A stretch of DNA of 64,000 nucleotides from Sphingobium indicum B90A. Its GTDB lineage: Bacteria > Pseudomonadota > Alphaproteobacteria > Sphingomonadales > Sphingomonadaceae. Of the stretch, positions 1 to 64,000 are shown one piece after another; positions within the stretch are counted from its first letter, which is position 1; each line of letters begins with the position of its first letter. A program made the translations under genes and the position numbers. Under the pieces are notes generated by a model. It was not told the origin of the DNA, searched no databases, and worked only from the letters and a program-made list of their open reading frames with translations. The stretch covers positions 50,001-114,000 of the forward strand of contig NZ_CP013071.1 in the NCBI RefSeq assembly GCF_000264945.2, given 5' to 3'.

Positions 1-450
1 CTCGCCCGGCTTGCCGCGCACCGCGTCCTCGATCGTGCCTTCCGCGCCGCCGGTGTCGGGAACCAGGAACAGCGTCATCTGCCGCGCGCCCTTCGGCACG
101 GTCAGGGACAGGCTGTTGTCCTTCGCCTTCTTCTTCCAGCTTTCGGCGGACTTGATCCAATCCTTGGGCGGCGGGTTGGTGGCGCCGCGCAGAAAGGTGG
201 AGAGCAGCAGGAACTTCGCGCCCTGATCCTCCGGCAGGTCGGCCCTGATCGACAGCCTGTCGCCTTCGGCCAGGCTGGGCACCTGCGCGATGGGCAGCAC
301 ATCCTTCCCCCGCGTGACGGCGATGCGCAGGCCCGGCCCGCCAAGCTCGAACGGCGCGGGATCGGCGGCCTGCGCCGACGCGGCGCACAGCGCGGCGGCT
401 GCGGCGCCGCAGGTCAGGGGCAGGATATTCCGTCGGCTCGGCAGCGGCAT
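1..450 (-). CDS. Secreted protein of unknown function (5' part only)
   Basis: The reading frame runs off the left edge of the window, so only the first ~150 residues are visible. After a basic N-terminus (PSRRN) comes an alanine-rich hydrophobic segment ending in AQAADPAP, which looks like a cleavable signal peptide. The mature part begins PFELGGPGLRIAVTRGKD and contains a lysine-rich stretch (ESWKKKAKD). I recognise no catalytic motif or family. Two in-frame ATGs exist (462 and 450); 450 is preferred because an AGGAAG sequence lies about 12 bases upstream, whereas it abuts the 462 start directly. The product is inferred to be periplasmic. No neighbour inside the window suggests a function. 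Confidence 0.6.
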   Translation of the reverse strand, partial: MPLPSRRNILPLTCGAAAAALCAASAQAADPAPFELGGPGLRIAVTRGKDVLPIAQVPSLAEGDRLSIRADLPEDQGAKFLLLSTFLRGATNPPPKDWIKSAESWKKKAKDNSLSLTVPKGARQMTLFLVPDTGGAEGTIEDAVRGKPGE

Positions 451-598
451 AAGTCCCGGCATCTTCCTGTCAGCGATCCAGATTCCGCTGTCCCATATCG
501 CTCCCCCAATTCCAAGAGCGCGGACGAGGCAACCGGCCTTGCGACGAAGGGTCAGGATCGCGGGACGAGCAGGGGCGGCCGGTGGAGCCGCGGGGCCG

Positions 599-1489
599 TC
601 AGGGCTGCTCCATCGCCTCCCCCGAGCGGGCGGTGACCGCCGTGCCGACAGACGCGCAGATGATGAGGCCGATGGCGAACCACTGGGCCAGGGTCAGCAC
701 TTCGCCCAGCAGGATCAGCGCCATGACCGCGCCGACGGCGGGTTCGGCGCTCATCAGGATGCCGAATGTGTTGGACGGCAATCTGGGCAGGGCCACCATC
801 TCCAGCGAATAGGGGATGGCGCTGGAAACGATGCCCACCGCGACGCCGAGCAGCAGCGCGTCGGGCGCGAGCAGCGCGGCGCCGGCATGGACCATCCCGA
901 CCGGCGCGACGAGCAGGGCGGCGACGATCATGCCCCCGGCGGAGGCCGCCGCTCCGTGCATGCGGCCCGCGCGCCTGCCGATCAGGATATAGCCGGCCCA
1001 GCACGCGCCTGCCATAAGCGCCAGCGCGATGCCGCGCCAGTCGAGCCGGGACGATGCGCCCCAGAGCGGCAGCAGGCTGGCCAGGCCCAGCACCGCAAGG
1101 CCGATCCAGAGAAAGTCCAGCCTCCGCCGCGAGGTGAGCAGGGCGACGGCCAGGGGGCCGGTGAATTCGATCGCGATCGCCAGCCCCAGCGGAATATAGG
1201 CCAGCGCATTGTAGAAGGAGAGGTTCATGACCCCCAGCACCACGCCATAGGCCAGCAGCGGCCGCCAACCCGCCCGCCAGTCCAGCCGCCAGGGCCTGAA
1301 CACCAGCGACAGGATAACCGCGCCGACGATGAGGCGCAGCGTCGTCGCCCCCTCCGGCCCCACCAGCGGGAACAGCCGCTTGGCCAGCGACGCGCCGGAA
1401 GTGACCGACAGAAGGGAAAGCGAGAGCGCCCCGAAGGCGATGGGATCGACACGCGTGGAAACGGATCGCGGCGCGGCAACAGAGGGCAT
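599..1489 (-). CDS. EamA/RhtA-type membrane exporter
   Basis: A 296-residue protein with about ten hydrophobic segments arranged as two similar halves, the pattern of the EamA (drug/metabolite) exporters. Length and features such as '[14 protein letters not shown]' near the start and '[13 protein letters not shown]' and '[19 protein letters not shown]' in the second half resemble the RhtA threonine/homoserine exporter subgroup, which exports amino acids across the inner membrane. The substrate here is not determinable from sequence. It stands alone on its strand, separated from the upstream receptor gene by 329 bases that contain a strong terminator, so it should have its own promoter. Confidence 0.8.
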
Positions 1490-1818
1490 GCGACACTCGA
1501 ACTTTGAGGGACGGTCGCGGAATGGCCATGCCGCGAGGACGAACTGGGATGTCCGGAAACGGCCAATAGCCGATGTTGGCCGCCCTTGCCATAGTCGTCC
1601 CCCTGGACGCCGCGCATCGCGGCGCGGGACATGGCGGACCGCGACAATCCGGCGCGGCGCCTGTTCGCCGGCCCGGTCCCCAATACGAAGTCCCCAATGC
1701 GAAAAGGCTCCGGAGCATGGATGCTCCGGAGCCTTTCCTCGTCCTTCAATGCCGCATTTTCCCAGCCGTTGACCGTGAACGGTCGACTTGAAAATGCTCC
1801 GGCGACCGGGCGGAAGGA
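1490..1818. other. Intergenic stretch, only a terminator recognised
   Basis: This 329-base gap separates the exporter from the TonB-receptor gene upstream of it on the same strand. It contains the strong hairpin listed separately (1703-1736) and presumably the exporter promoter in its lower-coordinate part. The frames reading across it overlap both flanking genes and lack convincing ribosome sites, so I call no gene here. Confidence 0.6.
1703..1736. terminator. Strong intrinsic terminator downstream of the TonB receptor
   Basis: Perfect inverted repeat with a 16-base arm (AAAGGCTCCGGAGCAT) and a two-base loop. Read on the minus strand it ends in CCTTTTC, so it can end transcripts from the receptor gene that stops at 1819. 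The A/T ends on both sides make it plausible in both directions. Confidence 0.85.
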
Positions 1819-4785
1819 CTACATGCGGATGCGCAGGCCCACCGAGACCATGCGGCCGATCGGGTTGGAGACAAAGCCGTTATAGCCCCATGCGCCGCCC
1901 AAAATGCCGTTGGTGTTGCCGTTGTAGAAGGGCGGATCCTTGTCCAGGATGTTCTGCGCGTCGACATAGATCTGCCATCCCCTGGCGAAGCTCTCGCCCT
2001 GGAACTCATATTGCAGGTGCAGGTCGAACGTGTCGTTGGCCTTGACCTTGTCGCCGCCGCCGATGGGATTGCCCGCCGAATTGACGATGATCGGCGCCAC
2101 CGTGGTGCTGATCCAGTTGCGGTAGGAACCCGTATGGTTCCAGAACAGGTCAGCCGACAGCCCGTCCTTCGCCCAGCCCAGTTGGGCGCGGTTCTTGAAC
2201 CGCACAGAGGGGAAGGTGGTGTTGTAACCCGACGTGTTGAGGATGCTGAAGTCCGTGCCTCCGCCGAAATTCTGCCGGAACTTGGTGAAATAGGTGAAGC
2301 CCGTGCCGATCACGAAGCTGCCCAGTTCGCCGATGTCCGCGCGATAGTTGAACTGGCCGTCAATGCCCTCCACCGTCAGGTTCAGCGCGTTGCGGCTGCT
2401 CTGGTCGATCAGGAAATAGACCTGCGGCGGGATGGCGCCCGACACCGTCGCGCCGTTGGCGATATTGGCGAACTCGTCGATCTGCGCCGGCGAACAGGTC
2501 TGCGGACAGATGGTCAGCAGGTTGCGCAGCCCGGCCGAGTTCACGATGGCGCTGGGGCTGGGGGAGGAGACGCCGCCGATGAACTTGTTGTGGAAATAGG
2601 TGAAGGCGGCGGTGAAGCCGGGCAGGAAGCGCGGCGCGAGGTCGATGCCCGCCGACCAGCTCCGCCCCTTTTGCGGGGTCATGTTGGAAAAGCCGCCGCC
2701 AAGCTGGCGCCGCATGCCCTGGATCGCCGGGGTGCCGATGGTGCAGGTGGTCGCATCGCACTGCACGCCGGGGATGTTCACGACATCGGGATAGTTGGCG
2801 ATGGGCACGGCGATCTGCGTGCCGTTCACGCCGACGCTGCCCGAAGCGTAGAGATAGCCCTGGGTCGGATCGCCGATGACGGCGGTCGGCGGCGCCACGA
2901 AGGCGCGGGAATAGTTGCCGCGCAGCTTGACGCCCTCCACCGGCTCCCAGTTCGCGGCGAACTTCGGATTGGTGGTCGATCCCACGTCGCTATAGCTGTC
3001 GTAGCGGCCGGAAATGCTGAGGTCGAAGCTGTGCACCAGCGGAATGCCCATATCCGGGGAGACGACCGGAATATAGAGTTCGGCATAGAGCGACTTCACG
3101 TCGCGCTTGTAGTTGTAGACGCGGAAGTTGGAGCCGGTCGTGGTCGGGCCGGTATTGTTGGAGCCGGTGATCTTCTGCGTCTGTTCATACCAGAGATATT
3201 CGCCGCCGACCGCGATCTTGAGCTTGCCCGCGGGAAGACTGAACAGCGATCCGTTCAGGTCCAGCTTCATCTGGTTGAACGTGTTGTAGTTCGTATTCTC
3301 GCTATTGTTGCGATAAAGCGAGCGGATGACCGCTTCGGAGGTCCGGTTGGTGCCGTCGAAGGGCCGCCAGACGTCCAGCGCGTTCGCCGCCGTCAGCGGC
3401 AGGTTGAGCGCGATGACGTTCTGGCCGGGAATGTTGGTCGCCGTGGTGCTGCCGCTCAACTGCGCGGTGCCGTTCAGCGCCAGCAGGGCGCAGGCCGAAC
3501 AGAAGCCGTTGACGGTGTTGAGCGCCGAGCGGTTCCAGCCGAAGGCGTCGCTGAAGGTCAGCGTCCAGTCGTCATTGACGTGATATTCCGCGACGGCGGT
3601 CGAATAGATCGAGTCCGACTGCGATTCCTGTTCGCCATAATTTCCGTCGGGCAGCAGGGCGAGCCATGTGACCGTCTGCTGCGTGGCGCCGGGCGCGCCG
3701 GCGGGCGCCTGGTAGAAGGGGTTGATCTGGCCGCCCCGGCCCGATCCGGGGCCGAAGGCGGCGGCGTTGGTCAGGCCGCCGGGGCCGGAGGCGTTATGGG
3801 TTTCCTGGCGGTTGTAGTTCATCATCGCCGTGACGGTGAACTTGTCCGAAAAATCGTTCGTCACCTTGATCATCGCGTTCGCGCGGAACTGCGAGGGCAG
3901 GAGATTGGCGTAGACCGAATTGTTGCAGGGCGCGTTCGCCTGGATATTGGGGACGGTCGTCGTCGCGCCGGGCGAAAGGAAGACGCCGCTGACCCCCGGC
4001 GCGATGATCGTCGCGGGGCTGCACTGATAGCTGTTGGTGTTGGTGCCGCCGACCGGGCGATAGTCGCCCAGGCTGGAAAAGCGGCGATCCCTGTTCTTCA
4101 GTTCCGACTGGTCCGAATAGGAACCCGCGACATAGACGCCGCCCGTGTCCCACTTCTTGCCCCAGATGAAGTTGAAGTTGGTGTTGTGATAGCTGTCGGC
4201 AAAGCCCGCCTGCGCGTTCGCCTCGAACCCGTCGAACGTCCGCCGGGTGATGAAGTTGACCACGCCCGCGACCGCGTCCGACCCGTAGACGGACGACGCG
4301 CCGTCGGCCAGAACCTCGACCCGCTGGATCGCGCTGACCGGGATGATGTTGGGGTCGGTCTGGGCGAACTGCGTGCCGCCGCCGGGCAGGCGCAGGCCGT
4401 CCATGATCACCAGCGTCGTGTTGGACGAGGATCCCGCAAGGCTGTGGATCTGCGGCGAATAATAGGAATAGGCGTTCTCGCCCTGCGCGACCGAGCCGGC
4501 CGTGGAAATGGACGGCACGGTGTTGACGAGCTGCGACACGTTGACGGGCGCGGTCTTCTCGATCGTGTCCTGGCCCACCGAAATCAGGTTGGACCCGACC
4601 GGCGCCACGCCGCGAATGGCGGAGCCGGTGACGATGATGTCGCTGTCGGCCACCGACTGGCTGCCCTGGGGCGGCGGCGCGATGGTCGCATTATCCTGCG
4701 CCAGCGCGGGCTGGCCGGCCACCATCGCCGCCGCGATCGCGATCAGCGAGCTGTTCAATCGTGCAGGCAGATATTCTCCCAACAT
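1819..4785 (-). CDS. TonB-dependent outer-membrane receptor of the catabolic cluster
   Basis: A 988-residue outer-membrane receptor. It begins with a signal peptide (hydrophobic [18 protein letters not shown]), followed by a plug domain at about residues 45-165 ([11 protein letters not shown], then [22 protein letters not shown], typical of plugs) and a long beta-barrel of alternating aromatic strands ending in VGLRIRM. Such receptors import scarce or bulky ligands using TonB energy. I chose the ATG at 4785 rather than 4803 because GGGAGAG lies a few bases upstream of it. An operator-like palindrome (4804-4820) sits 19 bases upstream and is shared with other genes of the cluster, so it probably takes up the cluster's unknown substrate. 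Confidence 0.9.
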
Positions 4786-4803
4786 GACTCTCTCCCTTTC
4801 CAT

Positions 4804-4820
4804 ATCATATACTATAGGAT
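4804..4820. promoter_or_regulatory. Putative GntR/FCD operator, receptor gene
   Basis: ATCATATA-C-TATAGGAT, a near-palindrome of 17 bases matching 7 of 8 positions between its arms. The same element recurs in front of five other transcription starts in the cluster, including the gntR gene. Binding is inferred from the repeated pattern. Confidence 0.7.
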
Positions 4821-4903
4821 TTCTGGTTGAACTTGCGGTTTTCCGAAGAGGCTGAAAGCCTCTGGATCGTCGAGCTTTGGCGATGCGCTCCGGGGAGCGC
4901 GCT

Positions 4904-5873
4904 TCAGTGCGGCTGGAAGCTGTGCAGGCCGCGGGGATAAGGGTTGATCGCGACGCGCGTGGCCATCCGGCCCGGTTGCCCGCCGAAGCTGGCCCGGTGC
5001 CACCGGCCCTGCGCGGCAGTCACGACGTCGCCAGGCGACGCGGTGAAGAACGGCACGCCTTCGATCTGGTAATCGATATTGCCTTCCATGACGAACCAGA
5101 ATTCATCATAGCCGAAGTGGAAATGGCCCAGGTCGCTGGCCGGCGGAGTCTGGATGCCGGCGCCGCGAATATTGTTCACGAACAGATGATCGCCGGCAAT
5201 GAAGGCGCCAGCCCTTTGCCCGCCCGTCACCACATCCTTGTAATAGTCGAGATAGGGCCGGTCGGCGGCGCCGTAACGCCCGTCCCCACCCATCAGGGCG
5301 GCCTTCACATAGGTGAAGCCGGGCACGTCCTTCGGCTTGTCCGGCCTGGTCGCGACGGGATAGAGCGGCACGTCGCCCGCGCCGTGCACCTCCAGCCACA
5401 GCGCCGGCTCCTCGCCCACGCTTTCCAGCGTGAACGGCAGGCGGAAGGGGATGTTGACCTCCCCGCCCTTGACCGCGACGAAGGGTTCCTGCCCCTTGAT
5501 GCTGACCCGGAGCTGCCCGCCCCAGACGATGAGGGCGGTGGCGTTGTCGGCGTACATCAGCGGTTCGGTGCGCTGCCCGGCGGCCATCTGGCGCCAGTCC
5601 GCCTCCAGGTCGCGGTTGCGGACGATGGCGTGCGTCCAGCTTTTCTCGCCCTTGTGCGCGGCCAATATGTCCGCCAGCTTCCACCAGGGACGATTGGGCG
5701 CGTCATAGGCGCGCGGCGGCGTCCGCTTGGGCGACCAGGCATTTTCCATGGGCGGCCGGGCGGGCGGCGTGGATGGGGCCTGGGACGGGGACGGCGCGGA
5801 TGTCTGGGCCGCCGCCCCCAGGATGAGCAGAGCGGGCGAACACAGATAGAATGCGGCCTTGACGATTGCCATC
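4904..5873 (-). CDS. Exported cupin-domain protein
   Basis: A 322-residue protein with a signal peptide (AFYLCSPALLILGAAAQ) and a Pro/Ser-rich linker. A cupin metal-binding motif is visible near the C-terminus: LGHFHFGYDEFWFVMEG, giving HxH and a Glu before a Gly. Cupins bind a metal ion and serve as dioxygenases, isomerases or binding proteins; the activity here cannot be assigned. The ATG at 5873 is chosen because GGGGAGGATTG precedes it; an upstream start at 5908 lacks this. It is divergent from the small secreted protein at 5977, and the shared intergenic region carries an operator-like palindrome. Periplasmic location and a role in the cluster's pathway are inferred. Confidence 0.8.
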
Positions 5874-5911
5874 AATCCTCCCCTTGAGCAGACTTTTGCG
5901 TCTTGCAATTG

Positions 5912-5928
5912 ATCATATAGGATATGAT
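5912..5928. promoter_or_regulatory. Putative GntR/FCD operator between divergent genes
   Basis: ATCATATA-G-GATATGAT, 7 of 8 arm positions symmetric. It lies 39 bases from the cupin start on the minus strand and 49 from the GTG start on the plus strand, so one site could govern both. Confidence 0.75.
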
Positions 5929-5976
5929 GTTAGGGCATTAGTCAAACAAATTATGACATGAAAAGAGGAGAAGGGC

Positions 5977-6447
5977 GTGAAGCACATCTGGAAACTGGCC
6001 GTGATCGGCGGGATTGCGTTGTTTCCGCAATGCGTCGCCCATGCGCAGGAAGATGGCTGCGCGCGTCTGGACGACCCGTCGGAACGCCTGGCCTGCTATG
6101 ATCGCCGGTCGGGCCGCGCGGCGGCGGACAGCCGCCCGATTCCCCTCCCCGCGTCGCCCGCACCGGGAGCGGCGGCGGCAGCGGCAGAAAGCGACAGCTA
6201 TCAGGACCGTCGCGACGCGCTCAAGAGCCGCACGGATTTCGACAGCCGGCTGAAGGCCGCCGTCCCGTTGCGGCATGGCTATTACCGGCTGGAGCTGGAA
6301 GACGGCACCGCCTATGACATGACGACCGTCGGGCCGCCGCCGCCGGTCGGCGCCATGGTCCATGTCCGTCGCACGCCCTTCGGCACCACCTTCTTCGACA
6401 TGGAGGGACGCAAGCCCTTCACCGTCAGGCTGTCGCGCCGCCAATAG
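5977..6447 (+). CDS. Small secreted protein with a 'C-x-L-x-x-x-x-x-R-L-x-C-Y-D' motif
   Basis: A 156-residue protein with a clear signal peptide (WKLAVIGGIALFPQCVAHAQ). Just after cleavage it has CARLDDPSERLACYD, a two-cysteine motif seen in several small periplasmic proteins of unknown role, followed by an Ala/Pro-rich linker and a compact C-terminal domain (YYRLELEDGTAYDMTT). The start is GTG with AGAGGAGAAG immediately upstream; no in-frame ATG fits better. Its last 23 bases overlap the end of the convergent MFS gene. The operator-like site upstream ties it to the catabolic cluster, but I cannot assign a function. Confidence 0.7.
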   Translation: MKHIWKLAVIGGIALFPQCVAHAQEDGCARLDDPSERLACYDRRSGRAAADSRPIPLPASPAPGAAAAAAESDSYQDRRDALKSRTDFDSRLKAAVPLRHGYYRLELEDGTAYDMTTVGPPPPVGAMVHVRRTPFGTTFFDMEGRKPFTVRLSRRQ

Positions 6448-7744
6448 GCCCCAGGGCGCCCTCCCCGGCCGGCTGCTCCAGCAGCCGGTTCGGGTCGACG
6501 ACCGCCCAGGCGAGCACCCCCGCCAGCACCACGGCGGACCCCGCGATGAAGGCCGCCGTCCAGCCGAACTGCGCGGCGATCATCGGCGTCAGGGTGGAGG
6601 TCAGCGCCCCGCCGATCTGGCACCCCATGTTCATGAAGCCGGACACGACGCCGCTATGCGGCCCGGCGATGTCCGCCGTCACCGACCAGAAGGAGCTTTG
6701 CGAGAGGTAGATCGCGCCTGCTCCGCCCGCCAGGATCAGCACCGCCAGCGGGGCGTTGTCGACCATCGATCCGCCGGCCAGGAACAGGCCGGTGAGGACG
6801 AAGGACAGGATGCCCAGCCCGGATCGTCCCCAATAGAGGCCATGGCGCGCCGACACCCGGTCGTTGATCACGCCGCCCAGCAGGCAGCCGAAGGTCATGC
6901 ACAGGAAGGGCAGCATGGAGAAGACGGCGCTCGACTTGACGTCCAGGTGCCGCGCTTCGGCCAGGTAGATGAAGAACCAGCTGAAGAAGATCCAGATGAC
7001 GTAGCCGAAGGCGAAATAGCTGACGAACAGGCCCCAGACGTTGCGGCTGGAAAATATGGCGCCCCAGGGAATGGGTCCGGACGACGCCCTTTTGGCTGGG
7101 GGCAGGCCCGCCTCAATATGCGCGAGTTCGGCCGCGTTGACGGAGGGGTGCTCCTGCGGCCGGTCCCGCGCCAGCCAGAACCAGATGGCGGCGGCGGCAA
7201 GGCCCAGGACCGCGCAGACATAAAAGGATGCGCGCCAGCCGCCCCACAGGATGATCGCGGTGATCAGCGGCGGCGTGATGCCCGACCCGGCCCCCACCCC
7301 GGCGAAGATCCACCCGTTCGCCTTTCCCCTCTCCTGCGCGGGTATCCAGCGCGACAGGAACTGGTTGCCGCATGGATAGACGACCGATTCGCCGATGCCG
7401 AGCGCGAAGCGGGTCAGCGCCAGCAGCAGCAGCGCGGCGCTGCCCTCCGGATGGATGAGCGCCGTCGCGGCGGTGAACACGCCCCACCACAGCAGCGCGC
7501 CAGTCAGCACGATGCGCGGGCCGTAGCGCGCCGCGAGCCAGCCCGCCGGCACCTGGAACAGCGCATAGCCGATCAGGAAGGCGCTGAAGACCCAGCCCAG
7601 CTGGACCTGGTCTATGGCATATTCCTTCCGCATCTCCACGCCAGCGACGGAAATATTGGTGCGATCGAGAAAGGCGATCGCGCTGATGATGAACAACAGG
7701 AAGATCAGGCCCAGCCTGACCCTGGACCGCGCGGCTCCATTCAT
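6425..7744 (-). CDS. MFS transporter, anion:cation symporter (ACS) type
   Basis: A 439-residue inner-membrane protein with about twelve hydrophobic segments. Near the start it has AFLDRTNISVAG, the signature of the ACS family, whose members import organic anions such as sugar acids, phthalates or tartrate with protons. The ATG at 7744 follows GGGAGGGATGTT, so earlier in-frame starts are not needed. An operator-like palindrome lies 31 bases upstream and is shared with the divergent cupin gene. Import of an acidic substrate or intermediate of the cluster is the likely role. Confidence 0.88.
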   Translation of the reverse strand: MNGAARSRVRLGLIFLLFIISAIAFLDRTNISVAGVEMRKEYAIDQVQLGWVFSAFLIGYALFQVPAGWLAARYGPRIVLTGALLWWGVFTAATALIHPEGSAALLLLALTRFALGIGESVVYPCGNQFLSRWIPAQERGKANGWIFAGVGAGSGITPPLITAIILWGGWRASFYVCAVLGLAAAAIWFWLARDRPQEHPSVNAAELAHIEAGLPPAKRASSGPIPWGAIFSSRNVWGLFVSYFAFGYVIWIFFSWFFIYLAEARHLDVKSSAVFSMLPFLCMTFGCLLGGVINDRVSARHGLYWGRSGLGILSFVLTGLFLAGGSMVDNAPLAVLILAGGAGAIYLSQSSFWSVTADIAGPHSGVVSGFMNMGCQIGGALTSTLTPMIAAQFGWTAAFIAGSAVVLAGVLAWAVVDPNRLLEQPAGEGALGPIGGATA

Positions 7745-7774
7745 AACATCCCTCCCGCTTGGCTTCTGCGCCAA

Positions 7775-7791
7775 ACAATATACTATATGAT
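7775..7791. promoter_or_regulatory. Putative GntR/FCD operator between MFS and cupin genes
   Basis: ACAATATA-C-TATATGAT: the right arm matches the consensus fully and the left arm 6 of 8. It sits midway between two divergent genes of the cluster. Confidence 0.7.
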
Positions 7792-7851
7792 TCGAGACAA
7801 GATGATGTATGTCCGCATAAGCAGGCAAGAGCAAGCATTGGAGAGGGGAAG

Positions 7852-8769
7852 ATGGGCATGGGCACGCCGCGCATGGCGCTGGTCGCAGCGCTGATGGCCT
7901 TTGGCGGAACCGCCGCGCAGGCCGCGCCGCCGCTGGCGCAACGCATCGGCCATACCGATCCGGACGGCATGCGGGTCGCGAACGGCGTCCATGGCGGCGC
8001 GGGATCGATGAAGTTCGGGCCGCTGCTGGGCGCCGCTGCGCTCAGCACCAACCTCATCTTCGTCCATCGCGGGACGATCGCGCCGAAAAGCGGCATCGGC
8101 CAGCATTTCCACAATGATTGCGAGGAGATGTTCGTCATCCTCGACGGGGAGGCGGAATTCACCATCGACGGGCGCACCTCTCGCCTGGCCGGGCCGGCCG
8201 GCGTGCCCGACCGCATGGGGCATGCCCATGGCATCTACAATCCGACCGACCGGCCGCTGCAATGGCTGAACGTCAATGTCGGCATGACCAAGAGCTACGA
8301 CAATTTCGATCTGGGCGACCCGCGCACCGGCGCGACGCTCGATCCCGTGCCGCAGTTCATCAGCATGCGGCTGGACCGCGCCCTGCTGAAGCCGGCGGCG
8401 GCAGCGCTGCCCGACGCGACCGGGGCCGTTCTCTATCGCCGCGCCCTGGGGCCCGCGGTGTTCTCCACGCCCTGGTCCTATGTCGACCATATCCTTCTGC
8501 CCGCCGGCGCGACGCTGGGCCGCCGGACGCAGGCGGACATGAGCGAGGTCTATTATGCGATCTCCGGCACGGGCGAGGTGACGCTGGGCGGGGAGACCGC
8601 GCCCATCAGGGCGGGCGACGCCGTGCCCGTCGACCTGGGCGAGGCGCGGGCGATCCGCCAGACGGGCGGCCAGCCGCTCGAACTCATGGTGATCGGCGTG
8701 GCGCGCGATCTGGCGGCGAAGGCCCGCTACCGCGCCGAAGCCGAGGCGCGCCTGCGACCGCGCCGATAG
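7852..8769 (+). CDS. Exported two-domain (bicupin) protein
   Basis: A 305-residue protein with a signal peptide (ALVAALMAFGGTAAQA) and two cupin folds. The first carries a complete metal motif, GQHFHNDCEEMFVILDG at about residues 83-99; the second (around ADMSEVYYAISGTGEVTLGG) lacks the HxH pair, so probably only one metal site is active. The start is either 7852 or 7858; GAGAGGGG is 3 bases from the first and 9 from the second, so 7858 is equally possible. The SMP-30-like gene follows after 57 bases on the same strand, suggesting co-transcription from the promoter next to the operator at 7775. Confidence 0.8.
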   Translation: MGMGTPRMALVAALMAFGGTAAQAAPPLAQRIGHTDPDGMRVANGVHGGAGSMKFGPLLGAAALSTNLIFVHRGTIAPKSGIGQHFHNDCEEMFVILDGEAEFTIDGRTSRLAGPAGVPDRMGHAHGIYNPTDRPLQWLNVNVGMTKSYDNFDLGDPRTGATLDPVPQFISMRLDRALLKPAAAALPDATGAVLYRRALGPAVFSTPWSYVDHILLPAGATLGRRTQADMSEVYYAISGTGEVTLGGETAPIRAGDAVPVDLGEARAIRQTGGQPLELMVIGVARDLAAKARYRAEAEARLRPRR

Positions 8770-8826
8770 CGTCGCGCCGGTCCTCTCGCCTCCCCCCTTT
8801 CCATCATCCAAGAAGGAACCAAGCCC

Positions 8827-9843
8827 ATGTCCTCCCGCCTTCGCGCCGCCCTGCTCGCCGCGGCGCTCTGCCCCCTGACCGCGCCGTCGCTGGCGCAGGC
8901 GCCCGCCGCAGCGGCGGCCGCGCCCTCCTTCGAACGGCTGGACCCGGCGTTCGATGCGATCATCGCGCCCGACACGCCGATCGAGCGGGTGGCGACCGGC
9001 TTCGGCTTTACGGAGGGGCCGCTCTGGCATGAGGGCCGGCTCTGGTTCTCCGACGTGACCGGGGACAAGATGCGGGCCGTCACCCCGGACGGGAAGGTCG
9101 AGGAACTGCTCGCCAATTCGGGCGGCCTGCCCAATCCCCCGGCGGGCGCCAGCATCGGTTCCAACGGCATGGCCCCCGCCCCCGACGGCACGGTGCTGAT
9201 GACGCAGATGGGCGCGCGCCGCATCGTCAGGGTCGGCAAGGACGGCAGCCTGCAACCCTTTCTGTCGGACTATCAGGGCAAGCGGCTGAACAGCCCCAAC
9301 GACCTGGTCTATGACAAGAGCGGGGCGCTGTGGTTCACCGATCCGCCCTTCGGCCTGTTCAACGGCATGGACAAGGACCCGGCCAAGGAACTGCCCTATA
9401 ACGCCGTGTTCCGCTATGCCGACGGCCGGCTGACGCCGGTCATCACCGACATGACGCTGCCCAACGGCATCGGCTTCTCGCCCGATTTCAAGACCCTCTA
9501 TGTCGGCAATTACGGGCCGGACATGTATATCCGCGCCTATGACGTGCGCCCGGACGGCGGCCTGTCCGCCCCGCGCGAGCTGATCCGCTTCCCCGGCGGT
9601 CGCGGCGGGCCGGACGGGCTGAAGGTCGACAGCGCGGGCAATATCTGGACGACGGGGCCGGGCGGCATCCGCATCATCACGCCGCAGGGCAAGGTGCTGG
9701 GGCAGATCAGGCTGCCCGAAACGGCGGCCAACCTGGCCTTCGCGGAGGATGGGCACATGGTCTACATCACCGGCAGCACCAGCATCTATCGCCTGCGCAG
9801 CAAGGTGAAGGGGATGCTGCCGCTCTACGCCAGGGGTCAATGA
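8827..9843 (+). CDS. SMP-30/gluconolactonase-family periplasmic hydrolase
   Basis: A 338-residue protein with a signal peptide (LLAAALCPLTAPSLAQ) and a six-bladed beta-propeller. Metal-site signatures are visible: FTEGPLWHEGRLWFSD (Glu ligand), LNSPNDLVYDKSGALWFTD (Asn and Asp) and GGPDGLKVDSAGNIW. The family hydrolyses lactones or esters with a divalent metal. A lactonase after PQQ-linked oxidation of a cyclic alcohol or sugar-like substrate would make sense, because the dehydrogenases of this cluster are also periplasmic, but the substrate is unknown. AAGGA lies about 10 bases before the ATG. Confidence 0.88.
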   Translation: MSSRLRAALLAAALCPLTAPSLAQAPAAAAAAPSFERLDPAFDAIIAPDTPIERVATGFGFTEGPLWHEGRLWFSDVTGDKMRAVTPDGKVEELLANSGGLPNPPAGASIGSNGMAPAPDGTVLMTQMGARRIVRVGKDGSLQPFLSDYQGKRLNSPNDLVYDKSGALWFTDPPFGLFNGMDKDPAKELPYNAVFRYADGRLTPVITDMTLPNGIGFSPDFKTLYVGNYGPDMYIRAYDVRPDGGLSAPRELIRFPGGRGGPDGLKVDSAGNIWTTGPGGIRIITPQGKVLGQIRLPETAANLAFAEDGHMVYITGSTSIYRLRSKVKGMLPLYARGQ

Positions 9844-9849
9844 AGGGCA

Positions 9850-9872
9850 GCGGGCGGCCACGCGCCGCCCGC
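9850..9872. terminator. Bidirectional hairpin between convergent genes
   Basis: GCGGGCGGC-CACGC-GCCGCCCGC, a perfect nine-base stem with five-base loop, lies between the stop codons of the SMP-30-like gene (+) and the cytochrome gene (-). There is no U-tract immediately after, so its strength is uncertain. Confidence 0.55.
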
Positions 9873-9888
9873 TTGAGCCGAAGCGCGT

Positions 9889-10218
9889 TTAACGGCCGCC
9901 CGCGCTCGGCGCGGCGCCAGGGGCGGGGGCATAGTTTTTCGCCAGATAGGCGGTGATCGTCTTGATCTCCTCCGGCGAGACCTCCGCCCCGCGATCGGCC
10001 ATGCCCTGCACGGTCGCCGCCCATTCCGCCTCGCTCCGCCGCTTCTGGAACACCTGCCCGGTCGTGTGGCAGAAGCCGCAGCGTTCATTGATCAGGTCCA
10101 GGCCGGGGCCGGGCGGCGGGGTCGCCGCGGCTACGGTGGCGGGCGCCTGCTGGGCCATCGCCCCCGCCCCGATCAGGGGCAGGGCAAGGGCCATGATCGT
10201 CAATCCGACTTTATGCAT
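9889..10218 (-). CDS. Small periplasmic cytochrome c
   Basis: A 109-residue protein with a signal peptide (LTIMALALPLIGAGAMAQ) and one haem c motif, CGFCH, at about residues 47-51. The C-terminal helix region (EIKTITAYLAKNYAP) is typical of class I cytochromes c. It lies 9 bases downstream of the PQQ-dehydrogenase gene on the same strand, so it is most likely the electron acceptor of that enzyme. The C-terminus ends in an Ala/Pro/Gly tail. Confidence 0.88.
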   Translation of the reverse strand: MHKVGLTIMALALPLIGAGAMAQQAPATVAAATPPPGPGLDLINERCGFCHTTGQVFQKRRSEAEWAATVQGMADRGAEVSPEEIKTITAYLAKNYAPAPGAAPSAGGR

Positions 10219-10227
10219 GTCATGTCC

Positions 10228-12153
10228 TCAAGGAAGCGCATAGGCCACCACCGCGTCGCTGGTGGCCGGTGAAAAGGCGAAGCCCCCCGTCGCCACGACG
10301 GCGACCATCTGCCGTTTCCCCGCGGCATAGGTCATCGGCGTCCCATAGCTGGAACCGGGCAGTTCCGCCGTCCAGAGCAGCTTGCCCGTCTTCGTTTCGA
10401 AGGCGCGGAAGCGCTGGTCCTTGGTCGCGCCGATGAAGGTCAGCCCGCCCGATGTCGTGAACGGCCCGCCCGCGCTGGTGATGCCCGCATCCTTGAGCGC
10501 GGGATGGCCGGTGTCGCCCAGGGGGCGGCGCCACGCCACCGCGCCCTTGACGACATCCACGGCCACCAGCTCGCCCCATGGCGGCTTGTGACAGGGGAAG
10601 CCGGTCTCCATGTCCGCGAAATAGGCGTAGCCGCCCTTCATGCCCCAGCTTCCGTCGGGCTGCTGCTCCAACTGCTGGGGGCTGGCGAGTTCGTTGAGGT
10701 TGATGACGTAAAGCCCCAGATCGGGGTCGAACGCGCCCCCGCCCCAGTCCGCGCCGCCCAGGCTGCCGGGGAAGAAGTTGATCGCGCTGTCGGCGCGCAG
10801 CGGCTGGAACGGCTTGCTGGGGGTGATGTTCAGCTTCTTGACCAGCGCCTCGCACCGGGCCTTCAGCTCCGGCGTGACGTCCAATATGTCGTCGGCATCG
10901 TAGGACAGGCGGGTCAGCGGCGGCGGCGCGACGGGCATGGGCTGGGTCGGCCAGGGCTGCTCGCCCGGCACGTCGGTCTCCGTCGGCACCGGCACTTCGC
11001 GCACGTCGAACAGCGGCTTGCCGGTCACGCGGTCCAGGATGAACATGATCGCCGTCTTGTTCATCGCCACCAGCGCCGGCGTGACCCGCCCGCCGCGTTT
11101 GATGTCGACCAGCGTCAGCGTCGGCAGGTCGAGATCCCAGATGTCGTGGTGCACGGTCTGGAAATGCCAGAGATATTTGCCGGTCGCCGCGTCCACCGCG
11201 ACCACGGAGTTGGAATAGAGATTGGCGCCCTTGCGGTCCGCGCCCCACCTGTCGAAGGTCGGCGCGCCGACGGGCAGATAGGCGATGCCGCGCTTTTCAT
11301 CGACCTGCACGAAGGTCCAGACATTGGTGCCCGACCGCGCCTTCGCGCTGTCCCCCTCCCAGGTCTCCGACCCCTTCTCCCCCGCCTGCGGGATGGTGTG
11401 GAAGGTCCAGACCAGCTTGCCGGTGCGCGCGTCCCAGGCGCGCACGTCGCCCGCCGCGCCCTTGACCGGCATTTCCTGCACCCGCGATCCGGTGATGACC
11501 AGATCCTTGTAGATGGCGGGCGGGCTGCTCATGCCCAGCGGCGCGGCGCGCAGGCCGTTCATCACCTCGGGCGTCTTCATGTTGACGATTCCCGCCTCCC
11601 CGAAGGCGGCGGCGGGCTGGCCGGTCGCGGCGTCGAGCGCGATCAGCTTGCCCGACCGCGTGCCGAAGAAGATGCGCGCCCCGTTCCCCCTGGCTCCGGG
11701 CCAATAGGCGACGCCGCGGGTCGAGGGCTGGTCCTTGTTCGCCAGCGTATAGGCCCAGCGTTCCTTCCCCGTCGCGGCGTCCAGCGCGACGACGCGATTA
11801 TAGGGCGTGGCGAGATACATGACGCCGTCGACCACCAACGGGGTCGCTTCCGACGCCGAAAACCCCGTGGCGAACTTGGCGCGCATGCCGTCGGGCATCG
11901 GCCCCGTATCCGCTGTCACGCCGGGCGGGCGCATATGATATACCCAGGCCTGCCGCAGCGTGGATACGTTGGCGGTGGTGATCTGCCTGAGCGGCGAATG
12001 GCGCGCGCCGCCGGGATCGCGGCCATAGGCGGCCCAGTCGGCGTCGGCGGACGGCGCCGCCCCGGCCGCGCCGCCCAGGGCGCTGGCGGCAACGGAAATC
12101 ATGGAGGCCAATGCGATGGACCGGCGGAACGAAGATGCGATTTTCAACGACAT
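10228..12153 (-). CDS. PQQ-dependent dehydrogenase (quinoprotein, glucose-DH-like)
   Basis: A 641-residue protein with a signal peptide and an eight-bladed propeller with the repeated W-type blades (e.g. LDAATGKERWAYTL, WDARTGKLVWTFH, VDAATGKYLWHF). The last blades, FRAFETKTGKLLWTAELPG followed by GTPMTYAAGKRQ, match the soluble quinoprotein glucose/alcohol dehydrogenase family. It should oxidise an alcohol in the periplasm using pyrroloquinoline quinone. No CxxCH motif is present, so it lacks a fused haem domain and depends on the adjacent cytochrome c. AGGAGAG precedes the ATG. The gene is divergent from the CoA-transferase gene with an operator-like palindrome between them. The substrate is not predictable. 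Confidence 0.9.
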   Translation of the reverse strand: MSLKIASSFRRSIALASMISVAASALGGAAGAAPSADADWAAYGRDPGGARHSPLRQITTANVSTLRQAWVYHMRPPGVTADTGPMPDGMRAKFATGFSASEATPLVVDGVMYLATPYNRVVALDAATGKERWAYTLANKDQPSTRGVAYWPGARGNGARIFFGTRSGKLIALDAATGQPAAAFGEAGIVNMKTPEVMNGLRAAPLGMSSPPAIYKDLVITGSRVQEMPVKGAAGDVRAWDARTGKLVWTFHTIPQAGEKGSETWEGDSAKARSGTNVWTFVQVDEKRGIAYLPVGAPTFDRWGADRKGANLYSNSVVAVDAATGKYLWHFQTVHHDIWDLDLPTLTLVDIKRGGRVTPALVAMNKTAIMFILDRVTGKPLFDVREVPVPTETDVPGEQPWPTQPMPVAPPPLTRLSYDADDILDVTPELKARCEALVKKLNITPSKPFQPLRADSAINFFPGSLGGADWGGGAFDPDLGLYVINLNELASPQQLEQQPDGSWGMKGGYAYFADMETGFPCHKPPWGELVAVDVVKGAVAWRRPLGDTGHPALKDAGITSAGGPFTTSGGLTFIGATKDQRFRAFETKTGKLLWTAELPGSSYGTPMTYAAGKRQMVAVVATGGFAFSPATSDAVVAYALP

Positions 12154-12234
12154 GCCTCTCCTGAAGGCGGGGGTTGACCTTTGGCCGACAAGCCCGGTTG
12201 TTCTTTTGTCTTAGTAATGCTAGCAGAGGGTTAA

Positions 12235-12251
12235 ATCATATACAATATGAT
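12235..12251. promoter_or_regulatory. Putative GntR/FCD operator between PQQ-DH and CoA-transferase genes
   Basis: ATCATATA-C-AATATGAT, 7 of 8 arm positions symmetric. It lies 82 bases from the PQQ-dehydrogenase start and 52 from the CoA-transferase start, so one site could control both divergent operons. Confidence 0.75.
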
Positions 12252-12302
12252 CTGCACGGGAAAATCTGCGCCTTTCGGAACGGCGCGTGTGGGAGAAGGA
12301 AT

Positions 12303-13490
12303 ATGGCGACGCTGCCGTTGGCCGGCATAAGGGTACTCGACATTTCTCAGGTCATGGCAGGCCCGTTCTGCTGCATGCTGCTGGGCGACATGGGCGCGGA
12401 CGTCATCAAGATCGAACCGCCAAAGACGGGCGATTCGACGCGCCACTCCATGGGATTCCGCCTGAAGGGGGAGGACAGCCCCGGCTTCCTGGCGCTCAAC
12501 CGCAACAAGCGCAGCATCGCCCTCAACCTGAAGGACGACGCCGATCGCGAAGTGCTCTATGCGCTGGTCAAGAGCGCCGACGTGCTGGTGGAAAATGCCC
12601 GCCCCGGCGTCGCGGCGCGGCTGGGCATCGACTATGACACCCTGGCCGCGATCAATCCGCGCCTCGTCTATGCCAGCATTTCCGGCTTCGGCCAGACCGG
12701 CCCTTGGGCACAGCGCCCCGGCTTCGACCTGATCGCGCAGGCCATGTCGGGCATTTTGAGCTCCAACGGCTTTCCCGGCATGGAACCGGCGAAGAACAGC
12801 ATCGCCGTGGCCGACCTGGGCGCGGGCCTGTTTTCGGCCTACGCCATTCTTTCCGCCATCATCGGCCGGGAAAAGAGCGGGCAGGGCCAATATATCGACG
12901 CATCGCTGCTGGAAGCGGCGCTGGGCCTCTCGATCTGGGAAACGACCGAGCTTTGGGGCACGGGCAAGTCGCCCACGCCCATCGGATCGGCCAACCGCAT
13001 GTCCGCCCCCTATCAGGCGGTGCAGGCGTCGGACGGCTGGTTCGTCATCGGCGCGGCGAATCAGGGCCTCTGGCTGACCTTCCTGCAAGTGCTCGGCCGG
13101 CCGGAGCTTCAGGACGATCCGCGCTATTCCACCAACGCCGCCCGCGTGACGAACCGCATCGCCCTGATCGAGGATCTGGCGCCGACCTTCCTCACCCGCA
13201 CGCGGGAGGAATGGATCGACGCCCTGCTGGCGGCGGGCGTCCCCGCCGCGCCGATCCTGGACTATGGCGAGGCGGTCGGCAGCGAGCAGGCCGTCGCCCG
13301 CGACATGGTGATGCAGGTGCCCCATCCGGTGGAGGGCGAGTTCAAGGCGCTCGGCTTCCCGGTCAAGATGCGCGGCACGCCGCAGGAGGTCCGCCTGCCC
13401 CCGCCGCTGCTCGACGAGCATGGCGAGCTGATCCGGCGGGAACTGGCGGAAAGGGGCCTGCTCGCCCCGCAGCGGGAAGCGGCGAAATGA
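12303..13490 (+). CDS. Class III (CaiB/BaiF) CoA-transferase
   Basis: A 395-residue protein with the family's N-terminus (LAGIRVLDISQVMAGPFC, then GADVIKIEPPKTGD) and the catalytic-Asp region AVADLGAGLFSAYA at about residues 166-179. Family members move CoA from a donor such as succinyl-CoA to a carboxylic acid. In this cluster it probably activates the acid made by the alcohol and aldehyde dehydrogenases. The ATG at 12303 follows GGGAGAAGGA. The stop overlaps the start of the enoyl-CoA hydratase gene (ATGA), so the two are translationally coupled. Confidence 0.92.
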   Translation: MATLPLAGIRVLDISQVMAGPFCCMLLGDMGADVIKIEPPKTGDSTRHSMGFRLKGEDSPGFLALNRNKRSIALNLKDDADREVLYALVKSADVLVENARPGVAARLGIDYDTLAAINPRLVYASISGFGQTGPWAQRPGFDLIAQAMSGILSSNGFPGMEPAKNSIAVADLGAGLFSAYAILSAIIGREKSGQGQYIDASLLEAALGLSIWETTELWGTGKSPTPIGSANRMSAPYQAVQASDGWFVIGAANQGLWLTFLQVLGRPELQDDPRYSTNAARVTNRIALIEDLAPTFLTRTREEWIDALLAAGVPAAPILDYGEAVGSEQAVARDMVMQVPHPVEGEFKALGFPVKMRGTPQEVRLPPPLLDEHGELIRRELAERGLLAPQREAAK

Positions 13491-14269
13491 GCGAGGCGCG
13501 CCTTATTTACGAGAAGCGGGGCGACCAGGCCCATATCCGCTTCGACAACCCGGCCGCCCACAATGCGCTGACCGGCGCGATGTGGCACGACCTGCGCGAT
13601 GCGGCGCGGGACATAGCGGCCGACCGCTCCATCCGCGTCGCCGTGTTCCGCGGCGTCGGCGGCAAGGCGTTCATATCCGGCACCGACATCTCCAAATTCG
13701 CGGATTATGAAAGCGGCCGGCAAGGCGTCGATTATGAACGCGACATCGACGAATGCATGGGCGCTCTCGACGCCATACCCTGCACCACCATCGCGGTGGT
13801 GGAGGGGTGGGCCGTGGGCGGCGGCATCAACATCTCCTCCGCCTGCGATTTCCGCATCGCGACGCGGGACGCGCGCTTCGGATCGCCGATCGGTCGCACC
13901 ATCGGCAATTGCCTGTCGGCCGCCAGCGTGGCGCGGATCGGCGCGGCGGTGGGCCTGCAACGGGCGAAGCGCATGGTGCTGCTGGGCGAGATGCTGACGG
14001 CCGAGGAACTGCTCGCCAGCGGCTTCCTGCTGCGGATCGTGGAGCGCGAGACGCTGGATGCGGAGGCCGACGCGCTGGCCCGGCGCGCCGCCGAAAACGC
14101 GCCGCTCACCACCCGCGCCACCAAGGAGACGATCCGGCGCATGACCTTCGGCGCCTTGCCCGATGTCGAGGATCTGATTGCGCAGGTCTATGGCAGCGCC
14201 GATTTCCGGCGGGGCGTGGCCGATTTCCTGGCGCGCACGAAGAAGCTGCCGGACTGGACCGGCGCCTGA
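13487..14269 (+). CDS. Enoyl-CoA hydratase/isomerase family protein
   Basis: A 260-residue crotonase-fold protein. The two oxyanion-hole segments are visible: GGKAFISGTDISKFA at about residues 60-75 and GWAVGGGINISSACDF at about 105-120. Members hydrate, isomerise or cleave acyl-CoA thioesters. The usual hydratase Glu positions are not obvious by eye, so isomerase or hydrolase activity is possible. The start codon overlaps the stop of the CoA-transferase gene in an ATGA, which argues that it acts on that enzyme's CoA ester. Confidence 0.88.
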   Translation: MSEARLIYEKRGDQAHIRFDNPAAHNALTGAMWHDLRDAARDIAADRSIRVAVFRGVGGKAFISGTDISKFADYESGRQGVDYERDIDECMGALDAIPCTTIAVVEGWAVGGGINISSACDFRIATRDARFGSPIGRTIGNCLSAASVARIGAAVGLQRAKRMVLLGEMLTAEELLASGFLLRIVERETLDAEADALARRAAENAPLTTRATKETIRRMTFGALPDVEDLIAQVYGSADFRRGVADFLARTKKLPDWTGA

Positions 14270-14270
14270 C

Positions 14271-14299
14271 GCGGAACGGGGGGGGGGGGGCGGTTCCGC
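14271..14299. terminator. Hairpin with a run of 13 G between convergent genes
   Basis: GCGGAAC and GTTCCGC form a seven-base stem around a loop that contains thirteen consecutive G (14278-14290). It lies two bases after the hydratase stop and 12 before the convergent cytochrome gene's stop. Terminator function is plausible; the G-run is unusual in itself. Confidence 0.45.
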
Positions 14300-14310
14300 C
14301 GCCCCGCCCC

Positions 14311-14787
14311 TTATTTACCGCATTTGCATTCCGGCCCCGCCTTGGCCGGTTCGGGCCTTTGCGCCACGATCCTGACATTGGGCATCAGCGCCGCATTGGG
14401 CGGCAGCGCCAGGTCGCCGGCGGGAAAGCCGTTGGCTTCGAACATATAGGCTTCGATGTCCGCGACCTTCCGCCCGCCCAGGCTGCCCGGCGCGTTGAGC
14501 GGCATGGTCGTCTGGATGCGCGCGAACAGGTCGCCCGCCGAGGTGTTGTTCCAGTTGTTGAGGAATGTCGGCCCGACCAGCGCGGGCGCGACGTCGATCC
14601 CGGCCAGCGTGTCGCCATGACAGGCGGCGCAATTTTCCGCATAGGCGGCCTTGCCGCGCTCCGCCTGATCCTTGGTGTAGACCCCGGTCCAGACGTGGCG
14701 TTCCGGCGCCTGCGCGCGCGTCACGACCGCCCCGCCCGCCAGCAGCAGCGCGCCCGCCAGCCAATATCCCCGCGTCACCTTGCCCAT
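14311..14787 (-). CDS. Periplasmic cytochrome c, last gene of the seven-gene operon
   Basis: A 158-residue protein with a signal peptide (WLAGALLLAGGAVVTRAQA) and a haem c motif CAACH. A C-terminal extension ends in CKCGK, two extra cysteines not part of a haem motif. The ATG at 14787 has AGGAG 7 bases upstream. It follows the second PQQ-dehydrogenase gene by 16 bases, so it is the probable electron acceptor for it. The fold around PALVGPTFLNNW and TTMPLNAPGSL resembles cytochromes paired with quinoprotein dehydrogenases. Confidence 0.88.
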   Translation of the reverse strand: MGKVTRGYWLAGALLLAGGAVVTRAQAPERHVWTGVYTKDQAERGKAAYAENCAACHGDTLAGIDVAPALVGPTFLNNWNNTSAGDLFARIQTTMPLNAPGSLGGRKVADIEAYMFEANGFPAGDLALPPNAALMPNVRIVAQRPEPAKAGPECKCGK

Positions 14788-14803
14788 CAAGCCACTCCTG
14801 CCA

Positions 14804-16873
14804 TTAAGCCACTCCGGGAAGTCGGAACGCCACCAGTTCGGCGCTGTAATTGCCGCCGCCGATGGCGACGACGATATATTGGCGGTTGTTCAGCATATAG
14901 GTCATGGGCGATCCGCTCTGCGGCGCGGGCATGTAGACCGCGCCCTTCTCCTCGCCCGTGGCCTTGTCATAGGCGCGCAGCATCGCGCCCCTGATGCCAT
15001 ATTCATTGGTGTAGAAGCCCGCCTCGCCGCAGATCACCAGGCTCTTGGTGCAGAGCGGCCCCAGATTCCCCGCCCGGCCGGTGCGGGGAATCTTCAGTCC
15101 CTTGAGCGCCGGATGGTTGCGGACATTGTCCGGCGTCTCGCCATGGGCGACCTGCCATTTGAGGTCGCCCTTGCTGAGGTCGATGGCGGTGATGCGGCCA
15201 TAGGGGGGCTTGAGCAGCGGCAGGCCCTGCACGGTCAGGAAGCCGGGCGGCGGGCCGGAGCCGGGCTTCGCCGCCGGGGGCCGCATGAAGGGCGTCGGCG
15301 CCGCCGCGCCCATCGCCACCTGCGGCCGCACTTCGGACCCGGCAATGCCGTGCACATGCGGAAATTCGGAGACGCTGGGGTCGTCGTTCGGGATGATGCC
15401 GATCACCGACGGCTGGGTCTTCGAATAGACGAAGACGGTATGGCTTTCCGGGTCGTAGCAGCCGCCCGGCCAGTTGGTGCCGCCCTGGATGCCCGGAACG
15501 GAGATGGTGCCCCAGCGGCCGGGCTTGCTGACCACGGGCGGCGTGTAGAGCGGCCCGATCTTGTACTGCTTCACCAGCTCCACCGCCTGCTTGCGCAGTT
15601 CCGGCGTGAAGTCGATGAGGTCGTCCATGCCGATGCCCTGCACGTCATAGGCGGGCGGCTTGGTCGGAAAGGGCTGGGTCTTGGCATACCATTCGCCCGG
15701 CACGTCGCCCGCCTCCACCGGCCGCTCGACAATGGGCCAGATCGGCTGGCCGTTGGTGCGGTCCAGCACATAGAGGAAGCATTGCTTGGTCGGCTGGGCC
15801 AGCGCCTTCACCGTCCTGCCGTTCACCGGAATGTCGCACAGGATCGGCGCGCAGGGAATATCGCGGTCCCACAGGCCATGATGGACAAGCTGGTAATGCC
15901 AGCGCCGCACGCCCGTCTCCAGGTCCAGCGCGACCAGCGATTCCCCGAACAGCGCATTGCCGCGGCGGAACATGCCCATCTCGTCGCCGGTGGGCAGTTC
16001 CACCGGCACATAGACCAGCCCCAGTTCCTCGTCGGCGGACATTTCCGCCCAGACGCCGCCATTGCCGGCTTCGTCGGCATCGCCGTTCAGCCAGCTGTCA
16101 TAGCCATATTCGCCCTTTTTGGGGATGGTGTGGAATATCCACTTGCGCTTGCCGGTGCGCACGTCGAAGCCGCGCACATAGCCCTTCACATTCTTGCGCA
16201 CCGCCGGCACGTCGCCCGCCGTATGCGCCGCGCCCACCACCACCGTGTCGCGGGCGACGAGCGGCGTCGCGTGCAGCCCGACATCGGCGGTTTCCGGGTC
16301 CAGTTCCTGGTCGAAATCCTTTTTCAGGTCGACCACGCCGTTCACGCCGAAGGCCGGATCGGGAATGCCGGTCGCCGCGTCCAGCGACACAAGCTGATAG
16401 CCGATGGTCACGAACAGGATGCGTTCCTGCTTGCCGTCGGTCCAGTAGGAACAGCCATGGCCCGAAAGCTGGCGCGGCGAATTGAGCGCGCGCTGCCCCT
16501 CATCCTTGCGGAACATCCAGAGCAGTTCGCCGGTCGCCGCGTCGACGGCCACGCAGTCGCGCCGCGACCCGGCGGTCAGGAACAGCCGCCCCTTGACCAG
16601 CAACGGCGTCGGTTCGAACTGATATTCCTTGCGCGCCCCCAATATGTCGGTCTTGAAACTCCACGCGACCTGAAGGTCGCTGAAATTGTCGGCGTTGATC
16701 TGGTCGAGCGGCGAGTAGCGCGTATTGGCCTGGTCGGCCGCATAATGGCGCCATTCGGTGTCCGGCCCGCCGGGCTGTTCCTGCGCCATGGCGCGCCGCA
16801 CCGGGGCCGTGCCGATGGTCGCGGCGACGGCGACCGTCCCGCCCAACAGCCTGCGTCGGGTCATCTTCAACAT
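14804..16873 (-). CDS. PQQ-dependent dehydrogenase, second copy, probable Tat substrate
   Basis: A 689-residue quinoprotein. The N-terminus MTRRRLLGGTVAVAATIG has a twin-arginine and a hydrophobic stretch, suggesting Tat export, unlike the first PQQ enzyme at 10228, whose leader looks Sec-type. Propeller blades are visible (VDAATGELLWMFRK, FDVRTGKRKWIFHT, LDLETGVRRWHYQL) and the C-terminal SPMTYMLNNRQYIVVAIGGG fits the glucose-dehydrogenase-like group. It carries no haem motif. It should oxidise an alcohol in the periplasm and pass electrons to the cytochrome encoded 16 bases downstream. The start could be 16873 or the ATG at 16864. Confidence 0.9.
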   Translation of the reverse strand: MLKMTRRRLLGGTVAVAATIGTAPVRRAMAQEQPGGPDTEWRHYAADQANTRYSPLDQINADNFSDLQVAWSFKTDILGARKEYQFEPTPLLVKGRLFLTAGSRRDCVAVDAATGELLWMFRKDEGQRALNSPRQLSGHGCSYWTDGKQERILFVTIGYQLVSLDAATGIPDPAFGVNGVVDLKKDFDQELDPETADVGLHATPLVARDTVVVGAAHTAGDVPAVRKNVKGYVRGFDVRTGKRKWIFHTIPKKGEYGYDSWLNGDADEAGNGGVWAEMSADEELGLVYVPVELPTGDEMGMFRRGNALFGESLVALDLETGVRRWHYQLVHHGLWDRDIPCAPILCDIPVNGRTVKALAQPTKQCFLYVLDRTNGQPIWPIVERPVEAGDVPGEWYAKTQPFPTKPPAYDVQGIGMDDLIDFTPELRKQAVELVKQYKIGPLYTPPVVSKPGRWGTISVPGIQGGTNWPGGCYDPESHTVFVYSKTQPSVIGIIPNDDPSVSEFPHVHGIAGSEVRPQVAMGAAAPTPFMRPPAAKPGSGPPPGFLTVQGLPLLKPPYGRITAIDLSKGDLKWQVAHGETPDNVRNHPALKGLKIPRTGRAGNLGPLCTKSLVICGEAGFYTNEYGIRGAMLRAYDKATGEEKGAVYMPAPQSGSPMTYMLNNRQYIVVAIGGGNYSAELVAFRLPGVA

Positions 16874-16914
16874 CGCGCTTTAGGCCCCTTCCCTCTCTCT
16901 TTCCCGGCTGCGGC

Positions 16915-18399
16915 TTACCAGCTCACCGCGATATATTTGGCTTCGCAATATTCCAGCAGGCCGTGATGCCCGCCCTCGCGCCCCAGGCCGCTCTGCTTGA
17001 CGCCGCCGAAGGGCGCGGCGGCGTCCGACACCAGGCCGCGATTGACCGCCACCATGCCCGCCTCGATCCGCTCCGCCAGTTGCAGCCCGCGCTTGAGGTC
17101 GGCGGTATAGACATAGGCGGCCAGGCCATATTCGGTCGCATTGGCCAGCGCCACCGCCTCCGCCGGATCGTCGAACGGGATCACCGCCGCGACCGGGCCG
17201 AACACCTCCGTCGTCAATATCTCCGACCCCGGCTGGACGTTCGCGATCACCGAGGGCGGGTAGAAGAAGCCCGCGCCCTCCGGCGTCCTGCCGCCCAGCC
17301 TGACCTCCGCGCCGCGGCCGACCGCGTCCGCCACCAGATGCTCGATCTTGTCGATCGCCTGCCGGTTGATCATCGCGCCGCACTGGGTCGCGCTTTCCGT
17401 GCCGGGGCCCATCTTCATCGCGCCCATGCGCTCCGCCAGCTTCGCGACGAAGGCGTCATGGATGCCGCGCTGGACGTAGAAGCGGTTGGCCGCCGTGCAC
17501 GCCTCCCCCGCATTGCGCATCTTGGCGACCATCGCGCCCTCGATCGCCTCGTCGATGTCGGCATCGTCCAGCACCAGGAACGGCGCGTTGCCGCCCAGTT
17601 CCATGGACGAGCTGATGACCTGGTCCGCCGCCTGGCGCAACAGGATGCGGCCGACCTCGGTCGATCCGGTGAAGGACAGCTTGCGCACGCGCGGGTCGTG
17701 CAGGATGCCGCTGCACAGCGGGCCCGGATCGCTGCTGTTGACGACATTGACCACGCCCGCCGGCACGCCCGCCCGGCGCATGATCTCCGCCACGGCGAGC
17801 GCCGTCAGCGGCGTTTCCTCGGCCGGTTTCAGGATGCAGGTGCAGCCCGCCGCCAGCGCCGGGGCGATCTTGCGCGTCGCCATCGCCGCCGGGAAGTTCC
17901 AGGGCGTGATCAGCAGGGCGATGCCGATGGGCTGATATTGCACCATGATGCGGTTGGCGCCGGACGGCGAGACGGCCAGTTCCCCGTTGATGCGCACCGC
18001 TTCCTCCGCATACCAGCGGAAGAATTCGGCGGCATAGGCCACCTCCCCCCGCGCATCGGGCAGCGCCTTGCCATTTTCCAGCGATATGAGCTGCGCCAGC
18101 CATTCCTGCTCCGCCATCATCGCATGGAAGCAGGCGAGCAATATGTCGGCGCGCCTGCGCGGCGGGGTCGCGGCCCAGTCCGCGGCGGCCGCGGCGGCGG
18201 CGTCCACGGCGGCGATGCCCTCGGCCGGACTGGCGTCGGCGACGGAGGTCAGCACCGTCTCCGTCGCGGGGTTGAGGATGTCGATGCGCCTGCCGCTGGC
18301 GGCGGGCACCCACGCCTCCCCGATCAGCAGGTCGGTCGGAATGGCGAAGGGGCCGGCATGGCCGTCGGTCGTCGTGCAGCTATAGCTTTGCGTCGTCAT
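16915..18399 (-). CDS. NAD(P)-dependent aldehyde dehydrogenase
   Basis: A 494-residue enzyme of the succinate-semialdehyde dehydrogenase-like group. Visible landmarks are the cofactor motif ITPWNFPAAMATRKIAPALA, the KPAEETPLTALA segment, SFTGSTEVGR, the catalytic Glu in MELGGNAPFLV and the catalytic Cys in GEACTAANRF. It would oxidise an aldehyde, made by the alcohol dehydrogenases of this operon, to a carboxylic acid in the cytoplasm. It lies 20 bases downstream of the iron-containing alcohol dehydrogenase gene. The true aldehyde is not determined. Confidence 0.92.
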   Translation of the reverse strand: MTTQSYSCTTTDGHAGPFAIPTDLLIGEAWVPAASGRRIDILNPATETVLTSVADASPAEGIAAVDAAAAAAADWAATPPRRRADILLACFHAMMAEQEWLAQLISLENGKALPDARGEVAYAAEFFRWYAEEAVRINGELAVSPSGANRIMVQYQPIGIALLITPWNFPAAMATRKIAPALAAGCTCILKPAEETPLTALAVAEIMRRAGVPAGVVNVVNSSDPGPLCSGILHDPRVRKLSFTGSTEVGRILLRQAADQVISSSMELGGNAPFLVLDDADIDEAIEGAMVAKMRNAGEACTAANRFYVQRGIHDAFVAKLAERMGAMKMGPGTESATQCGAMINRQAIDKIEHLVADAVGRGAEVRLGGRTPEGAGFFYPPSVIANVQPGSEILTTEVFGPVAAVIPFDDPAEAVALANATEYGLAAYVYTADLKRGLQLAERIEAGMVAVNRGLVSDAAAPFGGVKQSGLGREGGHHGLLEYCEAKYIAVSW

Positions 18400-18419
18400 G
18401 GGAAACCTTGTTCGAGAAG

Positions 18420-19655
18420 TCAGGCTGACTTGAGCGCCGCCCGCTCGCCGGCAAAGGCGGCGCGGGTGATGCTCTGCATCGCCGGGAGATCGAGGGGACG
18501 GGGATTGTTCTTGACCAGCCTGGCGGCGTTCAGGGCGTTTTCCGCCACGAAGTCCTGCTGCTCCGCCTTCAGCCCCAGCGCCGCCAGGGAGCGGGGGATG
18601 TCGACGCTGCCCAGCAGGTCGGCGACGGCATCGATGAACGCCTGAGACATGTCCTCCTCCGCCGCGTCGGGCAGTCCCACCGTCCGCGCCAGTTCGGCGA
18701 AGGCCGGGGCGCAGAAGGGACGGTTGAACTGCATGACATAGGGCAGCAGCGTCGCCACCCCGTCGCCATGCGCGGTGTGCGTCAGGTTGCCGACCGGATA
18801 TTGCAGCGCATGCGCCGCCGCCGTGCCCGCCGTGCCGAAGGCGCAGCCCGCCGCCAGCGCCGCCAGCATCAGCCCCTCGCGCGCCTCCATGTCGCCGCCG
18901 TCGCGATAGGCCCGCTCCAGGAAGCGGAAGATGTTGTCGACCGCCAGCCGGGCGAAATGGTCCGACAACAGGTTCTTGCCCACGAACACATGATCCTGCG
19001 TCAGCATCGGGTCGGCCGGGCGCGCCAGCGTCGTATAGGCCTCCACCGCATGGGTCAGCGCGTCGGCGCCGGAACAGGCGGTCAGGGCGGGCGGGCAGGT
19101 GGCGGTCAGTTCCGGATCGCAGATCGCGACCAGCGGGATCAGATGCGGGCTGGCGATGCCGACCTTCACCCCGCGCTCGTCGTCGGACACCACCGCGACC
19201 GGCGTCACTTCCGATCCGGTGCCCGCCGTCGTCGGCATGGCGATCAGCGGCATGACCGGGCCGGGCACGGCGAATTCGCCATAATAGGACCGGATGTCGC
19301 CGCCATGGGTCAGCAGCACGGCGACGACCTTGGCCATGTCCATCGAACTGCCGCCGCCGATGCCGACGACCAGATCGGGGGCGAAGCCGCGCACTTCGTC
19401 GACGCAGGCATTGATCGATCCGATCGGCAGGTCGGGGATCGTCCGGTCGAAGACCCGGACCTCCAGCCCATGGGCTTTCAGGTCCGCGACCATGGCGTGG
19501 AATTCGGGCTGGGCGGCCTGCCGCTCATCGGTGCAGAGCAGGGCGCGGCTGCCCAGCTTGCCGGCGGCGGAGCCGAGCGCGTGGCGCTGCCCGCGCCCGA
19601 ACAGGACGGAACGGGGCAGGCGCAGCGCGCCGAAGGCGGTATGGACGTCGCTCAC
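18420..19655 (-). CDS. Iron-containing alcohol dehydrogenase
   Basis: A 411-residue group III alcohol dehydrogenase. It shows GGGSSMDMAKV (NAD-binding), the metal-site segment ADALTHAVEAYTTL, and later histidines in HALQYPVGNLTHTAHGDG. Such enzymes interconvert alcohols and aldehydes or ketones with NAD(P)H. Its first bases overlap the end of the upstream cytochrome c gene by four, so both are translated together. Presence of a cytoplasmic alcohol dehydrogenase beside two periplasmic PQQ enzymes suggests two alcohol-oxidation steps or two compartments. Confidence 0.9.
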   Translation of the reverse strand: MSDVHTAFGALRLPRSVLFGRGQRHALGSAAGKLGSRALLCTDERQAAQPEFHAMVADLKAHGLEVRVFDRTIPDLPIGSINACVDEVRGFAPDLVVGIGGGSSMDMAKVVAVLLTHGGDIRSYYGEFAVPGPVMPLIAMPTTAGTGSEVTPVAVVSDDERGVKVGIASPHLIPLVAICDPELTATCPPALTACSGADALTHAVEAYTTLARPADPMLTQDHVFVGKNLLSDHFARLAVDNIFRFLERAYRDGGDMEAREGLMLAALAAGCAFGTAGTAAAHALQYPVGNLTHTAHGDGVATLLPYVMQFNRPFCAPAFAELARTVGLPDAAEEDMSQAFIDAVADLLGSVDIPRSLAALGLKAEQQDFVAENALNAARLVKNNPRPLDLPAMQSITRAAFAGERAALKSA

Positions 19656-20050
19656 TTCTTCCTACCATCCGCGCCAAATTGTTTCAGATAGGCGATGATG
19701 TCGGCGCGATCCTGCGCGGCGGCCATGCCGGGGAAGATCATCTTCGTGCCGGGGACCAGCTTCGACGGGCCTTGCAGCAGCTTGTCGATGCTGGTCTCGT
19801 CCCATTTGATGCCCGACGCCTTCATCGCGGGCGAATAGCCATAGCCGCCTTGGCTGCCCGCCGCCCGGCCGACGACGCCGTTCAGCGACGGCCCCATGGC
19901 GCGCGCCGGGTTCGGCCCGACCTTGTGGCAGGCGGCGCAGCGCGCGAAAAGCTGCTGCCCATGCGCGGCATTTCCCTTCGGCGCGGGGGCGGCGACCGCC
20001 GCGCCGGCGATCACCGCGCCGATGCCCGCAGCGAATATCCAAGTCTTCAC
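19652..20050 (-). CDS. Class I cytochrome c (c2/c550-like)
   Basis: A 132-residue protein with a signal peptide (IFAAGIGAVIAGAAVAAPAP), a haem motif CAACHKVGPN, and the methionine-ligand region LVPGTKMIFPGM followed by a C-terminal helix (DRADIIAYLKQFG). It looks like a soluble mono-haem electron carrier. It is within the seven-gene operon and may pass electrons from the PQQ enzymes to a terminal oxidase. Confidence 0.9.
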   Translation of the reverse strand: MKTWIFAAGIGAVIAGAAVAAPAPKGNAAHGQQLFARCAACHKVGPNPARAMGPSLNGVVGRAAGSQGGYGYSPAMKASGIKWDETSIDKLLQGPSKLVPGTKMIFPGMAAAQDRADIIAYLKQFGADGRKK

Positions 20051-20089
20051 CTAAGCAACCTCCTGTCGTGCGCGCCATGCGCGCGATGT

Positions 20090-21424
20090 TCAGATTTCTT
20101 CCGGGGCCCGCGCCCCCTGCCCGTCTTCCAGCCTGCGCGAGGCGTCGATGCGCAGGAACAGCGCCGCCGCGATCAGGCAGAGGACGGAAAGAACCGCAAA
20201 GGCGGCGAACCAGCCGCTCATGCTGACGATATAGCCGGTGACCGCCGCCGCGACCGCCGCGCCGCTGTTGCCCAGCGTGTTCATGACCGCCGACACCGAC
20301 CCCGCATATTCGCCGCCGATGTCGAGCGTCACAGCCCAGGACACGCCGACCGTCAGCTCCAGCCCGAACAGCGCGATGCAGAAGCACAGGATGCTGGCCA
20401 CATGCCCGTCCATGGCGGCGGCCAGCGGGATCATCGCGGCCGCCGTCAGGAAGCCGACCACGGCGACCGAGCGGCGCGCCATCTTCAGCCCCGCGCCGCG
20501 CTTCACCAGCAGGTCCGACGCCCATCCGCCCATCAGGTCGCCCACCACCCCCGCCATCAGCGGCAGGCTGGCGAACAGGCCCATCAACGCGATGTCGAAC
20601 CCCCGCGCATCGTGCAGATATTTGGGGAACCAGGTCAGGAAGATGTTGATGCAATAGGCGTAGCAGAAATACATGGCCGACAGCACCCAGAGCTGCGAAT
20701 TGGCCAGCAGGTGCCGCCACGGCACGCTCACCCGCGCCCGGCCCGCGCCCAGCGCGCCCTCGATCATCGCCAGTTCGGCGCCGTTGACCGCCGGATGCTC
20801 GCGCGGCGTGTCGCGATAGTACCAAAACCACAGGGCCGCCCAGCCGATGCCGATCAGCGCGAAGGCCATGAAGGGCATGCGCCAGCCGAACTGGACGATC
20901 AGCAGCGCGACGAACACCGGCGTCACCGCCCCGCCCAGCCGCGCTCCCGCATGGGTGACGCCCTGCGCCCAGCCGCGTTCCGACGGCAGCATCCAGCGCG
21001 ACAAGGACCGGGTGGCGATGGGAAATGCCCCCGCCTCCCCCATGCCGAAGAGGAAGCGGCACACCATCATCGACCCGGCCGACCAGGTCAGCGCCGTGGC
21101 GGCGGTGAAGGTCGACCACCAGAGCACCACGCCCGTCAGCGCCCGGCGCGGCCCGAACCTGTCGCCCAGCCAGCCGCCGGGTATCTGGAACAGCGCATAG
21201 GCGATGGAGAAGGACGCGAAGATCCAGCCCATCGTCACGGGCGAGAAGCCATATTCCTTCTCGATCACCGGGGCCGCCGTGGCGATCACGACGCGGTCCA
21301 TATAGGTGATGAGATAGGCCAGCACCGTCAGCCACAGGACGACATGGCGCGCCCGCGTCGGGCGCGCCGCGCCGGCTCCGGCGGCGGCGGCGCGCGGTTC
21401 CGCGACGCTTGCCTCGCCGGTCAC
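20090..21424 (-). CDS. MFS transporter, second ACS-like copy
   Basis: A 444-residue inner-membrane protein with about twelve hydrophobic segments and motifs such as YMDRVVIATAAPVIEKEYG and GGWLGDRFGPRRALTG typical of ACS-type importers. The start is GTG at 21424, whose last bases overlap the stop of the amidohydrolase gene (GTGA); no ATG lies near. It resembles the transporter at 6425 in topology and in the HPAVNGAELAMIEGALG loop (compare HPSVNAAELAHIEAGLP there), so they look like paralogues. Confidence 0.85.
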   Translation of the reverse strand: MTGEASVAEPRAAAAGAGAARPTRARHVVLWLTVLAYLITYMDRVVIATAAPVIEKEYGFSPVTMGWIFASFSIAYALFQIPGGWLGDRFGPRRALTGVVLWWSTFTAATALTWSAGSMMVCRFLFGMGEAGAFPIATRSLSRWMLPSERGWAQGVTHAGARLGGAVTPVFVALLIVQFGWRMPFMAFALIGIGWAALWFWYYRDTPREHPAVNGAELAMIEGALGAGRARVSVPWRHLLANSQLWVLSAMYFCYAYCINIFLTWFPKYLHDARGFDIALMGLFASLPLMAGVVGDLMGGWASDLLVKRGAGLKMARRSVAVVGFLTAAAMIPLAAAMDGHVASILCFCIALFGLELTVGVSWAVTLDIGGEYAGSVSAVMNTLGNSGAAVAAAVTGYIVSMSGWFAAFAVLSVLCLIAAALFLRIDASRRLEDGQGARAPEEI

Positions 21425-22803
21425 GGGCGGGGTCCGCAGGCATCGGCGGCGCGGCCGGTGCAGGTCTGCCAGATGGTCGGCACCTTGTTGCCGGCGATAT
21501 AGACGGCGTCGATGGCGCGGGTGTTGCGGATGTCCGCCGTGGGATCGCGGTCCAGCACCAGCAGGTCGGCCCATTTGCCCGGCGCGACCGTGCCGATGTC
21601 CCTGGCCCCCATGAATTCCGCATTGGCGCTGGTCGCCGCGGTGATCGCCTGCATCGGCGTCACACCGGCCTTCACCATCAGTTCCAGTTCCCAATGCGCG
21701 AAATAGCCGGGGAAGCGCGCCGTCGGGCCGCTGTCCGTGCCCATGCCATATCGGATGCCCGCCTTCGCCTCCGCCGCGAAATTGTCCATCGCATATTGCA
21801 GGGTGGGCGCATATTTGGGGAAATTGGGCGCCGCGCCCAGCTTCGCCGCCCGCTCCGGACTGGCCAGTTCCTTCAGCACGGCGGGCGTCACCCCCCGCGC
21901 GAAGAAGGGATCGTCCAGGAAGGGCAGCGTCTTGTAGGTGAAGGACGCCTCGCGGCTCAGCGTCGCGGCCATCTGCCACACGCTCCTGGCCTTCATCTGG
22001 CCCAGCAGCGCGTCGTCAACGGCGCGGTCGCGCACGGAATGGGCGAAGGCGTCCACGCCTTCCCGCGTCAGTTCGGCGGCGTTGGAATAATAGAAGATAT
22101 GCGCGACCGCCTTCTTCCCGTCCTTGTGCGCCTGGTCGATCACGGCGCTGCTGATCGGGGGCGGCATGCGTTCCTCCAGCATGCCGAATTCGTCGTCGAC
22201 CCACAGCTTGATGAGGTCGGCGCCCTTGGCCGCCTCCCTGTCCACCATCGCCCGCGCCTCTTCGGGCGTGGCGACCGACTGGTCGAGGCCGGCGACACCG
22301 CCATAGCTGCCCTTGAAGACCACGCCCTGCCCCACGGTATAGACCCGCGACATCGCCGCGCGGCCCTTGCGCCGCTGCTGGATCGGGAAGATCATGTCCT
22401 TTTCCGTCCCCAGCGTCTGGACGGTGGTGACGCCGTAGGCGGCGTAGGTGCGGAGCTGCTTCTCGATATTTTCCGGCGTCTGATATTGCAGGTTCTGGGT
22501 GATGCCGTCGACCAGCCCCAGATGGACATGGCTGTCGATCAGGCCGGGCATCAGATATTTGCCCTTCAGCCTTTCGACCTTCGCGCCCGCCGGCGCCTTG
22601 AGCTTCGCGACCGGCCCGACCCATTTGATCCGCCCGTCCGTCATGACCAGCGCCTGGTTCGCCGCGGGCGCCTTTCCGGTGCCGTCGATCAGCGTGAAGT
22701 CGCGCAGCACCCTGGTTTCGGCCATCGCCGTCGCCGGAAGTCCGGCGAGCATCGCGACCGTCAGGCTGACAAGTGAAAAACCGGCTTTCATGGCTGACCG
22801 CAT
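21421..22803 (-). CDS. Exported metal-dependent amidohydrolase, first gene of the operon
   Basis: A 460-residue amidohydrolase-superfamily protein of the imidazolonepropionase-like type with a signal peptide (SLTVAMLAGLPATAMAET). Metal-site elements visible are LIDSHVHLG (HxH), LIKLWVDDE, KAVAHIFYY, DAFAHSV and YGMGTDSGP (the final Asp). It hydrolyses amide, ester or related bonds of an unknown substrate. The ATG at 22803 has GGAGAGG about 7 bases upstream; longer forms exist but would place the operator inside the gene. It opens a run of seven genes down to 14311. Confidence 0.82.
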   Translation of the reverse strand: MRSAMKAGFSLVSLTVAMLAGLPATAMAETRVLRDFTLIDGTGKAPAANQALVMTDGRIKWVGPVAKLKAPAGAKVERLKGKYLMPGLIDSHVHLGLVDGITQNLQYQTPENIEKQLRTYAAYGVTTVQTLGTEKDMIFPIQQRRKGRAAMSRVYTVGQGVVFKGSYGGVAGLDQSVATPEEARAMVDREAAKGADLIKLWVDDEFGMLEERMPPPISSAVIDQAHKDGKKAVAHIFYYSNAAELTREGVDAFAHSVRDRAVDDALLGQMKARSVWQMAATLSREASFTYKTLPFLDDPFFARGVTPAVLKELASPERAAKLGAAPNFPKYAPTLQYAMDNFAAEAKAGIRYGMGTDSGPTARFPGYFAHWELELMVKAGVTPMQAITAATSANAEFMGARDIGTVAPGKWADLLVLDRDPTADIRNTRAIDAVYIAGNKVPTIWQTCTGRAADACGPRP

Positions 22804-22824
22804 ATCCATCCTCTCCAGACCTAT

Positions 22825-22841
22825 TTCATATCCTATATGAT
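22825..22841. promoter_or_regulatory. Putative GntR/FCD operator of the seven-gene operon
   Basis: TTCATATC-C-TATATGAT; right arm matches the consensus and the left arm matches 6 of 8. It is 22 bases upstream of the amidohydrolase start and downstream of the gntR gene. Confidence 0.72.
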
Positions 22842-23014
22842 CTGGTAAGCCCGTGGTAAGTGGTTGCCGCAGGCGCGTCAAGGGCCTTTCCCACCTTGTC
22901 GAACGGTCGGGCGGCCCGCGCCGCGCATCATTCCGAAAGCCGGTGCCAAGGACGCGACCGCCATGGCCCGCCCGTCCCCGGCCGGCGGGTTCGCGCTTCA
23001 GGCGGCCATGGCCG

Positions 23015-23740
23015 TCAGCGGGGCGAGGTGCCGTTCGCCCGGTCCATCCGCTGCTGAGAACAGGTCAGATGGTCGCGCACCGACTGCTCCGCCGCGACGG
23101 GATCGTGCGCCAGCAGGGCGGCGATGATCGCCTGATGCTCCCGCGCCGCCACTTCGGGCGCATTGGGCTGGGCGCTGTTCTGGTAGAGCGATCGGAAGAT
23201 CTGGAGATGCGCGTGCAGCCGCTCGATCGTCTCCTCGATCAGGCGGTTGCCGCTGCCCTTGGCGATCAGCCGATGGAGCAGCGCGTCCGCCTCCGCGAAG
23301 CGGGCATAGGCCTGCTCGTCGCGCTCGACGACCGCGTCCATGTCCGCCTGGATCGACTGGAGGATGGAGAGCGTCTCGTCGTCCATCTGCTCGGCGGCGC
23401 GGGCGGCGGCATAGGGTTCGATCAGCAGGCGCAGCGTGTAGAGGTCATGCACCTCCTCCGGCGTCATCTGCGGGCTGGCGCGGTAGCCGACATTGGTGGT
23501 CTTGTAGACCAGCTTCTCCGCCTCCAACTGGCTCAGCGCCTCGCGAATCGGGGTCTGCGAAATGCCGAGCTGCCGCGCCACGGTATCGATGGGGATGCGT
23601 TCGCCCGGCGCGATCTTCACCGTCATCAGCATGGAGAGAAGATGCTCATAGGCGCGCTCCACCAGCGTCGGGCCGGAAGCGGCGCGCGCTGTGGGACCGA
23701 TGGCACTGGCAGGCTGTGACATATTGTGCAGGTCGGACAT
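23015..23740 (-). CDS. GntR-family (FCD subfamily) transcriptional regulator
   Basis: A 241-residue regulator. A winged helix-turn-helix occupies about residues 25-95, with LGISQTPIREALSQLE as the recognition region. The C-terminal all-helical FCD domain shows the histidines expected for ligand or metal binding (ADALLHRLIA, REHQAIIAALL, VRDHL). FCD regulators usually repress catabolic genes until an acidic substrate or intermediate binds. The gene sits at the edge of the cluster and has a weaker copy of the shared palindrome 28 bases upstream, which suggests autoregulation. It is the natural candidate to bind all six sites. Confidence 0.9.
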   Translation of the reverse strand: MSDLHNMSQPASAIGPTARAASGPTLVERAYEHLLSMLMTVKIAPGERIPIDTVARQLGISQTPIREALSQLEAEKLVYKTTNVGYRASPQMTPEEVHDLYTLRLLIEPYAAARAAEQMDDETLSILQSIQADMDAVVERDEQAYARFAEADALLHRLIAKGSGNRLIEETIERLHAHLQIFRSLYQNSAQPNAPEVAAREHQAIIAALLAHDPVAAEQSVRDHLTCSQQRMDRANGTSPR

Positions 23741-23767
23741 GATCGCCGCTTATAGGGTCGGATACGG

Positions 23768-23784
23768 AACATATAGGATATTTT
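23768..23784. promoter_or_regulatory. Weak putative autoregulatory operator of gntR
   Basis: AACATATA-G-GATATTTT; the core ATATA-G-GATAT agrees with the other sites while the outer arm is degenerate. It lies 28 bases upstream of the regulator start. Confidence 0.5.
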
Positions 23785-23845
23785 CGTCGCAATGGCGATG
23801 GCGTTCTTGCAAAGGCAGGGCGGCGCGAGGGAAATCGTCACGGTC

Positions 23846-24511
23846 TCAGCCCATCGGCCCGATGCGCACGGCCCCGCCGGAATCCGGCGTCGCGCCCAGG
23901 CCGCGATAGTCGATGATGACGGGATGGCGCGTCTCCATCGGCCGGTGGTGGGTCGCGGCGACGACCAGGATGCTCGCGCCGGCGCGTTCCGCCGCCATGA
24001 TGCCGGCGACCGAATCCTCGATCACCAGGCAACGGTCCGCCCTCGTCCCCAGGCGCTCGGCCGCCAGATGGAAGCAGTCCGGCGCGGGCTTGCCGCGTTC
24101 CACATCCTCCGCCGCGATCAGCAGCGGCGGTGCGGGCAGGCCCGCCGCCCGGATGCGGCGCTGGGCAAGCCGGCGCGGGGCGGAGGTGACGACGGCCCAG
24201 CGGCAATCGGCCAGCGCGGCCAGGAACGCCGCCGCGCCCTCAATGGCCTCTATCCCCTCGACCGCGTCGATCTCCGCCTGGGTGACGAGCGCCGCCTCCG
24301 CCACCGGATCGACGCCGGGCAGCCCCAGCCGCCTGATCGTCTCCACCGACTGAACGCCATGGACGGTCGGCAGGAAGGCGTCGACATCCAGCCCATGGCG
24401 CAGCGCCCATTCACCCCAGACGCGTTCCGCCGCCTTGATCGAATTCAGGATCGTGCCGTCCATGTCCAGCAGCACAGCATCCACGGACCTGTGTTCCATC
24501 AGCGTCGTCAT
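23846..24511 (-). CDS. HAD-superfamily phosphatase (subfamily IA)
   Basis: A 221-residue hydrolase with all four HAD motifs: DMDGT (nucleophile Asp), VTSAPRR, the Lys in ERGKPAPDCF and VIEDSVAGIMAAE. Members dephosphorylate sugar or glycerol phosphates; the substrate is unknown. The ATG at 24511 is preferred. An upstream ATG at 24544 lies inside the 19-base inverted repeat of a repetitive element, so the extra eleven codons would derive from that element. It is not preceded by a cluster operator and probably does not belong to the GntR regulon. Confidence 0.85.
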   Translation of the reverse strand: MTTLMEHRSVDAVLLDMDGTILNSIKAAERVWGEWALRHGLDVDAFLPTVHGVQSVETIRRLGLPGVDPVAEAALVTQAEIDAVEGIEAIEGAAAFLAALADCRWAVVTSAPRRLAQRRIRAAGLPAPPLLIAAEDVERGKPAPDCFHLAAERLGTRADRCLVIEDSVAGIMAAERAGASILVVAATHHRPMETRHPVIIDYRGLGATPDSGGAVRIGPMG

Positions 24512-24529
24512 CCCTGCGAAAAGGCCTTC

Positions 24530-24696
24530 AGGCTGTATCGACATTCAGAAGATGGCGAGCCGAAAATGGTGGTTTTCCGTGACCCGGCGCGCAGCCTACT
24601 CAAAGTAGGTGAGCACCGGAAGCACGGGATTGAAGCGAGGCACGTGACTCGCTTCAACCATTTGCAGGCCGCCAGGGCTGAATGTCGATACAGCCT
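24530..24696. repeat. 167-bp element with perfect 19-base terminal inverted repeats
   Basis: The ends, 24530-24548 and 24678-24696, are perfect inverted repeats reading AGGCTGTATCGACATTCAG. Inside are further hairpins: CCTAC-TCAAA-GTAGG (24595-24609) and a ten-base stem TTGAAGCGAG/CTCGCTTCAA (24630-24657) whose loop contains CACGTG. No coding frame is convincing. It looks like a small non-autonomous mobile or palindromic element, or a structured RNA; only one copy occurs in this window. Confidence 0.65.
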
Positions 24697-24791
24697 AGGG
24701 GCGGGTCGGGGCCCGCACCACGCCTCCTACACGGGGACGGATCGAAACGCACGTCCGTTTCGATCCGCCGGCGCGCCGCCGGACTGGCGGG

Positions 24792-25271
24792 TCACTTCGC
24801 CGTCGTCTCCACCCTGGCGTGGCTGCCTTCCTCGGCCGGGCGGATCTTGCCGCCGAACAGCATCTTCAGCTTGCCGGTCAGGGACACGTCCGCCTCCCAC
24901 AATTCCGCCTCGTCGATGTCGAAGCGCAACAGGGCCAGATTGGGGTCCGACTTGCCGCCGGGGAACCAGGCTTCGACCGTGGTCGACCACAGCTTGTCGA
25001 TCATCGCGGGATCATTGTCGATGCGCGCTTGGCCCGCGAAGCAGGCGAAGAAGTCGTGCCCCTTGGAAACGAACTGCCCCATCGCAGCGCCGCCGCCGGC
25101 CAGGCGGTTGTCCTTGCCGATGAAGAACCACAGCCTGTCCACCTGGTCCTCGTCCAATTGGACGGTGAGCGGCTCGCTGTGCTGTCCGCTGCCCGTCAGG
25201 CCCAGCATCATGAAGGGGCTGTCGGCCATCCGATCCCACAGATGGTCCTTCAGCTTTCGCGCATCGGTCAT
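24792..25271 (-). CDS. Pyridoxamine-phosphate-oxidase-like (general stress) flavoprotein
   Basis: A 159-residue protein with the split-barrel fold pattern of general-stress/PNPOx-like proteins: PFMMLGLTGSGQHSEPLTVQ, then LWFFIGKDNRLA and GHDFFACFAGQARI, ending in DEAELWEADVSLTGKLKML. Family members bind FMN or FAD; substrates are mostly unknown. The ATG at 25271 has GGAGACG a few bases upstream. It is divergent from the Crp-type regulator, with 104 bases between them. Confidence 0.82.
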   Translation of the reverse strand: MTDARKLKDHLWDRMADSPFMMLGLTGSGQHSEPLTVQLDEDQVDRLWFFIGKDNRLAGGGAAMGQFVSKGHDFFACFAGQARIDNDPAMIDKLWSTTVEAWFPGGKSDPNLALLRFDIDEAELWEADVSLTGKLKMLFGGKIRPAEEGSHARVETTAK

Positions 25272-25375
25272 GATCGTCTCCTGATTTATGGAACCGGCTA
25301 TACGAACGGCAGGCGCGAAGGGTCCGCCATGCTCGACGGGATGAAGCCGATCGGCCGTCCAGGCGTTGTCCACCC

Positions 25376-26086
25376 ATGATCTTCGCCGATTTCCTCCGCA
25401 ACCGTCGCCGCGAGCAACTGTCGGACCGCGATCTCGCGGCGCTGGAGGCCAGCGTCAGCCAAGTGCGCAAGACCCATGCGCGCCAGCTTATCGCCCAGGC
25501 GGGCGAGCCGATCGCGTACAGCACCTATCTGATGGAAGGGTTCATCTGCCGCTACATGGACGACCGCAACGGCCTGCGCCAGCTCGTCGCCGTCCACGTC
25601 CCCGGCGATTTCGTCGACCTGCACGGCTATCCGCTGGGGCGGCTGGACCATGATGTCGCGACCCTATGCGCCTCCCGGATCGCCATGGTCCCGCATGAGG
25701 CGCTGGACGGCCTGCTGGCGCAGCGGCCCAATCTGACGAAGCTGCTGTGGTTCAGCACGCTGCTGGACGCGGCCATGCACCGGGAATGGATATTCCGCCT
25801 TGGCCGATTGGACGCCATGGCGCGGATCGCGCATTTCTTCTGCGAGATCGAGGCGAAGCTGCGCGCCGTGGGGCTGAGCGACGGCAGCCGGTTCGCGCTG
25901 CCGCTGACCCAGGCGGACCTGGGCGAGGCCTGCGGCATGACGTCGGTGCACATCAACCGCATGCTGCGGGAACTCCGCGAACGGGAACTGCTCCAGGTCC
26001 AGCGCGGGCGGGTCACCATCTTCGACCTCGCCGCGCTGCGGCGGCTGTGCGATTACGACCCGTCCTATCTGTTCATCGGCGGCTGA
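25376..26086 (+). CDS. Crp/Fnr-family transcriptional regulator without the FNR cysteine cluster
   Basis: A 236-residue protein with an N-terminal cyclic-nucleotide-binding-type barrel and a C-terminal helix-turn-helix (LTQADLGEACGMTSVHINRMLREL, recognition helix near TSVHINRML). The N-terminal Cys motif of oxygen-sensing FNR proteins is absent, so it responds to another signal. Similar small Crp-type regulators are common in sphingomonads and control stress responses. It faces away from the PNPOx-like gene and may regulate it. Confidence 0.85.
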   Translation: MIFADFLRNRRREQLSDRDLAALEASVSQVRKTHARQLIAQAGEPIAYSTYLMEGFICRYMDDRNGLRQLVAVHVPGDFVDLHGYPLGRLDHDVATLCASRIAMVPHEALDGLLAQRPNLTKLLWFSTLLDAAMHREWIFRLGRLDAMARIAHFFCEIEAKLRAVGLSDGSRFALPLTQADLGEACGMTSVHINRMLRELRERELLQVQRGRVTIFDLAALRRLCDYDPSYLFIGG

Positions 26087-26142
26087 GGGAACCGCATCCG
26101 CCCGCAAAGCGTCCTTTGCACCCGAACGGAAGAGGAGAATCC

Positions 26143-26340
26143 ATGCCCCGAGACGGCGTTTTCGATGAATCCGGCAAGGCCTATGCCGAGGAAGGACAGG
26201 TGATGCTGGACGGTCCCGACGGCGTCGCCATCAGCATGACGCCCGATGCGGCGGAAGAGACGGGGAACGAACTGATCCGCGCCGCGGCGGAGGCGCGGCA
26301 ACAGATCGACGATAGCGCGCGGGGCGCGCCCGGCCCATGA
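26143..26340 (+). CDS. Small acidic protein of unknown function
   Basis: A 65-residue, mostly acidic protein (DESGKAYAEEGQVMLDGPDG) with an Ala/Glu-rich C-terminal helix. AGAGGAGAA lies about 6 bases before the ATG. It follows the Crp-type gene by 56 bases on the same strand and may be co-transcribed. I do not recognise a function. Confidence 0.6.
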   Translation: MPRDGVFDESGKAYAEEGQVMLDGPDGVAISMTPDAAEETGNELIRAAAEARQQIDDSARGAPGP

Positions 26341-26445
26341 GCCGCATCGGACCGGCGGGACTTGATCGAAATCAATCTGCGACGCATTCAGGGCCGCCGC
26401 TTCTCGTGGTAATCGCCGATGCTCCTGCTCTGAAAGGGAGGTGAC

Positions 26446-27936
26446 GTGGAGACCTATTCGACCAAACAGGCCCTGGCGGGCGTGGATGGCCTGGACGACA
26501 TTCTTTCCGGCGGGCTGACCCGCGGCCGCGTGTTCCTGCTGGAAGGCAGTCCGGGCACGGGCAAGACCACCATAGCGACGCAGTTCCTGATCGAGGGCGC
26601 GCGGCGCGGCGAACGCTGCCTCTACATCACCCTGTCCGAAACCGAGGAAGAGATGCGCGAAAGCGCCGCGTCGCACGGCTGGACGCTGGAGGGGGTGGAC
26701 CTGTTCGAACTGGTCCCTCCCGAAAGCCTGCTGGACGAGCAGCAGCAGCAAAGCCTGCTCTATTCGTCCGACCTGGAACTGGGCGAGACCACCCGCCGCA
26801 TCTTCGACGCGTTCGAACGGGTCCGGCCGGACCGGGTGGTGCTGGACAGCCTGTCGGAAATCCGCCTGCTGGCGCAAAGCTCCCTGCGCTACCGCCGCCA
26901 GATCCTGGCGCTCAAGCATTTCTTCTCGAAACAGAATGCGACCGTGCTGATGCTGGACGACCTGACGGCCGAGGTCGCGGACAAGACGGTGCACAGCGTC
27001 GCCCATGGCGTCATCCGGCTGGAGGAGCTGTCGCTCGACTACGGCCCGGAGCGCCGCCGGATGCGCGTCATCAAATATCGCGGCCGGCATTTTCGCGGCG
27101 GCTTCCACGATTTCGTCATCGAAAGGGGCGGCGTCCGCGTCTTCCCCCGGCTGGTGTCGGCCGAACACAAGACCGATTTCCAGCGCGACGTGCTGAAAAG
27201 CGAGTCCACCGAACTCGACGCCCTGCTGGGCGGGGGGATAGAGCGCGGTTCGAGCGTGCTCGTGCTGGGCCCGGCGGGCACGGGCAAGTCGCTGCTCGCC
27301 CTCACCTTCGTCACGGCGGCGGTCGCGCGCGGGGAAAAGGCGGCGATGTTCGTCTTCGACGAGGAGATGGGCCTGCTTTTCAACCGCGCCCTGGGCCTGG
27401 GCATCGACATGCGGGCGATGGCCGACAGCGGCGATCTGATCGTCGAGCAGGTGGACGCGGCCGAACTGTCCCCCGGCGAATTTTCCCAGCGGGTGCGCAA
27501 CTGCGTGGAACGGCATGGCGTGAGAACCGTCGTCATCGACAGCCTGAACGGCTATCAGTCCGCCATGCCGGAGGAGAATGCGCTGGTCCTGCACATGCAT
27601 GAACTGCTGCAATATCTGAACCGGCAGGGGGCCACCACCTTCCTCACCGTCGCGCAGCATGGACTGGTGGGCGACATGAAGACGCCGGTCGACGTCACCT
27701 ATCTGGCCGACACGGTCATCCTGCTGCGCTATTTCGAGGCGCTGGGCCGGGTGCGCCGCGCCATGTCGATCATCAAGAAGCGCACCGGATCGCATGAGGA
27801 CACGATCCGGGAGTTCCGCATCGGTTCCTACGGCATCCGCCTGGGCGAACCGCTGATCGGCTTCCAGGGCGTGCTGCGCGGCGTGCCGCATTTCGTCGGC
27901 GGCGCGCCCGCGCTGCTGGAAGACGAGGAGGCGTGA
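26446..27936 (+). CDS. KaiC-like double-domain RecA-type ATPase
   Basis: A 496-residue protein with two KaiC domains. Each has a Walker A (GSPGTGKTT at about residue 35 and GPAGTGKSL at about 273) and the acidic catalytic pair (SETEEEM; VFDEEMG). KaiC proteins are hexameric ATPases of the circadian clock; in bacteria lacking kaiA and kaiB they act in stress or signalling. No kaiB is nearby. The start is GTG with AAGGGAGGTGA upstream. The last four bases overlap the following hybrid kinase gene (GTGA), so KaiC and kinase are likely partners. Confidence 0.9.
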   Translation: METYSTKQALAGVDGLDDILSGGLTRGRVFLLEGSPGTGKTTIATQFLIEGARRGERCLYITLSETEEEMRESAASHGWTLEGVDLFELVPPESLLDEQQQQSLLYSSDLELGETTRRIFDAFERVRPDRVVLDSLSEIRLLAQSSLRYRRQILALKHFFSKQNATVLMLDDLTAEVADKTVHSVAHGVIRLEELSLDYGPERRRMRVIKYRGRHFRGGFHDFVIERGGVRVFPRLVSAEHKTDFQRDVLKSESTELDALLGGGIERGSSVLVLGPAGTGKSLLALTFVTAAVARGEKAAMFVFDEEMGLLFNRALGLGIDMRAMADSGDLIVEQVDAAELSPGEFSQRVRNCVERHGVRTVVIDSLNGYQSAMPEENALVLHMHELLQYLNRQGATTFLTVAQHGLVGDMKTPVDVTYLADTVILLRYFEALGRVRRAMSIIKKRTGSHEDTIREFRIGSYGIRLGEPLIGFQGVLRGVPHFVGGAPALLEDEEA

Positions 27937-29945
27937 TCCCGCACCTGTCCGAACGGGCGCTCATTCTCGCTCCGATCGGGCGCGATGCGGAGATCGCGGC
28001 GTCGATGCTGGCGGAGGCGGGATTGCGCTCGCATGTCTGCCGGGATCTTCCCGACCTGCTGGGCGGCATCGACCATGGCGCCGGCTTCGCGCTGGTGACG
28101 GAGGAGGCGCTGCACAATCGCGATCTGCATCCCCTGGTCGGCTGGCTGCAGAACCAGCCGGAATGGTCGGACTTCCCCTTCATCCTGCTGACCCGGCGCG
28201 GCGGCGGGCTGGAGCGCAACCCGTCGGCGTCCCGCTATCTGGAGATGCTGGGCAACGTCAATTTCCTGGAGCGGCCCTTCCACCCCACCACGCTGATCAG
28301 CCTCGCACGGTCGGCGCTGCGCGGCCGCCGCCGGCAATATGACGCCCGCGCAAGGCTGGAGGAACTGCATCGCGGCGCGGAGAAATATCGATCCCTGTTC
28401 GATTCGATCGAGGCGGGCTTCTGCATCATAGAGATGATCTTCGACGATGCGGGGAAGCCGGTCGACTATCGCTTCATCGAAACCAATCCCGCCTTCGCGC
28501 GCCATACCGGCCTCAGCGACGCGGTGGGAAAGAGCATGCGATCGCTGGTGCCGGGGCATGAACAGCATTGGTTCGACATTTACGGCCAGGTGGCCCGCAC
28601 CGGCGAGGCCGTCCGCTTCGAGGACGCGGCAGAGGCGCTGGGCGGCTATTGGTACGATGTCTACGCCTTTCGCGTGGGCGATCCCAAAGCGCCCCAGGTC
28701 GCCGTGCTGTTGAACGACATCACCGAACGCCGCCGCATGGAGGCGGCGCTGCGCCGGAGCGAGGAGCGGCTGCGCGCGCTCAACGAGACGCTGGAGGAAC
28801 GCGTGCAGCAGCGGTCGCATGAACTGGAACTGGCGCAGGAGGCGCTGCGCCAGTCGCAGAAGCTGGAGTCCATGGGCCAGTTGACCGGCGGCGTCGCCCA
28901 TGATTTCAACAACCTGCTGACGCCGATCGTCGGCAGCCTCGACCTGCTCCACCGCCGCGGCCTGGGCACGGATCGGGAGCGGCGGCTGATCGAGGGCGCG
29001 CTGCAATCCGCCGACCGGGCGAAGATGCTGGTGCAAAGGCTGCTCGCCTTCGCGCGGCGGCAACCGCTGCAACCCACCGCCATCGACATAGGCGGGCTGG
29101 TGCGGGACATGCGCGACCTGATCGTCAGCACGTCCGGCCCGCGGGTGCAGGTCGAACTGGCGGTGGCGGAAGGCCTGCCGGCCGCCCATGCCGACGCCAA
29201 CCAGATCGAAATGGCGTTGCTGAACCTGGCGGTGAATGCGCGCGACGCCATGCCGGATGGCGGACAGCTTCGCATCGGCGTGACATGCGACAGCATGGCG
29301 GCCGACAACCGGCTGCGCCTGCGGGAGGGACGCTATGTCCGCCTGTCGGTGGCCGACACCGGCATCGGCATGGACCAGCAGACCGCCGAAAAGGCGATAG
29401 AACCCTTCTTCACAACCAAGGGCGTGGGCCAGGGGACCGGCCTTGGCCTGTCGATGGTGCACGGCCTGGCCGCGCAACTGGGCGGGGGCCTCACCATCGA
29501 AAGCGCCGTGGGCCAGGGCACGACGATCAGCCTCTGGCTGCCGACCAGCGAGATCGAGGCCGGAAGGGACGCGGCCGGGCCGGACACCGCGCCCGTGAAG
29601 CTGGACCATGGCATGGCGCTGGTGGTGGACGATGAGGAACTGGTGCGCGCCAGCACCGTGCATATGCTGCGCGAACTGGGATATGACGTGCTGGAGGCCA
29701 GTTCCGCCGAACATGCGCTGGCGATCATGAAGGCCGAGCCGGACATCGACGTGCTGGTCACCGATCATCTGATGCCGGGCACGACCGGCACCGACCTGAT
29801 CGAGCAGGCACGGGTGCTCAAGCCGGCGATCCGGGCGCTGCTGATTTCGGGCTATGCCGAAAATGCCGGGATTTCGGCGGAACTGCCGCGACTGACCAAG
29901 CCTTTCAAGCAGATCGATTTGGCCAAGAGCCTTGCCGCGCTGTGA
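27933..29945 (+). CDS. Hybrid histidine kinase with N-terminal pseudo-receiver and PAS domain
   Basis: A 670-residue cytoplasmic sensor kinase. Residues 1-130 look like a response-receiver fold, but the usual phospho-Asp position reads LVTEEAL and the conserved Lys is replaced in FLERPFHP, so it is a pseudo-receiver. A PAS domain follows (about 145-265), then a coiled coil, the phospho-acceptor His in GGVAHDFNNLL, an ATPase domain (NLAVNARDAM; GTGLGLSMVHGL) and a functional-looking C-terminal receiver with VTDHLMPG and TKPF. It starts with GTG overlapping the KaiC stop. There is no separate output regulator nearby. Confidence 0.9.
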   Translation: MIPHLSERALILAPIGRDAEIAASMLAEAGLRSHVCRDLPDLLGGIDHGAGFALVTEEALHNRDLHPLVGWLQNQPEWSDFPFILLTRRGGGLERNPSASRYLEMLGNVNFLERPFHPTTLISLARSALRGRRRQYDARARLEELHRGAEKYRSLFDSIEAGFCIIEMIFDDAGKPVDYRFIETNPAFARHTGLSDAVGKSMRSLVPGHEQHWFDIYGQVARTGEAVRFEDAAEALGGYWYDVYAFRVGDPKAPQVAVLLNDITERRRMEAALRRSEERLRALNETLEERVQQRSHELELAQEALRQSQKLESMGQLTGGVAHDFNNLLTPIVGSLDLLHRRGLGTDRERRLIEGALQSADRAKMLVQRLLAFARRQPLQPTAIDIGGLVRDMRDLIVSTSGPRVQVELAVAEGLPAAHADANQIEMALLNLAVNARDAMPDGGQLRIGVTCDSMAADNRLRLREGRYVRLSVADTGIGMDQQTAEKAIEPFFTTKGVGQGTGLGLSMVHGLAAQLGGGLTIESAVGQGTTISLWLPTSEIEAGRDAAGPDTAPVKLDHGMALVVDDEELVRASTVHMLRELGYDVLEASSAEHALAIMKAEPDIDVLVTDHLMPGTTGTDLIEQARVLKPAIRALLISGYAENAGISAELPRLTKPFKQIDLAKSLAAL

Positions 29946-30111
29946 CGGCGGGATGGCTCCGGCGGCGCGTTCCAGGCGGATTGCGCAAGGAATTGCGGGG
30001 GTTGGCGTGGAACTTTTCCGGCGCGGCTGCGTAACGACTCCGCGGCGCGCGGGGGATCATCGCCTCGGGCCTCGCGTCGGGGGCAAGCGCAATGGGCAGC
30101 GCGGGGGGATA

Positions 30112-32028
30112 ATGGGAATGGCATGGGCTTTTGGCGGCGCGGCGTTCGGCGGAGTGGCCGTGGGCCTTCTATCCCTATGCTGCACCGCCGCCCAGGCGCA
30201 GAGCCTGGAAGAATTGCGCGACATGCCGATCGCCGCCCTGTCGAAGCTGGACGTCACCTCCGTCACCCGGTCGACGGCGTCGCTGGCCGATTCCCCGGCG
30301 TCGATCTACGTCATCACCCATGACGACATCGTCCGTTCGGGCACGCTGACGCTGCCGGGCATTCTCCGGCTCGCGCCCAATCTGCAGGTCATGCGCGGCG
30401 GCCCCAACAATACGGTCATTGCCGCCCGGGGGATGGGCGGCAATGACGCCGCGCAAAGTTTCTCCAACAAGCTGCTGGTGCTGATCGACGGCCGCAGCAT
30501 CTATTCGCCGCTCTATTCCGGCGTCTATTGGGACATGCAGGACGTTTTGCCGGAGGATGTCGACCGCATAGAGGTGATTTCCGGCCCCGGCGCCACGCTG
30601 TGGGGGTCCAACGCGGTCAACGGCGTGATCAACATCATCACCCGCGACGCGGGGGCCTCCCAGGGCCTGTACGGCACGGGCGTGGTCGGCAACAGCACCT
30701 ATGACCTGGGGCTGCGCTATGGCGGCCATGCCGGCGGCAACGCCAGCTACCGCCTGTTCGTGAAGCGGCACGAGAATTTCGAGAGCGCGAACGACGCGGA
30801 CGACGGCAATCGCCGGACCCAGGGCGGCTTCCGCTTCGACTGGAACGCGACGCCCGACGACGCGCTGATGGTGCAGGGGGACGGCTATTACGGTTCCCGC
30901 TCGCAGGGGGCCGCGCCGGACGAGAGCCTGCACGGCTACGACCTGCTTGCCCGCTGGCGCCATGGCGCGGCGTCCGGGGCCACGCTCCAGCTCCAGGCCT
31001 ATTACGACCACAGCGCCCGCAAGATCGAGAATGACGGCGGCCGCTTCGCGCTCGACACCTTCGACGTGGAGGGGCAGCACAGCTTCGCGCTCGGCTCCGG
31101 CCACAACATCGTCTGGGGCGGCGGCGCGCGCCTCAGCCGCTATGTGATCCGCAACATTCCCGGCCTGGACTTCGTGCCCGACCGGCGAAACCTTTTCGTC
31201 GGCAATCTGTTCGCGCAGGACAGCATCGCCCTGACGCCGTCCGTCACGGCCACGGTCGGGGCCAAGCTGGAGCGGCGCAGCTATATGGACCTCACCTTCC
31301 TGCCCAGTGTTCGCCTGTCCTGGAAGCCCGACCCCGAAACCCTGCTGTGGGGCGCGGTTTCCCGCGCCGTCCGTTCGCCCACCCCCTTTGACGAGGATGT
31401 GGTCGAATCCATCGGGGGCACCGTCTTCCTGACCGCCCTTCCCGGCTTCCGCTCCGAAAAGCTGACCGCCTTCGAACTGGGCACGCGGCTGATGCTCTCG
31501 CCCCGCGCGTCGCTTTCGGTCTCCGCCTTCTACAATGTCTATGACGACCTGCGGACAGTGGAGCCGGCGCCGGGCGGGTTCCTGCCGCTGCGCTGGGGCA
31601 ATGGGATAAAGGGCGACAGCTATGGCTTCGATGCCTGGGCCGACATCCGGCTGGCAAGCTGGTGGCGGCTCAAGCCCGGCTACAGCCTGCTGATCCAGAA
31701 GTTCCGCTTCAAGCCGGATTCTGTCCCCCTGATCGGCGTGTCGCAGGTCGGCAACGATCCCAGGCACCGCGCCACGCTGCGCTCCTCCATGGACATCGGG
31801 CCGGAGGTGAATGTCGATTTCGACCTGCGCTACGTGTCCGCCCTGCCCGACCCGCATGTGCCGGGCTATGTGGAACTGGGCGCAAGGCTGGGCTGGCAGT
31901 TCGACGAGCGCGCCGAATTGTCGGTGTCGGGCTTCAACCTGCTGCACCGCCGCCACCGGGAGCTTCCCGCCTCGCAGGCGACGCCGCTTCGCCGCAGCGT
32001 GTTCGTGGCGCTCAAATGGACGATCTGA
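30112..32028 (+). CDS. TonB-dependent receptor of a receptor/YfiR/kinase block
   Basis: A 638-residue outer-membrane receptor with a signal peptide (FGGVAVGLLSLCCTAAQAQ), a plug domain (SVTRSTASLADSPASIYVIT, then GATLWGSNAVNGVINIIT) and a beta-barrel ending in VFVALKWTI. The barrel is shorter than that of the catabolic receptors. ATGs at 30112 and 30118 are both possible. The stop overlaps the next gene by 13 bases, so it is co-translated with the YfiR-like gene and the downstream kinase, which suggests sensing or signalling rather than only uptake. Confidence 0.88.
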   Translation: MGMAWAFGGAAFGGVAVGLLSLCCTAAQAQSLEELRDMPIAALSKLDVTSVTRSTASLADSPASIYVITHDDIVRSGTLTLPGILRLAPNLQVMRGGPNNTVIAARGMGGNDAAQSFSNKLLVLIDGRSIYSPLYSGVYWDMQDVLPEDVDRIEVISGPGATLWGSNAVNGVINIITRDAGASQGLYGTGVVGNSTYDLGLRYGGHAGGNASYRLFVKRHENFESANDADDGNRRTQGGFRFDWNATPDDALMVQGDGYYGSRSQGAAPDESLHGYDLLARWRHGAASGATLQLQAYYDHSARKIENDGGRFALDTFDVEGQHSFALGSGHNIVWGGGARLSRYVIRNIPGLDFVPDRRNLFVGNLFAQDSIALTPSVTATVGAKLERRSYMDLTFLPSVRLSWKPDPETLLWGAVSRAVRSPTPFDEDVVESIGGTVFLTALPGFRSEKLTAFELGTRLMLSPRASLSVSAFYNVYDDLRTVEPAPGGFLPLRWGNGIKGDSYGFDAWADIRLASWWRLKPGYSLLIQKFRFKPDSVPLIGVSQVGNDPRHRATLRSSMDIGPEVNVDFDLRYVSALPDPHVPGYVELGARLGWQFDERAELSVSGFNLLHRRHRELPASQATPLRRSVFVALKWTI

Positions 32029-32594
32029 GCCCCTGGCGCGGCAGGCGCGGGCAACGAGGACGCCGGGCCGCGCTGTCCTGTCTCGCGGCGGTCGCGCTCC
32101 TCGTTCCGGCGCCGGTGCCGGCCAATTCGCCCGCCGCGCTGGAACGCGCGATCCAGGCGAATTTCCTGTTCAAGTTCGCGCCCTTCGTGGAATGGCCCCC
32201 GGCGGCATTTTCAGGGACGGAAAGGAATTTCGTGATCTGCGTGGTTGGGGAGGATCCGTTCGGCGCCATGCTCAACGATGTGGTGCGCGGGCAGAAGATG
32301 GTCGGCCGCCCGGTGGTGGTGCGGCGGACCGGCGGCGAGGCGGGTCCGGCCGGCTGCCACATCCTGTTCGCCGGCCGCTCGGCCGACCCCGGCTATGCGC
32401 CCTTCGCGACCACGGGCGGCCAGCCGGTGCTGACGGTCGCGGACAAGGGCGCCGGTCCCAGCGGCGCGATGATCGAATTCGTGCGGCGGAACGGGCGGGT
32501 GCGGTTCCAGATCGACGACAAGGCGGCCCGCGCCAACGGCCTCAAGATCAGTTCCAAATTGCTGGGCCTTGCCATCGCGGTGGACCGGAAATGA
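32016..32594 (+). CDS. YfiR-like (DUF4154) periplasmic protein
   Basis: A 192-residue protein with a signal peptide (LSCLAAVALLVPAPVPAN). The mature part starts with LERAIQANFLFKFAPFVEWP, the hallmark of the YfiR/DUF4154 family, and has two cysteines (FVICVVGED and AGCHILFAG) and the C-terminal KISSKLLGLAI. YfiR in Pseudomonas is a periplasmic repressor of the membrane cyclase YfiN through its periplasmic sensor. The gene overlaps both neighbours, and the following kinase has a sensor domain of YfiN type, so it probably controls that kinase. Confidence 0.88.
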   Translation: MDDLSPWRGRRGQRGRRAALSCLAAVALLVPAPVPANSPAALERAIQANFLFKFAPFVEWPPAAFSGTERNFVICVVGEDPFGAMLNDVVRGQKMVGRPVVVRRTGGEAGPAGCHILFAGRSADPGYAPFATTGGQPVLTVADKGAGPSGAMIEFVRRNGRVRFQIDDKAARANGLKISSKLLGLAIAVDRK

Positions 32595-34318
32595 AGCCGG
32601 CGACCCAAGGCAGGCTCAGCCTGGGCAAGGTCGTCGGGCAGATGGCGACGCCCCTGTCCGCGGTCCTGATCGCCTTCCTGCTGCTCGCCGCGGGGCTAGC
32701 CGCCGCCATCCAGCTCGAACAGCTCGGCCGGGTCGAAAAGCTGCGGCAGACGACGGTCCAGGCGCAGGTGCTGGCCAACGGGATCGCCGCGCCGCTGGCG
32801 TTCGAGGACGATGTCGCGCTCCAGGAATATCTGAACGCGCTGAAGGCCGATCCGCAGATCGTCGCGGTCGCCGCCTATGACGGCAAGGGCGCCTTCGCCG
32901 CCGGCTTCGCGCGCCCTCCCGCCCGGCTGCCCAGGCTGGCGGCGGAGGCGGGCCGGGATTCGCCGCCGTCGGGCCTTGCCGTCACGGTCCCGGTGAAGCA
33001 GGGCGGCACGCAGCTTGGCTCCGTCTATCTGCAATCGACCATGGACAGCCTGTCGCGCCGCCTGACCCGCTATCTGGGCATCGCGGTCATCGTCATCGCG
33101 GCGGCGGTGCTGATCGTGATGCTCGCCGCCTCCTATTCGTCGCTGCGCCGCGCGCATCAGGCCTTGCAGGCGGAGATCGCCAGCCGCCAGCAGGCCGAAG
33201 AGGCGCTGCGCCAGTCGCAGAAGATGGAGGCGATGGGCCAGTTGACCGGCGGCGTCGCGCATGACTTCAACAATCTGCTGATGGTCGCTTCCGGCGGCCT
33301 CGACCTCATGGAACGCACCCAGGACGCCGCCAGGCTAGAGAAGCTGCGCGCCGGAATACGCCAGGCGCTGGACCGGGGCGCGAAGCTGACGCGGCAACTG
33401 CTCGCCTTTTCCCGCCGCACCCCGCTCAATCCCGAAGTCGTCGACCTGCGGGAGCGGATCAGGGGCATGGACGCGCTGCTCGAACGATCGCTGGGCGAAA
33501 GCATAGAGGTGGCCATGCATCTTCCCGCCGACCTCTGGCCGGTGGAGGTCGACGCGTCGGAACTAGAGGTGGCGATCCTCAACATCGCCCTCAACGCCCG
33601 CGACGCCATGCGCAAGGGCGGCGCCATCGTCATAGAGGGCGCGAACCGTCCGGGCCATGGCGGCCTGCCCGACCGGGTGCAGATCGCGGTGACGGACAGC
33701 GGAGAGGGCATCGCGCCTGAACTGCTCAACAAGATATTCGAACCCTTCTACACGACCAAGGCGGTGGGACAGGGCACGGGCCTTGGGCTCAGCCAGGTCT
33801 ACGGCTTCGCGCGCGCTTCCGGCGGGGAGGTGCTGGTCGACAGCATCGTCGACCGGGGGACGACCATCACCCTGCTGCTGCCGCGATCCCTGCTCGCCCC
33901 CCGGCCGGGCGACGGGCCGGTCGAGCCGGTCGGCGCCTCCGGCAAGCAGCGCATCCTGCTGGTCGAGGATGACGACACGGTGGCCGACACGGTGGGCGGC
34001 ATGCTGACGACGCTGGGCTATGAGATGGAGCGGGTCGACAATGGCGACGCGGCGCTGCGCCGGCTGGAGCGGGCGGACGATTTCTCCCTGATCCTGTCCG
34101 ACATGATCATGCCGGGCGAGGTCGGCGGCATGGAACTGGCGCTCCGGGTCCGGACGCACTGGCCGCATCTGGGCACGATGCTGATGACGGGCTACAGCGC
34201 GGCGGCGGCCTCCGCCGCGAAGGAGGGTGTCCCGCTGCTGGCCAAGCCCTTCACGATACAGGATCTGTCCGTCCACCTGATGGCTGCGCTGGACCGCGCC
34301 GGCGGGCACAGGGCATAG
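32591..34318 (+). CDS. Hybrid histidine kinase with CHASE8-like periplasmic sensor
   Basis: A 575-residue membrane kinase. Two transmembrane helices (about residues 20-42 and 160-182) enclose a periplasmic region beginning TTVQAQVLANGIAAPLAFED and containing LNALKADPQIVAVAAYD, the pattern of the CHASE8 sensor found in YfiN. Then come a coiled coil, the phospho-acceptor His in GGVAHDFNNLLMV, an ATPase domain (NIALNARDAM; GTGLGLSQVYG) and a C-terminal receiver (SDMIMPG, AKPFT). It overlaps the YfiR-like gene in an ATGA. Its likely input is YfiR and the receptor; no output regulator is adjacent. Confidence 0.88.
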   Translation: MKPATQGRLSLGKVVGQMATPLSAVLIAFLLLAAGLAAAIQLEQLGRVEKLRQTTVQAQVLANGIAAPLAFEDDVALQEYLNALKADPQIVAVAAYDGKGAFAAGFARPPARLPRLAAEAGRDSPPSGLAVTVPVKQGGTQLGSVYLQSTMDSLSRRLTRYLGIAVIVIAAAVLIVMLAASYSSLRRAHQALQAEIASRQQAEEALRQSQKMEAMGQLTGGVAHDFNNLLMVASGGLDLMERTQDAARLEKLRAGIRQALDRGAKLTRQLLAFSRRTPLNPEVVDLRERIRGMDALLERSLGESIEVAMHLPADLWPVEVDASELEVAILNIALNARDAMRKGGAIVIEGANRPGHGGLPDRVQIAVTDSGEGIAPELLNKIFEPFYTTKAVGQGTGLGLSQVYGFARASGGEVLVDSIVDRGTTITLLLPRSLLAPRPGDGPVEPVGASGKQRILLVEDDDTVADTVGGMLTTLGYEMERVDNGDAALRRLERADDFSLILSDMIMPGEVGGMELALRVRTHWPHLGTMLMTGYSAAAASAAKEGVPLLAKPFTIQDLSVHLMAALDRAGGHRA

Positions 34319-34339
34319 AGCTTGTCGTCATTTGAACCT

Positions 34340-34361
34340 TGTTCCTGCGCAGGCAGGAACA
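34340..34361. terminator. Palindromic hairpin between convergent genes
   Basis: TGTTCCTGC-GCAG-GCAGGAACA, a nine-base stem with a four-base loop, between the kinase (+) and ABC permease (-). A longer version of the same sequence lies at 38322-38349, so it is a repeated intergenic palindrome that probably terminates both transcripts. Confidence 0.6.
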
Positions 34362-34377
34362 CGACCCAAGCCAAGGC

Positions 34378-36900
34378 TCAGAGCGCCCGCAGCGCCCGCG
34401 CGGGCCGCACCGACATCAGCGGGATCGACCCCAGCAACCCGATCCCCAGCGTCAGCACCGCCCCCGCGCCCAGCGTCGACAGCACCAGCAGCCAGTCCGG
34501 CGCCCAGTGGAATTCGAATATCCGCACGATCACGAACCACCCCGCCGCCAGCCCCAGCCCCAGCGCCACCAGCGCCAGCACCCCGGCCAGCAGCGCATAT
34601 TCGATCCCCTGCGCCCCCAATATCTGCCAGCGGGTCGCGCCCAGCGTCTTCAATATCACGCTGTCATAGGCCCGCGCCTGCCGCGACGCCGCGATGGCGC
34701 CGATCAGGACGGCGATCCCCGCCAGGATCGCGACCGACCCCGCCAGCACGATGGCGGTCGACATCTGCCCCAGCAGCACCGTGACCTGCGCCACCACATC
34801 CCCCACCGCTATGATCGATATGGAGGGGAAGGCCGCCAGCAGCGTCCGCGCCATCGCCCCTTCCGACGCGCCCTTCATCGTGATCGTCGCGGACAGGCTG
34901 TGCGGCGCGCCGCGCAGCGTGTTGGGGGAAAAGACCATGATGTAGTTGAACCCCATCGTCTCCCAATTCACCTGCCGCAGCGATGCGATGCGCGCCTCCA
35001 TCTCCCGCCCCAGCACCGACACGGTCAGCATGTCGCCGACGCCGACGCCCATCACCTCCGCCGCCTCCCGGTCGAGCGAGACCAGCGGCGGCCCGGCATA
35101 GTCGCGGGGCCACCACCGCCCCTTCACCAGTTCCGATCCTTCGGGCAGCGCGTCGCTATAGGTGACGCCCCGCTCCCCGCGCAGGAACCACGCCCCTTCG
35201 GGCAATTGCTTCAGGTCCGCCACCCGCTGCCCGCCATAGGCGACGATGGTGCCGCGCAGGGTCGGCGCCATATTGACCTTCGCCCCCGGCGCCTCTTGTC
35301 CGACGAGGGCAAGGAATCGGTCTTTGGCGGCGATGGGAATGTCCAACACGAACTGGTCCGGCGCGGTCCGGGGCACGGTGTTGCGGATTTCGGCGCTGAG
35401 GCTCGACTGGATCGCCGCCAGCGTCACGAACAGGGTCAGCCCCAGCCCCAGCGCCACCACCAGCGCCGAAGTCTGCGCGCCCGGCCGGTGCAGATTGGCC
35501 ACCGCCAACCGCGCCAAAGGACGACGCGGCGCGGGCGCCCGCCGCGCCCCATGCCGGACGAGCAGCCCGATCCCGGTCAGCAGCGCCAGCATCGCCGCGA
35601 CCGCGCCCAGCATCGCCGCCGCGAACCACGGCTCCCGCGCCGTGCCCAGCGCCAGTCCCAGCGCAGCCGCCCCCGCCGCCCCCACGGCGATCATGCTCGC
35701 CCGGTCGACGCCGCGCCGCCGGTCCACCGTCTCGCGGAACAGGGCGGCGGCGGGCAGGGTCCGCGCCCGCGCCAATGGCGGCACCGTGAAGATGAAGGCG
35801 ATCAGCAGGCCGTAGAGCGCGCTCGTGACCAGCGGCCAGGGCGCGATGGCGAAACCGGGCTGCACCGGCAATATGTCCCGCATCGCCGTCACCAGACCCA
35901 GCGGCAGCACGACCCCCGCCGCCAGCCCGCAACCGATGGCCAGCACGGCCACCGCGCCGATCTGCATCAGATAGATGCGGGCGATGTCGGCAGAGGAAGC
36001 GCCCAATATCTTCAGCGTCGCAATGCCGTTGCGCTTGATCGCCAGATAGGAGGCTACCCCGTTGCTGACCCCGATCCCCGCTATGGCGAGCGCCGCGAGA
36101 CCGATCAGCGACAGGAATTGCCCCATCCGCTCCAGGAAACGGCTGGTCCCCGGCGCCGCGCCGTCGCGGTCCTTGATTTCGAAACCGGCAGAGGGGAAGG
36201 CGCGCTTCAGCCGGTCCCCCGCCGCCCCGGCATCCCTGCCCGCGCCCAGGCGGATGCGATATTTGCTCTCATACAGGCTGCCCGGCTGGATCAGGCCGCT
36301 GCGCCTGATACCCTCCATGGAGGTGAGCGCGACCGGCCCCAGGGTGAAGCCCTCCCCCACCCGGTCCGGCTCCTCCGCGATGATGTCGCGGATGCGGAAG
36401 GTCGCCGCGCCATAGCGCAGGCCATCGCCCGGCTTCACGTCCAGCCGGTCCGCCAGCGCCTGTCCGATGACCAGCTCATCGGCGCGCATCGGCCCGGCCC
36501 GCCCGCCTTTCAGCACCAGCGCGCCATAAAGCGGATAGGCCCCGTCCACGCCCTTGAGTTCGGTCAGCACGGCGGACGGGCCATTGCCAGCGCCCTGCCC
36601 CACCCGCTGCGCCATCGCCCGCAATCGGATCGTCTCGCTCAGCGCGCCCTCGCGCCGGAAGGCCGCCTTCTCCGCCGCGCCCGCCTCGCGCTGCGACATC
36701 GCCACCTCGACATCGCCGCCCAGCAGCACCTGTCCCTTGCTGGCGATCTCTCCGGTGATCGCGGCGGTCAGGCCGCCGATGGTCGCCAGCGTCGCCACGC
36801 CCAGGAACAGGCAGATGAACAGCAGCCGCAACCCCCGGAAACCGCGATGCAGGTCGCGCCGGGCGATCCGCCAGCAGCCGCGCCAACCCAGCGCCTTCAC
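34378..36900 (-). CDS. FtsX-type ABC transporter permease (YbbP-like)
   Basis: An 840-residue permease with about ten membrane helices and two FtsX-type blocks (GLAALAIAGIGVSNGVASYL around residue 260; VAILAGIAVLIGAIAASRQA near the C-terminus) with large periplasmic domains between. It starts with GTG, overlapping the stop of the ATPase gene (GTGA). Such YbbA/YbbP exporters are often encoded beside a TesA-like esterase, as here, and are thought to move or remodel lipids or cell-envelope compounds; the substrate is not known. Confidence 0.88.
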   Translation of the reverse strand: MKALGWRGCWRIARRDLHRGFRGLRLLFICLFLGVATLATIGGLTAAITGEIASKGQVLLGGDVEVAMSQREAGAAEKAAFRREGALSETIRLRAMAQRVGQGAGNGPSAVLTELKGVDGAYPLYGALVLKGGRAGPMRADELVIGQALADRLDVKPGDGLRYGAATFRIRDIIAEEPDRVGEGFTLGPVALTSMEGIRRSGLIQPGSLYESKYRIRLGAGRDAGAAGDRLKRAFPSAGFEIKDRDGAAPGTSRFLERMGQFLSLIGLAALAIAGIGVSNGVASYLAIKRNGIATLKILGASSADIARIYLMQIGAVAVLAIGCGLAAGVVLPLGLVTAMRDILPVQPGFAIAPWPLVTSALYGLLIAFIFTVPPLARARTLPAAALFRETVDRRRGVDRASMIAVGAAGAAALGLALGTAREPWFAAAMLGAVAAMLALLTGIGLLVRHGARRAPAPRRPLARLAVANLHRPGAQTSALVVALGLGLTLFVTLAAIQSSLSAEIRNTVPRTAPDQFVLDIPIAAKDRFLALVGQEAPGAKVNMAPTLRGTIVAYGGQRVADLKQLPEGAWFLRGERGVTYSDALPEGSELVKGRWWPRDYAGPPLVSLDREAAEVMGVGVGDMLTVSVLGREMEARIASLRQVNWETMGFNYIMVFSPNTLRGAPHSLSATITMKGASEGAMARTLLAAFPSISIIAVGDVVAQVTVLLGQMSTAIVLAGSVAILAGIAVLIGAIAASRQARAYDSVILKTLGATRWQILGAQGIEYALLAGVLALVALGLGLAAGWFVIVRIFEFHWAPDWLLVLSTLGAGAVLTLGIGLLGSIPLMSVRPARALRAL

Positions 36901-37598
36901 GGCCTGCGATCCGCGACGATCGACCCGTCGCGCATCTCCACGATGCGGTCGCACCGCGCCGCGAGGCTGGGATCATGGGTGATGATCACCAATGTCGCGC
37001 CGTTCGCGGCCCGCCGGGCGAACAGCAGTTCGACGATGGACCCGCTGGTCGCCCCGTCCAGATTGCCCGTCGGCTCGTCGGCGAAGAGGATGTCCGGCCC
37101 CGGCGCGACAGCGCGGGCGATGGCCGCGCGCTGCTGCTCGCCCCCCGAAAGCTGCGCCGGATAATGGTGCAGCCGGTGCCCCAGCCCCACCGCCGCCAGT
37201 TCGTCCGCGGCGCGGGCGAAGGCGTCGGCAAAGCCCGCCAGTTCCAGCGGCACGGCGACATTCTCCACCGCCGTCATGGTCGGCAGCAGGTGGAAGCTCT
37301 GCAATATGATGCCCACGCGCCCGCGCCTCGCCCGCGCCAGCGCATCCTCGTCCAGCGGCCCATAATCGATCCCGGCGACCCGCACGTCGCCGCCGCTGGC
37401 GCGCTCCAGCCCCGACAATATCGCCATCAGCGACGATTTGCCCGACCCCGACGGACCCAGGATCGCCAGGCTCTCGCCCTTCGGGATGGAAAGGTCGACG
37501 CCCCTCAATATCTGCGTCGGCGCTTCGCGGGTGCCGAGCGAAAGGGTGACATTGCGCGCTTCAATCGCAATATGGGCAAGGGAGGACGAACCGTGCAT
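36897..37598 (-). CDS. ABC transporter ATPase subunit (YbbA-like)
   Basis: A 233-residue ATPase with Walker A GPSGSGKSS, the signature LSGGEQQRAAIARA and Walker B ILFADEPTGNLD, of the LolD/YbbA type that pairs with FtsX-like permeases. The start at 37598 is taken because longer forms would run into the divergent tesA gene starting at 37615. The divergent genes are 16 bases apart, so their promoters overlap each other's coding ends. Confidence 0.88.
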   Translation of the reverse strand: MHGSSSLAHIAIEARNVTLSLGTREAPTQILRGVDLSIPKGESLAILGPSGSGKSSLMAILSGLERASGGDVRVAGIDYGPLDEDALARARRGRVGIILQSFHLLPTMTAVENVAVPLELAGFADAFARAADELAAVGLGHRLHHYPAQLSGGEQQRAAIARAVAPGPDILFADEPTGNLDGATSGSIVELLFARRAANGATLVIITHDPSLAARCDRIVEMRDGSIVADRRP

Positions 37599-37614
37599 CG
37601 GCGAAAGGAACCCC

Positions 37615-38316
37615 ATGAAGGCGGGAAGACGGTCAATATATGTGGGCGCGGCGGCGATTGTGCAATTGCTCACCGCCTGTTCGGGCGAACCGGCCGCAGA
37701 CAATCATGCCGCGCCGTCCGTTCAGGCCGGTAACGCGGCTGCCCCGGTCGCGGACGGCAAGCTGGTGCTGGCCTTCGGCGACAGCCTCTATGCGGGCTAT
37801 GGCGTGGCCCAGAATGAAAGCTTCCCCTTCCGCCTGGAACAGGCGCTGAAGGCGCAGGGGCTGGCGGTTCAGGTCCGCAATGCCGGGGTCTCCGGCGAAA
37901 CCTCCTTGGGCGGCCTGCAGCGCCTGGCCTTCACGCTGGACGGCCTGCCGCGCAAGCCCGACCTGCTGCTGCTGGACCTGGGCGGCAACGACATGCTGCG
38001 CGGACTGCCGCCGGAGGACAGCGAGAAGAATCTGCGCGCCATATTGGACGAACTGAAACGGCGGCAGATCCCCGTGCTGCTCACCGGCATGCTGGCCGCG
38101 CCGAATATGGGCAAGGATTATGGCGCGAAGTTCGACGCCATCTATCCCCGGCTGGCGAAGGATTACGGCCTGCCGCTCTACCCCTTCTTCCTGGACGGCG
38201 TGATCGGCGATCCCAAGCTGATGCAGGCCGATTCCATCCACCCCAATCCCGCCGGGGTGAACATCGTCGTCGGCAGGATCGCGCCGGTCGTCGCGGGCTT
38301 GCTCAAGGACGCATAA
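37615..38316 (+). CDS. tesA: TesA-like GDSL lipase/arylesterase, predicted lipoprotein
   Basis: A 233-residue SGNH hydrolase. The N-terminal leader ends in LLTACSGE, a lipobox, so the protein is probably a lipoprotein. Block I FGDSLYAGYGV carries the catalytic Ser, GGNDMLRG is the Gly/Asn oxyanion block and DSIHPNPAG holds the Asp and His. These enzymes cleave thioesters or aryl and lysophospholipid esters in the periplasm. It is divergent from the YbbAP-like exporter genes, an arrangement common in Proteobacteria. AAAGGAA lies 5-9 bases before the ATG. Confidence 0.9.
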   Translation: MKAGRRSIYVGAAAIVQLLTACSGEPAADNHAAPSVQAGNAAAPVADGKLVLAFGDSLYAGYGVAQNESFPFRLEQALKAQGLAVQVRNAGVSGETSLGGLQRLAFTLDGLPRKPDLLLLDLGGNDMLRGLPPEDSEKNLRAILDELKRRQIPVLLTGMLAAPNMGKDYGAKFDAIYPRLAKDYGLPLYPFFLDGVIGDPKLMQADSIHPNPAGVNIVVGRIAPVVAGLLKDA

Positions 38317-38321
38317 ACGCG

Positions 38322-38349
38322 CCGTGTTCCTGCGCAGGCAGGAACACGG
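38322..38349. terminator. Palindromic hairpin between tesA and putA
   Basis: CCGTGTTCCTGC-GCAG-GCAGGAACACGG is a 12-base perfect stem. It shares its core with the hairpin at 34340. It should terminate both convergent transcripts. Confidence 0.7.
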
Positions 38350-38427
38350 TTCCGCCGTCAGTTCATTGGCGCAACCGTCTGATCTGGCCCCTGCCTGCGC
38401 AGGAGCATCTTGCCCTTTAACCAGCCC

Positions 38428-41400
38428 TCATCCGATCATCATCAGGCTCGCATTCCCACCGGCGGCCGTCGTGTTGATGGAGGTCGACACCTCCTCCAGC
38501 AGCCAGTGGAGCGGATACATCCCATCCGCCCCCGCCGCATGGACGCTGACGACCGGCCCCGGCAGGCCGGCCACGTCCCGAACCGCCGCGCCGATCCGCC
38601 CGGCATCGCCCTCTACCAGCACCGCCCCCAGCGGCCCTTCCGGCCGAGACGCGAAATGCGCGGCGATATGCGGGGGCAATCCCCGCGGCAGCGCCATGTC
38701 CTGCAGCACCCCGCGATTGCCCGTCGCCAGCACCGCCGCCATCTGCCCCAAAAGGCCCTGCCGCGTCGCGGGCCGCATCCCGATCCATCCGCGGGGATGC
38801 AACGCATAGAGGTTGCGCTCCCCCACCGGCCCCGGCAGCGCCATCTCCACCCCCAGCGCCGAGGCATCGCCGCAGCGCCGCGCCATGGCCGAAGCCTCCG
38901 CCTCGCCCTCCGCCGCCAGCCAGTCGGCGAAATCGGCGAGCGCCGACGGGAACGAACCGGCCCGCCCGGCAAAGGCCGGCGGCACGCGCACAAGCCGCCC
39001 CAGATAGAGCGGCCCGCCCGCCTTGGGTCCGGTTCCCGACAGCCCGCGCCCGCCAAAGGGCTGCACCCCCACGATGGCGCCGATCACATTGCGGTTCACA
39101 TAGAGATTGCCCGCCTTCACCCGCCCCGTCACCTGGGCGACGGTATCGTCCAGCCGCGTATGCAGGCCGAAGGTCAGGCCATAGCCGGTCGCGTTGATCG
39201 CATCCACCAGCGCGTCCAGCCCTGCGCGGGGGAAGCGGATGACGTGCAGCACCGGCCCGAACACCTCCCGCCGCAACTGCGCGATGTCGTCGATCTCGAT
39301 GATCGTCGGCGGCACGAAGCTGCCATGCGCGCTTTCCTCCGGCAATGGCTGCTGCTCCACCGCGCAGCGCAGGGCGCGCATCGCCTCTATGTGCCGCCCG
39401 ATTCCTTCCTGCGCCTCGTCGGTGATGACCGGCCCGATGTCGACCGCCAGCCGGTCGGTCCGCCCGATGCGCAATTCCCTGAGCGCCCCCTTCAGCATCG
39501 CCAGCGTCCGGTCCGCCACATCCTCCTGCAGGCAGAGGATGCGCAGCGCCGAACAGCGCTGCCCCGCGCTGTCGAAGGCGGAGGCGATGACATCCGCCAC
39601 CACCTGTTCCGCCAGCGCGGAGCTGTCGACGATCATCGCATTCTGCCCGCCCGTCTCCGCGACCAGCGGAATGGGCCTGCCCGAAGCGGAGAGGCGCGAG
39701 GCCAGTTGCCGCTGGATCAGCCGCGCCACCTCGGTCGATCCGGTGAACAGCACTCCTGCGGTTTGCGGCGCCGCCACCAGCGCCGCGCCGATCTCCCCCG
39801 CGCCGGGCACAAGCTGCAACGCATCGCCCGGCACCCCAGCCTCGTGCAGCAGGCGAACCGCCTCCGCCGCGATCAGCGGGGTTTCCTCGGCGGGCTTGGC
39901 CAGCACCGCATTGCCCGCGACCAGCGCCGCCGCCACCTGGCCGGTGAAGATCGCCAGCGGGAAATTCCAGGGCGAAATGCACACCACCGGCCCCAAAGGC
40001 TCCTGCGCCGGGCCGAAGGTCGACCGCGCCTGCGCCGCATAATAGCGCAGGAAATCGATCGCCTCCCGCACTTCGGCAATGGCGTTGGGCAGCGACTTGC
40101 CCGCCTCCCGCACGATCAGGCCCAGCAGGATCGGCATGCGCGCCTGCATCGCGTCGGCCGCCCGCTCCAATATCGCGGCGCGTTCCGTCACGGGCGCCCT
40201 CGCCCAGCCGCTTCCGTCCGCCCGCGCGACCGCCGCCCGCGCAAAATCCGTCGACGCCTCGAACACCGTCCCCACGACATCGCGCCGGTCGGCGGGGTTG
40301 AGCACGGGCCGCGCCGCGCCCTCCCCGCCCTCCGGCCGGGCCGTCCAGCCGATCTGCGCGCTTTCCGCCAGCGCCCGCGTCAGCATGGCCAGCGCATTTT
40401 CATCGCTGAGGTCGATCCCGTCGGAATTGCGCCGGTCGGGATAAAGCCCGGACGGCAGGGCGATGTCCGCATGCCGCGCCCCCGGATGCGGCATCGCCCG
40501 CACCTGCTCGACCGGGTCGGCGATCATCTCCTCCACCGGCACCGCCGGATCGGCGATGCGGTGCACGAAGGAGCTGTTCGCGCCATTTTCCAGCAGCCGC
40601 CGCACCAGATAGGCCAGCAGCGTCTCATGCGTGCCGACCGGCGCGTAGATGCGGCAGGGCCGGTCGAGATCGCCCTTCCCCACCACCTGCTCGTACAGCG
40701 GCTCGCCCATGCCGTGCAGGCACTGATATTCATAATCGCCCAGCGTGAAATCATGCCCCGCCAGATGATGGACCGTCGCCAGCGTCTGCGCGTTATGCGT
40801 CGCGAATTGCGGAAACACCCGGTCCCGCGCCGCCAGCAGCTTCCTCGCGCAGGCGATATAGGCGACGTCGGTATGGACTTTGCGCGTATAGACCGGGAAA
40901 TCGGCCAGCCCGTCGACCTGCGCCCGCTTGATCTCCGCGTCCCAATAGGCGCCCTTGACCAGCCGCACCATGATCCGCCGCCCGGCCCGCCCGGCCAGAT
41001 CGACGATCCAGTCGATCACGAAGGGGCAGCGCTTGCCATAGGCCTGCACCACGAAGCCCAGCCCGTTCCACCCCGCAAGCTCCGGGTCCAGCGCCAGACT
41101 CTCCAGCAGGTCGAGCGACAATTCGAGCCGATCCGCCTCCTCCGCATCGATGTTGAGTCCGATGTCATAGCCGCGGGCGAGCAACGCCAGCTCCTTCACC
41201 CGCGGCAGCAATTCCCCCATGACCCGCTCCGCCTGTGCGCGGGAATAACGCGGATGCAGCGCCGACAGCTTGATCGAAATGCCCGGCCCCGCATAGACGC
41301 CGCGCCCGGCCGACGCCCGGCCGATGGCATGGATCGCCTGCCGGTAATCCTCCAGGTAGCGCGCCGCGTCCGCCGCCGTCGCCGCCGCTTCGCCCAGCAT

Positions 41401-42039
41401 GTCATAGCTGTACTGGAAGCCCTTGGCCTCCTGCGCCCGCGCCCGCTTCAGCGCTTCGCCGATGGTCTCGCCGGTCACGAACTGCTCGCCCATCATCCGC
41501 ATGGCGAGGTCGACGCCGCGCCGGATCACCGGCTCGCCCAGCCGCGCCACCAGCCGCGTCAGCGCCGCGCCGAGGCCCCGGTCATCGACGCTGCCGACCA
41601 GCTTGCCCGTCACCACCAGCCCCCAGGTCGCCGCATTGACGAACAGCGACCTGCCGCCGCCCAGATGCCCGCCCCAGTCGCCGTCGGCGATCTTGTCGCG
41701 GATCAGCGCATCGCGGGTCGCATCGTCGGGAATGCGCAGCAGCGCTTCGGCCAGGCACATCAGCGCCACGCCCTCCTGGCTGGAGAGCGAATATTCCTGC
41801 ACCAGCGCCTCGACCCCGCTGCCCTTGCCATTGGCGCGCAGCGTCGTCACCAGCCTGCGCGCCATGTCCCGCACTCCACGCCGCATGGCGTCGGGCAGCG
41901 CGGCGGCTTCCAGCAGGGGCGCCATGCACTCCGCTTCGTCGCGGCGATAGGCGGCGGTGATCGCCTGGCGGAGCGGCGACTGAGGCCGGATGACAGGGGC
42001 GAAATCGGTGAAGGGGGGCGGGTTCGTCATGCGCGCCAT
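38428..42039 (-). CDS. putA: Bifunctional proline dehydrogenase / P5C dehydrogenase
   Basis: A 1203-residue flavoprotein converting proline to glutamate. Residues about 170-450 form the FAD-dependent proline-dehydrogenase barrel (VMGELLPRVKELALLARGYD; LVKGAYWDAEIKRAQVDG). The C-terminal half is an aldehyde dehydrogenase with ISPWNFPLAIFTGQVAAAL, LFTGSTEVARL, the catalytic Glu in VAETGGQNAMIVDSS and the Cys in GQRCSALRILCLQ. It lacks the N-terminal ribbon-helix-helix of the E. coli enzyme, so it is probably not its own repressor. Starts at 42039 or 42030 are possible. Confidence 0.93.
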   Translation of the reverse strand: MARMTNPPPFTDFAPVIRPQSPLRQAITAAYRRDEAECMAPLLEAAALPDAMRRGVRDMARRLVTTLRANGKGSGVEALVQEYSLSSQEGVALMCLAEALLRIPDDATRDALIRDKIADGDWGGHLGGGRSLFVNAATWGLVVTGKLVGSVDDRGLGAALTRLVARLGEPVIRRGVDLAMRMMGEQFVTGETIGEALKRARAQEAKGFQYSYDMLGEAAATAADAARYLEDYRQAIHAIGRASAGRGVYAGPGISIKLSALHPRYSRAQAERVMGELLPRVKELALLARGYDIGLNIDAEEADRLELSLDLLESLALDPELAGWNGLGFVVQAYGKRCPFVIDWIVDLAGRAGRRIMVRLVKGAYWDAEIKRAQVDGLADFPVYTRKVHTDVAYIACARKLLAARDRVFPQFATHNAQTLATVHHLAGHDFTLGDYEYQCLHGMGEPLYEQVVGKGDLDRPCRIYAPVGTHETLLAYLVRRLLENGANSSFVHRIADPAVPVEEMIADPVEQVRAMPHPGARHADIALPSGLYPDRRNSDGIDLSDENALAMLTRALAESAQIGWTARPEGGEGAARPVLNPADRRDVVGTVFEASTDFARAAVARADGSGWARAPVTERAAILERAADAMQARMPILLGLIVREAGKSLPNAIAEVREAIDFLRYYAAQARSTFGPAQEPLGPVVCISPWNFPLAIFTGQVAAALVAGNAVLAKPAEETPLIAAEAVRLLHEAGVPGDALQLVPGAGEIGAALVAAPQTAGVLFTGSTEVARLIQRQLASRLSASGRPIPLVAETGGQNAMIVDSSALAEQVVADVIASAFDSAGQRCSALRILCLQEDVADRTLAMLKGALRELRIGRTDRLAVDIGPVITDEAQEGIGRHIEAMRALRCAVEQQPLPEESAHGSFVPPTIIEIDDIAQLRREVFGPVLHVIRFPRAGLDALVDAINATGYGLTFGLHTRLDDTVAQVTGRVKAGNLYVNRNVIGAIVGVQPFGGRGLSGTGPKAGGPLYLGRLVRVPPAFAGRAGSFPSALADFADWLAAEGEAEASAMARRCGDASALGVEMALPGPVGERNLYALHPRGWIGMRPATRQGLLGQMAAVLATGNRGVLQDMALPRGLPPHIAAHFASRPEGPLGAVLVEGDAGRIGAAVRDVAGLPGPVVSVHAAGADGMYPLHWLLEEVSTSINTTAAGGNASLMMIG

Positions 42040-42170
42040 GATAGGGAAATCATGGCATGCAATCCGACTTATGAACAGCGGATGCCAAGGAGATAAGCCT
42101 TATTGCAGCGGTATTTTCAGCCAAATCGACTATCCTGACCAGCCTAAAACGGACGAAAATCCGCCTGCCG

Positions 42171-42311
42171 TCAATCCTCGTCGATCAGGATGCGCACCGC
42201 CGCCCCGTCCGTGTCCTCGAACTGGCCATTGCCCAGCGCCCAGAAAAAGGCCGCCAGCCCCAGCAGCCCCAGTCCAAGCGCAATCGGAATCAACAGGCTG
42301 AGACCCGTCAT
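42171..42311 (-). CDS. ccoS: cbb3 oxidase assembly protein CcoS
   Basis: A 46-residue single-helix protein beginning MTGLSLLIPIALGLGLLGLA and ending RILIDED. This matches the CcoS family, which is needed for cofactor insertion into cbb3 oxidase. Its ATG overlaps the stop of ccoI (ATGA). Its length and position at the end of the ccoGHIS set support the call. Confidence 0.85.
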   Translation of the reverse strand: MTGLSLLIPIALGLGLLGLAAFFWALGNGQFEDTDGAAVRILIDED

Positions 42312-44440
42312 TTCGCGACTCCTTTCAGACGCAGCGCATTGGCGATGACGATCAGCGAGGATGTCGACATGGCGACCGCCGCGACCAGCGGCGTCACCTT
42401 CCCCGCCATGGCGAGCGGCACCGCCAGCAGATTATAGCCGATGGCCAGCGCGAAATTCTGCTTCACCACGGCCACGGTCCGCCGCGCCGCATGCACGGCC
42501 AGAGCCACCGGCGCCAGCCTGTCGCCCAGGAACACGGCGTCGGCGGCAAGCTGGCTGGCGTCGCTGGCGGAGGCGGGGGCCATGCTGGCATGCCCCGCCG
42601 CCAGAGCCGGGCCGTCGTTCAGCCCGTCCCCGACCATCAGCACCTTCTCGCCCCGGGCCTTCAGCCGCCCGATCAGCGCCAGCTTGTCGGCGGGGCGCAG
42701 ATGGCCGATGGCGGTGGCGCCGGTCGTCCGGGCGATCTCCTCCAGCGCTTCGGGCCGGTCGCCGCTGGCGATCAGCACCTTCGTCCCCATGCCGCGCAGC
42801 GCGTCCAGCGTCTCCGCCGCATCGGGCCGCAGCGCGTCGGCGAAGCCCAGCAGCGTGGCCTGATCGCCGCGCCGATATTCCGCCGCCAGCCCGAACAGGT
42901 TGACCAGGCTGCGCGGCCGCGCCAGCGACACGGCCACGCCCTGATAGTCCCCGAACACGCCCTCCCCCGCCACTTCGCGGACATTGTCGAGCACAGCAGG
43001 CGCCACCCCCCGCGCCTCCAGCGCCTGCCGTAGCGCAACGCTCAGCGGATGGCGCGAGGCCCGCGACAGCGCCAGCAGGATCGCCCGGTCGTCGCGCCAC
43101 AGGCGGCGCAGCCCCTGCGGCACCGGGCGGCCCAGCGTCAGCGTGCCGGTCTTGTCGAACACGGCTTCGCTCACCTCCGCCAGCCGCTCCAGCGCCGACC
43201 CGTCCTTCACCAGCACGCCCCGCCGCATCAGCGCGCCGCAGGCGACGATCTGCGCGGCGGGCACCGCCAGCCCCAAGGCGCAAGGACAGGTGATCAGCAG
43301 CACCGCCACCGCGATCAGCAACGCCTGATGCACGCCCGCCCCGGCGATCATCCACCCCGCGAAGGACAGCGCCGCCAGCAGATGGACGCAGGGCGCATAG
43401 AGCCGCGCCGCCCGGTCGGCCAGCCGCACATAGCGCGACTTGCCCTGCGCAGCCTCCTCCATCAGCCGGGCGATGTCGGCGATGACCGTATCGGCCCCCG
43501 CCGCCGTCACCTCCACCCGGATCGGCCCGTCGACATTGAGCGCGCCCGCCTGCACGGCATCGCCCGGATGCACCCGCACCGGCGCGCTTTCCCCGGTCAG
43601 GAAGGCGATGTCGAGGCCGCTTTCGCCCTCCGTCACGCGCCCGTCGGCGGCCAGCCTTTCGCCCGCCGCCACCAATATCGTCATGCCGGGGCGCAGCGCG
43701 TCCGCCCGCGTCCACCGGCTGCCCCCGTCCGCCTCCAGCACCAGCGCGCCCGGCGCGGTCTGCTTCAGCAGCGCCGCCACCCCCGCCCGCGCCCGCCCGC
43801 GCATCATGCTGTCCAGCGCCCGCCCGGCCAGCAGGAAGAACAGCAGCATCACCGCCCCGTCGAACCAGGCATGCGCCCCGCCGGTGACGGTCTCATACAG
43901 GCTCATTCCGGTGGTCAGCAGCACGCCGATGCTGATCGGCACGTCCATGTTCGTCCGCCCATGCCGCACCGCCGCCCAGGCCGACCGGAAGAAGGGCTGG
44001 CCCGCATAGGCCACCGTCGGCAGCGCGATCAACGCGGAGAGCCAGTGGAACATCCCCCGCGTCGCCCCGGCCGCCCCGGACCAGACCGACACCGACAGCA
44101 GCATGATGTTCATCGCCGCGAAGCCCGCCACCACCAGCGCCCGCGTCAGGCGGCGACTTTCCGCCGCCGCCACGTCCAGCCCCGCATCGGCCAGCGGCTC
44201 CGCCTCGAACCCCAGGGCGGCGATGGTGGCGCGCAGGTCGGGCGGCGTCAACGCCGGATCGTGCCGGATGGCGACCCGCTTCGCCCCCATATTGACTCGC
44301 GCAGAGATGATGCCGGGCTGGCGGGGCAATCCTTCCTCGATTTTCGCGATGCAGCTCACGCAATGGATGCCGGGGACGGCGAACAGGCTTTCGACCGCCT
44401 CTTCCGCCACCGGATCGGCGATCAGCGCTTTCGTGGCCAT
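42308..44440 (-). CDS. ccoI: Copper-transporting P-type ATPase of the cbb3 oxidase locus
   Basis: A 710-residue P-type ATPase. It has an N-terminal heavy-metal domain (GIHCVSCIAKIEEG, a CxxC site), the membrane CPC motif in LLITCPCALGLAVP, the phosphorylated Asp in FDKTGTLTLG and VMVGDGLNDGPAL. The lack of a long second metal domain and its place next to fixH, ccoG and ccoS identify the CcoI/FixI type, which supplies copper for CcoN. The ATG at 44440 overlaps the fixH stop in an ATGA. Confidence 0.92.
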   Translation of the reverse strand: MATKALIADPVAEEAVESLFAVPGIHCVSCIAKIEEGLPRQPGIISARVNMGAKRVAIRHDPALTPPDLRATIAALGFEAEPLADAGLDVAAAESRRLTRALVVAGFAAMNIMLLSVSVWSGAAGATRGMFHWLSALIALPTVAYAGQPFFRSAWAAVRHGRTNMDVPISIGVLLTTGMSLYETVTGGAHAWFDGAVMLLFFLLAGRALDSMMRGRARAGVAALLKQTAPGALVLEADGGSRWTRADALRPGMTILVAAGERLAADGRVTEGESGLDIAFLTGESAPVRVHPGDAVQAGALNVDGPIRVEVTAAGADTVIADIARLMEEAAQGKSRYVRLADRAARLYAPCVHLLAALSFAGWMIAGAGVHQALLIAVAVLLITCPCALGLAVPAAQIVACGALMRRGVLVKDGSALERLAEVSEAVFDKTGTLTLGRPVPQGLRRLWRDDRAILLALSRASRHPLSVALRQALEARGVAPAVLDNVREVAGEGVFGDYQGVAVSLARPRSLVNLFGLAAEYRRGDQATLLGFADALRPDAAETLDALRGMGTKVLIASGDRPEALEEIARTTGATAIGHLRPADKLALIGRLKARGEKVLMVGDGLNDGPALAAGHASMAPASASDASQLAADAVFLGDRLAPVALAVHAARRTVAVVKQNFALAIGYNLLAVPLAMAGKVTPLVAAVAMSTSSLIVIANALRLKGVAK

Positions 44441-44916
44441 CAGTCGACCTCCCTCAAAAGATGCTCCTCGCGCCCGGCGACGCGCAGGTCGAAGCGGAGC
44501 TGCCAGCGCCCCTTCGGCAAGACCCGGTCGCTCACGTAGACGCCCGGCGCGGTTTCGTGGAAGGCGAGCGGCATGTCCGGCGCCCGCCCCAGCGGATGCT
44601 GCGCCACCGCCGTCACGACGACGCCCGCCAGCGGCGCGCCCTTCGCATCCTTCAGCGCCAGCCCGACATGCCGCCCCGCATCCAGCGTCGCTTCGTCCCG
44701 CCAACCCAGCCGCCGCTGCGCCCGCGCCTGCGCCAGCCAGCCGTTGAACTTCTGGCTGGCGACATAGCTGTTCTCGACCACCGTGCCGCCGAAGGAGCGC
44801 ACCGCGACGGTCGCCATCAGCATGTTGACCGCGATCACCGCGGCGAAGAAGGCGATCAATATCGCCGTCATGTGCCAGCCGGTGAAGCGGCGGATGGGGG
44901 ATGGTGCAGGGGTCAT
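44440..44916 (-). CDS. fixH: FixH/CcoH-like cbb3 assembly protein
   Basis: A 158-residue protein with one membrane helix (MTAILIAFFAAVIAVNMLMA) near the N-terminus and a periplasmic domain containing NSYVASQKFNGWLAQARAQ, typical of FixH. FixH helps mature and stabilise the cbb3 oxidase with CcoI. It follows ccoG after a 3-base gap and overlaps ccoI. Confidence 0.9.
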   Translation of the reverse strand: MTPAPSPIRRFTGWHMTAILIAFFAAVIAVNMLMATVAVRSFGGTVVENSYVASQKFNGWLAQARAQRRLGWRDEATLDAGRHVGLALKDAKGAPLAGVVVTAVAQHPLGRAPDMPLAFHETAPGVYVSDRVLPKGRWQLRFDLRVAGREEHLLREVD

Positions 44917-44919
44917 GTC

Positions 44920-46344
44920 TCAGGGCCTTTCAAATCGGGCGGGTTCGCTGGCGCTGCCGCCTTCGCGATCCAAAGCGCGCAGGGTGAAGCGGAAATCCTG
45001 CCGCGCCGGGCCGCCGGACGGCAGCGTCAGGAAGATGCGCAGCTTCGCCACGCTGTCGGCGGGCACGGTCGTGCGCACCGTCGCGGCGGCACTCTCCCGC
45101 GATCCGGCATCGGTCCATATCCGGCCGCCGGGCAGTCCATCCAGGCCCACTTCCATCGGCCGGGGCCGCGCCTGCATGTTGCGCAGCTTGACCGTATAGG
45201 CGTTGCGGATCGCGCCGTCGGACAGGCGCACGAAGATCGGGTTGCGGTCCTGCTGCGCGCTGATCTCCAGCCGCTCCCGCGCCCCCAGCGCGAACAGCAT
45301 GGCCGCGCCGATCCCGGCCCAGATCGCGAAATAGGCGATGGTGCGCGGCCGCAGCAGCGTCTTCAGCACCGGGCGCGGTTCCGACCCCTTCTGCTCCCCT
45401 TCGGCGTCATCCTGCGTGCAATAGTCGATCAGCCCGCGCGGCCGCCCGACCTGCGCCATCACCTTGTCGCAGGCGTCGATGCACAGCGCGCAGGTGATGC
45501 AGCCGATCTGCGGCCCTTCGCGAATGTCGATGCCGGTCGGGCAGACCGCGACGCACTGGTTGCAGTCGATGCAGTCGCCGAACGCGCCGGGATTCGCTTC
45601 GGCCTTCTTCAGGCTCCCGCGCTTCTCCCCGCGCCAATGCTTGTAGGTGACGACCAGCGACTTCTCGTCCAGCATCGCCGTCTGGATGCGCGGCCAGGGG
45701 CACATATAGATGCACAGCTGCTCCCGCATGAACCCACCCAGCACGAAGGTGGTCGCGGTCAGCACGAAAGTCGTCGCATAGGCTTGCCACGCGGCGGTCC
45801 CGCTCCAGAATTCCCGTTGCAGGGTCGGGGCGTCCGCGAAATAGAATATCCACGCGCCCCCGGTGATAAAGGCGATCCCCAGCCAGACCGACCATTTGAC
45901 GATCCGCCGGGCCATCTTGGCCGCGCTCCACGGCGCCTTGGCAAGCCGCAACTGCGCATTGCGGTCGCCGTCCACGAAACGCTCGACATGCTGGTAAAGA
46001 TCGGTCCACACCGTCTGCGGACAGGCATAGCCGCACCAGGCCCGCCCCACCGCCGAGGTAACGAGGAACAGCCCGATCCCCGCCATGATCAGCAGGCCCG
46101 CGACATAATAGAATTCCTGCGGCCAGATCTCGATGGCGAACATGTAGAAGCGCCGATGGGCCAGATCGACCAGCACCGCCTGATCCGGCGCATAAGGCCC
46201 CCGGTCCCAGCGCAGCCAGGGCGTGCCCCAGTAGATGGCCAGCGTCACCGCCATGATCGCCCATTTCAGGCGACGATAGAAGCCGTCGACGGCCTTGGGA
46301 TAGACCCCTTTGCGCTTCTCATAGAGCGAGGCAGACCCAGACAT
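44920..46344 (-). CDS. ccoG: Cbb3 oxidase accessory ferredoxin-type protein
   Basis: A 474-residue membrane protein with two 4Fe-4S clusters, CIDCNQCVAVCPTG and CITCALCIDAC, and several membrane helices (including GRAWCGYACPQTVW with further cysteines). It matches the CcoG/RdxA family that reduces copper for cbb3 oxidase assembly. The ATG at 46344 is preferred over 46350. A palindromic repeat and the ccoP end separate it from ccoNOQP. Confidence 0.92.
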   Translation of the reverse strand: MSGSASLYEKRKGVYPKAVDGFYRRLKWAIMAVTLAIYWGTPWLRWDRGPYAPDQAVLVDLAHRRFYMFAIEIWPQEFYYVAGLLIMAGIGLFLVTSAVGRAWCGYACPQTVWTDLYQHVERFVDGDRNAQLRLAKAPWSAAKMARRIVKWSVWLGIAFITGGAWIFYFADAPTLQREFWSGTAAWQAYATTFVLTATTFVLGGFMREQLCIYMCPWPRIQTAMLDEKSLVVTYKHWRGEKRGSLKKAEANPGAFGDCIDCNQCVAVCPTGIDIREGPQIGCITCALCIDACDKVMAQVGRPRGLIDYCTQDDAEGEQKGSEPRPVLKTLLRPRTIAYFAIWAGIGAAMLFALGARERLEISAQQDRNPIFVRLSDGAIRNAYTVKLRNMQARPRPMEVGLDGLPGGRIWTDAGSRESAAATVRTTVPADSVAKLRIFLTLPSGGPARQDFRFTLRALDREGGSASEPARFERP

Positions 46345-46356
46345 CAGCACCCCCCT

Positions 46357-46492
46357 ATTCCTCCCTGCGCCGAAGGCGTGGGGAGGGGGACCAGCCGAAG
46401 GCTGGTGGAGGGGAAATGCGCAACCTCAGCCCATTTCCCCTCCACCACCGCCTTCGGCGGCGGTCCCCCTCCCCATGCAAGCATGGGGAGGA
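46357..46492. repeat. Palindromic intergenic repeat, copy A
   Basis: About 136 bases of nested inverted repeats lying between ccoG and ccoP. It opens with ATTCCTCC and closes with GGGGAGGAA; the central arms include CCGCCTTCGGCGGCGG. Copies B (50099) and C (51083) share this layout. It probably breaks up or tunes the cco transcript. Confidence 0.75.
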
Positions 46493-46503
46493 ACAGAAAA
46501 GCC

Positions 46504-47391
46504 TCACCGCCCCGCATCACCCTCGCCCCCGCCAAGGCTATGCACATAGGCCGCCAGCATGCGGATGGTCGCCTTGTCCAGCTTGTCGTCCCAGCGCGGC
46601 ATCACGCCATGGCGGCTGTTCCACACCGTCTCGCGGATCGTCCCCGCGTCTCCCCCATAAAGCCAGATCGCATCGGTCAGATCGGGCGCGCCCAACGCCC
46701 GGTTCCCCTTGCCCGCAGGCCCATGGCAAACCGCGCAATTGTCGGCAAAGACCCTGTCCCCCCGCCGCGAAGCCGCGCCTGGCCGGTCCTGCCCGCTGAT
46801 CGCCCGGACATGCGCCACCACGTCGTCCACCTGCGCCGCCGTCAACAACTGATCCTTGCCGAAGGCGGGCATCAGCGACTGGCGCGTGGCGTCATGACCG
46901 GGATTGCGGACGCCGTCGGTGATCGTCTTCTCGATGGCAGCCAGATCGCCGCCCCACAGCCAGTCGTCGTCATTGAGGTTGGGATAGCCCTTCGACCCTG
47001 CGGCCCCCGACCCATGGCACTGGACGCAATGCACCCGGAACGCGGCGCGCCCGCCCTCGACCGCCTGCTGCATCAGTTCGGGCCGCCCCGGCAGGGCCGT
47101 GATCGGCGTGTCCGCAATCGCTTTCCGGATCGGCGCGATCTGCCTTTCCCGCGCCGCCAGTTCCCTGTCCAGCGCCCCCCGGCTCGACCAGCCGAGTATG
47201 CCGCCGGTCGCCCGGTCGATCATCGGGATGGCCGGATAGGCGATCATGTAACCGACAGCGAACAGGATCGTCGCGTAGAAGGTCCAAAGCCACCAGCGCG
47301 GCAGCGGCGTGTCCAGTTCCTGGATGCCGTCCCATTCATGATGCTTGATCTCCGTCCCGGTGGCGGGATCGATGCGCTTGTCGTCAGCCAT
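46504..47391 (-). CDS. ccoP: cbb3 oxidase subunit III (dihaem cytochrome c)
   Basis: A 295-residue subunit with one N-terminal helix (WWLWTFYATILFAVGYMIAYP) and two haem c motifs, CVQCH and CAVCH, in the periplasmic part. It feeds electrons to CcoO and CcoN. The ATG at 47391 overlaps the end of ccoQ by 8 bases. Confidence 0.93.
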   Translation of the reverse strand: MADDKRIDPATGTEIKHHEWDGIQELDTPLPRWWLWTFYATILFAVGYMIAYPAIPMIDRATGGILGWSSRGALDRELAARERQIAPIRKAIADTPITALPGRPELMQQAVEGGRAAFRVHCVQCHGSGAAGSKGYPNLNDDDWLWGGDLAAIEKTITDGVRNPGHDATRQSLMPAFGKDQLLTAAQVDDVVAHVRAISGQDRPGAASRRGDRVFADNCAVCHGPAGKGNRALGAPDLTDAIWLYGGDAGTIRETVWNSRHGVMPRWDDKLDKATIRMLAAYVHSLGGGEGDAGR

Positions 47392-47551
47392 GGTCGGCCT
47401 CCGTCTGATCGTCGAAAATGGCGAGCGCGGCGTCGGCGCTGCGCTGCCGCCCATGGGGCAGGAAATGCCAGCCGATCAGGATCGCATAGAGCAACCCCAT
47501 GAACACCAGCCCCCAGCTATCGGCGAAATGCCGCAAGGCGTCGTAGCTCAT
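47384..47551 (-). CDS. ccoQ: Cbb3 oxidase small subunit IV
   Basis: A 55-residue single-helix protein starting [19 protein letters not shown] and containing [15 protein letters not shown], as CcoQ proteins do. It overlaps both ccoO (four bases) and ccoP (eight bases). It stabilises CcoP association with the complex. Confidence 0.9.
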
Positions 47552-48294
47552 CTGTCGACCTCCTGCGGCTTGGCGCTGTCCACATCGACCAGCGTGCCCA
47601 GCATCTGGAGATAGGCGACCAGCGCATCCATCTCCGTCAGCTTGCCCGGATCGCCGTCGAAATCGCGGGCCTGCGCCTTGGGATAGCGTTTCAGCAGGTC
47701 GCCGCTGTCCGCATCGGGATTGGCCTGCGCCTTCAGGTCGTCATTGGCCCTGTCGATATCGTCCTTCGTATAGGGCACGCCGACATCATTGAGCGCGGTC
47801 AGATCCCCGCGCATGTCGCCCGCCTTCAATTCCCGCTCCGCCAGGAAGGCATAGCCGGGCATGATCGATTCCGGCACCACCGCGCGCGGGTCTTTCAGAT
47901 GCTGGACATGCCATTCGTCCGAATAGCGGCCGCCCACCCGCGCCAGATCCGGCCCCGTCCGCTTCGACCCCCATTGGAAGGGATGGTCGTACATGCTCTC
48001 CGCCGCCAGGCTATAATGGCCATAGCGCTCCGTCTCGTCCCGGAAGGGCCGGATCATCTGGCTATGACAATTATAGCAGCCTTCGCGGATGTAGATGTTC
48101 CGCCCCGCCAGCTCCAGCGGCGTATAGGGACGCACGCCCTCCACTTTCTCGATAGTGTTGTCGATCCAGAAGAGCGGCGCGATCTCCACGATGCCGCCGA
48201 TGGCGACTGTGATCAGGGCTGCAATGCCCAGCAGCGAAACATTCCGCTCCAGCCTGCCATGGTCGAAGAACTTGCCCTTGGTCTTGGTTTCCAT
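47548..48294 (-). CDS. ccoO: cbb3 oxidase subunit II (mono-haem cytochrome c)
   Basis: A 248-residue subunit with an N-terminal membrane anchor ([19 protein letters not shown]), the haem motif in [15 protein letters not shown] and the Met-ligand region [10 protein letters not shown]. It is 14 bases downstream of ccoN and overlaps ccoQ. Confidence 0.94.
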
Positions 48295-48308
48295 GTCCGG
48301 ATACTCCT

Positions 48309-49967
48309 TCAGGCAGGCTGCGCGACGATGGGCCGGTCGGCCTCGGCATCATAGGCCGCATCGTTCATCGGCTTCTCCACGCGCAGCGGGCTACCCGCGA
48401 TGGTCCTGCCGATGTTCCAGGCCATGACGATCGCGCCGCTCAGGTACAGCAGGCCCCCCGCCGCCCGGATCAGATACATGGGGAACATGGCGCTCACCAC
48501 TTCGGAGAAGGCGTAGACCAGATAACCGTCGCTGCCATATTCGCGCCACATCAGCCCCTGCATGATGCCCGCGACCCACATCGACGCGGCGTAGAGGACG
48601 ATGCCCACCGTCGCCAGCCAGAAGTGCCAGTTCACCAGCCGAAGACTGTACAGCCTCTCCCGCTTCCACAGTCGTGGCGTAAGATAATAAAGGCAGGCGA
48701 AAGTAATCAGCCCGTTCCACCCCAGCGCCCCGCTATGCACATGGCCGATAGTCCAGTCGGTATAGTGGGAAAGACTGTTGACCGCCTTCACCGACATCAT
48801 CGGCCCTTCGAAAGTCGACATGCCGTAGAATGCCAGCGCCATCACCATCATGCGGATGATCGGATCGGTGCGGATGCGGTCCCATGCGCCGTTCAGCGTC
48901 ATGAGGCCGTTGATCATCCCGCCCCAGCTAGGCATCCACAGCATGACCGAAAAGACCATGCCCAAGGTCTGCGCCCAGTCGGGCAGCGCGGTATAATGAA
49001 GATGGTGCGGCCCCGCCCAGATATAGAGGAAGATCAGCGACCAGAAATGGATGATGGAAAGCCTGTAACTATAGACCGGCCGTTCCGCCTGCTTGGGCAC
49101 GAAATAATACATCATGGCCAGGAAACCGGCGGTCAGGAAGAAACCGACCGCATTATGCCCGTACCACCATTGGGTCAGCGCGTCCTGCACACCCGCGAAG
49201 GCGCTGTAGCTCTTGGAACCGAGCCAGCTCACCGGCATGGAAAGATTGTTGACGATATGCAGCATCGCGATCGTCAGGATGAAACTCAGGTAAAACCAGT
49301 TCGCGACATAGATATGCGGCTCGCTGCGGCGCAGGATCGTCCCGCCGAACACCACCAGATAGGCGACCCAGACGATGGTCAGCCACAGGTCGACATACCA
49401 TTCCGGCTCGGCATATTCCTTGCCCTCGGTGATGCCCAGCAGATAGCCGGTCGCCGCCAGCACGATGAAAAGCTGATAGCCCCAGAAGACGAACCGGGCG
49501 AGCGCCGGAAAGGCCAGCCGCGCCCGGCACGTCCGCTGCACCACATAGAAGCTGGTGGCGATCAGCGCATTGCCCCCGAAGGCAAAGATCACGGCGGAGG
49601 TGTGCAACGGCCGCAGCCGCCCGAAACTCGTATATTCCAGCCCCAGATTGAGCGCCGGAAAGGCAAGCTGGAGCGCGATGTAAAGCCCGGCCAGAAAGCC
49701 CGCCAGGCCCCAGAAGACCGTCGCGATCACGCCCCAGCGGATCGGATCGTCGTCATATCTGCCCTGGGAGGCGGGCATTTTCAGCAGCCCGCGAGTGATC
49801 GCCTCATAATCGGCATGCCGCATCGTCAGCACCGCCACGGCCAGCGCGGCCGCGCACACGATCCCCATATGCACGGCAAAGCCGAAGTCCGCCGCCGCCA
49901 GCGCCGCCAGAAAGGCCAGCGTCGCGAGCGCGAACCAGCCGCCCGTCTTCCACACCAGTTGCTCCAT
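48309..49967 (-). CDS. ccoN: cbb3 oxidase subunit I (catalytic)
   Basis: A 552-residue haem-copper oxidase subunit with about 13 helices. Copper and haem ligands are visible in [31 protein letters not shown] and [16 protein letters not shown]. It reduces oxygen to water at low oxygen tension and pumps protons. An FNR/FixK box lies about 58 bases upstream of its ATG, consistent with induction by low oxygen. GGGGAAA precedes the start. Confidence 0.95.
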
Positions 49968-50024
49968 CGGATTTCCCCGTCAAAGGCTATGCGGCGTCCT
50001 TCCTCCGGGAGCCGCCCCCATGCA

Positions 50025-50038
50025 TTGACCTCTGTCAA
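50025..50038. promoter_or_regulatory. FNR/FixK box upstream of ccoN
   Basis: TTGACCTCTGTCAA is a perfect TTGA-N6-TCAA anaerobox, 58 bases upstream of the ccoN start, the usual distance for activation. The FNR-type regulator encoded next door is the probable binder. Confidence 0.85.
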
Positions 50039-50098
50039 AGCCGGCGGCGCAGGTATGTAGGGGAATGTCCGTATGGGGCCGGAAAGCCGACCCATCCT

Positions 50099-50234
50099 AT
50101 TCCTCCCCATCGAAAGATGGGGAGGGGGACCGCCGCCAAAGGCGGTGGTGGAGGGGAAGATTCGAAGGTCGCGCCCCCTTCCCCTCCACCAGCCTGCGGC
50201 TGGTCCCCCTCCCCACGCTGCGCGTGGGGAGGAT
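50099..50234. repeat. Palindromic intergenic repeat, copy B
   Basis: Same layout as copies A and C: outer arms ATTCCTCCCCAT...GTGGGGAGGAT, inner arms CCGCCGCCAAAGGCGGTGG and CCAGCCTGCGGCTGG. It ends right at the stop of the FNR-type gene and may act as a terminator between that gene and ccoN. Confidence 0.75.
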
Positions 50235-51017
50235 TTAATATTCCCCCTCGGCCATCCCCTCCAGCCGCTCTTCATCCACGACGCGCACCCCGCGCCGCCC
50301 GGCCAGCGCAATCACGCCCATCCGCTTCAACTCGCCGATCTGCCGCGACACCGTCTCTATGGTCAGCCCCAGCACGTCCGCGATCTGCTGCCGCGACAAA
50401 GGCAATTCGATCACCCCGGCCGGGTCCGCCCGCAACCGCCGCCGCATGTCCAGCAGCAACGTCGCGACCTTCTCCCGCGCATTCTTCCGCCCCAGCAGCA
50501 GCATCCACGCCCGCGTCCGGTCCAGATCGTCCAGCGTCCGCCGCAACAACCGATGCTCCAACGCCGGATGCTCCCGCGCAAAACCGTCGAACGCCCCTCG
50601 CGGATAAAGGCACAGCCGCGCATCGGTCAGCGCCGTGACGCTGTGCGGCGTGCGCGCGCCGAAGGGGCGGCCGATGAAATCCGATGCATAGACGACGCCG
50701 ACGATCTGCTCGCGCCCGTCGCCGGTGGAGGTGGACAGCTTCAGCGTCCCCTCGATCACATTGGCGACCAGCGTCGAACTGTCGCCTTCCCACATCACGG
50801 TCTGCCCGGCCTGCAACGTCACGCGCCGCCCGATCCGGTTCAGCGCCCCGCGCTGCTTTTCGTCGAGATCGGCGCAGATCGCCCGATCGCGCACCTCGCA
50901 ACGGTCGCAATATTGCCCGCCGCAGCCCTTGGCCGATGGCGTTGCCGCCATGGCGAAGGCCGCATCCTCCTGCGCCTTTTGCGCCAGGTCAAATCGCATA
51001 TCCATGCGCCGATCCAT
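50235..51017 (-). CDS. FNR-type oxygen-responsive regulator
   Basis: A 260-residue Crp/Fnr protein. The N-terminal part has GCGGQYCDRCEVRDRAICA, the cysteine pattern of FNR/FnrL/FixK-type iron-sulphur sensors, and a further central Cys in DARLCLYPRG could complete a 4Fe-4S cluster. The C-terminal helix-turn-helix is QQIADVLGLTIETVSRQIGE, whose ETVSR recognition helix fits TTGA-N6-TCAA sites. It sits beside ccoNOQP with an FNR box, so it most likely activates that operon when oxygen is low. In-frame ATGs at 51017, 51005 and 50999 are all possible. Confidence 0.9.
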   Translation of the reverse strand: MDRRMDMRFDLAQKAQEDAAFAMAATPSAKGCGGQYCDRCEVRDRAICADLDEKQRGALNRIGRRVTLQAGQTVMWEGDSSTLVANVIEGTLKLSTSTGDGREQIVGVVYASDFIGRPFGARTPHSVTALTDARLCLYPRGAFDGFAREHPALEHRLLRRTLDDLDRTRAWMLLLGRKNAREKVATLLLDMRRRLRADPAGVIELPLSRQQIADVLGLTIETVSRQIGELKRMGVIALAGRRGVRVVDEERLEGMAEGEY

Positions 51018-51082
51018 GCCGCCCCGGCACGCCGCGACCTATCCGTAATTGTCCCTAGGGTGTTGGAGAGCGGACCTCCCCA

Positions 51083-51222
51083 ATTCCTCCCCATCGAAAG
51101 ATGGGGAGGGGGACCGCCGCCAAAGGCGGTGGTGGAGGGGAATGGGGCACGACCTGCGCATTTCCCCTCCACCACCGCTTTCAGCGGCGGTCCCCCTCCC
51201 CACGCTGCGCGCAGGGAGGATT
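51083..51222. repeat. Palindromic intergenic repeat, copy C
   Basis: Third copy of the nested palindrome, starting ATTCCTCCCCATCG and ending GCAGGGAGGAT. Its first ~60 bases are nearly identical to copy B. It lies between the FNR-type gene's 5' side and the truncated OmpW gene. Confidence 0.75.
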
Positions 51223-51230
51223 TCACCCCA

Positions 51231-51493
51231 TCAAAACTTCATCCCCACGCCCACGCCAAAGACAAAGGGATCAAGCTCCAGCTTCACCCTCTGCACGCCC
51301 GCACCGGCGATCGACAGCCGCGCCGTGGTGTCGATGTCGATATATTTGACGTCGAAATTCAAAAACATCCGCTCGTTGAGGTCGATGTCGACCCCCACCT
51401 GCCCCGCCCAGCCGAAGCTGTCGGACATATGCACTTTGGTCGCGCCCACCGCGCCCTCCAGCGCGCCCGAAGCCTTCTCGCTATAGAACAGCG
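51231..51493 (-). pseudogene. OmpW-family outer-membrane protein, C-terminal remnant cut by IS6100
   Basis: About 87 codons remain. They show the C-terminal part of an eight-stranded OmpW barrel: FGWAGQVGVDIDLNERMFLN, KYIDIDTTARL and the terminal FGVGVGMKF with the C-terminal Phe needed for barrel assembly. Everything upstream, including the start, is missing; the frame continues into IS6100 only by chance. The intact gene would have been a small porin of about 200 residues. The junction at 51493/51494 marks where conserved chromosomal order gives way to the accessory region. Confidence 0.85.
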
Positions 51494-52373
51494 GGCTCTG
51501 TTGCAAAAATCGTGAAGCTTGAGCATGCTTGGCGGAGATTGGACGGACGGAACGATGACGGATTTCAAGTGGCGCCATTTCCAGGGTGATGTGATCCTGT
51601 GGGCGGTGCGCTGGTATTGTCGCTATCCGATCAGCTATCGCGACCTTGAGGAAATGCTGGCGGAACGCGGCATTTCGGTCGACCATACGACGATCTATCG
51701 CTGGGTCCAGTGCTACGCCCCGGAGATGGAGAAGCGGCTGCGCTGGTTCTGGCGGCGTGGCTTTGATCCGAGCTGGCGCCTGGATGAAACCTACGTCAAG
51801 GTGCGGGGCAAGTGGACCTACCTGTACCGGGCAGTCGACAAGCGGGGCGACACGATCGATTTCTACCTGTCGCCGACCCGCAGCGCCAAGGCAGCGAAGC
51901 GGTTCCTGGGCAAGGCCCTGCGAGGCCTGAAGCACTGGGAAAAGCCTGCCACGCTCAATACCGACAAAGCGCCGAGCTATGGTGCAGCGATCACCGAATT
52001 GAAGCGCGAAGGAAAGCTGGACCGGGAGACGGCCCACCGGCAGGTGAAGTATCTCAATAACGTGATCGAGGCCGATCACGGAAAGCTCAAGATACTGATC
52101 AAGCCGGTGCGCGGTTTCAAATCGATCCCCACGGCCTATGCCACGATCAAGGGATTCGAAGTCATGCGAGCCCTGCGCAAAGGACAGGCTCGCCCCTGGT
52201 GCCTGCAGCCCGGCATCAGGGGCGAGGTGCGCCTTGTGGAGAGAGCTTTTGGCATTGGGCCCTCGGCGCTGACGGAGGCCATGGGCATGCTCAACCACCA
52301 TTTCGCAGCAGCCGCCTGATCGGCGCAGAGCGACAGCCTACCTCTGACTGCCGCCAATCTTTGCAACAGAGCC
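51494..52373 (+). mobile_element. IS6100, copy 1 (IS6 family)
   Basis: Exactly 880 bp, bounded by inverted repeats starting GGCTCTGTTGCAAA. Flanking eight bases differ (GAACAGCG left, GCAGCGCG right), so there is no target duplication. The copy truncates an OmpW gene on the left and a glutathione S-transferase gene on the right. Confidence 0.95.
51555..52319 (+). CDS. tnpA: IS6100 transposase
   Basis: A 254-residue DDE transposase of the IS6 family starting MTDFKWRHFQGDVILWAVRW. DDE residues are visible in WRLDETYVKVRGKW (D), LNTDKAPSYGAAI (D) and NVIEADHGKLKILIKPVRG (E). IS6 enzymes act by replicative transposition and join copies through cointegrates. The ATG at 51555 is taken as start; an in-frame ATG 36 bases earlier exists. 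All three copies in the window encode the same protein. Confidence 0.95.
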   Translation: MTDFKWRHFQGDVILWAVRWYCRYPISYRDLEEMLAERGISVDHTTIYRWVQCYAPEMEKRLRWFWRRGFDPSWRLDETYVKVRGKWTYLYRAVDKRGDTIDFYLSPTRSAKAAKRFLGKALRGLKHWEKPATLNTDKAPSYGAAITELKREGKLDRETAHRQVKYLNNVIEADHGKLKILIKPVRGFKSIPTAYATIKGFEVMRALRKGQARPWCLQPGIRGEVRLVERAFGIGPSALTEAMGMLNHHFAAAA

Positions 52374-52668
52374 GCAGCGCGAGCCATTCCAGGGCCCGGG
52401 CGCGGGCAAGGCCTTCCGTGGGCAGCAAGGCCTTTTCGGGCACGAGTTCCGCGATATGGTTGAGGATGGCGATATTTTCGGTCAGGACATCATCGCCGAT
52501 CTGGAGCGCGGGCACCCGCGCCCACGGGTTTTTCTGACGATAGGCGTCTGAAAACTGGGCGTTTTGCGTCAGGTCGATCAGCTCCGCCTCATAAGGAAGG
52601 CCGGCTTCCTCCAATGCGGCATGGGACGCCAATGAGCATGAACCTGGATTGTAGTAGAGCTTCAACAT
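52374..52668 (-). pseudogene. Glutathione S-transferase, N-terminal remnant cut by IS6100
   Basis: The first 98 codons of a GST remain. The thioredoxin-like domain is visible: LYYNPGSCSLASHAALEEAG (with the Ser/Cys near the active site), then VPALQIGDDVLTENIAILNH (the glutathione-binding Glu-Asn). The helical domain is lost at the IS boundary after ALEWLALR. The ATG at 52668 has CAGGAGAA upstream, so the 5' end is genuine. GSTs accompany chlorinated-aromatic pathways, but this fragment cannot be functional. Confidence 0.88.
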
Positions 52669-52812
52669 GTCCCTGCAATTCTCCTGCGGACTGGGCAAAA
52701 AATGGCTTAATGCATATGTTCGGCACCGGAGCGTCGCCCCGAACGGAAGCAATCATCCGCCCGGTCGGAAAACGCTCCGAAACGACAGGCCGGAGCATTC
52801 CATCCGATGCGA
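52669..52812. other. Short intergenic stretch
   Basis: This should contain the promoter of the truncated GST gene. No feature is recognised otherwise. Confidence 0.4.
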
Positions 52813-53037
52813 TCAGGCCGAAATGTTCAAAAATCCATCGGCTTCGAAAACCTTTCTGGCACGTTCCTCAATCCGATCCGCAAGTGACCTGCGAAGCGGC
52901 ATGCCGTTCGAGACTTTTCTCAGCGTGTTATAGCTGAAGCCGAATGTTTCGAATATCTCCTCATTATTTCTCATCGTCGACAATGATGTGATCCGATCGG
53001 CGATCGAGGGATCCAAACAGCGCATTCCATTAGGCAT
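52813..53037 (-). CDS. Small helix-turn-helix-like protein of unknown function
   Basis: A 74-residue protein starting MPNGMRCLDPSIADRITSL. The segment NEEIFETFGFSYNTLRKVSN has a helix-turn-helix character and is followed by a basic helix (LRRSLADRIEERARKVFE). GGGGAAG lies 6 bases upstream of the ATG at 53037, which supports this start over longer ones. No known family is assigned. It is in the same orientation as the truncated GST gene, 144 bases upstream of it. Confidence 0.55.
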   Translation of the reverse strand: MPNGMRCLDPSIADRITSLSTMRNNEEIFETFGFSYNTLRKVSNGMPLRRSLADRIEERARKVFEADGFLNISA

Positions 53038-53633
53038 TCGATCTTCCCCTACTGACGAATTCCAGCCGGTGCACGGTCGCAACTTGCCTGCCCGCGCAGT
53101 TCATCGGGCCATTCCCGCCGTTCCGGAAAACAGGCGGCGGGGTTTCCCCCTGGACCATGTTGCGCATGGGCCGGACACGCAGCGAGCGGGCCAGCGGACG
53201 TCGAGGCCGGGAGCGGATTGCGACGGACGCGCCGCGCATTGCCCGGAGATCGAAGCATAGGAATATCCTCTCCATGCGCTGTTATGGATCAGCGCCTGTC
53301 TTATCCGGCACGTCGGTGATTATTATGCTTATCGGGCCGTCCGGAAAGGATCGCAGCTTTCGCCTGCGGAGGAAATTGCTGCAAATGAATTAGGAATATT
53401 CGCGATACGGATTTGATCGAAACGGGGCCAACTGCCCACAAATCGGTCATGGGGATTGAGCGACCGCGCTTTGAAAGCAGCCATCGCATGCTATGGTCGC
53501 CTTGAGCATTTCCCGGCAGGCGGAATATCCGCCGACCGGAAAGCCCGCTAAAACAGGAAGCCGGAGCAGCCGGGCCGACGCCGTCGGACCGGACGCCGCT
53601 TCGGCTTCGCATCGCCAGGAATTGGAAGCGAAC
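53038..53633. other. 596-base stretch without a convincing gene
   Basis: Several short frames occur, but none has both a good ribosome site and protein-like composition. The part near 53380-53430 is richer in A/T (e.g. TTAGGAATATTCGCGATACG) than its surroundings and may hold promoters for the flanking divergent genes. Confidence 0.45.
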
Positions 53634-54251
53634 ATGTCTCGAGACAATGCCATCGTCATGCGATACGACAATCCCGACATTCCGTCCGGCCGCGACATCG
53701 TATATCTTCACGGCCGCGGCAGCACCGAAAGGGAAGCGGGGTTCGCGCTGCCCCTTTTCGGCCGCGCGAATGTTCGCTCCTATCGCGGGCCGCTTCCCCA
53801 GGGGCCGGGGTTCGCCTGGTTCGAAAATGCCGGGATCGGCGTCGCCCTGCCCTCCAGCCTGTCGGGCGAAACGTCGAAGGTCGGCGACTGGATCGCCGCA
53901 GATACCGGCCGCCAACGGCCCTGGCTATGCGGTTTCAGCAACGGCGCCGCGATGGCCGCCAGTCTTCTGCTCAGCAATCCGGGGGCCTATAGCGGCCTCA
54001 TCATGATCGGCGGCTGCTTCGCGGTGGAGGACGGCGACCTGCCGGACAACGGCCTGCTCGACAAGCCGGTCCTCTTCTGCCGGGGCCAATTCGACGATGT
54101 GATCCCGCGCCACAAGTTCGAGCAGGCGGAAGCCTATCTCTCCGGCCCCAGCGGCGCGCGGGCGACTTTCATCCCTTATGAAGGCGGGCATGAACTGCCG
54201 TTGCCGATCAAGGCGGCGGTGCAGGGCTGGCTCGGCGCGGAAAGCCGCTGA
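53634..54251 (+). CDS. Alpha/beta hydrolase (carboxylesterase/phospholipase-like)
   Basis: A 205-residue serine hydrolase. The nucleophile elbow is CGFSNGAAMAASLLL, the oxyanion region is DIVYLHGRGSTERE, the Asp is in RGQFDDVIPRHKF and the His in EGGHELPLP. The size and layout match small esterases of the YpfH/phospholipase-carboxylesterase group, often found in hydroquinone or quinone catabolic clusters. GGAAG lies 6 bases before the ATG. It converges with the maleylacetate reductase remnant, which suggests an aromatic-degradation context; the substrate is unknown. Confidence 0.85.
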   Translation: MSRDNAIVMRYDNPDIPSGRDIVYLHGRGSTEREAGFALPLFGRANVRSYRGPLPQGPGFAWFENAGIGVALPSSLSGETSKVGDWIAADTGRQRPWLCGFSNGAAMAASLLLSNPGAYSGLIMIGGCFAVEDGDLPDNGLLDKPVLFCRGQFDDVIPRHKFEQAEAYLSGPSGARATFIPYEGGHELPLPIKAAVQGWLGAESR

Positions 54252-54303
54252 ATTTCGTCCCGTCCTTGGCCATGGCCGAACGGGAGCGCCGGATGATCGA
54301 GAA

Positions 54304-54337
54304 CCGGCCGCATCCGGAAATGATCGGATGCGGCCGG
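54304..54337. terminator. Bidirectional terminator between the hydrolase and the reductase remnant
   Basis: CCGGCCGCATCCG and CGGATGCGGCCGG form a perfect 13-base stem with an eight-base loop between convergent genes. Confidence 0.75.
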
Positions 54338-54362
54338 CACTGTTCCAGGATCAGGCCTTTGC

Positions 54363-54892
54363 TTATGCGGTGATCGGCGGAAGCCCCTCCACCGCGCGGC
54401 TCAGAAGCTGCACGATGCCCTCCTCCGTGATCGGACGGGGGTTGGGATAGGGGTTGGCGACCGCCAGCGCGGCGGCCTTCGCGATGCCGTCCTTGGGCAT
54501 GCCGAGCTTCGCCAGCGACATTTCCGCGCCCAGGCCCACCGCCAGTTCGTACAGCTTGGTCGCGGGGTCGCCGCCGCCTAGTGCGCGGCTAGCCCGTTCC
54601 ATCGCCTCCGGCACCGACGGCGCATTATAGGCGATCGCATGGGGCAGCACGGCGGTGTGGGTCTGCGCATGCGGCATGTCGAAGGTGCCGCCCAGCGTGT
54701 GGCAGAGCTTGTGGTGCAGCGCGACGCTCGCCGCGCCCAGGACGCTGCCGGCGAGCCAGCAGCCATAGAGCGCGTCGCCCCGCGCCTTCGCATCGGTGGG
54801 ATCGGCCTTGATCAGCGGCAGGCTCCTGGCGAGCGCCCTGATGCTTTCCTCCGCCATCAGGGAGACGATGGGATTGCCGTCGAAGGCGTAAA
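54363..54892 (-). pseudogene. Maleylacetate reductase, C-terminal remnant cut by IS6100
   Basis: About 175 codons of an iron-containing alcohol dehydrogenase-type protein. Features such as GCWLAGSVLGAASVALHHKL followed by CHTLGGTFDMPHAQTHTAVL and PHAIAYNAPSVPEAM are typical of maleylacetate reductases, which finish the breakdown of chlorinated aromatics by reducing maleylacetate to 3-oxoadipate. The N-terminal NAD-binding half is missing. A reductase of this type (LinF) ends the lindane pathway; I cannot say from the fragment whether it is linF or another reductase. Confidence 0.85.
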
Positions 54893-55772
54893 GGCTCTGT
54901 TGCAAAAATCGTGAAGCTTGAGCATGCTTGGCGGAGATTGGACGGACGGAACGATGACGGATTTCAAGTGGCGCCATTTCCAGGGTGATGTGATCCTGTG
55001 GGCGGTGCGCTGGTATTGTCGCTATCCGATCAGCTATCGCGACCTTGAGGAAATGCTGGCGGAACGCGGCATTTCGGTCGACCATACGACGATCTATCGC
55101 TGGGTCCAGTGCTACGCCCCGGAGATGGAGAAGCGGCTGCGCTGGTTCTGGCGGCGTGGCTTTGATCCGAGCTGGCGCCTGGATGAAACCTACGTCAAGG
55201 TGCGGGGCAAGTGGACCTACCTGTACCGGGCAGTCGACAAGCGGGGCGACACGATCGATTTCTACCTGTCGCCGACCCGCAGCGCCAAGGCAGCGAAGCG
55301 GTTCCTGGGCAAGGCCCTGCGAGGCCTGAAGCACTGGGAAAAGCCTGCCACGCTCAATACCGACAAAGCGCCGAGCTATGGTGCAGCGATCACCGAATTG
55401 AAGCGCGAAGGAAAGCTGGACCGGGAGACGGCCCACCGGCAGGTGAAGTATCTCAATAACGTGATCGAGGCCGATCACGGAAAGCTCAAGATACTGATCA
55501 AGCCGGTGCGCGGTTTCAAATCGATCCCCACGGCCTATGCCACGATCAAGGGATTCGAAGTCATGCGAGCCCTGCGCAAAGGACAGGCTCGCCCCTGGTG
55601 CCTGCAGCCCGGCATCAGGGGCGAGGTGCGCCTTGTGGAGAGAGCTTTTGGCATTGGGCCCTCGGCGCTGACGGAGGCCATGGGCATGCTCAACCACCAT
55701 TTCGCAGCAGCCGCCTGATCGGCGCAGAGCGACAGCCTACCTCTGACTGCCGCCAATCTTTGCAACAGAGCC
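54893..55772 (+). mobile_element. IS6100, copy 2
   Basis: 880 bp, same orientation as copy 1. Flanking octamers GGCGTAAA and GATGCTGG differ, so there is no target duplication. The left end cuts the maleylacetate reductase gene, and the right end cuts a gene of which only the first ten codons remain. Copies 1 and 2 as direct repeats bracket 52374-54892. Confidence 0.95.
54954..55718 (+). CDS. tnpA: IS6100 transposase
   Basis: Same 254-residue DDE transposase as in copy 1, with no amino-acid difference that I can see. The catalytic residues are intact, so this copy can be active. Confidence 0.95.
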   Translation: MTDFKWRHFQGDVILWAVRWYCRYPISYRDLEEMLAERGISVDHTTIYRWVQCYAPEMEKRLRWFWRRGFDPSWRLDETYVKVRGKWTYLYRAVDKRGDTIDFYLSPTRSAKAAKRFLGKALRGLKHWEKPATLNTDKAPSYGAAITELKREGKLDRETAHRQVKYLNNVIEADHGKLKILIKPVRGFKSIPTAYATIKGFEVMRALRKGQARPWCLQPGIRGEVRLVERAFGIGPSALTEAMGMLNHHFAAAA

Positions 55773-55802
55773 GATGCTGGCAAGCTCGGTCATCTCGTTC
55801 AT
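55773..55802 (-). pseudogene. First ten codons of a gene cut by IS6100
   Basis: MNEMTELASI with AAAGGAG at the correct distance upstream of the ATG (55802). It follows the stop of the preceding gene by 13 bases, so it was the next gene of the linC-containing operon. The remainder is lost at the end of IS6100 copy 2. The product cannot be identified from ten residues. Confidence 0.6.
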
Positions 55803-55815
55803 GCGACGAACTCCT

Positions 55816-56178
55816 TTACAGCGTTGGCTCTGCCGTCCGCAGGATGCGGACCTGGTGCGGATAGGGCGAATTGTGCGCGCGCGGCTGCTTGTGCAATTCT
55901 ACGGACATCGCCGCGTGAGCCAGCGCCAGCTGTAGCCTGAACAGGCGCAGCGTCGGCGCCGGCATCGCGTCGAGCGGAAAGGTCTCGACATGGTCGAGGA
56001 TGGCTTCCGAACGGGAGAGCAGCACATCGTAGAAGCGGGTTATCTCCGCCATAGTCGCGCGCGCCCGGATATCCCATCGTTCCTGCGCCGTCTCGCCGAT
56101 CCAGTGCGGCACGAATTCGAGAAGATCCTCGAAGCCGGGGGGCAGCACGGGCTCCTCGTCGAGCGCGGGGGCCGGCAT
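55816..56178 (-). CDS. Conserved protein of unknown function downstream of the EthD gene
   Basis: A 120-residue soluble protein with a Pro/acidic N-terminus (MPAPALDEEPVLPPG) and a helical rest (MAEITRFYDVLLSRSEAILD; LRLFRLQLALAHAAM). The sequence WIGETAQERWDIRARATM has no known motif. Its ATG overlaps the stop of the EthD-domain gene (TGATG), so it is co-translated. I recognise no family; conservation beside EthD genes in similar catabolic loci is plausible but not shown here. Confidence 0.65.
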   Translation of the reverse strand: MPAPALDEEPVLPPGFEDLLEFVPHWIGETAQERWDIRARATMAEITRFYDVLLSRSEAILDHVETFPLDAMPAPTLRLFRLQLALAHAAMSVELHKQPRAHNSPYPHQVRILRTAEPTL

Positions 56179-56864
56179 CAGATCACCCGCTCGGCCGATG
56201 CCAGCATCGTGTAATGCTGGCCGGCCTGTGCCAGGAGCGCATCGAACGCCGCGCGATCACCCGCCACGCCGCGTTCGAAATCGGATAGCGTCGGCCACCA
56301 CAGTTCGCGCGCGCCGATGAACGGCGAGGTGCCCTTGTGCACCGCGTCTATCGCGAACGAGCGGACATGCCGAAACGCGCCGATGCGATCGCCCAGCGCC
56401 TTGTCCTGATCGCCTGCCCAGGCCGGATTGCCATCCGCCTTGACCAGTTGCAGGATCTTGACGCTTACCGACCATTCGGTGGGCGACCACTGCACGGCCG
56501 CATCATCGGGATCGTCCACCGCCGGTCGCGAGCGGATAATGTCCTCCTCGAAGAAGGTGAACTTCAGTCCGTCCATGTCGACGAACAGCGGTTCGTCGGG
56601 GATGTTGTATTTGCGATGCGCGGGATCTTTGCCCATGTTGAGCGCATCGTCGAGACTGTCATACCACAGCTCGGTAATGCCGTCGTAGGCCAGCTGTGTA
56701 TCAGGCAGCAGCGGAGAGACGATCCGGTGCGATTGCACATAGCCGCGCAGGCACGCGATCTTCTTGCTGAGTGTGCCGTGCGGATGGCGCCAGTGATCGT
56801 GGAACTGCTGTTCCGAAATGTCCTTCCGGCGCGGGATCGTCGCGAGTATCTTGATGCTGTGCAT
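56178..56864 (-). CDS. EthD-domain protein
   Basis: A 228-residue protein with two EthD-type alpha-beta barrel halves. The first begins MHSIKILATIPRRKDIS with FHDHWRHPHGTLSKK, the His-rich signature of EthD. The second starts near VKILQLVKADGNPAW. EthD proteins accompany oxygenases and dehydrogenases in degradation of ethers, steroids and halogenated compounds; their catalytic role is often not established. It starts 21 bases after the linC stop, so it shares that operon. Confidence 0.8.
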   Translation of the reverse strand: MHSIKILATIPRRKDISEQQFHDHWRHPHGTLSKKIACLRGYVQSHRIVSPLLPDTQLAYDGITELWYDSLDDALNMGKDPAHRKYNIPDEPLFVDMDGLKFTFFEEDIIRSRPAVDDPDDAAVQWSPTEWSVSVKILQLVKADGNPAWAGDQDKALGDRIGAFRHVRSFAIDAVHKGTSPFIGARELWWPTLSDFERGVAGDRAAFDALLAQAGQHYTMLASAERVI

Positions 56865-56885
56865 GGAGGCTGCTCCGTAAAATGA

Positions 56886-57638
56886 TCAGATCGCGGTAAA
56901 GCCGCCGTCTGCTGCAAGGCAGGAGCCGGTGACGAACGAAGCCGCGTCGGACAGCAACCATACGGCGGCCTGGGCCTGCTCGTGCGGTTCGCTGAAACGG
57001 CCGATCGGGTGGATCGAGTTCAGATAGGGCTCAAGGCCCGCATCATTGTCCATCGCGCGCTGCAGCATAGGCGTGCGCACCGCGCCGGGCACAAGCGCGT
57101 TCACGCGAATGCCGTGCTTGCCATAGTCTGCCGCCGCCACGCGGGTCAGCCCGACCACCGCATGCTTCGCGCCGACATATTCGCCGTGCATCGGCACGCC
57201 GACCACGCCAGCGACGGATGCGGTGTTGACGATCGATCCCTTCGTCCCGCGCTCGATCATCGCAAGGATCTGGTACTTCATGCACAGGAACGTGCCGGTT
57301 ACATTGATATCCATGCTCTGCCGAAACCGTTCGAGCGACACTTCGGCAAGCGGCAGTCCGGCCTGCGGGATCGCCGCATTGTTGAACGCGCCGTCAAGCC
57401 CGCCGAACGCCGCCAGAGTCTGCGCGACAAGTGCCTTCACGTCCTCTTCCTGTGCGATGTCGCACCGGAAATAGGCGGCCTTCCCGCCAGACGCAGCGAC
57501 GACCGCCTCACCGGCCTCGTCGTTGATGTCCGCCACCGCGACGTTGGCACCACTGGCCACCAGCAATTCCACGGTGGCGCGCCCGATGCCGCTGCCACCA
57601 CCCGTCACGATTATCGTCTTGCCGCTCAAATCAGACAT
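56886..57638 (-). CDS. linC: 2,5-dichloro-2,5-cyclohexadiene-1,4-diol dehydrogenase LinC
   Basis: A 250-residue short-chain dehydrogenase. The NAD site is TGGGSGIGRATVELLVASG, the structural motif is FNNAAIPQAG and the catalytic Tyr and Lys are in GEYVGAKHAVVG. From memory, sequence and length match LinC of lindane degraders, which oxidises 2,5-DDOL to 2,5-dichlorohydroquinone. It lies between a truncated TonB receptor (39 bases upstream) and the EthD gene, inside a segment between two IS6100 copies. Recognition is by recall and not by a search; a close SDR homologue with another substrate cannot be fully excluded. Confidence 0.85.
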   Translation of the reverse strand: MSDLSGKTIIVTGGGSGIGRATVELLVASGANVAVADINDEAGEAVVAASGGKAAYFRCDIAQEEDVKALVAQTLAAFGGLDGAFNNAAIPQAGLPLAEVSLERFRQSMDINVTGTFLCMKYQILAMIERGTKGSIVNTASVAGVVGVPMHGEYVGAKHAVVGLTRVAAADYGKHGIRVNALVPGAVRTPMLQRAMDNDAGLEPYLNSIHPIGRFSEPHEQAQAAVWLLSDAASFVTGSCLAADGGFTAI

Positions 57639-57677
57639 CTATCCCTCCAACAGTTTCTTATCGGCGTTCCGGTTTCA

Positions 57678-59035
57678 TTACTGGAACTTGAAGCGCACGG
57701 TCAAGCCATATTCGGCGGGTCGACCAGCGTAGCGAACAACGGTATCGTAAGTCTGGATCGTGTTTGTCCAGTAATACTTGTTGAAGATATTGCGACCCCA
57801 GCCGAAGACCGCCCAGCGGCCATCAGGCGCTTCCACGCCAAGCCGCGCGGAAACGAGCGTGCGGCCATTCACCTCGTAGAGATCCTTGTCCGCGTTGGTG
57901 ATGGCCAGAACGCCCAGCGATTTGCTTTGTGAGGAGATCGTCGTGCCCATGGTTAGGTTCACGCCACCCAGCGGCAGGCTGTAGTCCGCGCTCAGGCTCG
58001 ATTGCCATTTGGGCGAAAACGGCAGCCGTGCGCCGCTGAAATCGCCCCGGATCGGATCGAACAGGCCCACTTCGTTGGCAACGGAGCCGACGATCCCCTG
58101 ATAGTGGCGAACCTTGGCGTCGATATAGGTCGCGGCCGCACTGACCGTGAGCCCCTCGACCACTCTGGCGCTCAGTTCCAGTTCGGCACCCTTGACGCGC
58201 GACTTGGGGACATTGACCAGGCCATCCAGCGCATTGAAGAACGGATCGACGATCTTGGCGCGCAGCTGCTTGTTCTTGTAGTCATAATAGAAAACGCCGC
58301 CATTCAGCGTCACTTTGCGATCGAACAGTGTGGTCTTGAAGCCTGCTTCGTAATCGACCAGCGATTCCTGCGTGACGGCGGCATATTGCGCGAACGTTCC
58401 GGCGGAGACGCCCGGGAAACTTCCCGCCTTGTACCCTTTCGAAACATTGGCGTAGAGCAGGAGCGTCGGCGTCGCCTTGTAGTTCACGCCGAGCATCCAT
58501 GACGTGCTGTTTTCATTCAGCTTGTCCCGAAACGTGCCCGGCAAGCCCGTCTGGCTGTTCAGCGAAACCGAATCTCCCAATGGCACCAGCGGTATCGGGC
58601 CGCCGAAATCGAAGATCTGGCGATAGGTGTTGATGACGGTGGTGAACAAAGACGAGATTGAGCCATCGCCAAGGTCGAATGTCTTGTTGACCGAGGAACG
58701 CTTCGCCTCGGTATAGCGTATGCCGCCCTTCAGCGTCAGTTGATCGCTGATGTCATATTCGACATTGCCGAAAACCGCATAGTTCTTCAGGCGCTGCCGG
58801 TTGTTGTAGCCGGCCTGATCATAATCCTGCCCGATAACCTGTGTATTGACATAGCTGGATGTCGAATCGGCGTAGTTGACTTCATCGTCCTCGCGCACAC
58901 GGCTGTGTTCGTAATTGGCACCGACCACCCATCGGAAAGACGAGCGTGCGTCGTTGGCCAGACGCAGTTCCTGATTGAACGACTTGATCGAACCATCGTT
59001 GCGATTGACGTCCAAGATCTGGAGATAGGTGCCGT
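57678..59035 (-). pseudogene. TonB-dependent receptor, C-terminal part, 5' end cut by IS6100
   Basis: About 452 codons of a beta-barrel remain, with aromatic strand patterns such as FNQELRLANDARSSFRWVVG, YDISDQLTLKGGIRYTEA and SKGYKAGSFPGV and the C-terminal GLTVRFKFQ. The signal peptide, the plug domain and the first strands are missing. Without them it cannot be a functional receptor. It lies just upstream of linC on the same strand, so the intact gene probably was an outer-membrane receptor in the same operon. Confidence 0.88.
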
Positions 59036-59915
59036 GGCTCTGTTGCAAAGATTGGCGGCAGTCAGAGGTAGGCTGTCGCTCTGCGCCGATCAGGCGGCTG
59101 CTGCGAAATGGTGGTTGAGCATGCCCATGGCCTCCGTCAGCGCCGAGGGCCCAATGCCAAAAGCTCTCTCCACAAGGCGCACCTCGCCCCTGATGCCGGG
59201 CTGCAGGCACCAGGGGCGAGCCTGTCCTTTGCGCAGGGCTCGCATGACTTCGAATCCCTTGATCGTGGCATAGGCCGTGGGGATCGATTTGAAACCGCGC
59301 ACCGGCTTGATCAGTATCTTGAGCTTTCCGTGATCGGCCTCGATCACGTTATTGAGATACTTCACCTGCCGGTGGGCCGTCTCCCGGTCCAGCTTTCCTT
59401 CGCGCTTCAATTCGGTGATCGCTGCACCATAGCTCGGCGCTTTGTCGGTATTGAGCGTGGCAGGCTTTTCCCAGTGCTTCAGGCCTCGCAGGGCCTTGCC
59501 CAGGAACCGCTTCGCTGCCTTGGCGCTGCGGGTCGGCGACAGGTAGAAATCGATCGTGTCGCCCCGCTTGTCGACTGCCCGGTACAGGTAGGTCCACTTG
59601 CCCCGCACCTTGACGTAGGTTTCATCCAGGCGCCAGCTCGGATCAAAGCCACGCCGCCAGAACCAGCGCAGCCGCTTCTCCATCTCCGGGGCGTAGCACT
59701 GGACCCAGCGATAGATCGTCGTATGGTCGACCGAAATGCCGCGTTCCGCCAGCATTTCCTCAAGGTCGCGATAGCTGATCGGATAGCGACAATACCAGCG
59801 CACCGCCCACAGGATCACATCACCCTGGAAATGGCGCCACTTGAAATCCGTCATCGTTCCGTCCGTCCAATCTCCGCCAAGCATGCTCAAGCTTCACGAT
59901 TTTTGCAACAGAGCC
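59036..59915 (-). mobile_element. IS6100, copy 3, opposite orientation
   Basis: 880 bp in inverse orientation to copies 1 and 2. Flanking octamers GGTGCCGT and CCGGGCGG do not match. Its transposase reads toward the truncated receptor and linC. It cuts the receptor gene on one side and a SnoaL-like gene on the other. Confidence 0.95.
59090..59854 (-). CDS. tnpA: IS6100 transposase
   Basis: Same 254-residue enzyme as in the other copies, on the minus strand. Transcription continuing past its stop would run into the receptor remnant and then linC, so the insertion may supply or alter the promoter of that operon. Confidence 0.95.
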   Translation of the reverse strand: MTDFKWRHFQGDVILWAVRWYCRYPISYRDLEEMLAERGISVDHTTIYRWVQCYAPEMEKRLRWFWRRGFDPSWRLDETYVKVRGKWTYLYRAVDKRGDTIDFYLSPTRSAKAAKRFLGKALRGLKHWEKPATLNTDKAPSYGAAITELKREGKLDRETAHRQVKYLNNVIEADHGKLKILIKPVRGFKSIPTAYATIKGFEVMRALRKGQARPWCLQPGIRGEVRLVERAFGIGPSALTEAMGMLNHHFAAAA

Positions 59916-60358
59916 CCGGGCGGTGCGAAATGAATGCCGGCCAGCGGGGTGAAATAGTTCATGCATCCGTTGAGCTTAGAGAGCTTCCACACCCCGTCAC
60001 GGCGCTCATACTCATTCGTGTAGACCGCAGCGATAAGAATCGACTGATTACCTTCGACGAGATTTCCAAGGCAAAGGACGTCGCCAATACCATTTACCTT
60101 GTCCGCGCTCACAAATTCCAAGCGCAGATTGGTTCCATAATGAATAGTTTCGTGATACATTGGCCAGAGTACGTTATTGGCCAAATCGAGGGCGCCTTCC
60201 GGGCCCTTGTAGGTGCCGATTCCCTCAATGGTCCACTCTGCATCATCCCACCAAATAGAAGCGAGACGGCCCTCTTGGCGCTTGTCTACGCCAATGAGCT
60301 GGTCAGAGTAGAGGTCCTGAATCGCGGCCCGGCTTGCAAGTCTGTCTAGATCACTCAT
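59916..60358 (-). pseudogene. SnoaL/NTF2-like protein, C-terminus cut by IS6100
   Basis: 147 codons remain of a small alpha+beta-barrel protein: MSDLDRLASRAAIQDLYSDQ, DDAEWTIEGIGTYKGPEGAL, then VYTNEYERRDGVWKLSKLNG. The layout fits SnoaL-like/NTF2-fold proteins (dehydratases, isomerases or hydroxysteroid-type enzymes), usually 130-170 residues, so only a short C-terminal tail is lost. GGGAGA precedes the ATG. It is 60 bases downstream of the SDR gene and was probably in its operon. Confidence 0.78.
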
Positions 60359-60418
60359 TTTGTATCTCCCAGTTGAATATAATCCCGTAATCTTAGCAGG
60401 ATCGAGGGCATCAAGGAT

Positions 60419-61171
60419 TTAGGCCGCAGAAGACCAGCCGCCATCGATGAACAGTTCCGTTCCAGTAACATATTTAGCTTCGTCTGACAGAAGATATAGC
60501 GCCCCATAAGCGATATCGTTCGGCTCGCCAAGATCGCCCATCGGGATCTGCGCTTTGTACCATTCAACCTGCTCGGGCGTGACGTTCGCCTGTATCGGCG
60601 TCTTCACGCCACCGGGAACGATGGTGTTCACCCGCACCCCTTGCCCGACATATTCCAGCGCAGCCACCTTGGTCATCGCGCGTACCGCAGACTTGGTCGC
60701 CGCATAGCTGATCAAGCCAGGCTCACAGATGACGCTGACGAGCGAACTGATGTTTAGGATCGCACCATTTCCCGACTTCGCAATTTCCGGCGCAACGATC
60801 TTCAAACCCAGGAAAAGCGCAGTCTGGTTGACCGCGATCATCTTGCTCCAGCCTTCGAGCGTCTCGTCCTGGATCATCGCGCCGTGGATGATGCCCGCGG
60901 TATTGGAAAGCGTCGTGAGCTTCCCAAAGGCCCCAACCGCCGCCTCGACAGCCCCCGCCCAGCTCGCAGCATCGGTGATATCCAGCCGCACGAATAGGGC
61001 CTCGCCCCCGCTTTCCTGAATCTCGGCCACGACCTTGTTGCCCATTTCGACATTCAGATCGGCGACGACGACCTTGGCGCCCTCCTTGGCAAAAAGCCGA
61101 GCCTGCGCTGCACCCAGGCCGCTCGCCGCGCCCGTTACGAGCGCGACTTTTCCTGCCATTCTGTTGCTCAT
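60419..61171 (-). CDS. Short-chain dehydrogenase, LinX-like paralogue
   Basis: A 250-residue SDR. The NAD site is TGAASGLGAAQARLFAKEG, the structural motif is LSNTAGIIHG and the catalytic Tyr and Lys are in ISYAATKSAVRAMTK. It is closely similar along its whole length to the LinX protein at 61462, with the same length and matching motifs (e.g. GLGAAQA, VRVNTIVPGG). It probably oxidises a similar cyclic alcohol; the substrate is unknown. The 20-base tandem duplication at its start codon creates a tiny ORF immediately upstream. Confidence 0.88.
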   Translation of the reverse strand: MSNRMAGKVALVTGAASGLGAAQARLFAKEGAKVVVADLNVEMGNKVVAEIQESGGEALFVRLDITDAASWAGAVEAAVGAFGKLTTLSNTAGIIHGAMIQDETLEGWSKMIAVNQTALFLGLKIVAPEIAKSGNGAILNISSLVSVICEPGLISYAATKSAVRAMTKVAALEYVGQGVRVNTIVPGGVKTPIQANVTPEQVEWYKAQIPMGDLGEPNDIAYGALYLLSDEAKYVTGTELFIDGGWSSAA

Positions 61172-61190
61172 CCTGCCATTCTGTTGCTCA
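61151..61190. repeat. Two tandem 20-base repeats over an SDR start codon
   Basis: TCCTGCCATTCTGTTGCTCA occurs twice in direct succession (61151-61170, 61171-61190). It covers the start codon and first codons of the SDR gene. The upstream copy gives an ATG at 61191 that reads MSNRMAG then stops, overlapping the true start in an ATGA. Confidence 0.9.
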
Positions 61191-61461
61191 TCCTGTGCCT
61201 CCTAAATAGCTTGAGCGCGCAATTCAGACCCGCGTCGCTGAGGGTTCTTTTTTCCGATGCACAACAACTGGGCCGATCACCGGACCTTGATCCAAGCACA
61301 ATTACCAGTTGGTAGTCAAGCTGGATTCTGAGGAACCGGACCGAAAAGTGAGACTAAATGTCCAAGTCCCCTGGCCCGCTAATGCTGCCCCTTTGCGCGC
61401 GGCACGCAGCCGCGCGCTTTCACTTTCTAATGCTGTGTTTTCACAAATAATATCAATGAGT

Positions 61462-62214
61462 TCAAACACCCACGGACCAGCCTCCGTCAATCGGCAGATC
61501 CACGCCAGTAATATATTTCGCCTCGTCAGAGGCCAGAAAAAGCGCGCCGTTGGCAATGTCGATCGGGTCACCGAGCTTTCCCATGGGGATCTGGCTTGTC
61601 TGCTGCTTCAGCACGTCAGGGGGGACATTCGCCGTGATCGGCGTGTTCATTCCGCCGGGCACGATCGTATTCACCCGAACGCCGCGGTCCACAAACTCCA
61701 GCGCCGCCGCCTTGCTCATGATGCGCACGGCCGCTTTGGTGGCACAGTAGCTGGCATTGCCGGCGGTGGGAAACATGCCGATCAACGAACTGATGTTGAT
61801 GATCGAGCCATTGCCCGACTTCACCAGCTCGGGGATTGCCGCCTTGATTCCGAGGAAGATAGCAGTCTGATTGACCGCCACCATCTTGTTCCAGCCTTCA
61901 ATGCTCTCCTCCTCGAAGCCGCCAGGATGAATGATACCGGCAGTGTTGGATAGAGTCGTAAGCCCGCCAAAAGCCTCGACGGCAGCGGCAATCGCATTAT
62001 TCCAGCTCGCCGCATCGGTAACATCCAACCGAATGAAGAGCGCATCGCCACCAGCAGCCCTGATTTCGGCTACGACGCCCTTGGCCATCTCTTCATTGAG
62101 GTCGCCGATTACGACCTTGGCGCCTTCTTCCGCGAAACGCTTCGCCTGAGCGGCGCCGAGCCCGCTCGCTCCACCCGTGATGAGCGCAACCTTGCCTGCG
62201 AGTCTGTTAGCCAT
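61462..62214 (-). CDS. linX: 2,5-DDOL dehydrogenase LinX
   Basis: A 250-residue SDR. The NAD site is TGGASGLGAAQAKRFAEEG, the structural motif is LSNTAGIIHP and the catalytic Tyr and Lys are in ASYCATKAAVRIMSK. From memory the whole sequence agrees with LinX of Sphingobium, which also converts 2,5-DDOL to 2,5-dichlorohydroquinone in vitro. GGAGGATGAAGA lies directly before the ATG. It is 290 bases upstream of the LinX-like SDR on the same strand and divergent from the acyl-CoA dehydrogenase. Recognition by recall; a database comparison is needed to confirm identity. Confidence 0.85.
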   Translation of the reverse strand: MANRLAGKVALITGGASGLGAAQAKRFAEEGAKVVIGDLNEEMAKGVVAEIRAAGGDALFIRLDVTDAASWNNAIAAAVEAFGGLTTLSNTAGIIHPGGFEEESIEGWNKMVAVNQTAIFLGIKAAIPELVKSGNGSIINISSLIGMFPTAGNASYCATKAAVRIMSKAAALEFVDRGVRVNTIVPGGMNTPITANVPPDVLKQQTSQIPMGKLGDPIDIANGALFLASDEAKYITGVDLPIDGGWSVGV

Positions 62215-62581
62215 TCTTCATCCTCCGAAAATGCTCAACTGCGCGAATTGACTTCGCTTCAGCCTTGACCACATCGCCAGTGGCCCCATGTGCCTGGCAC
62301 CAGCCTGAAAGATCAGAGCATACTTACCACATGGTTACAAGCCTGCTTTGCGAGAGGACGAAATGCCCTCTTGTCCAGCCGGGGCGAAAGGCGCTGGTTC
62401 ATACTCTATGTTCTACAATGGCTTCCTTTACAGCGTTCGCGGCCTGCAATCTCCGACTCGAAGTGAAAAAGCCTACGCAGATGGCGCATGCCCTCCTTTT
62501 ATCGAATCGCTTGGATCATGCAGGGGTTAATGATAATTACCATGTGGTCATCATGCCCATGGGCCAGATAAGGACTGCAAT
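62215..62581. other. 367-base divergent intergenic region
   Basis: Lies between linX (-) and the acyl-CoA dehydrogenase gene (+) and must contain both promoters. By eye it is lower in GC than the catabolic cluster at 2-23 kb. I recognise no gene, operator or RNA in it. Confidence 0.5.
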
Positions 62582-63820
62582 ATGAATTTCACGATGTCGC
62601 CCGCGGAAACCATGTGGCGTGATCGGGTCCGTAATTTCATGAACGATGTGGTTCGGCCCCATGATGAGACCTATGCCGCGCAGCAGGCTAGTGGAGAGCG
62701 GTGGAAGACTCTGCCGATAATCGAGGAATTGAAGGAGCGCGCGAAAGCGGACGGCATATGGAATCTTTTCATGCCGCCGCTGGCCGGCCACAATCCCGTC
62801 GACAGCAGCTTCGAGTTCGTCGCTCCGGGCCTTACCAATCTGGAATATGCCTCCTGCGCGGAAGAGATGGGCCGCATCGAATGGGCGTCCGAGGTGTTCA
62901 ACTGCTCCGCGCCCGATACCGGCAACATGGAGGTCCTGCACCGCTATGGAACTCGCGAGCATAAGGAGCGCTGGCTCCGGCCGCTGATGGAGGGGAAGAT
63001 TCGCTCGGTCTTTCTGATGACCGAGCCGCGAGTCGCATCCTCTGACGCCACCAATATCGAAACCTCCATCGTTTGTGACGGCGACCATTATGTGATCAAC
63101 GGCCGCAAATGGTGGTCTTCGGGCATAGGCGATCCTCGATGCTCGGTCGGCATTCTCATGGGAAAGACCGATCCTGATGCCCCGCGCCATGCTCAGCAGA
63201 GCATGATCCTCCTGCCGCTCGACACGCCGGGGGTTAAGGTTCTGCGAATGCTTCCTGTGTTTGGCTATGACGATGCGCCTCATGGTCATGGCGAAGTCGA
63301 GCTGAAGGATGTTCGCGTTCCGGTCGAGAATATGCTGCTCGGCGAGGGGCGCGGCTTTGAAATTGCTCAGGGGCGATTGGGGCCAGGCCGAATCCATCAC
63401 TGTATGCGCACGATTGGCTTGGCCGAGGAAATCTTGAAGAAAATGGTGGAGCGGCTCCTTTCGCGCACTGCCTTTGGGAAACGCCTAGCAGAGCATTCCA
63501 TCTGGGAGCAGCGGATCGCCGAAGCACGGACGTCACTTGAAATGACCCGCCTCCTATGCCTCAAGGCCGCCGACGTGATGGACAAGCTTGGGGCCAAGGC
63601 AGCACAAGCGGAAATCGCGATGATCAAGGTGGCGGGGCCGCATATGGCGTTGAAGATCGCCGACGATGCGATCCAGGCGCATGGCGGCGCGGGCGTCGCC
63701 GACGACTTCGGCCTTGCGCGCGCCTATGCACATCTCCGCACAATGCGCCTGGTGGATGGGCCGGATGAGGTTCACAACCGCGCGATCGCTCGCCTCGAAA
63801 TGCGCCGCTATCGTCAATAG
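62582..63820 (+). CDS. Acyl-CoA dehydrogenase (ACAD10/11-like)
   Basis: A 412-residue flavoprotein with an N-terminal helical domain, the FAD/substrate region [19 protein letters not shown] and [13 protein letters not shown] in the middle domain, and a C-terminal helical domain with [21 protein letters not shown] and [20 protein letters not shown]. The end [15 protein letters not shown] resembles the ACAD10/11 branch, which differs from the Glu-based classic enzymes. It would desaturate a CoA thioester. AAGGA is 8 bases before the ATG. No role in HCH breakdown is known to me. Confidence 0.9.
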
Positions 63821-63954
63821 TTGAATTGCCGACCCTGTTATTCGGTCGCAATGACCAGCTAACGGCCTGCCGGTCGCGTTCAGGCGAACGGCAGGCCAAG
63901 CGCATGACCGACGCAGCGCCCAGGCGCATACGTCGGTAGCTGGCAACCCAAGCC

Positions 63955-64000
63955 CTACCGCATCAGCACCAGTTCCTCGGCCATAGAGGGATGCAGTGCT
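63955..64000 (-). CDS. 3' end of a probable glutathione reductase gene
   Basis: Only the last 14 codons lie in the window: ALHPSMAEELVLMR. This pattern (xxHPSxAEEyV) is the C-terminus of glutathione-disulphide reductases and related flavin disulphide reductases, with the active-site His-Pro and Glu pair. The rest of the gene lies beyond the right edge. Confidence 0.6.
   Translation of the reverse strand, partial: ALHPSMAEELVLMR

Follow-up and report, generated by a model that had tools for sequence, protein, structure and literature searches.

Six copies of a 17-bp palindrome in a gene cluster of Sphingobium indicum B90A very probably serve as operators of the GntR/FCD regulator encoded in the same cluster, which would repress its own gene and the cluster operons until an inducer releases them, with an AT core in the sites that would be matched by a glutamine (Gln62) in the regulator. 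The window, i.e., the whole stretch of DNA that was analysed, comprises 64,000 nucleotides of contig NZ_CP013071.1. The catabolic genes next to the six sites are probably plasmid-borne. A plasmid search with positions 10000-24600 of the window yielded no record covering 80 % of this part, and the best 20 of the 41 matches reach at most 8 %.

The six sites and the genes behind them

All six 17-mers listed in an earlier, sequence-only reading were found at their positions (Table 1). They had been said to lie in 5' gaps and are indeed wholly non-coding by our own gene calls, by which 1062 of the 19,060 bases (5.6 %) between 4786 and 23845 are non-coding. The sites are also close to start codons, at distances of 18-81 nt from the plausible starts of our calls instead of the 19-82 nt given previously, and they are located upstream of each of the targets that had been named: the receptor, both cupin genes, one transporter, the PQQ-dehydrogenase and CoA-transferase operons, the seven-gene operon and gntR itself.

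Table 1 Sites and genes of the cluster, in positions of the window
Feature	Coordinates	Strand	Remarks
TonB-dependent receptor	1819..4785	-	66 % relative in genome G054 (328 residues, contig end)
Site 1, operator-like	4804..4820	.	Upstream of TonB-dependent receptor gene
Cupin protein, signal-peptide-like N terminus	4904..5872	-	N terminus read from sequence
Site 2	5912..5928	.	Upstream of exported cupin gene (minus); 48 nt before 5977 ORF (plus)
MFS transporter 1	6425..7744	-	Galactonate-transporter subfamily, below cut-off
Site 3	7775..7791	.	Divergent region, MFS transporter 1 / cupin 2
Bicupin protein (cupin 2)	7852..8769	+	
SMP-30/gluconolactonase-like protein	8827..9843	+	Follows second cupin gene
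Cytochrome c-like protein	9889..10218	-	Below cut-off
PQQ-dependent dehydrogenase 1	10228..12153	-	
Site 4	12235..12251	.	Divergent region, PQQ-dehydrogenase/cytochrome c operon vs CoA-transferase/enoyl-CoA hydratase operon
CoA-transferase family III	12303..13490	+	
Enoyl-CoA hydratase	13487..14266	+	Over cut-off for PRK06144
Cytochrome c, operon gene 7	14311..14790	-	
PQQ-dependent dehydrogenase 2, operon gene 6	14804..16873	-	
Aldehyde dehydrogenase, SSADH-like, operon gene 5	16915..18399	-	Below NCBIfam cut-offs
Iron-type alcohol dehydrogenase, operon gene 4	18420..19655	-	
Cytochrome c550-like, operon gene 3	19655..20050	-	Below cut-off
MFS transporter 2, operon gene 2	20090..21445	-	
Exported amidohydrolase, operon gene 1	21421..22803	-	
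Site 5	22825..22841	.	Upstream of seven-gene operon
GntR/FCD regulator	23015..23740	-	Pfam GntR and FCD over cut-off; Gln62 at Arg45 position of FadR/Atu1419
Site 6	23768..23784	.	Upstream of gntR, autoregulatory position

The sites share the core CATAT-NNN-ATATG within a 17-bp palindrome of two-fold symmetry. When up to three mismatches were allowed, 12 matches were obtained in the window, counted over both strands and including one shifted overlap at 22830, where 0.08 would be expected from shuffled sequences. A matrix of the six sites scores its members at 26.4-31.6 bits. Upon leaving each site out of the matrix in turn, scores of 20.1-30.6 bits were obtained, at which the window contains only members of the six, while 4 Mb of simulated first-order sequence gave a single place of at least 20 bits and none of at least 22 bits. 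Site 6, with three mismatches, is the weakest; as three mismatches are also found at 14 places on contig C1, it is unremarkable by mismatch count alone. Scored with a matrix of the other five, it nevertheless reaches 20.1 bits, more than anything else in the window apart from those five.

AT-rich sites near starts could in part be promoter elements, and site 1 contains a TATACT that matches a -10 hexamer. It is nonetheless highly improbable that the repeats are just conserved promoter elements, or some other DNA feature without a dedicated regulator, in view of their 17-bp two-fold symmetry, their concentration in one set of operons, the small number of promoter-like matches in the region (only three, with 2.0 expected), and the way in which the motif tracks the regulator across genomes, as presented below.

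The seven-gene operon is located downstream of gntR on the minus strand. Searches of PDB sequences with the amidohydrolase, the bicupin and the SMP-30 protein, of NCBIfam and of the open-licence literature yielded no substrate pathway; the combination of an iron-type alcohol dehydrogenase with an SSADH-like aldehyde dehydrogenase allows one to guess at a 4-hydroxybutyrate or lactone route.

Conservation of the sites in relatives

Alignments with three genomes (G012, G045 and G039) and with S. ummariense revealed that 15-17 of the 17 positions of a site are identical in every comparison, against 62-97 % of the flanks. Summed by us, the identities are 102/102 in the sites versus 492/578 (85 %) in the flanks for G012, 99/102 versus 427/559 (76 %) for G045, 66/68 versus 309/389 (79 %) for the four sites aligned in G039, and 17/17 versus 56/78 for the one site of S. 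ummariense. Site 1 is identical at 17/17 positions in G012 and 15/17 in G045, with flanks of 68 and 62 %; in G039, its place is beyond the contig end. Sites 2 and 4 are fully conserved in the three relatives, site 3 is kept at 16-17 of 17 positions in all three, and site 6 is 17/17 in G012 and G045, while its equivalents outside the alignment score 26.4 bits in G039 (L051/L070) and 24.5 bits in S. ummariense (L052). The TonB receptor relative of G054 has a 28.5-bit site of its own, on a different contig from the gntR genes of that genome. Orthologous promoters thus carry sites above background, as a regulon would require.

All 15 named Sphingobium and Sphingomonas loci have site 5, in the gap that separates gntR from the operon, with 25.2-28.5 bits. 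The Sphingomonas regulators are 70-75 % identical to that of the window, and the operon genes are largely retained in the seven Sphingomonas loci checked. At the place of site 6, the Sphingomonas loci have 9-18 bits or an unclear match, with only half-site-like matches left in most of them. Of the 11 named Sphingomonas loci, 10 have a second, weaker site of 16.4-20.4 bits about 5 kb upstream of gntR, and the targets therefore seem to differ between the genera; in L053, this second site is located just upstream of a gene for an exported putative esterase.

Co-occurrence of motif and regulator

The genome scan suggested along with the sequence-only reading was run as mismatch searches set beside simulated sequence. 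At most two mismatches are found at seven distinct places in 3.95 Mb. Five of these are in the cluster; the other two are C1:2423428 and C1:3647326, the window itself being on contig C2 of this genome (G000). For comparison, four Sphingobium genomes in which the regulator has no match at E 1e-30 were used. At one mismatch or fewer, these contain 1, 1, 0 and 1 places (one each in G001 and G003), versus 5 in G012, 4 in G045, 3 in G039 and 2 in G054.

With up to two mismatches, scattered places amount to 7 in G001, 6 in G003, 1 in G010 and 3 in G050, the four genomes without such a match, and the counts are 7, 7 and 6 in G012, G045 and G039. Two of the four genomes without a close orthologue equal the latter in this count, an observation that speaks against the regulon reading.

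FCD loci were further collected from the relatives, the family and the genus. Wherever the regulator of an examined locus is at least 58 % identical, one or more sites of at least 20.6 bits lie near its gene. The maximum is 13.2 bits in three loci with regulators of 42-44 % identity and 17.0 bits in 24 loci at 26-34 % (L090-L113). Weaker or related sites were found beside some other regulators of 38-45 % identity. Among these are two from other alphaproteobacterial families (L114 and L115), with sites of 24.2 and 25.3 bits, in which the regulator adjoins genes for an iron-type alcohol dehydrogenase and an aldehyde dehydrogenase; this pair may be the ancestral target.

The chromosomal site at C1:2423428 precedes a ThuA/RraA operon. 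Of the 94 genomes of the genus, 3 contain a ThuA orthologue (E 1e-40); all three belong to the five that contain a close orthologue of the cluster regulator, and the operon has the site in each of the three, with 30.4, 27.9 and 24.0 bits. The motif goes with the FCD regulator, and comparison supports the regulon interpretation well. The assignment to the cluster's FCD regulator in the sequence-only reading holds insofar as the motif tracks regulator identity; the site itself is not the operator that the family consensus predicts.

The sites could instead be operators of another regulator, e.g., another chromosomal FCD protein, with the neighbouring gntR as a passenger. The window genome contains three other FCD genes, one of which (L079, at C1:2419312) is some 4 kb away from the chromosomal site and could share control of the ThuA operon; in G001, a partly similar 28.7-bit site comes after the gene of an Arg-type FCD protein (L068). 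Such an explanation is unlikely, since motif strength follows the identity of the cluster regulator across genera, the other three FCD genes of the window genome have no site of at least 14 bits within 1.5 kb of their FCD stretch, and the Sphingobium orthologues have strong sites on both sides of gntR.

With the cluster regulator as the binding protein, a dimer would occupy each site, a short distance ahead of the start codon, and would most likely block transcription there. It would repress its own gene and those for the receptor, the transporters, the cupins, the PQQ-dehydrogenases and the CoA, alcohol and aldehyde enzymes, and binding of a pathway metabolite to the FCD metal site would release them. 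Sites 3 and 4, between divergent operons, probably serve both sides; the available part of PMC4494728 describes this as usual for a single site between divergent genes. FCD proteins can also activate, as FadR is reported to do on fabA and fabB, and the regulator may be an activator, or act both ways, with the palindromes as activation sites. We give this a small chance, slightly better than that of a foreign regulator: at their distances from the starts the sites would be expected to overlap the promoter or the transcription start, and the sites of Atu1419 and AlkR overlap -10 elements and repress (PMC7797058 and PMC12042122, as far as their available text goes).

The regulator and its recognition helix

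The regulator consists of an N-terminal GntR winged helix-turn-helix (PF00392, 45.5 bits, cut-off 27) and a C-terminal FCD domain (PF07729, 90.3 bits, cut-off 24.3). In an alignment of the query with the best 120 of the 563 homologues that passed the E-value, D152, H156 and H202 are present in all 121 rows and H224 in all but one. These residues, which align with the histidines of the structures 7xp0 and 3sxy, the latter of which we take to be the TM0439 entry, presumably form the putative metal site of the FCD domain.

The recognition-helix arginine by which the family reads the operator G is replaced by Gln62, which is found in the query and in all of these best 120 homologues; the same column has Arg in Atu1419 and 7xp0 and Phe in 3sxy. 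This arginine is typical of the FCD subfamily without defining the domain. The six sites do not conform to the family operator NyGTNxACNy but have the core AT-NNN-AT, and in 26 distinct matches of at least 19 bits, collected with a matrix that favours this outcome, A at -3 and T at -2 are invariant. BioR and NanR are published exceptions to the NyGTNxACNy operator.

FadR-type GntR operators have a GT...AC core, the G of which is read by the recognition-helix Arg (PMC4494728, available part). In the accessible text of PMC7797058, changing the operator G of Atu1419 to A abolishes binding and Arg45 contacts that G, and R45 mutants of AlkR bind poorly according to what is available of PMC12042122. 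Both the DNA-reading helix and the DNA target of the window regulator differ from the usual family form. Judged from the sequences, the AT-NNN-AT core, in place of GT-NNN-AC, and Gln62, in place of Arg, would belong together, with the glutamine probably contacting adenine.

Residue and core in other FCD regulators

Loss of the recognition-helix Arg in FCD-type GntR proteins, to Gln, His, Ser, Val or Ala, would, in a proposal that we somewhat favour, accompany a switch of the operator from GT...AC to AT...AT, and would have done so at least twice and probably at least three times (window regulator, a clade with ACTAAT-RY-ATTAGT boxes, and BioR).

In genome G431, an FCD gene adjoins bioY with two TTATCTATAA boxes, and its product, a BioR candidate, has His at the Arg position. 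A non-Arg residue had been expected before the protein was inspected, although this was not logged, and the boxes were found in 1 of the 30 BioY loci scanned. The second FCD clade (L197-L214) was chosen since its Gln-type member L174 already showed an A-core palindrome, and its selection was thus not blind. Upstream of the regulator gene, 10 of its 18 loci carry an exact ACTAAT-RY-ATTAGT, 2 a near copy and 6 none. All 18 regulators have Q, S, V, A or L at the Arg position, and the 12 loci with a box combine an AT...AT core with Q, S, V or A. Many Arg-type FCD loci of this survey have TTGTATACAA or TTGTTGACAA boxes.

Scoring in the survey followed a fixed rule against simulated flanks, and L174 and L184, which duplicate L197 and L206, were dropped. 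Before the second clade was added, the single-locus palindrome test gave 6 G-core, 1 A-core and 46 negative loci for the Arg type, 4 A-core, 2 G-core and 29 negative loci for the Gln/His type, and 1 A-core and 3 negative loci for other residues; the pattern is weak without the added clade, and the test had little power. With the clade, the Arg type remains at 6 G-core, 1 A-core and 46 uncalled loci, and the non-Arg loci comprise 2 G-core, 16 A-core and 37 uncalled (Fisher p = 0.001 for the called loci, ignoring their relatedness). A GT...AC core is present in 6 of the 7 Arg-type loci with a significant palindrome. Exceptions occur: a perfect GTATAC palindrome is present at L115 (His), an extra GT-core palindrome accompanies the 21.6-bit AT-core site of L087, and L190 (Arg) was called A-core. 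No clear inverted repeat was found near the Gln-type regulators L025, L089, L124, L104, L201, L206, L208, L211 and L213.

In a tree of 99 regulators, from which 11 near-identical or duplicate rows and rows shorter than 170 residues had been dropped, six changes of the residue label are needed, and well-supported branches force at least two of them. The window clade (23 rows, support 100/97) stands apart from the ACTAAT clade (18 rows, 100/99), and the BioR candidate is on a long, less certain branch.

Significance and comparison with known systems

Counting the chromosomal site, the motif defines a testable regulon with at least seven sites, six of them in the cluster. In the open-licence literature, no published account was found of a Sphingobium FCD operator or of CTAATATATTAG boxes, of a Gln/Arg operator switch in the recognition helix of GntR/FadR proteins, or of the gene set of the cluster. 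The study in PMC4494728, in its available part, kept only regulators with palindromic, consensus-fitting sites and set BioR aside, and because of this selection the Arg/core switch would hardly have been visible to its correlation analysis. If the proposed switch is true, the class of operator that an uncharacterised FCD regulator binds can in many cases be predicted from a single residue, and BioR and other known deviations from the GntR consensus share a common cause. The recognition-helix change, which would account for the variant operator, is found again in other lineages and would offer a one-residue rule for operator recognition in a very large family of regulators.

With VanR-type FCD proteins such as Atu1419 of Agrobacterium, TM0439 and AlkR of Pseudomonas, the window regulator has in common the GntR winged helix-turn-helix followed by FCD, the Asp/His set and a palindrome near the start codon. 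It differs in having Gln62 where Atu1419 has Arg45, and in a core of AT-NNN-AT versus GTATAC for Atu1419 and GTCAGAC for AlkR. The operator of E. coli FadR is also a 17-bp palindrome (PMC7797058, accessible text), but it combines a GT-NNN-AC core with Arg45 (PMC4494728, available part). BioR, the biotin repressor of Alphaproteobacteria, recognises TTATMKATAA, with A where the family has G, as in the window (same part of PMC4494728), and the one candidate examined, beside bioY, has His instead of Arg at the position of Gln62; its 2-nt spacing, its half-site and its biotin genes set it apart from the window system. The ACTAAT-RY-ATTAGT clade likewise lacks the Arg in 18 of 18 members and shows an AT-N2-AT core wherever a box is present (12 loci), but unlike the window regulator it forms a separate clade with another half-site, and 6 of its 18 loci are without a box.

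Regulators and sites in other genomes

Loci L197 to L214 hold a clade of FCD regulators from which the recognition-helix Arg is absent, and an ACTAAT-RY-ATTAGT box or a near copy of it was found 5' of the regulator gene in 12 of these 18 loci. The palindrome that follows an Arg-type FCD regulator in genome G001 can be read in two registers, one giving the GT-core and the other the AT-core. Two copies of the regulator, with 70 and 68 % identity to that of the window, were present in G054 (one genome bin, 80 % complete), each accompanied by flanking sites and an amidohydrolase gene (loci L071 and L073). A weaker regulon-like site in locus L053 has counterparts in nine further Sphingomonas loci (L054-L062); the gene directly downstream of it, as read in L053, encodes an exported putative esterase.

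Surroundings in S. indicum B90A

On the chromosome, a weaker site (21.9 bits) is located 5' of an MFS transporter gene and a LigB-type dioxygenase gene. A gene for a GH67 alpha-glucuronidase lies close to the ThuA/RraA operon, as does one for a LacI regulator; their presence hints at plant-polysaccharide substrates. The window also carries a KaiC-like ATPase gene followed by one for a PAS histidine kinase with a receiver domain.

Coordinates of the features discussed
Feature	Position
Palindrome with two registers	L068:6678-6694
Stretch with the weaker site, Sphingomonas	L053:4935-6187
Weaker site, chromosome	L065:6327-6343 (G000:C1:3647326)
GH67 alpha-glucuronidase	L064:7306-9498
LacI regulator	L064:6225-7265
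KaiC-like ATPase, PAS kinase	window 26446-29945
Plasmid-like stretch	window about 51500-60000 and on to 64000

In its matched parts, the plasmid-like stretch shares 99.5-100 % identity with plasmid stretches of Sphingobium sp. TKS, Sphingobium sp. MI1205, and Sphingomonas sp. MM-1, which hold lindane-degradation genes (linC) and those for an EthD-domain protein, an esterase, and a TonB receptor, together with IS6100. Because of this near-identity to lin gene-bearing stretches, the 139-kb contig C2 is probably a lin-type plasmid.
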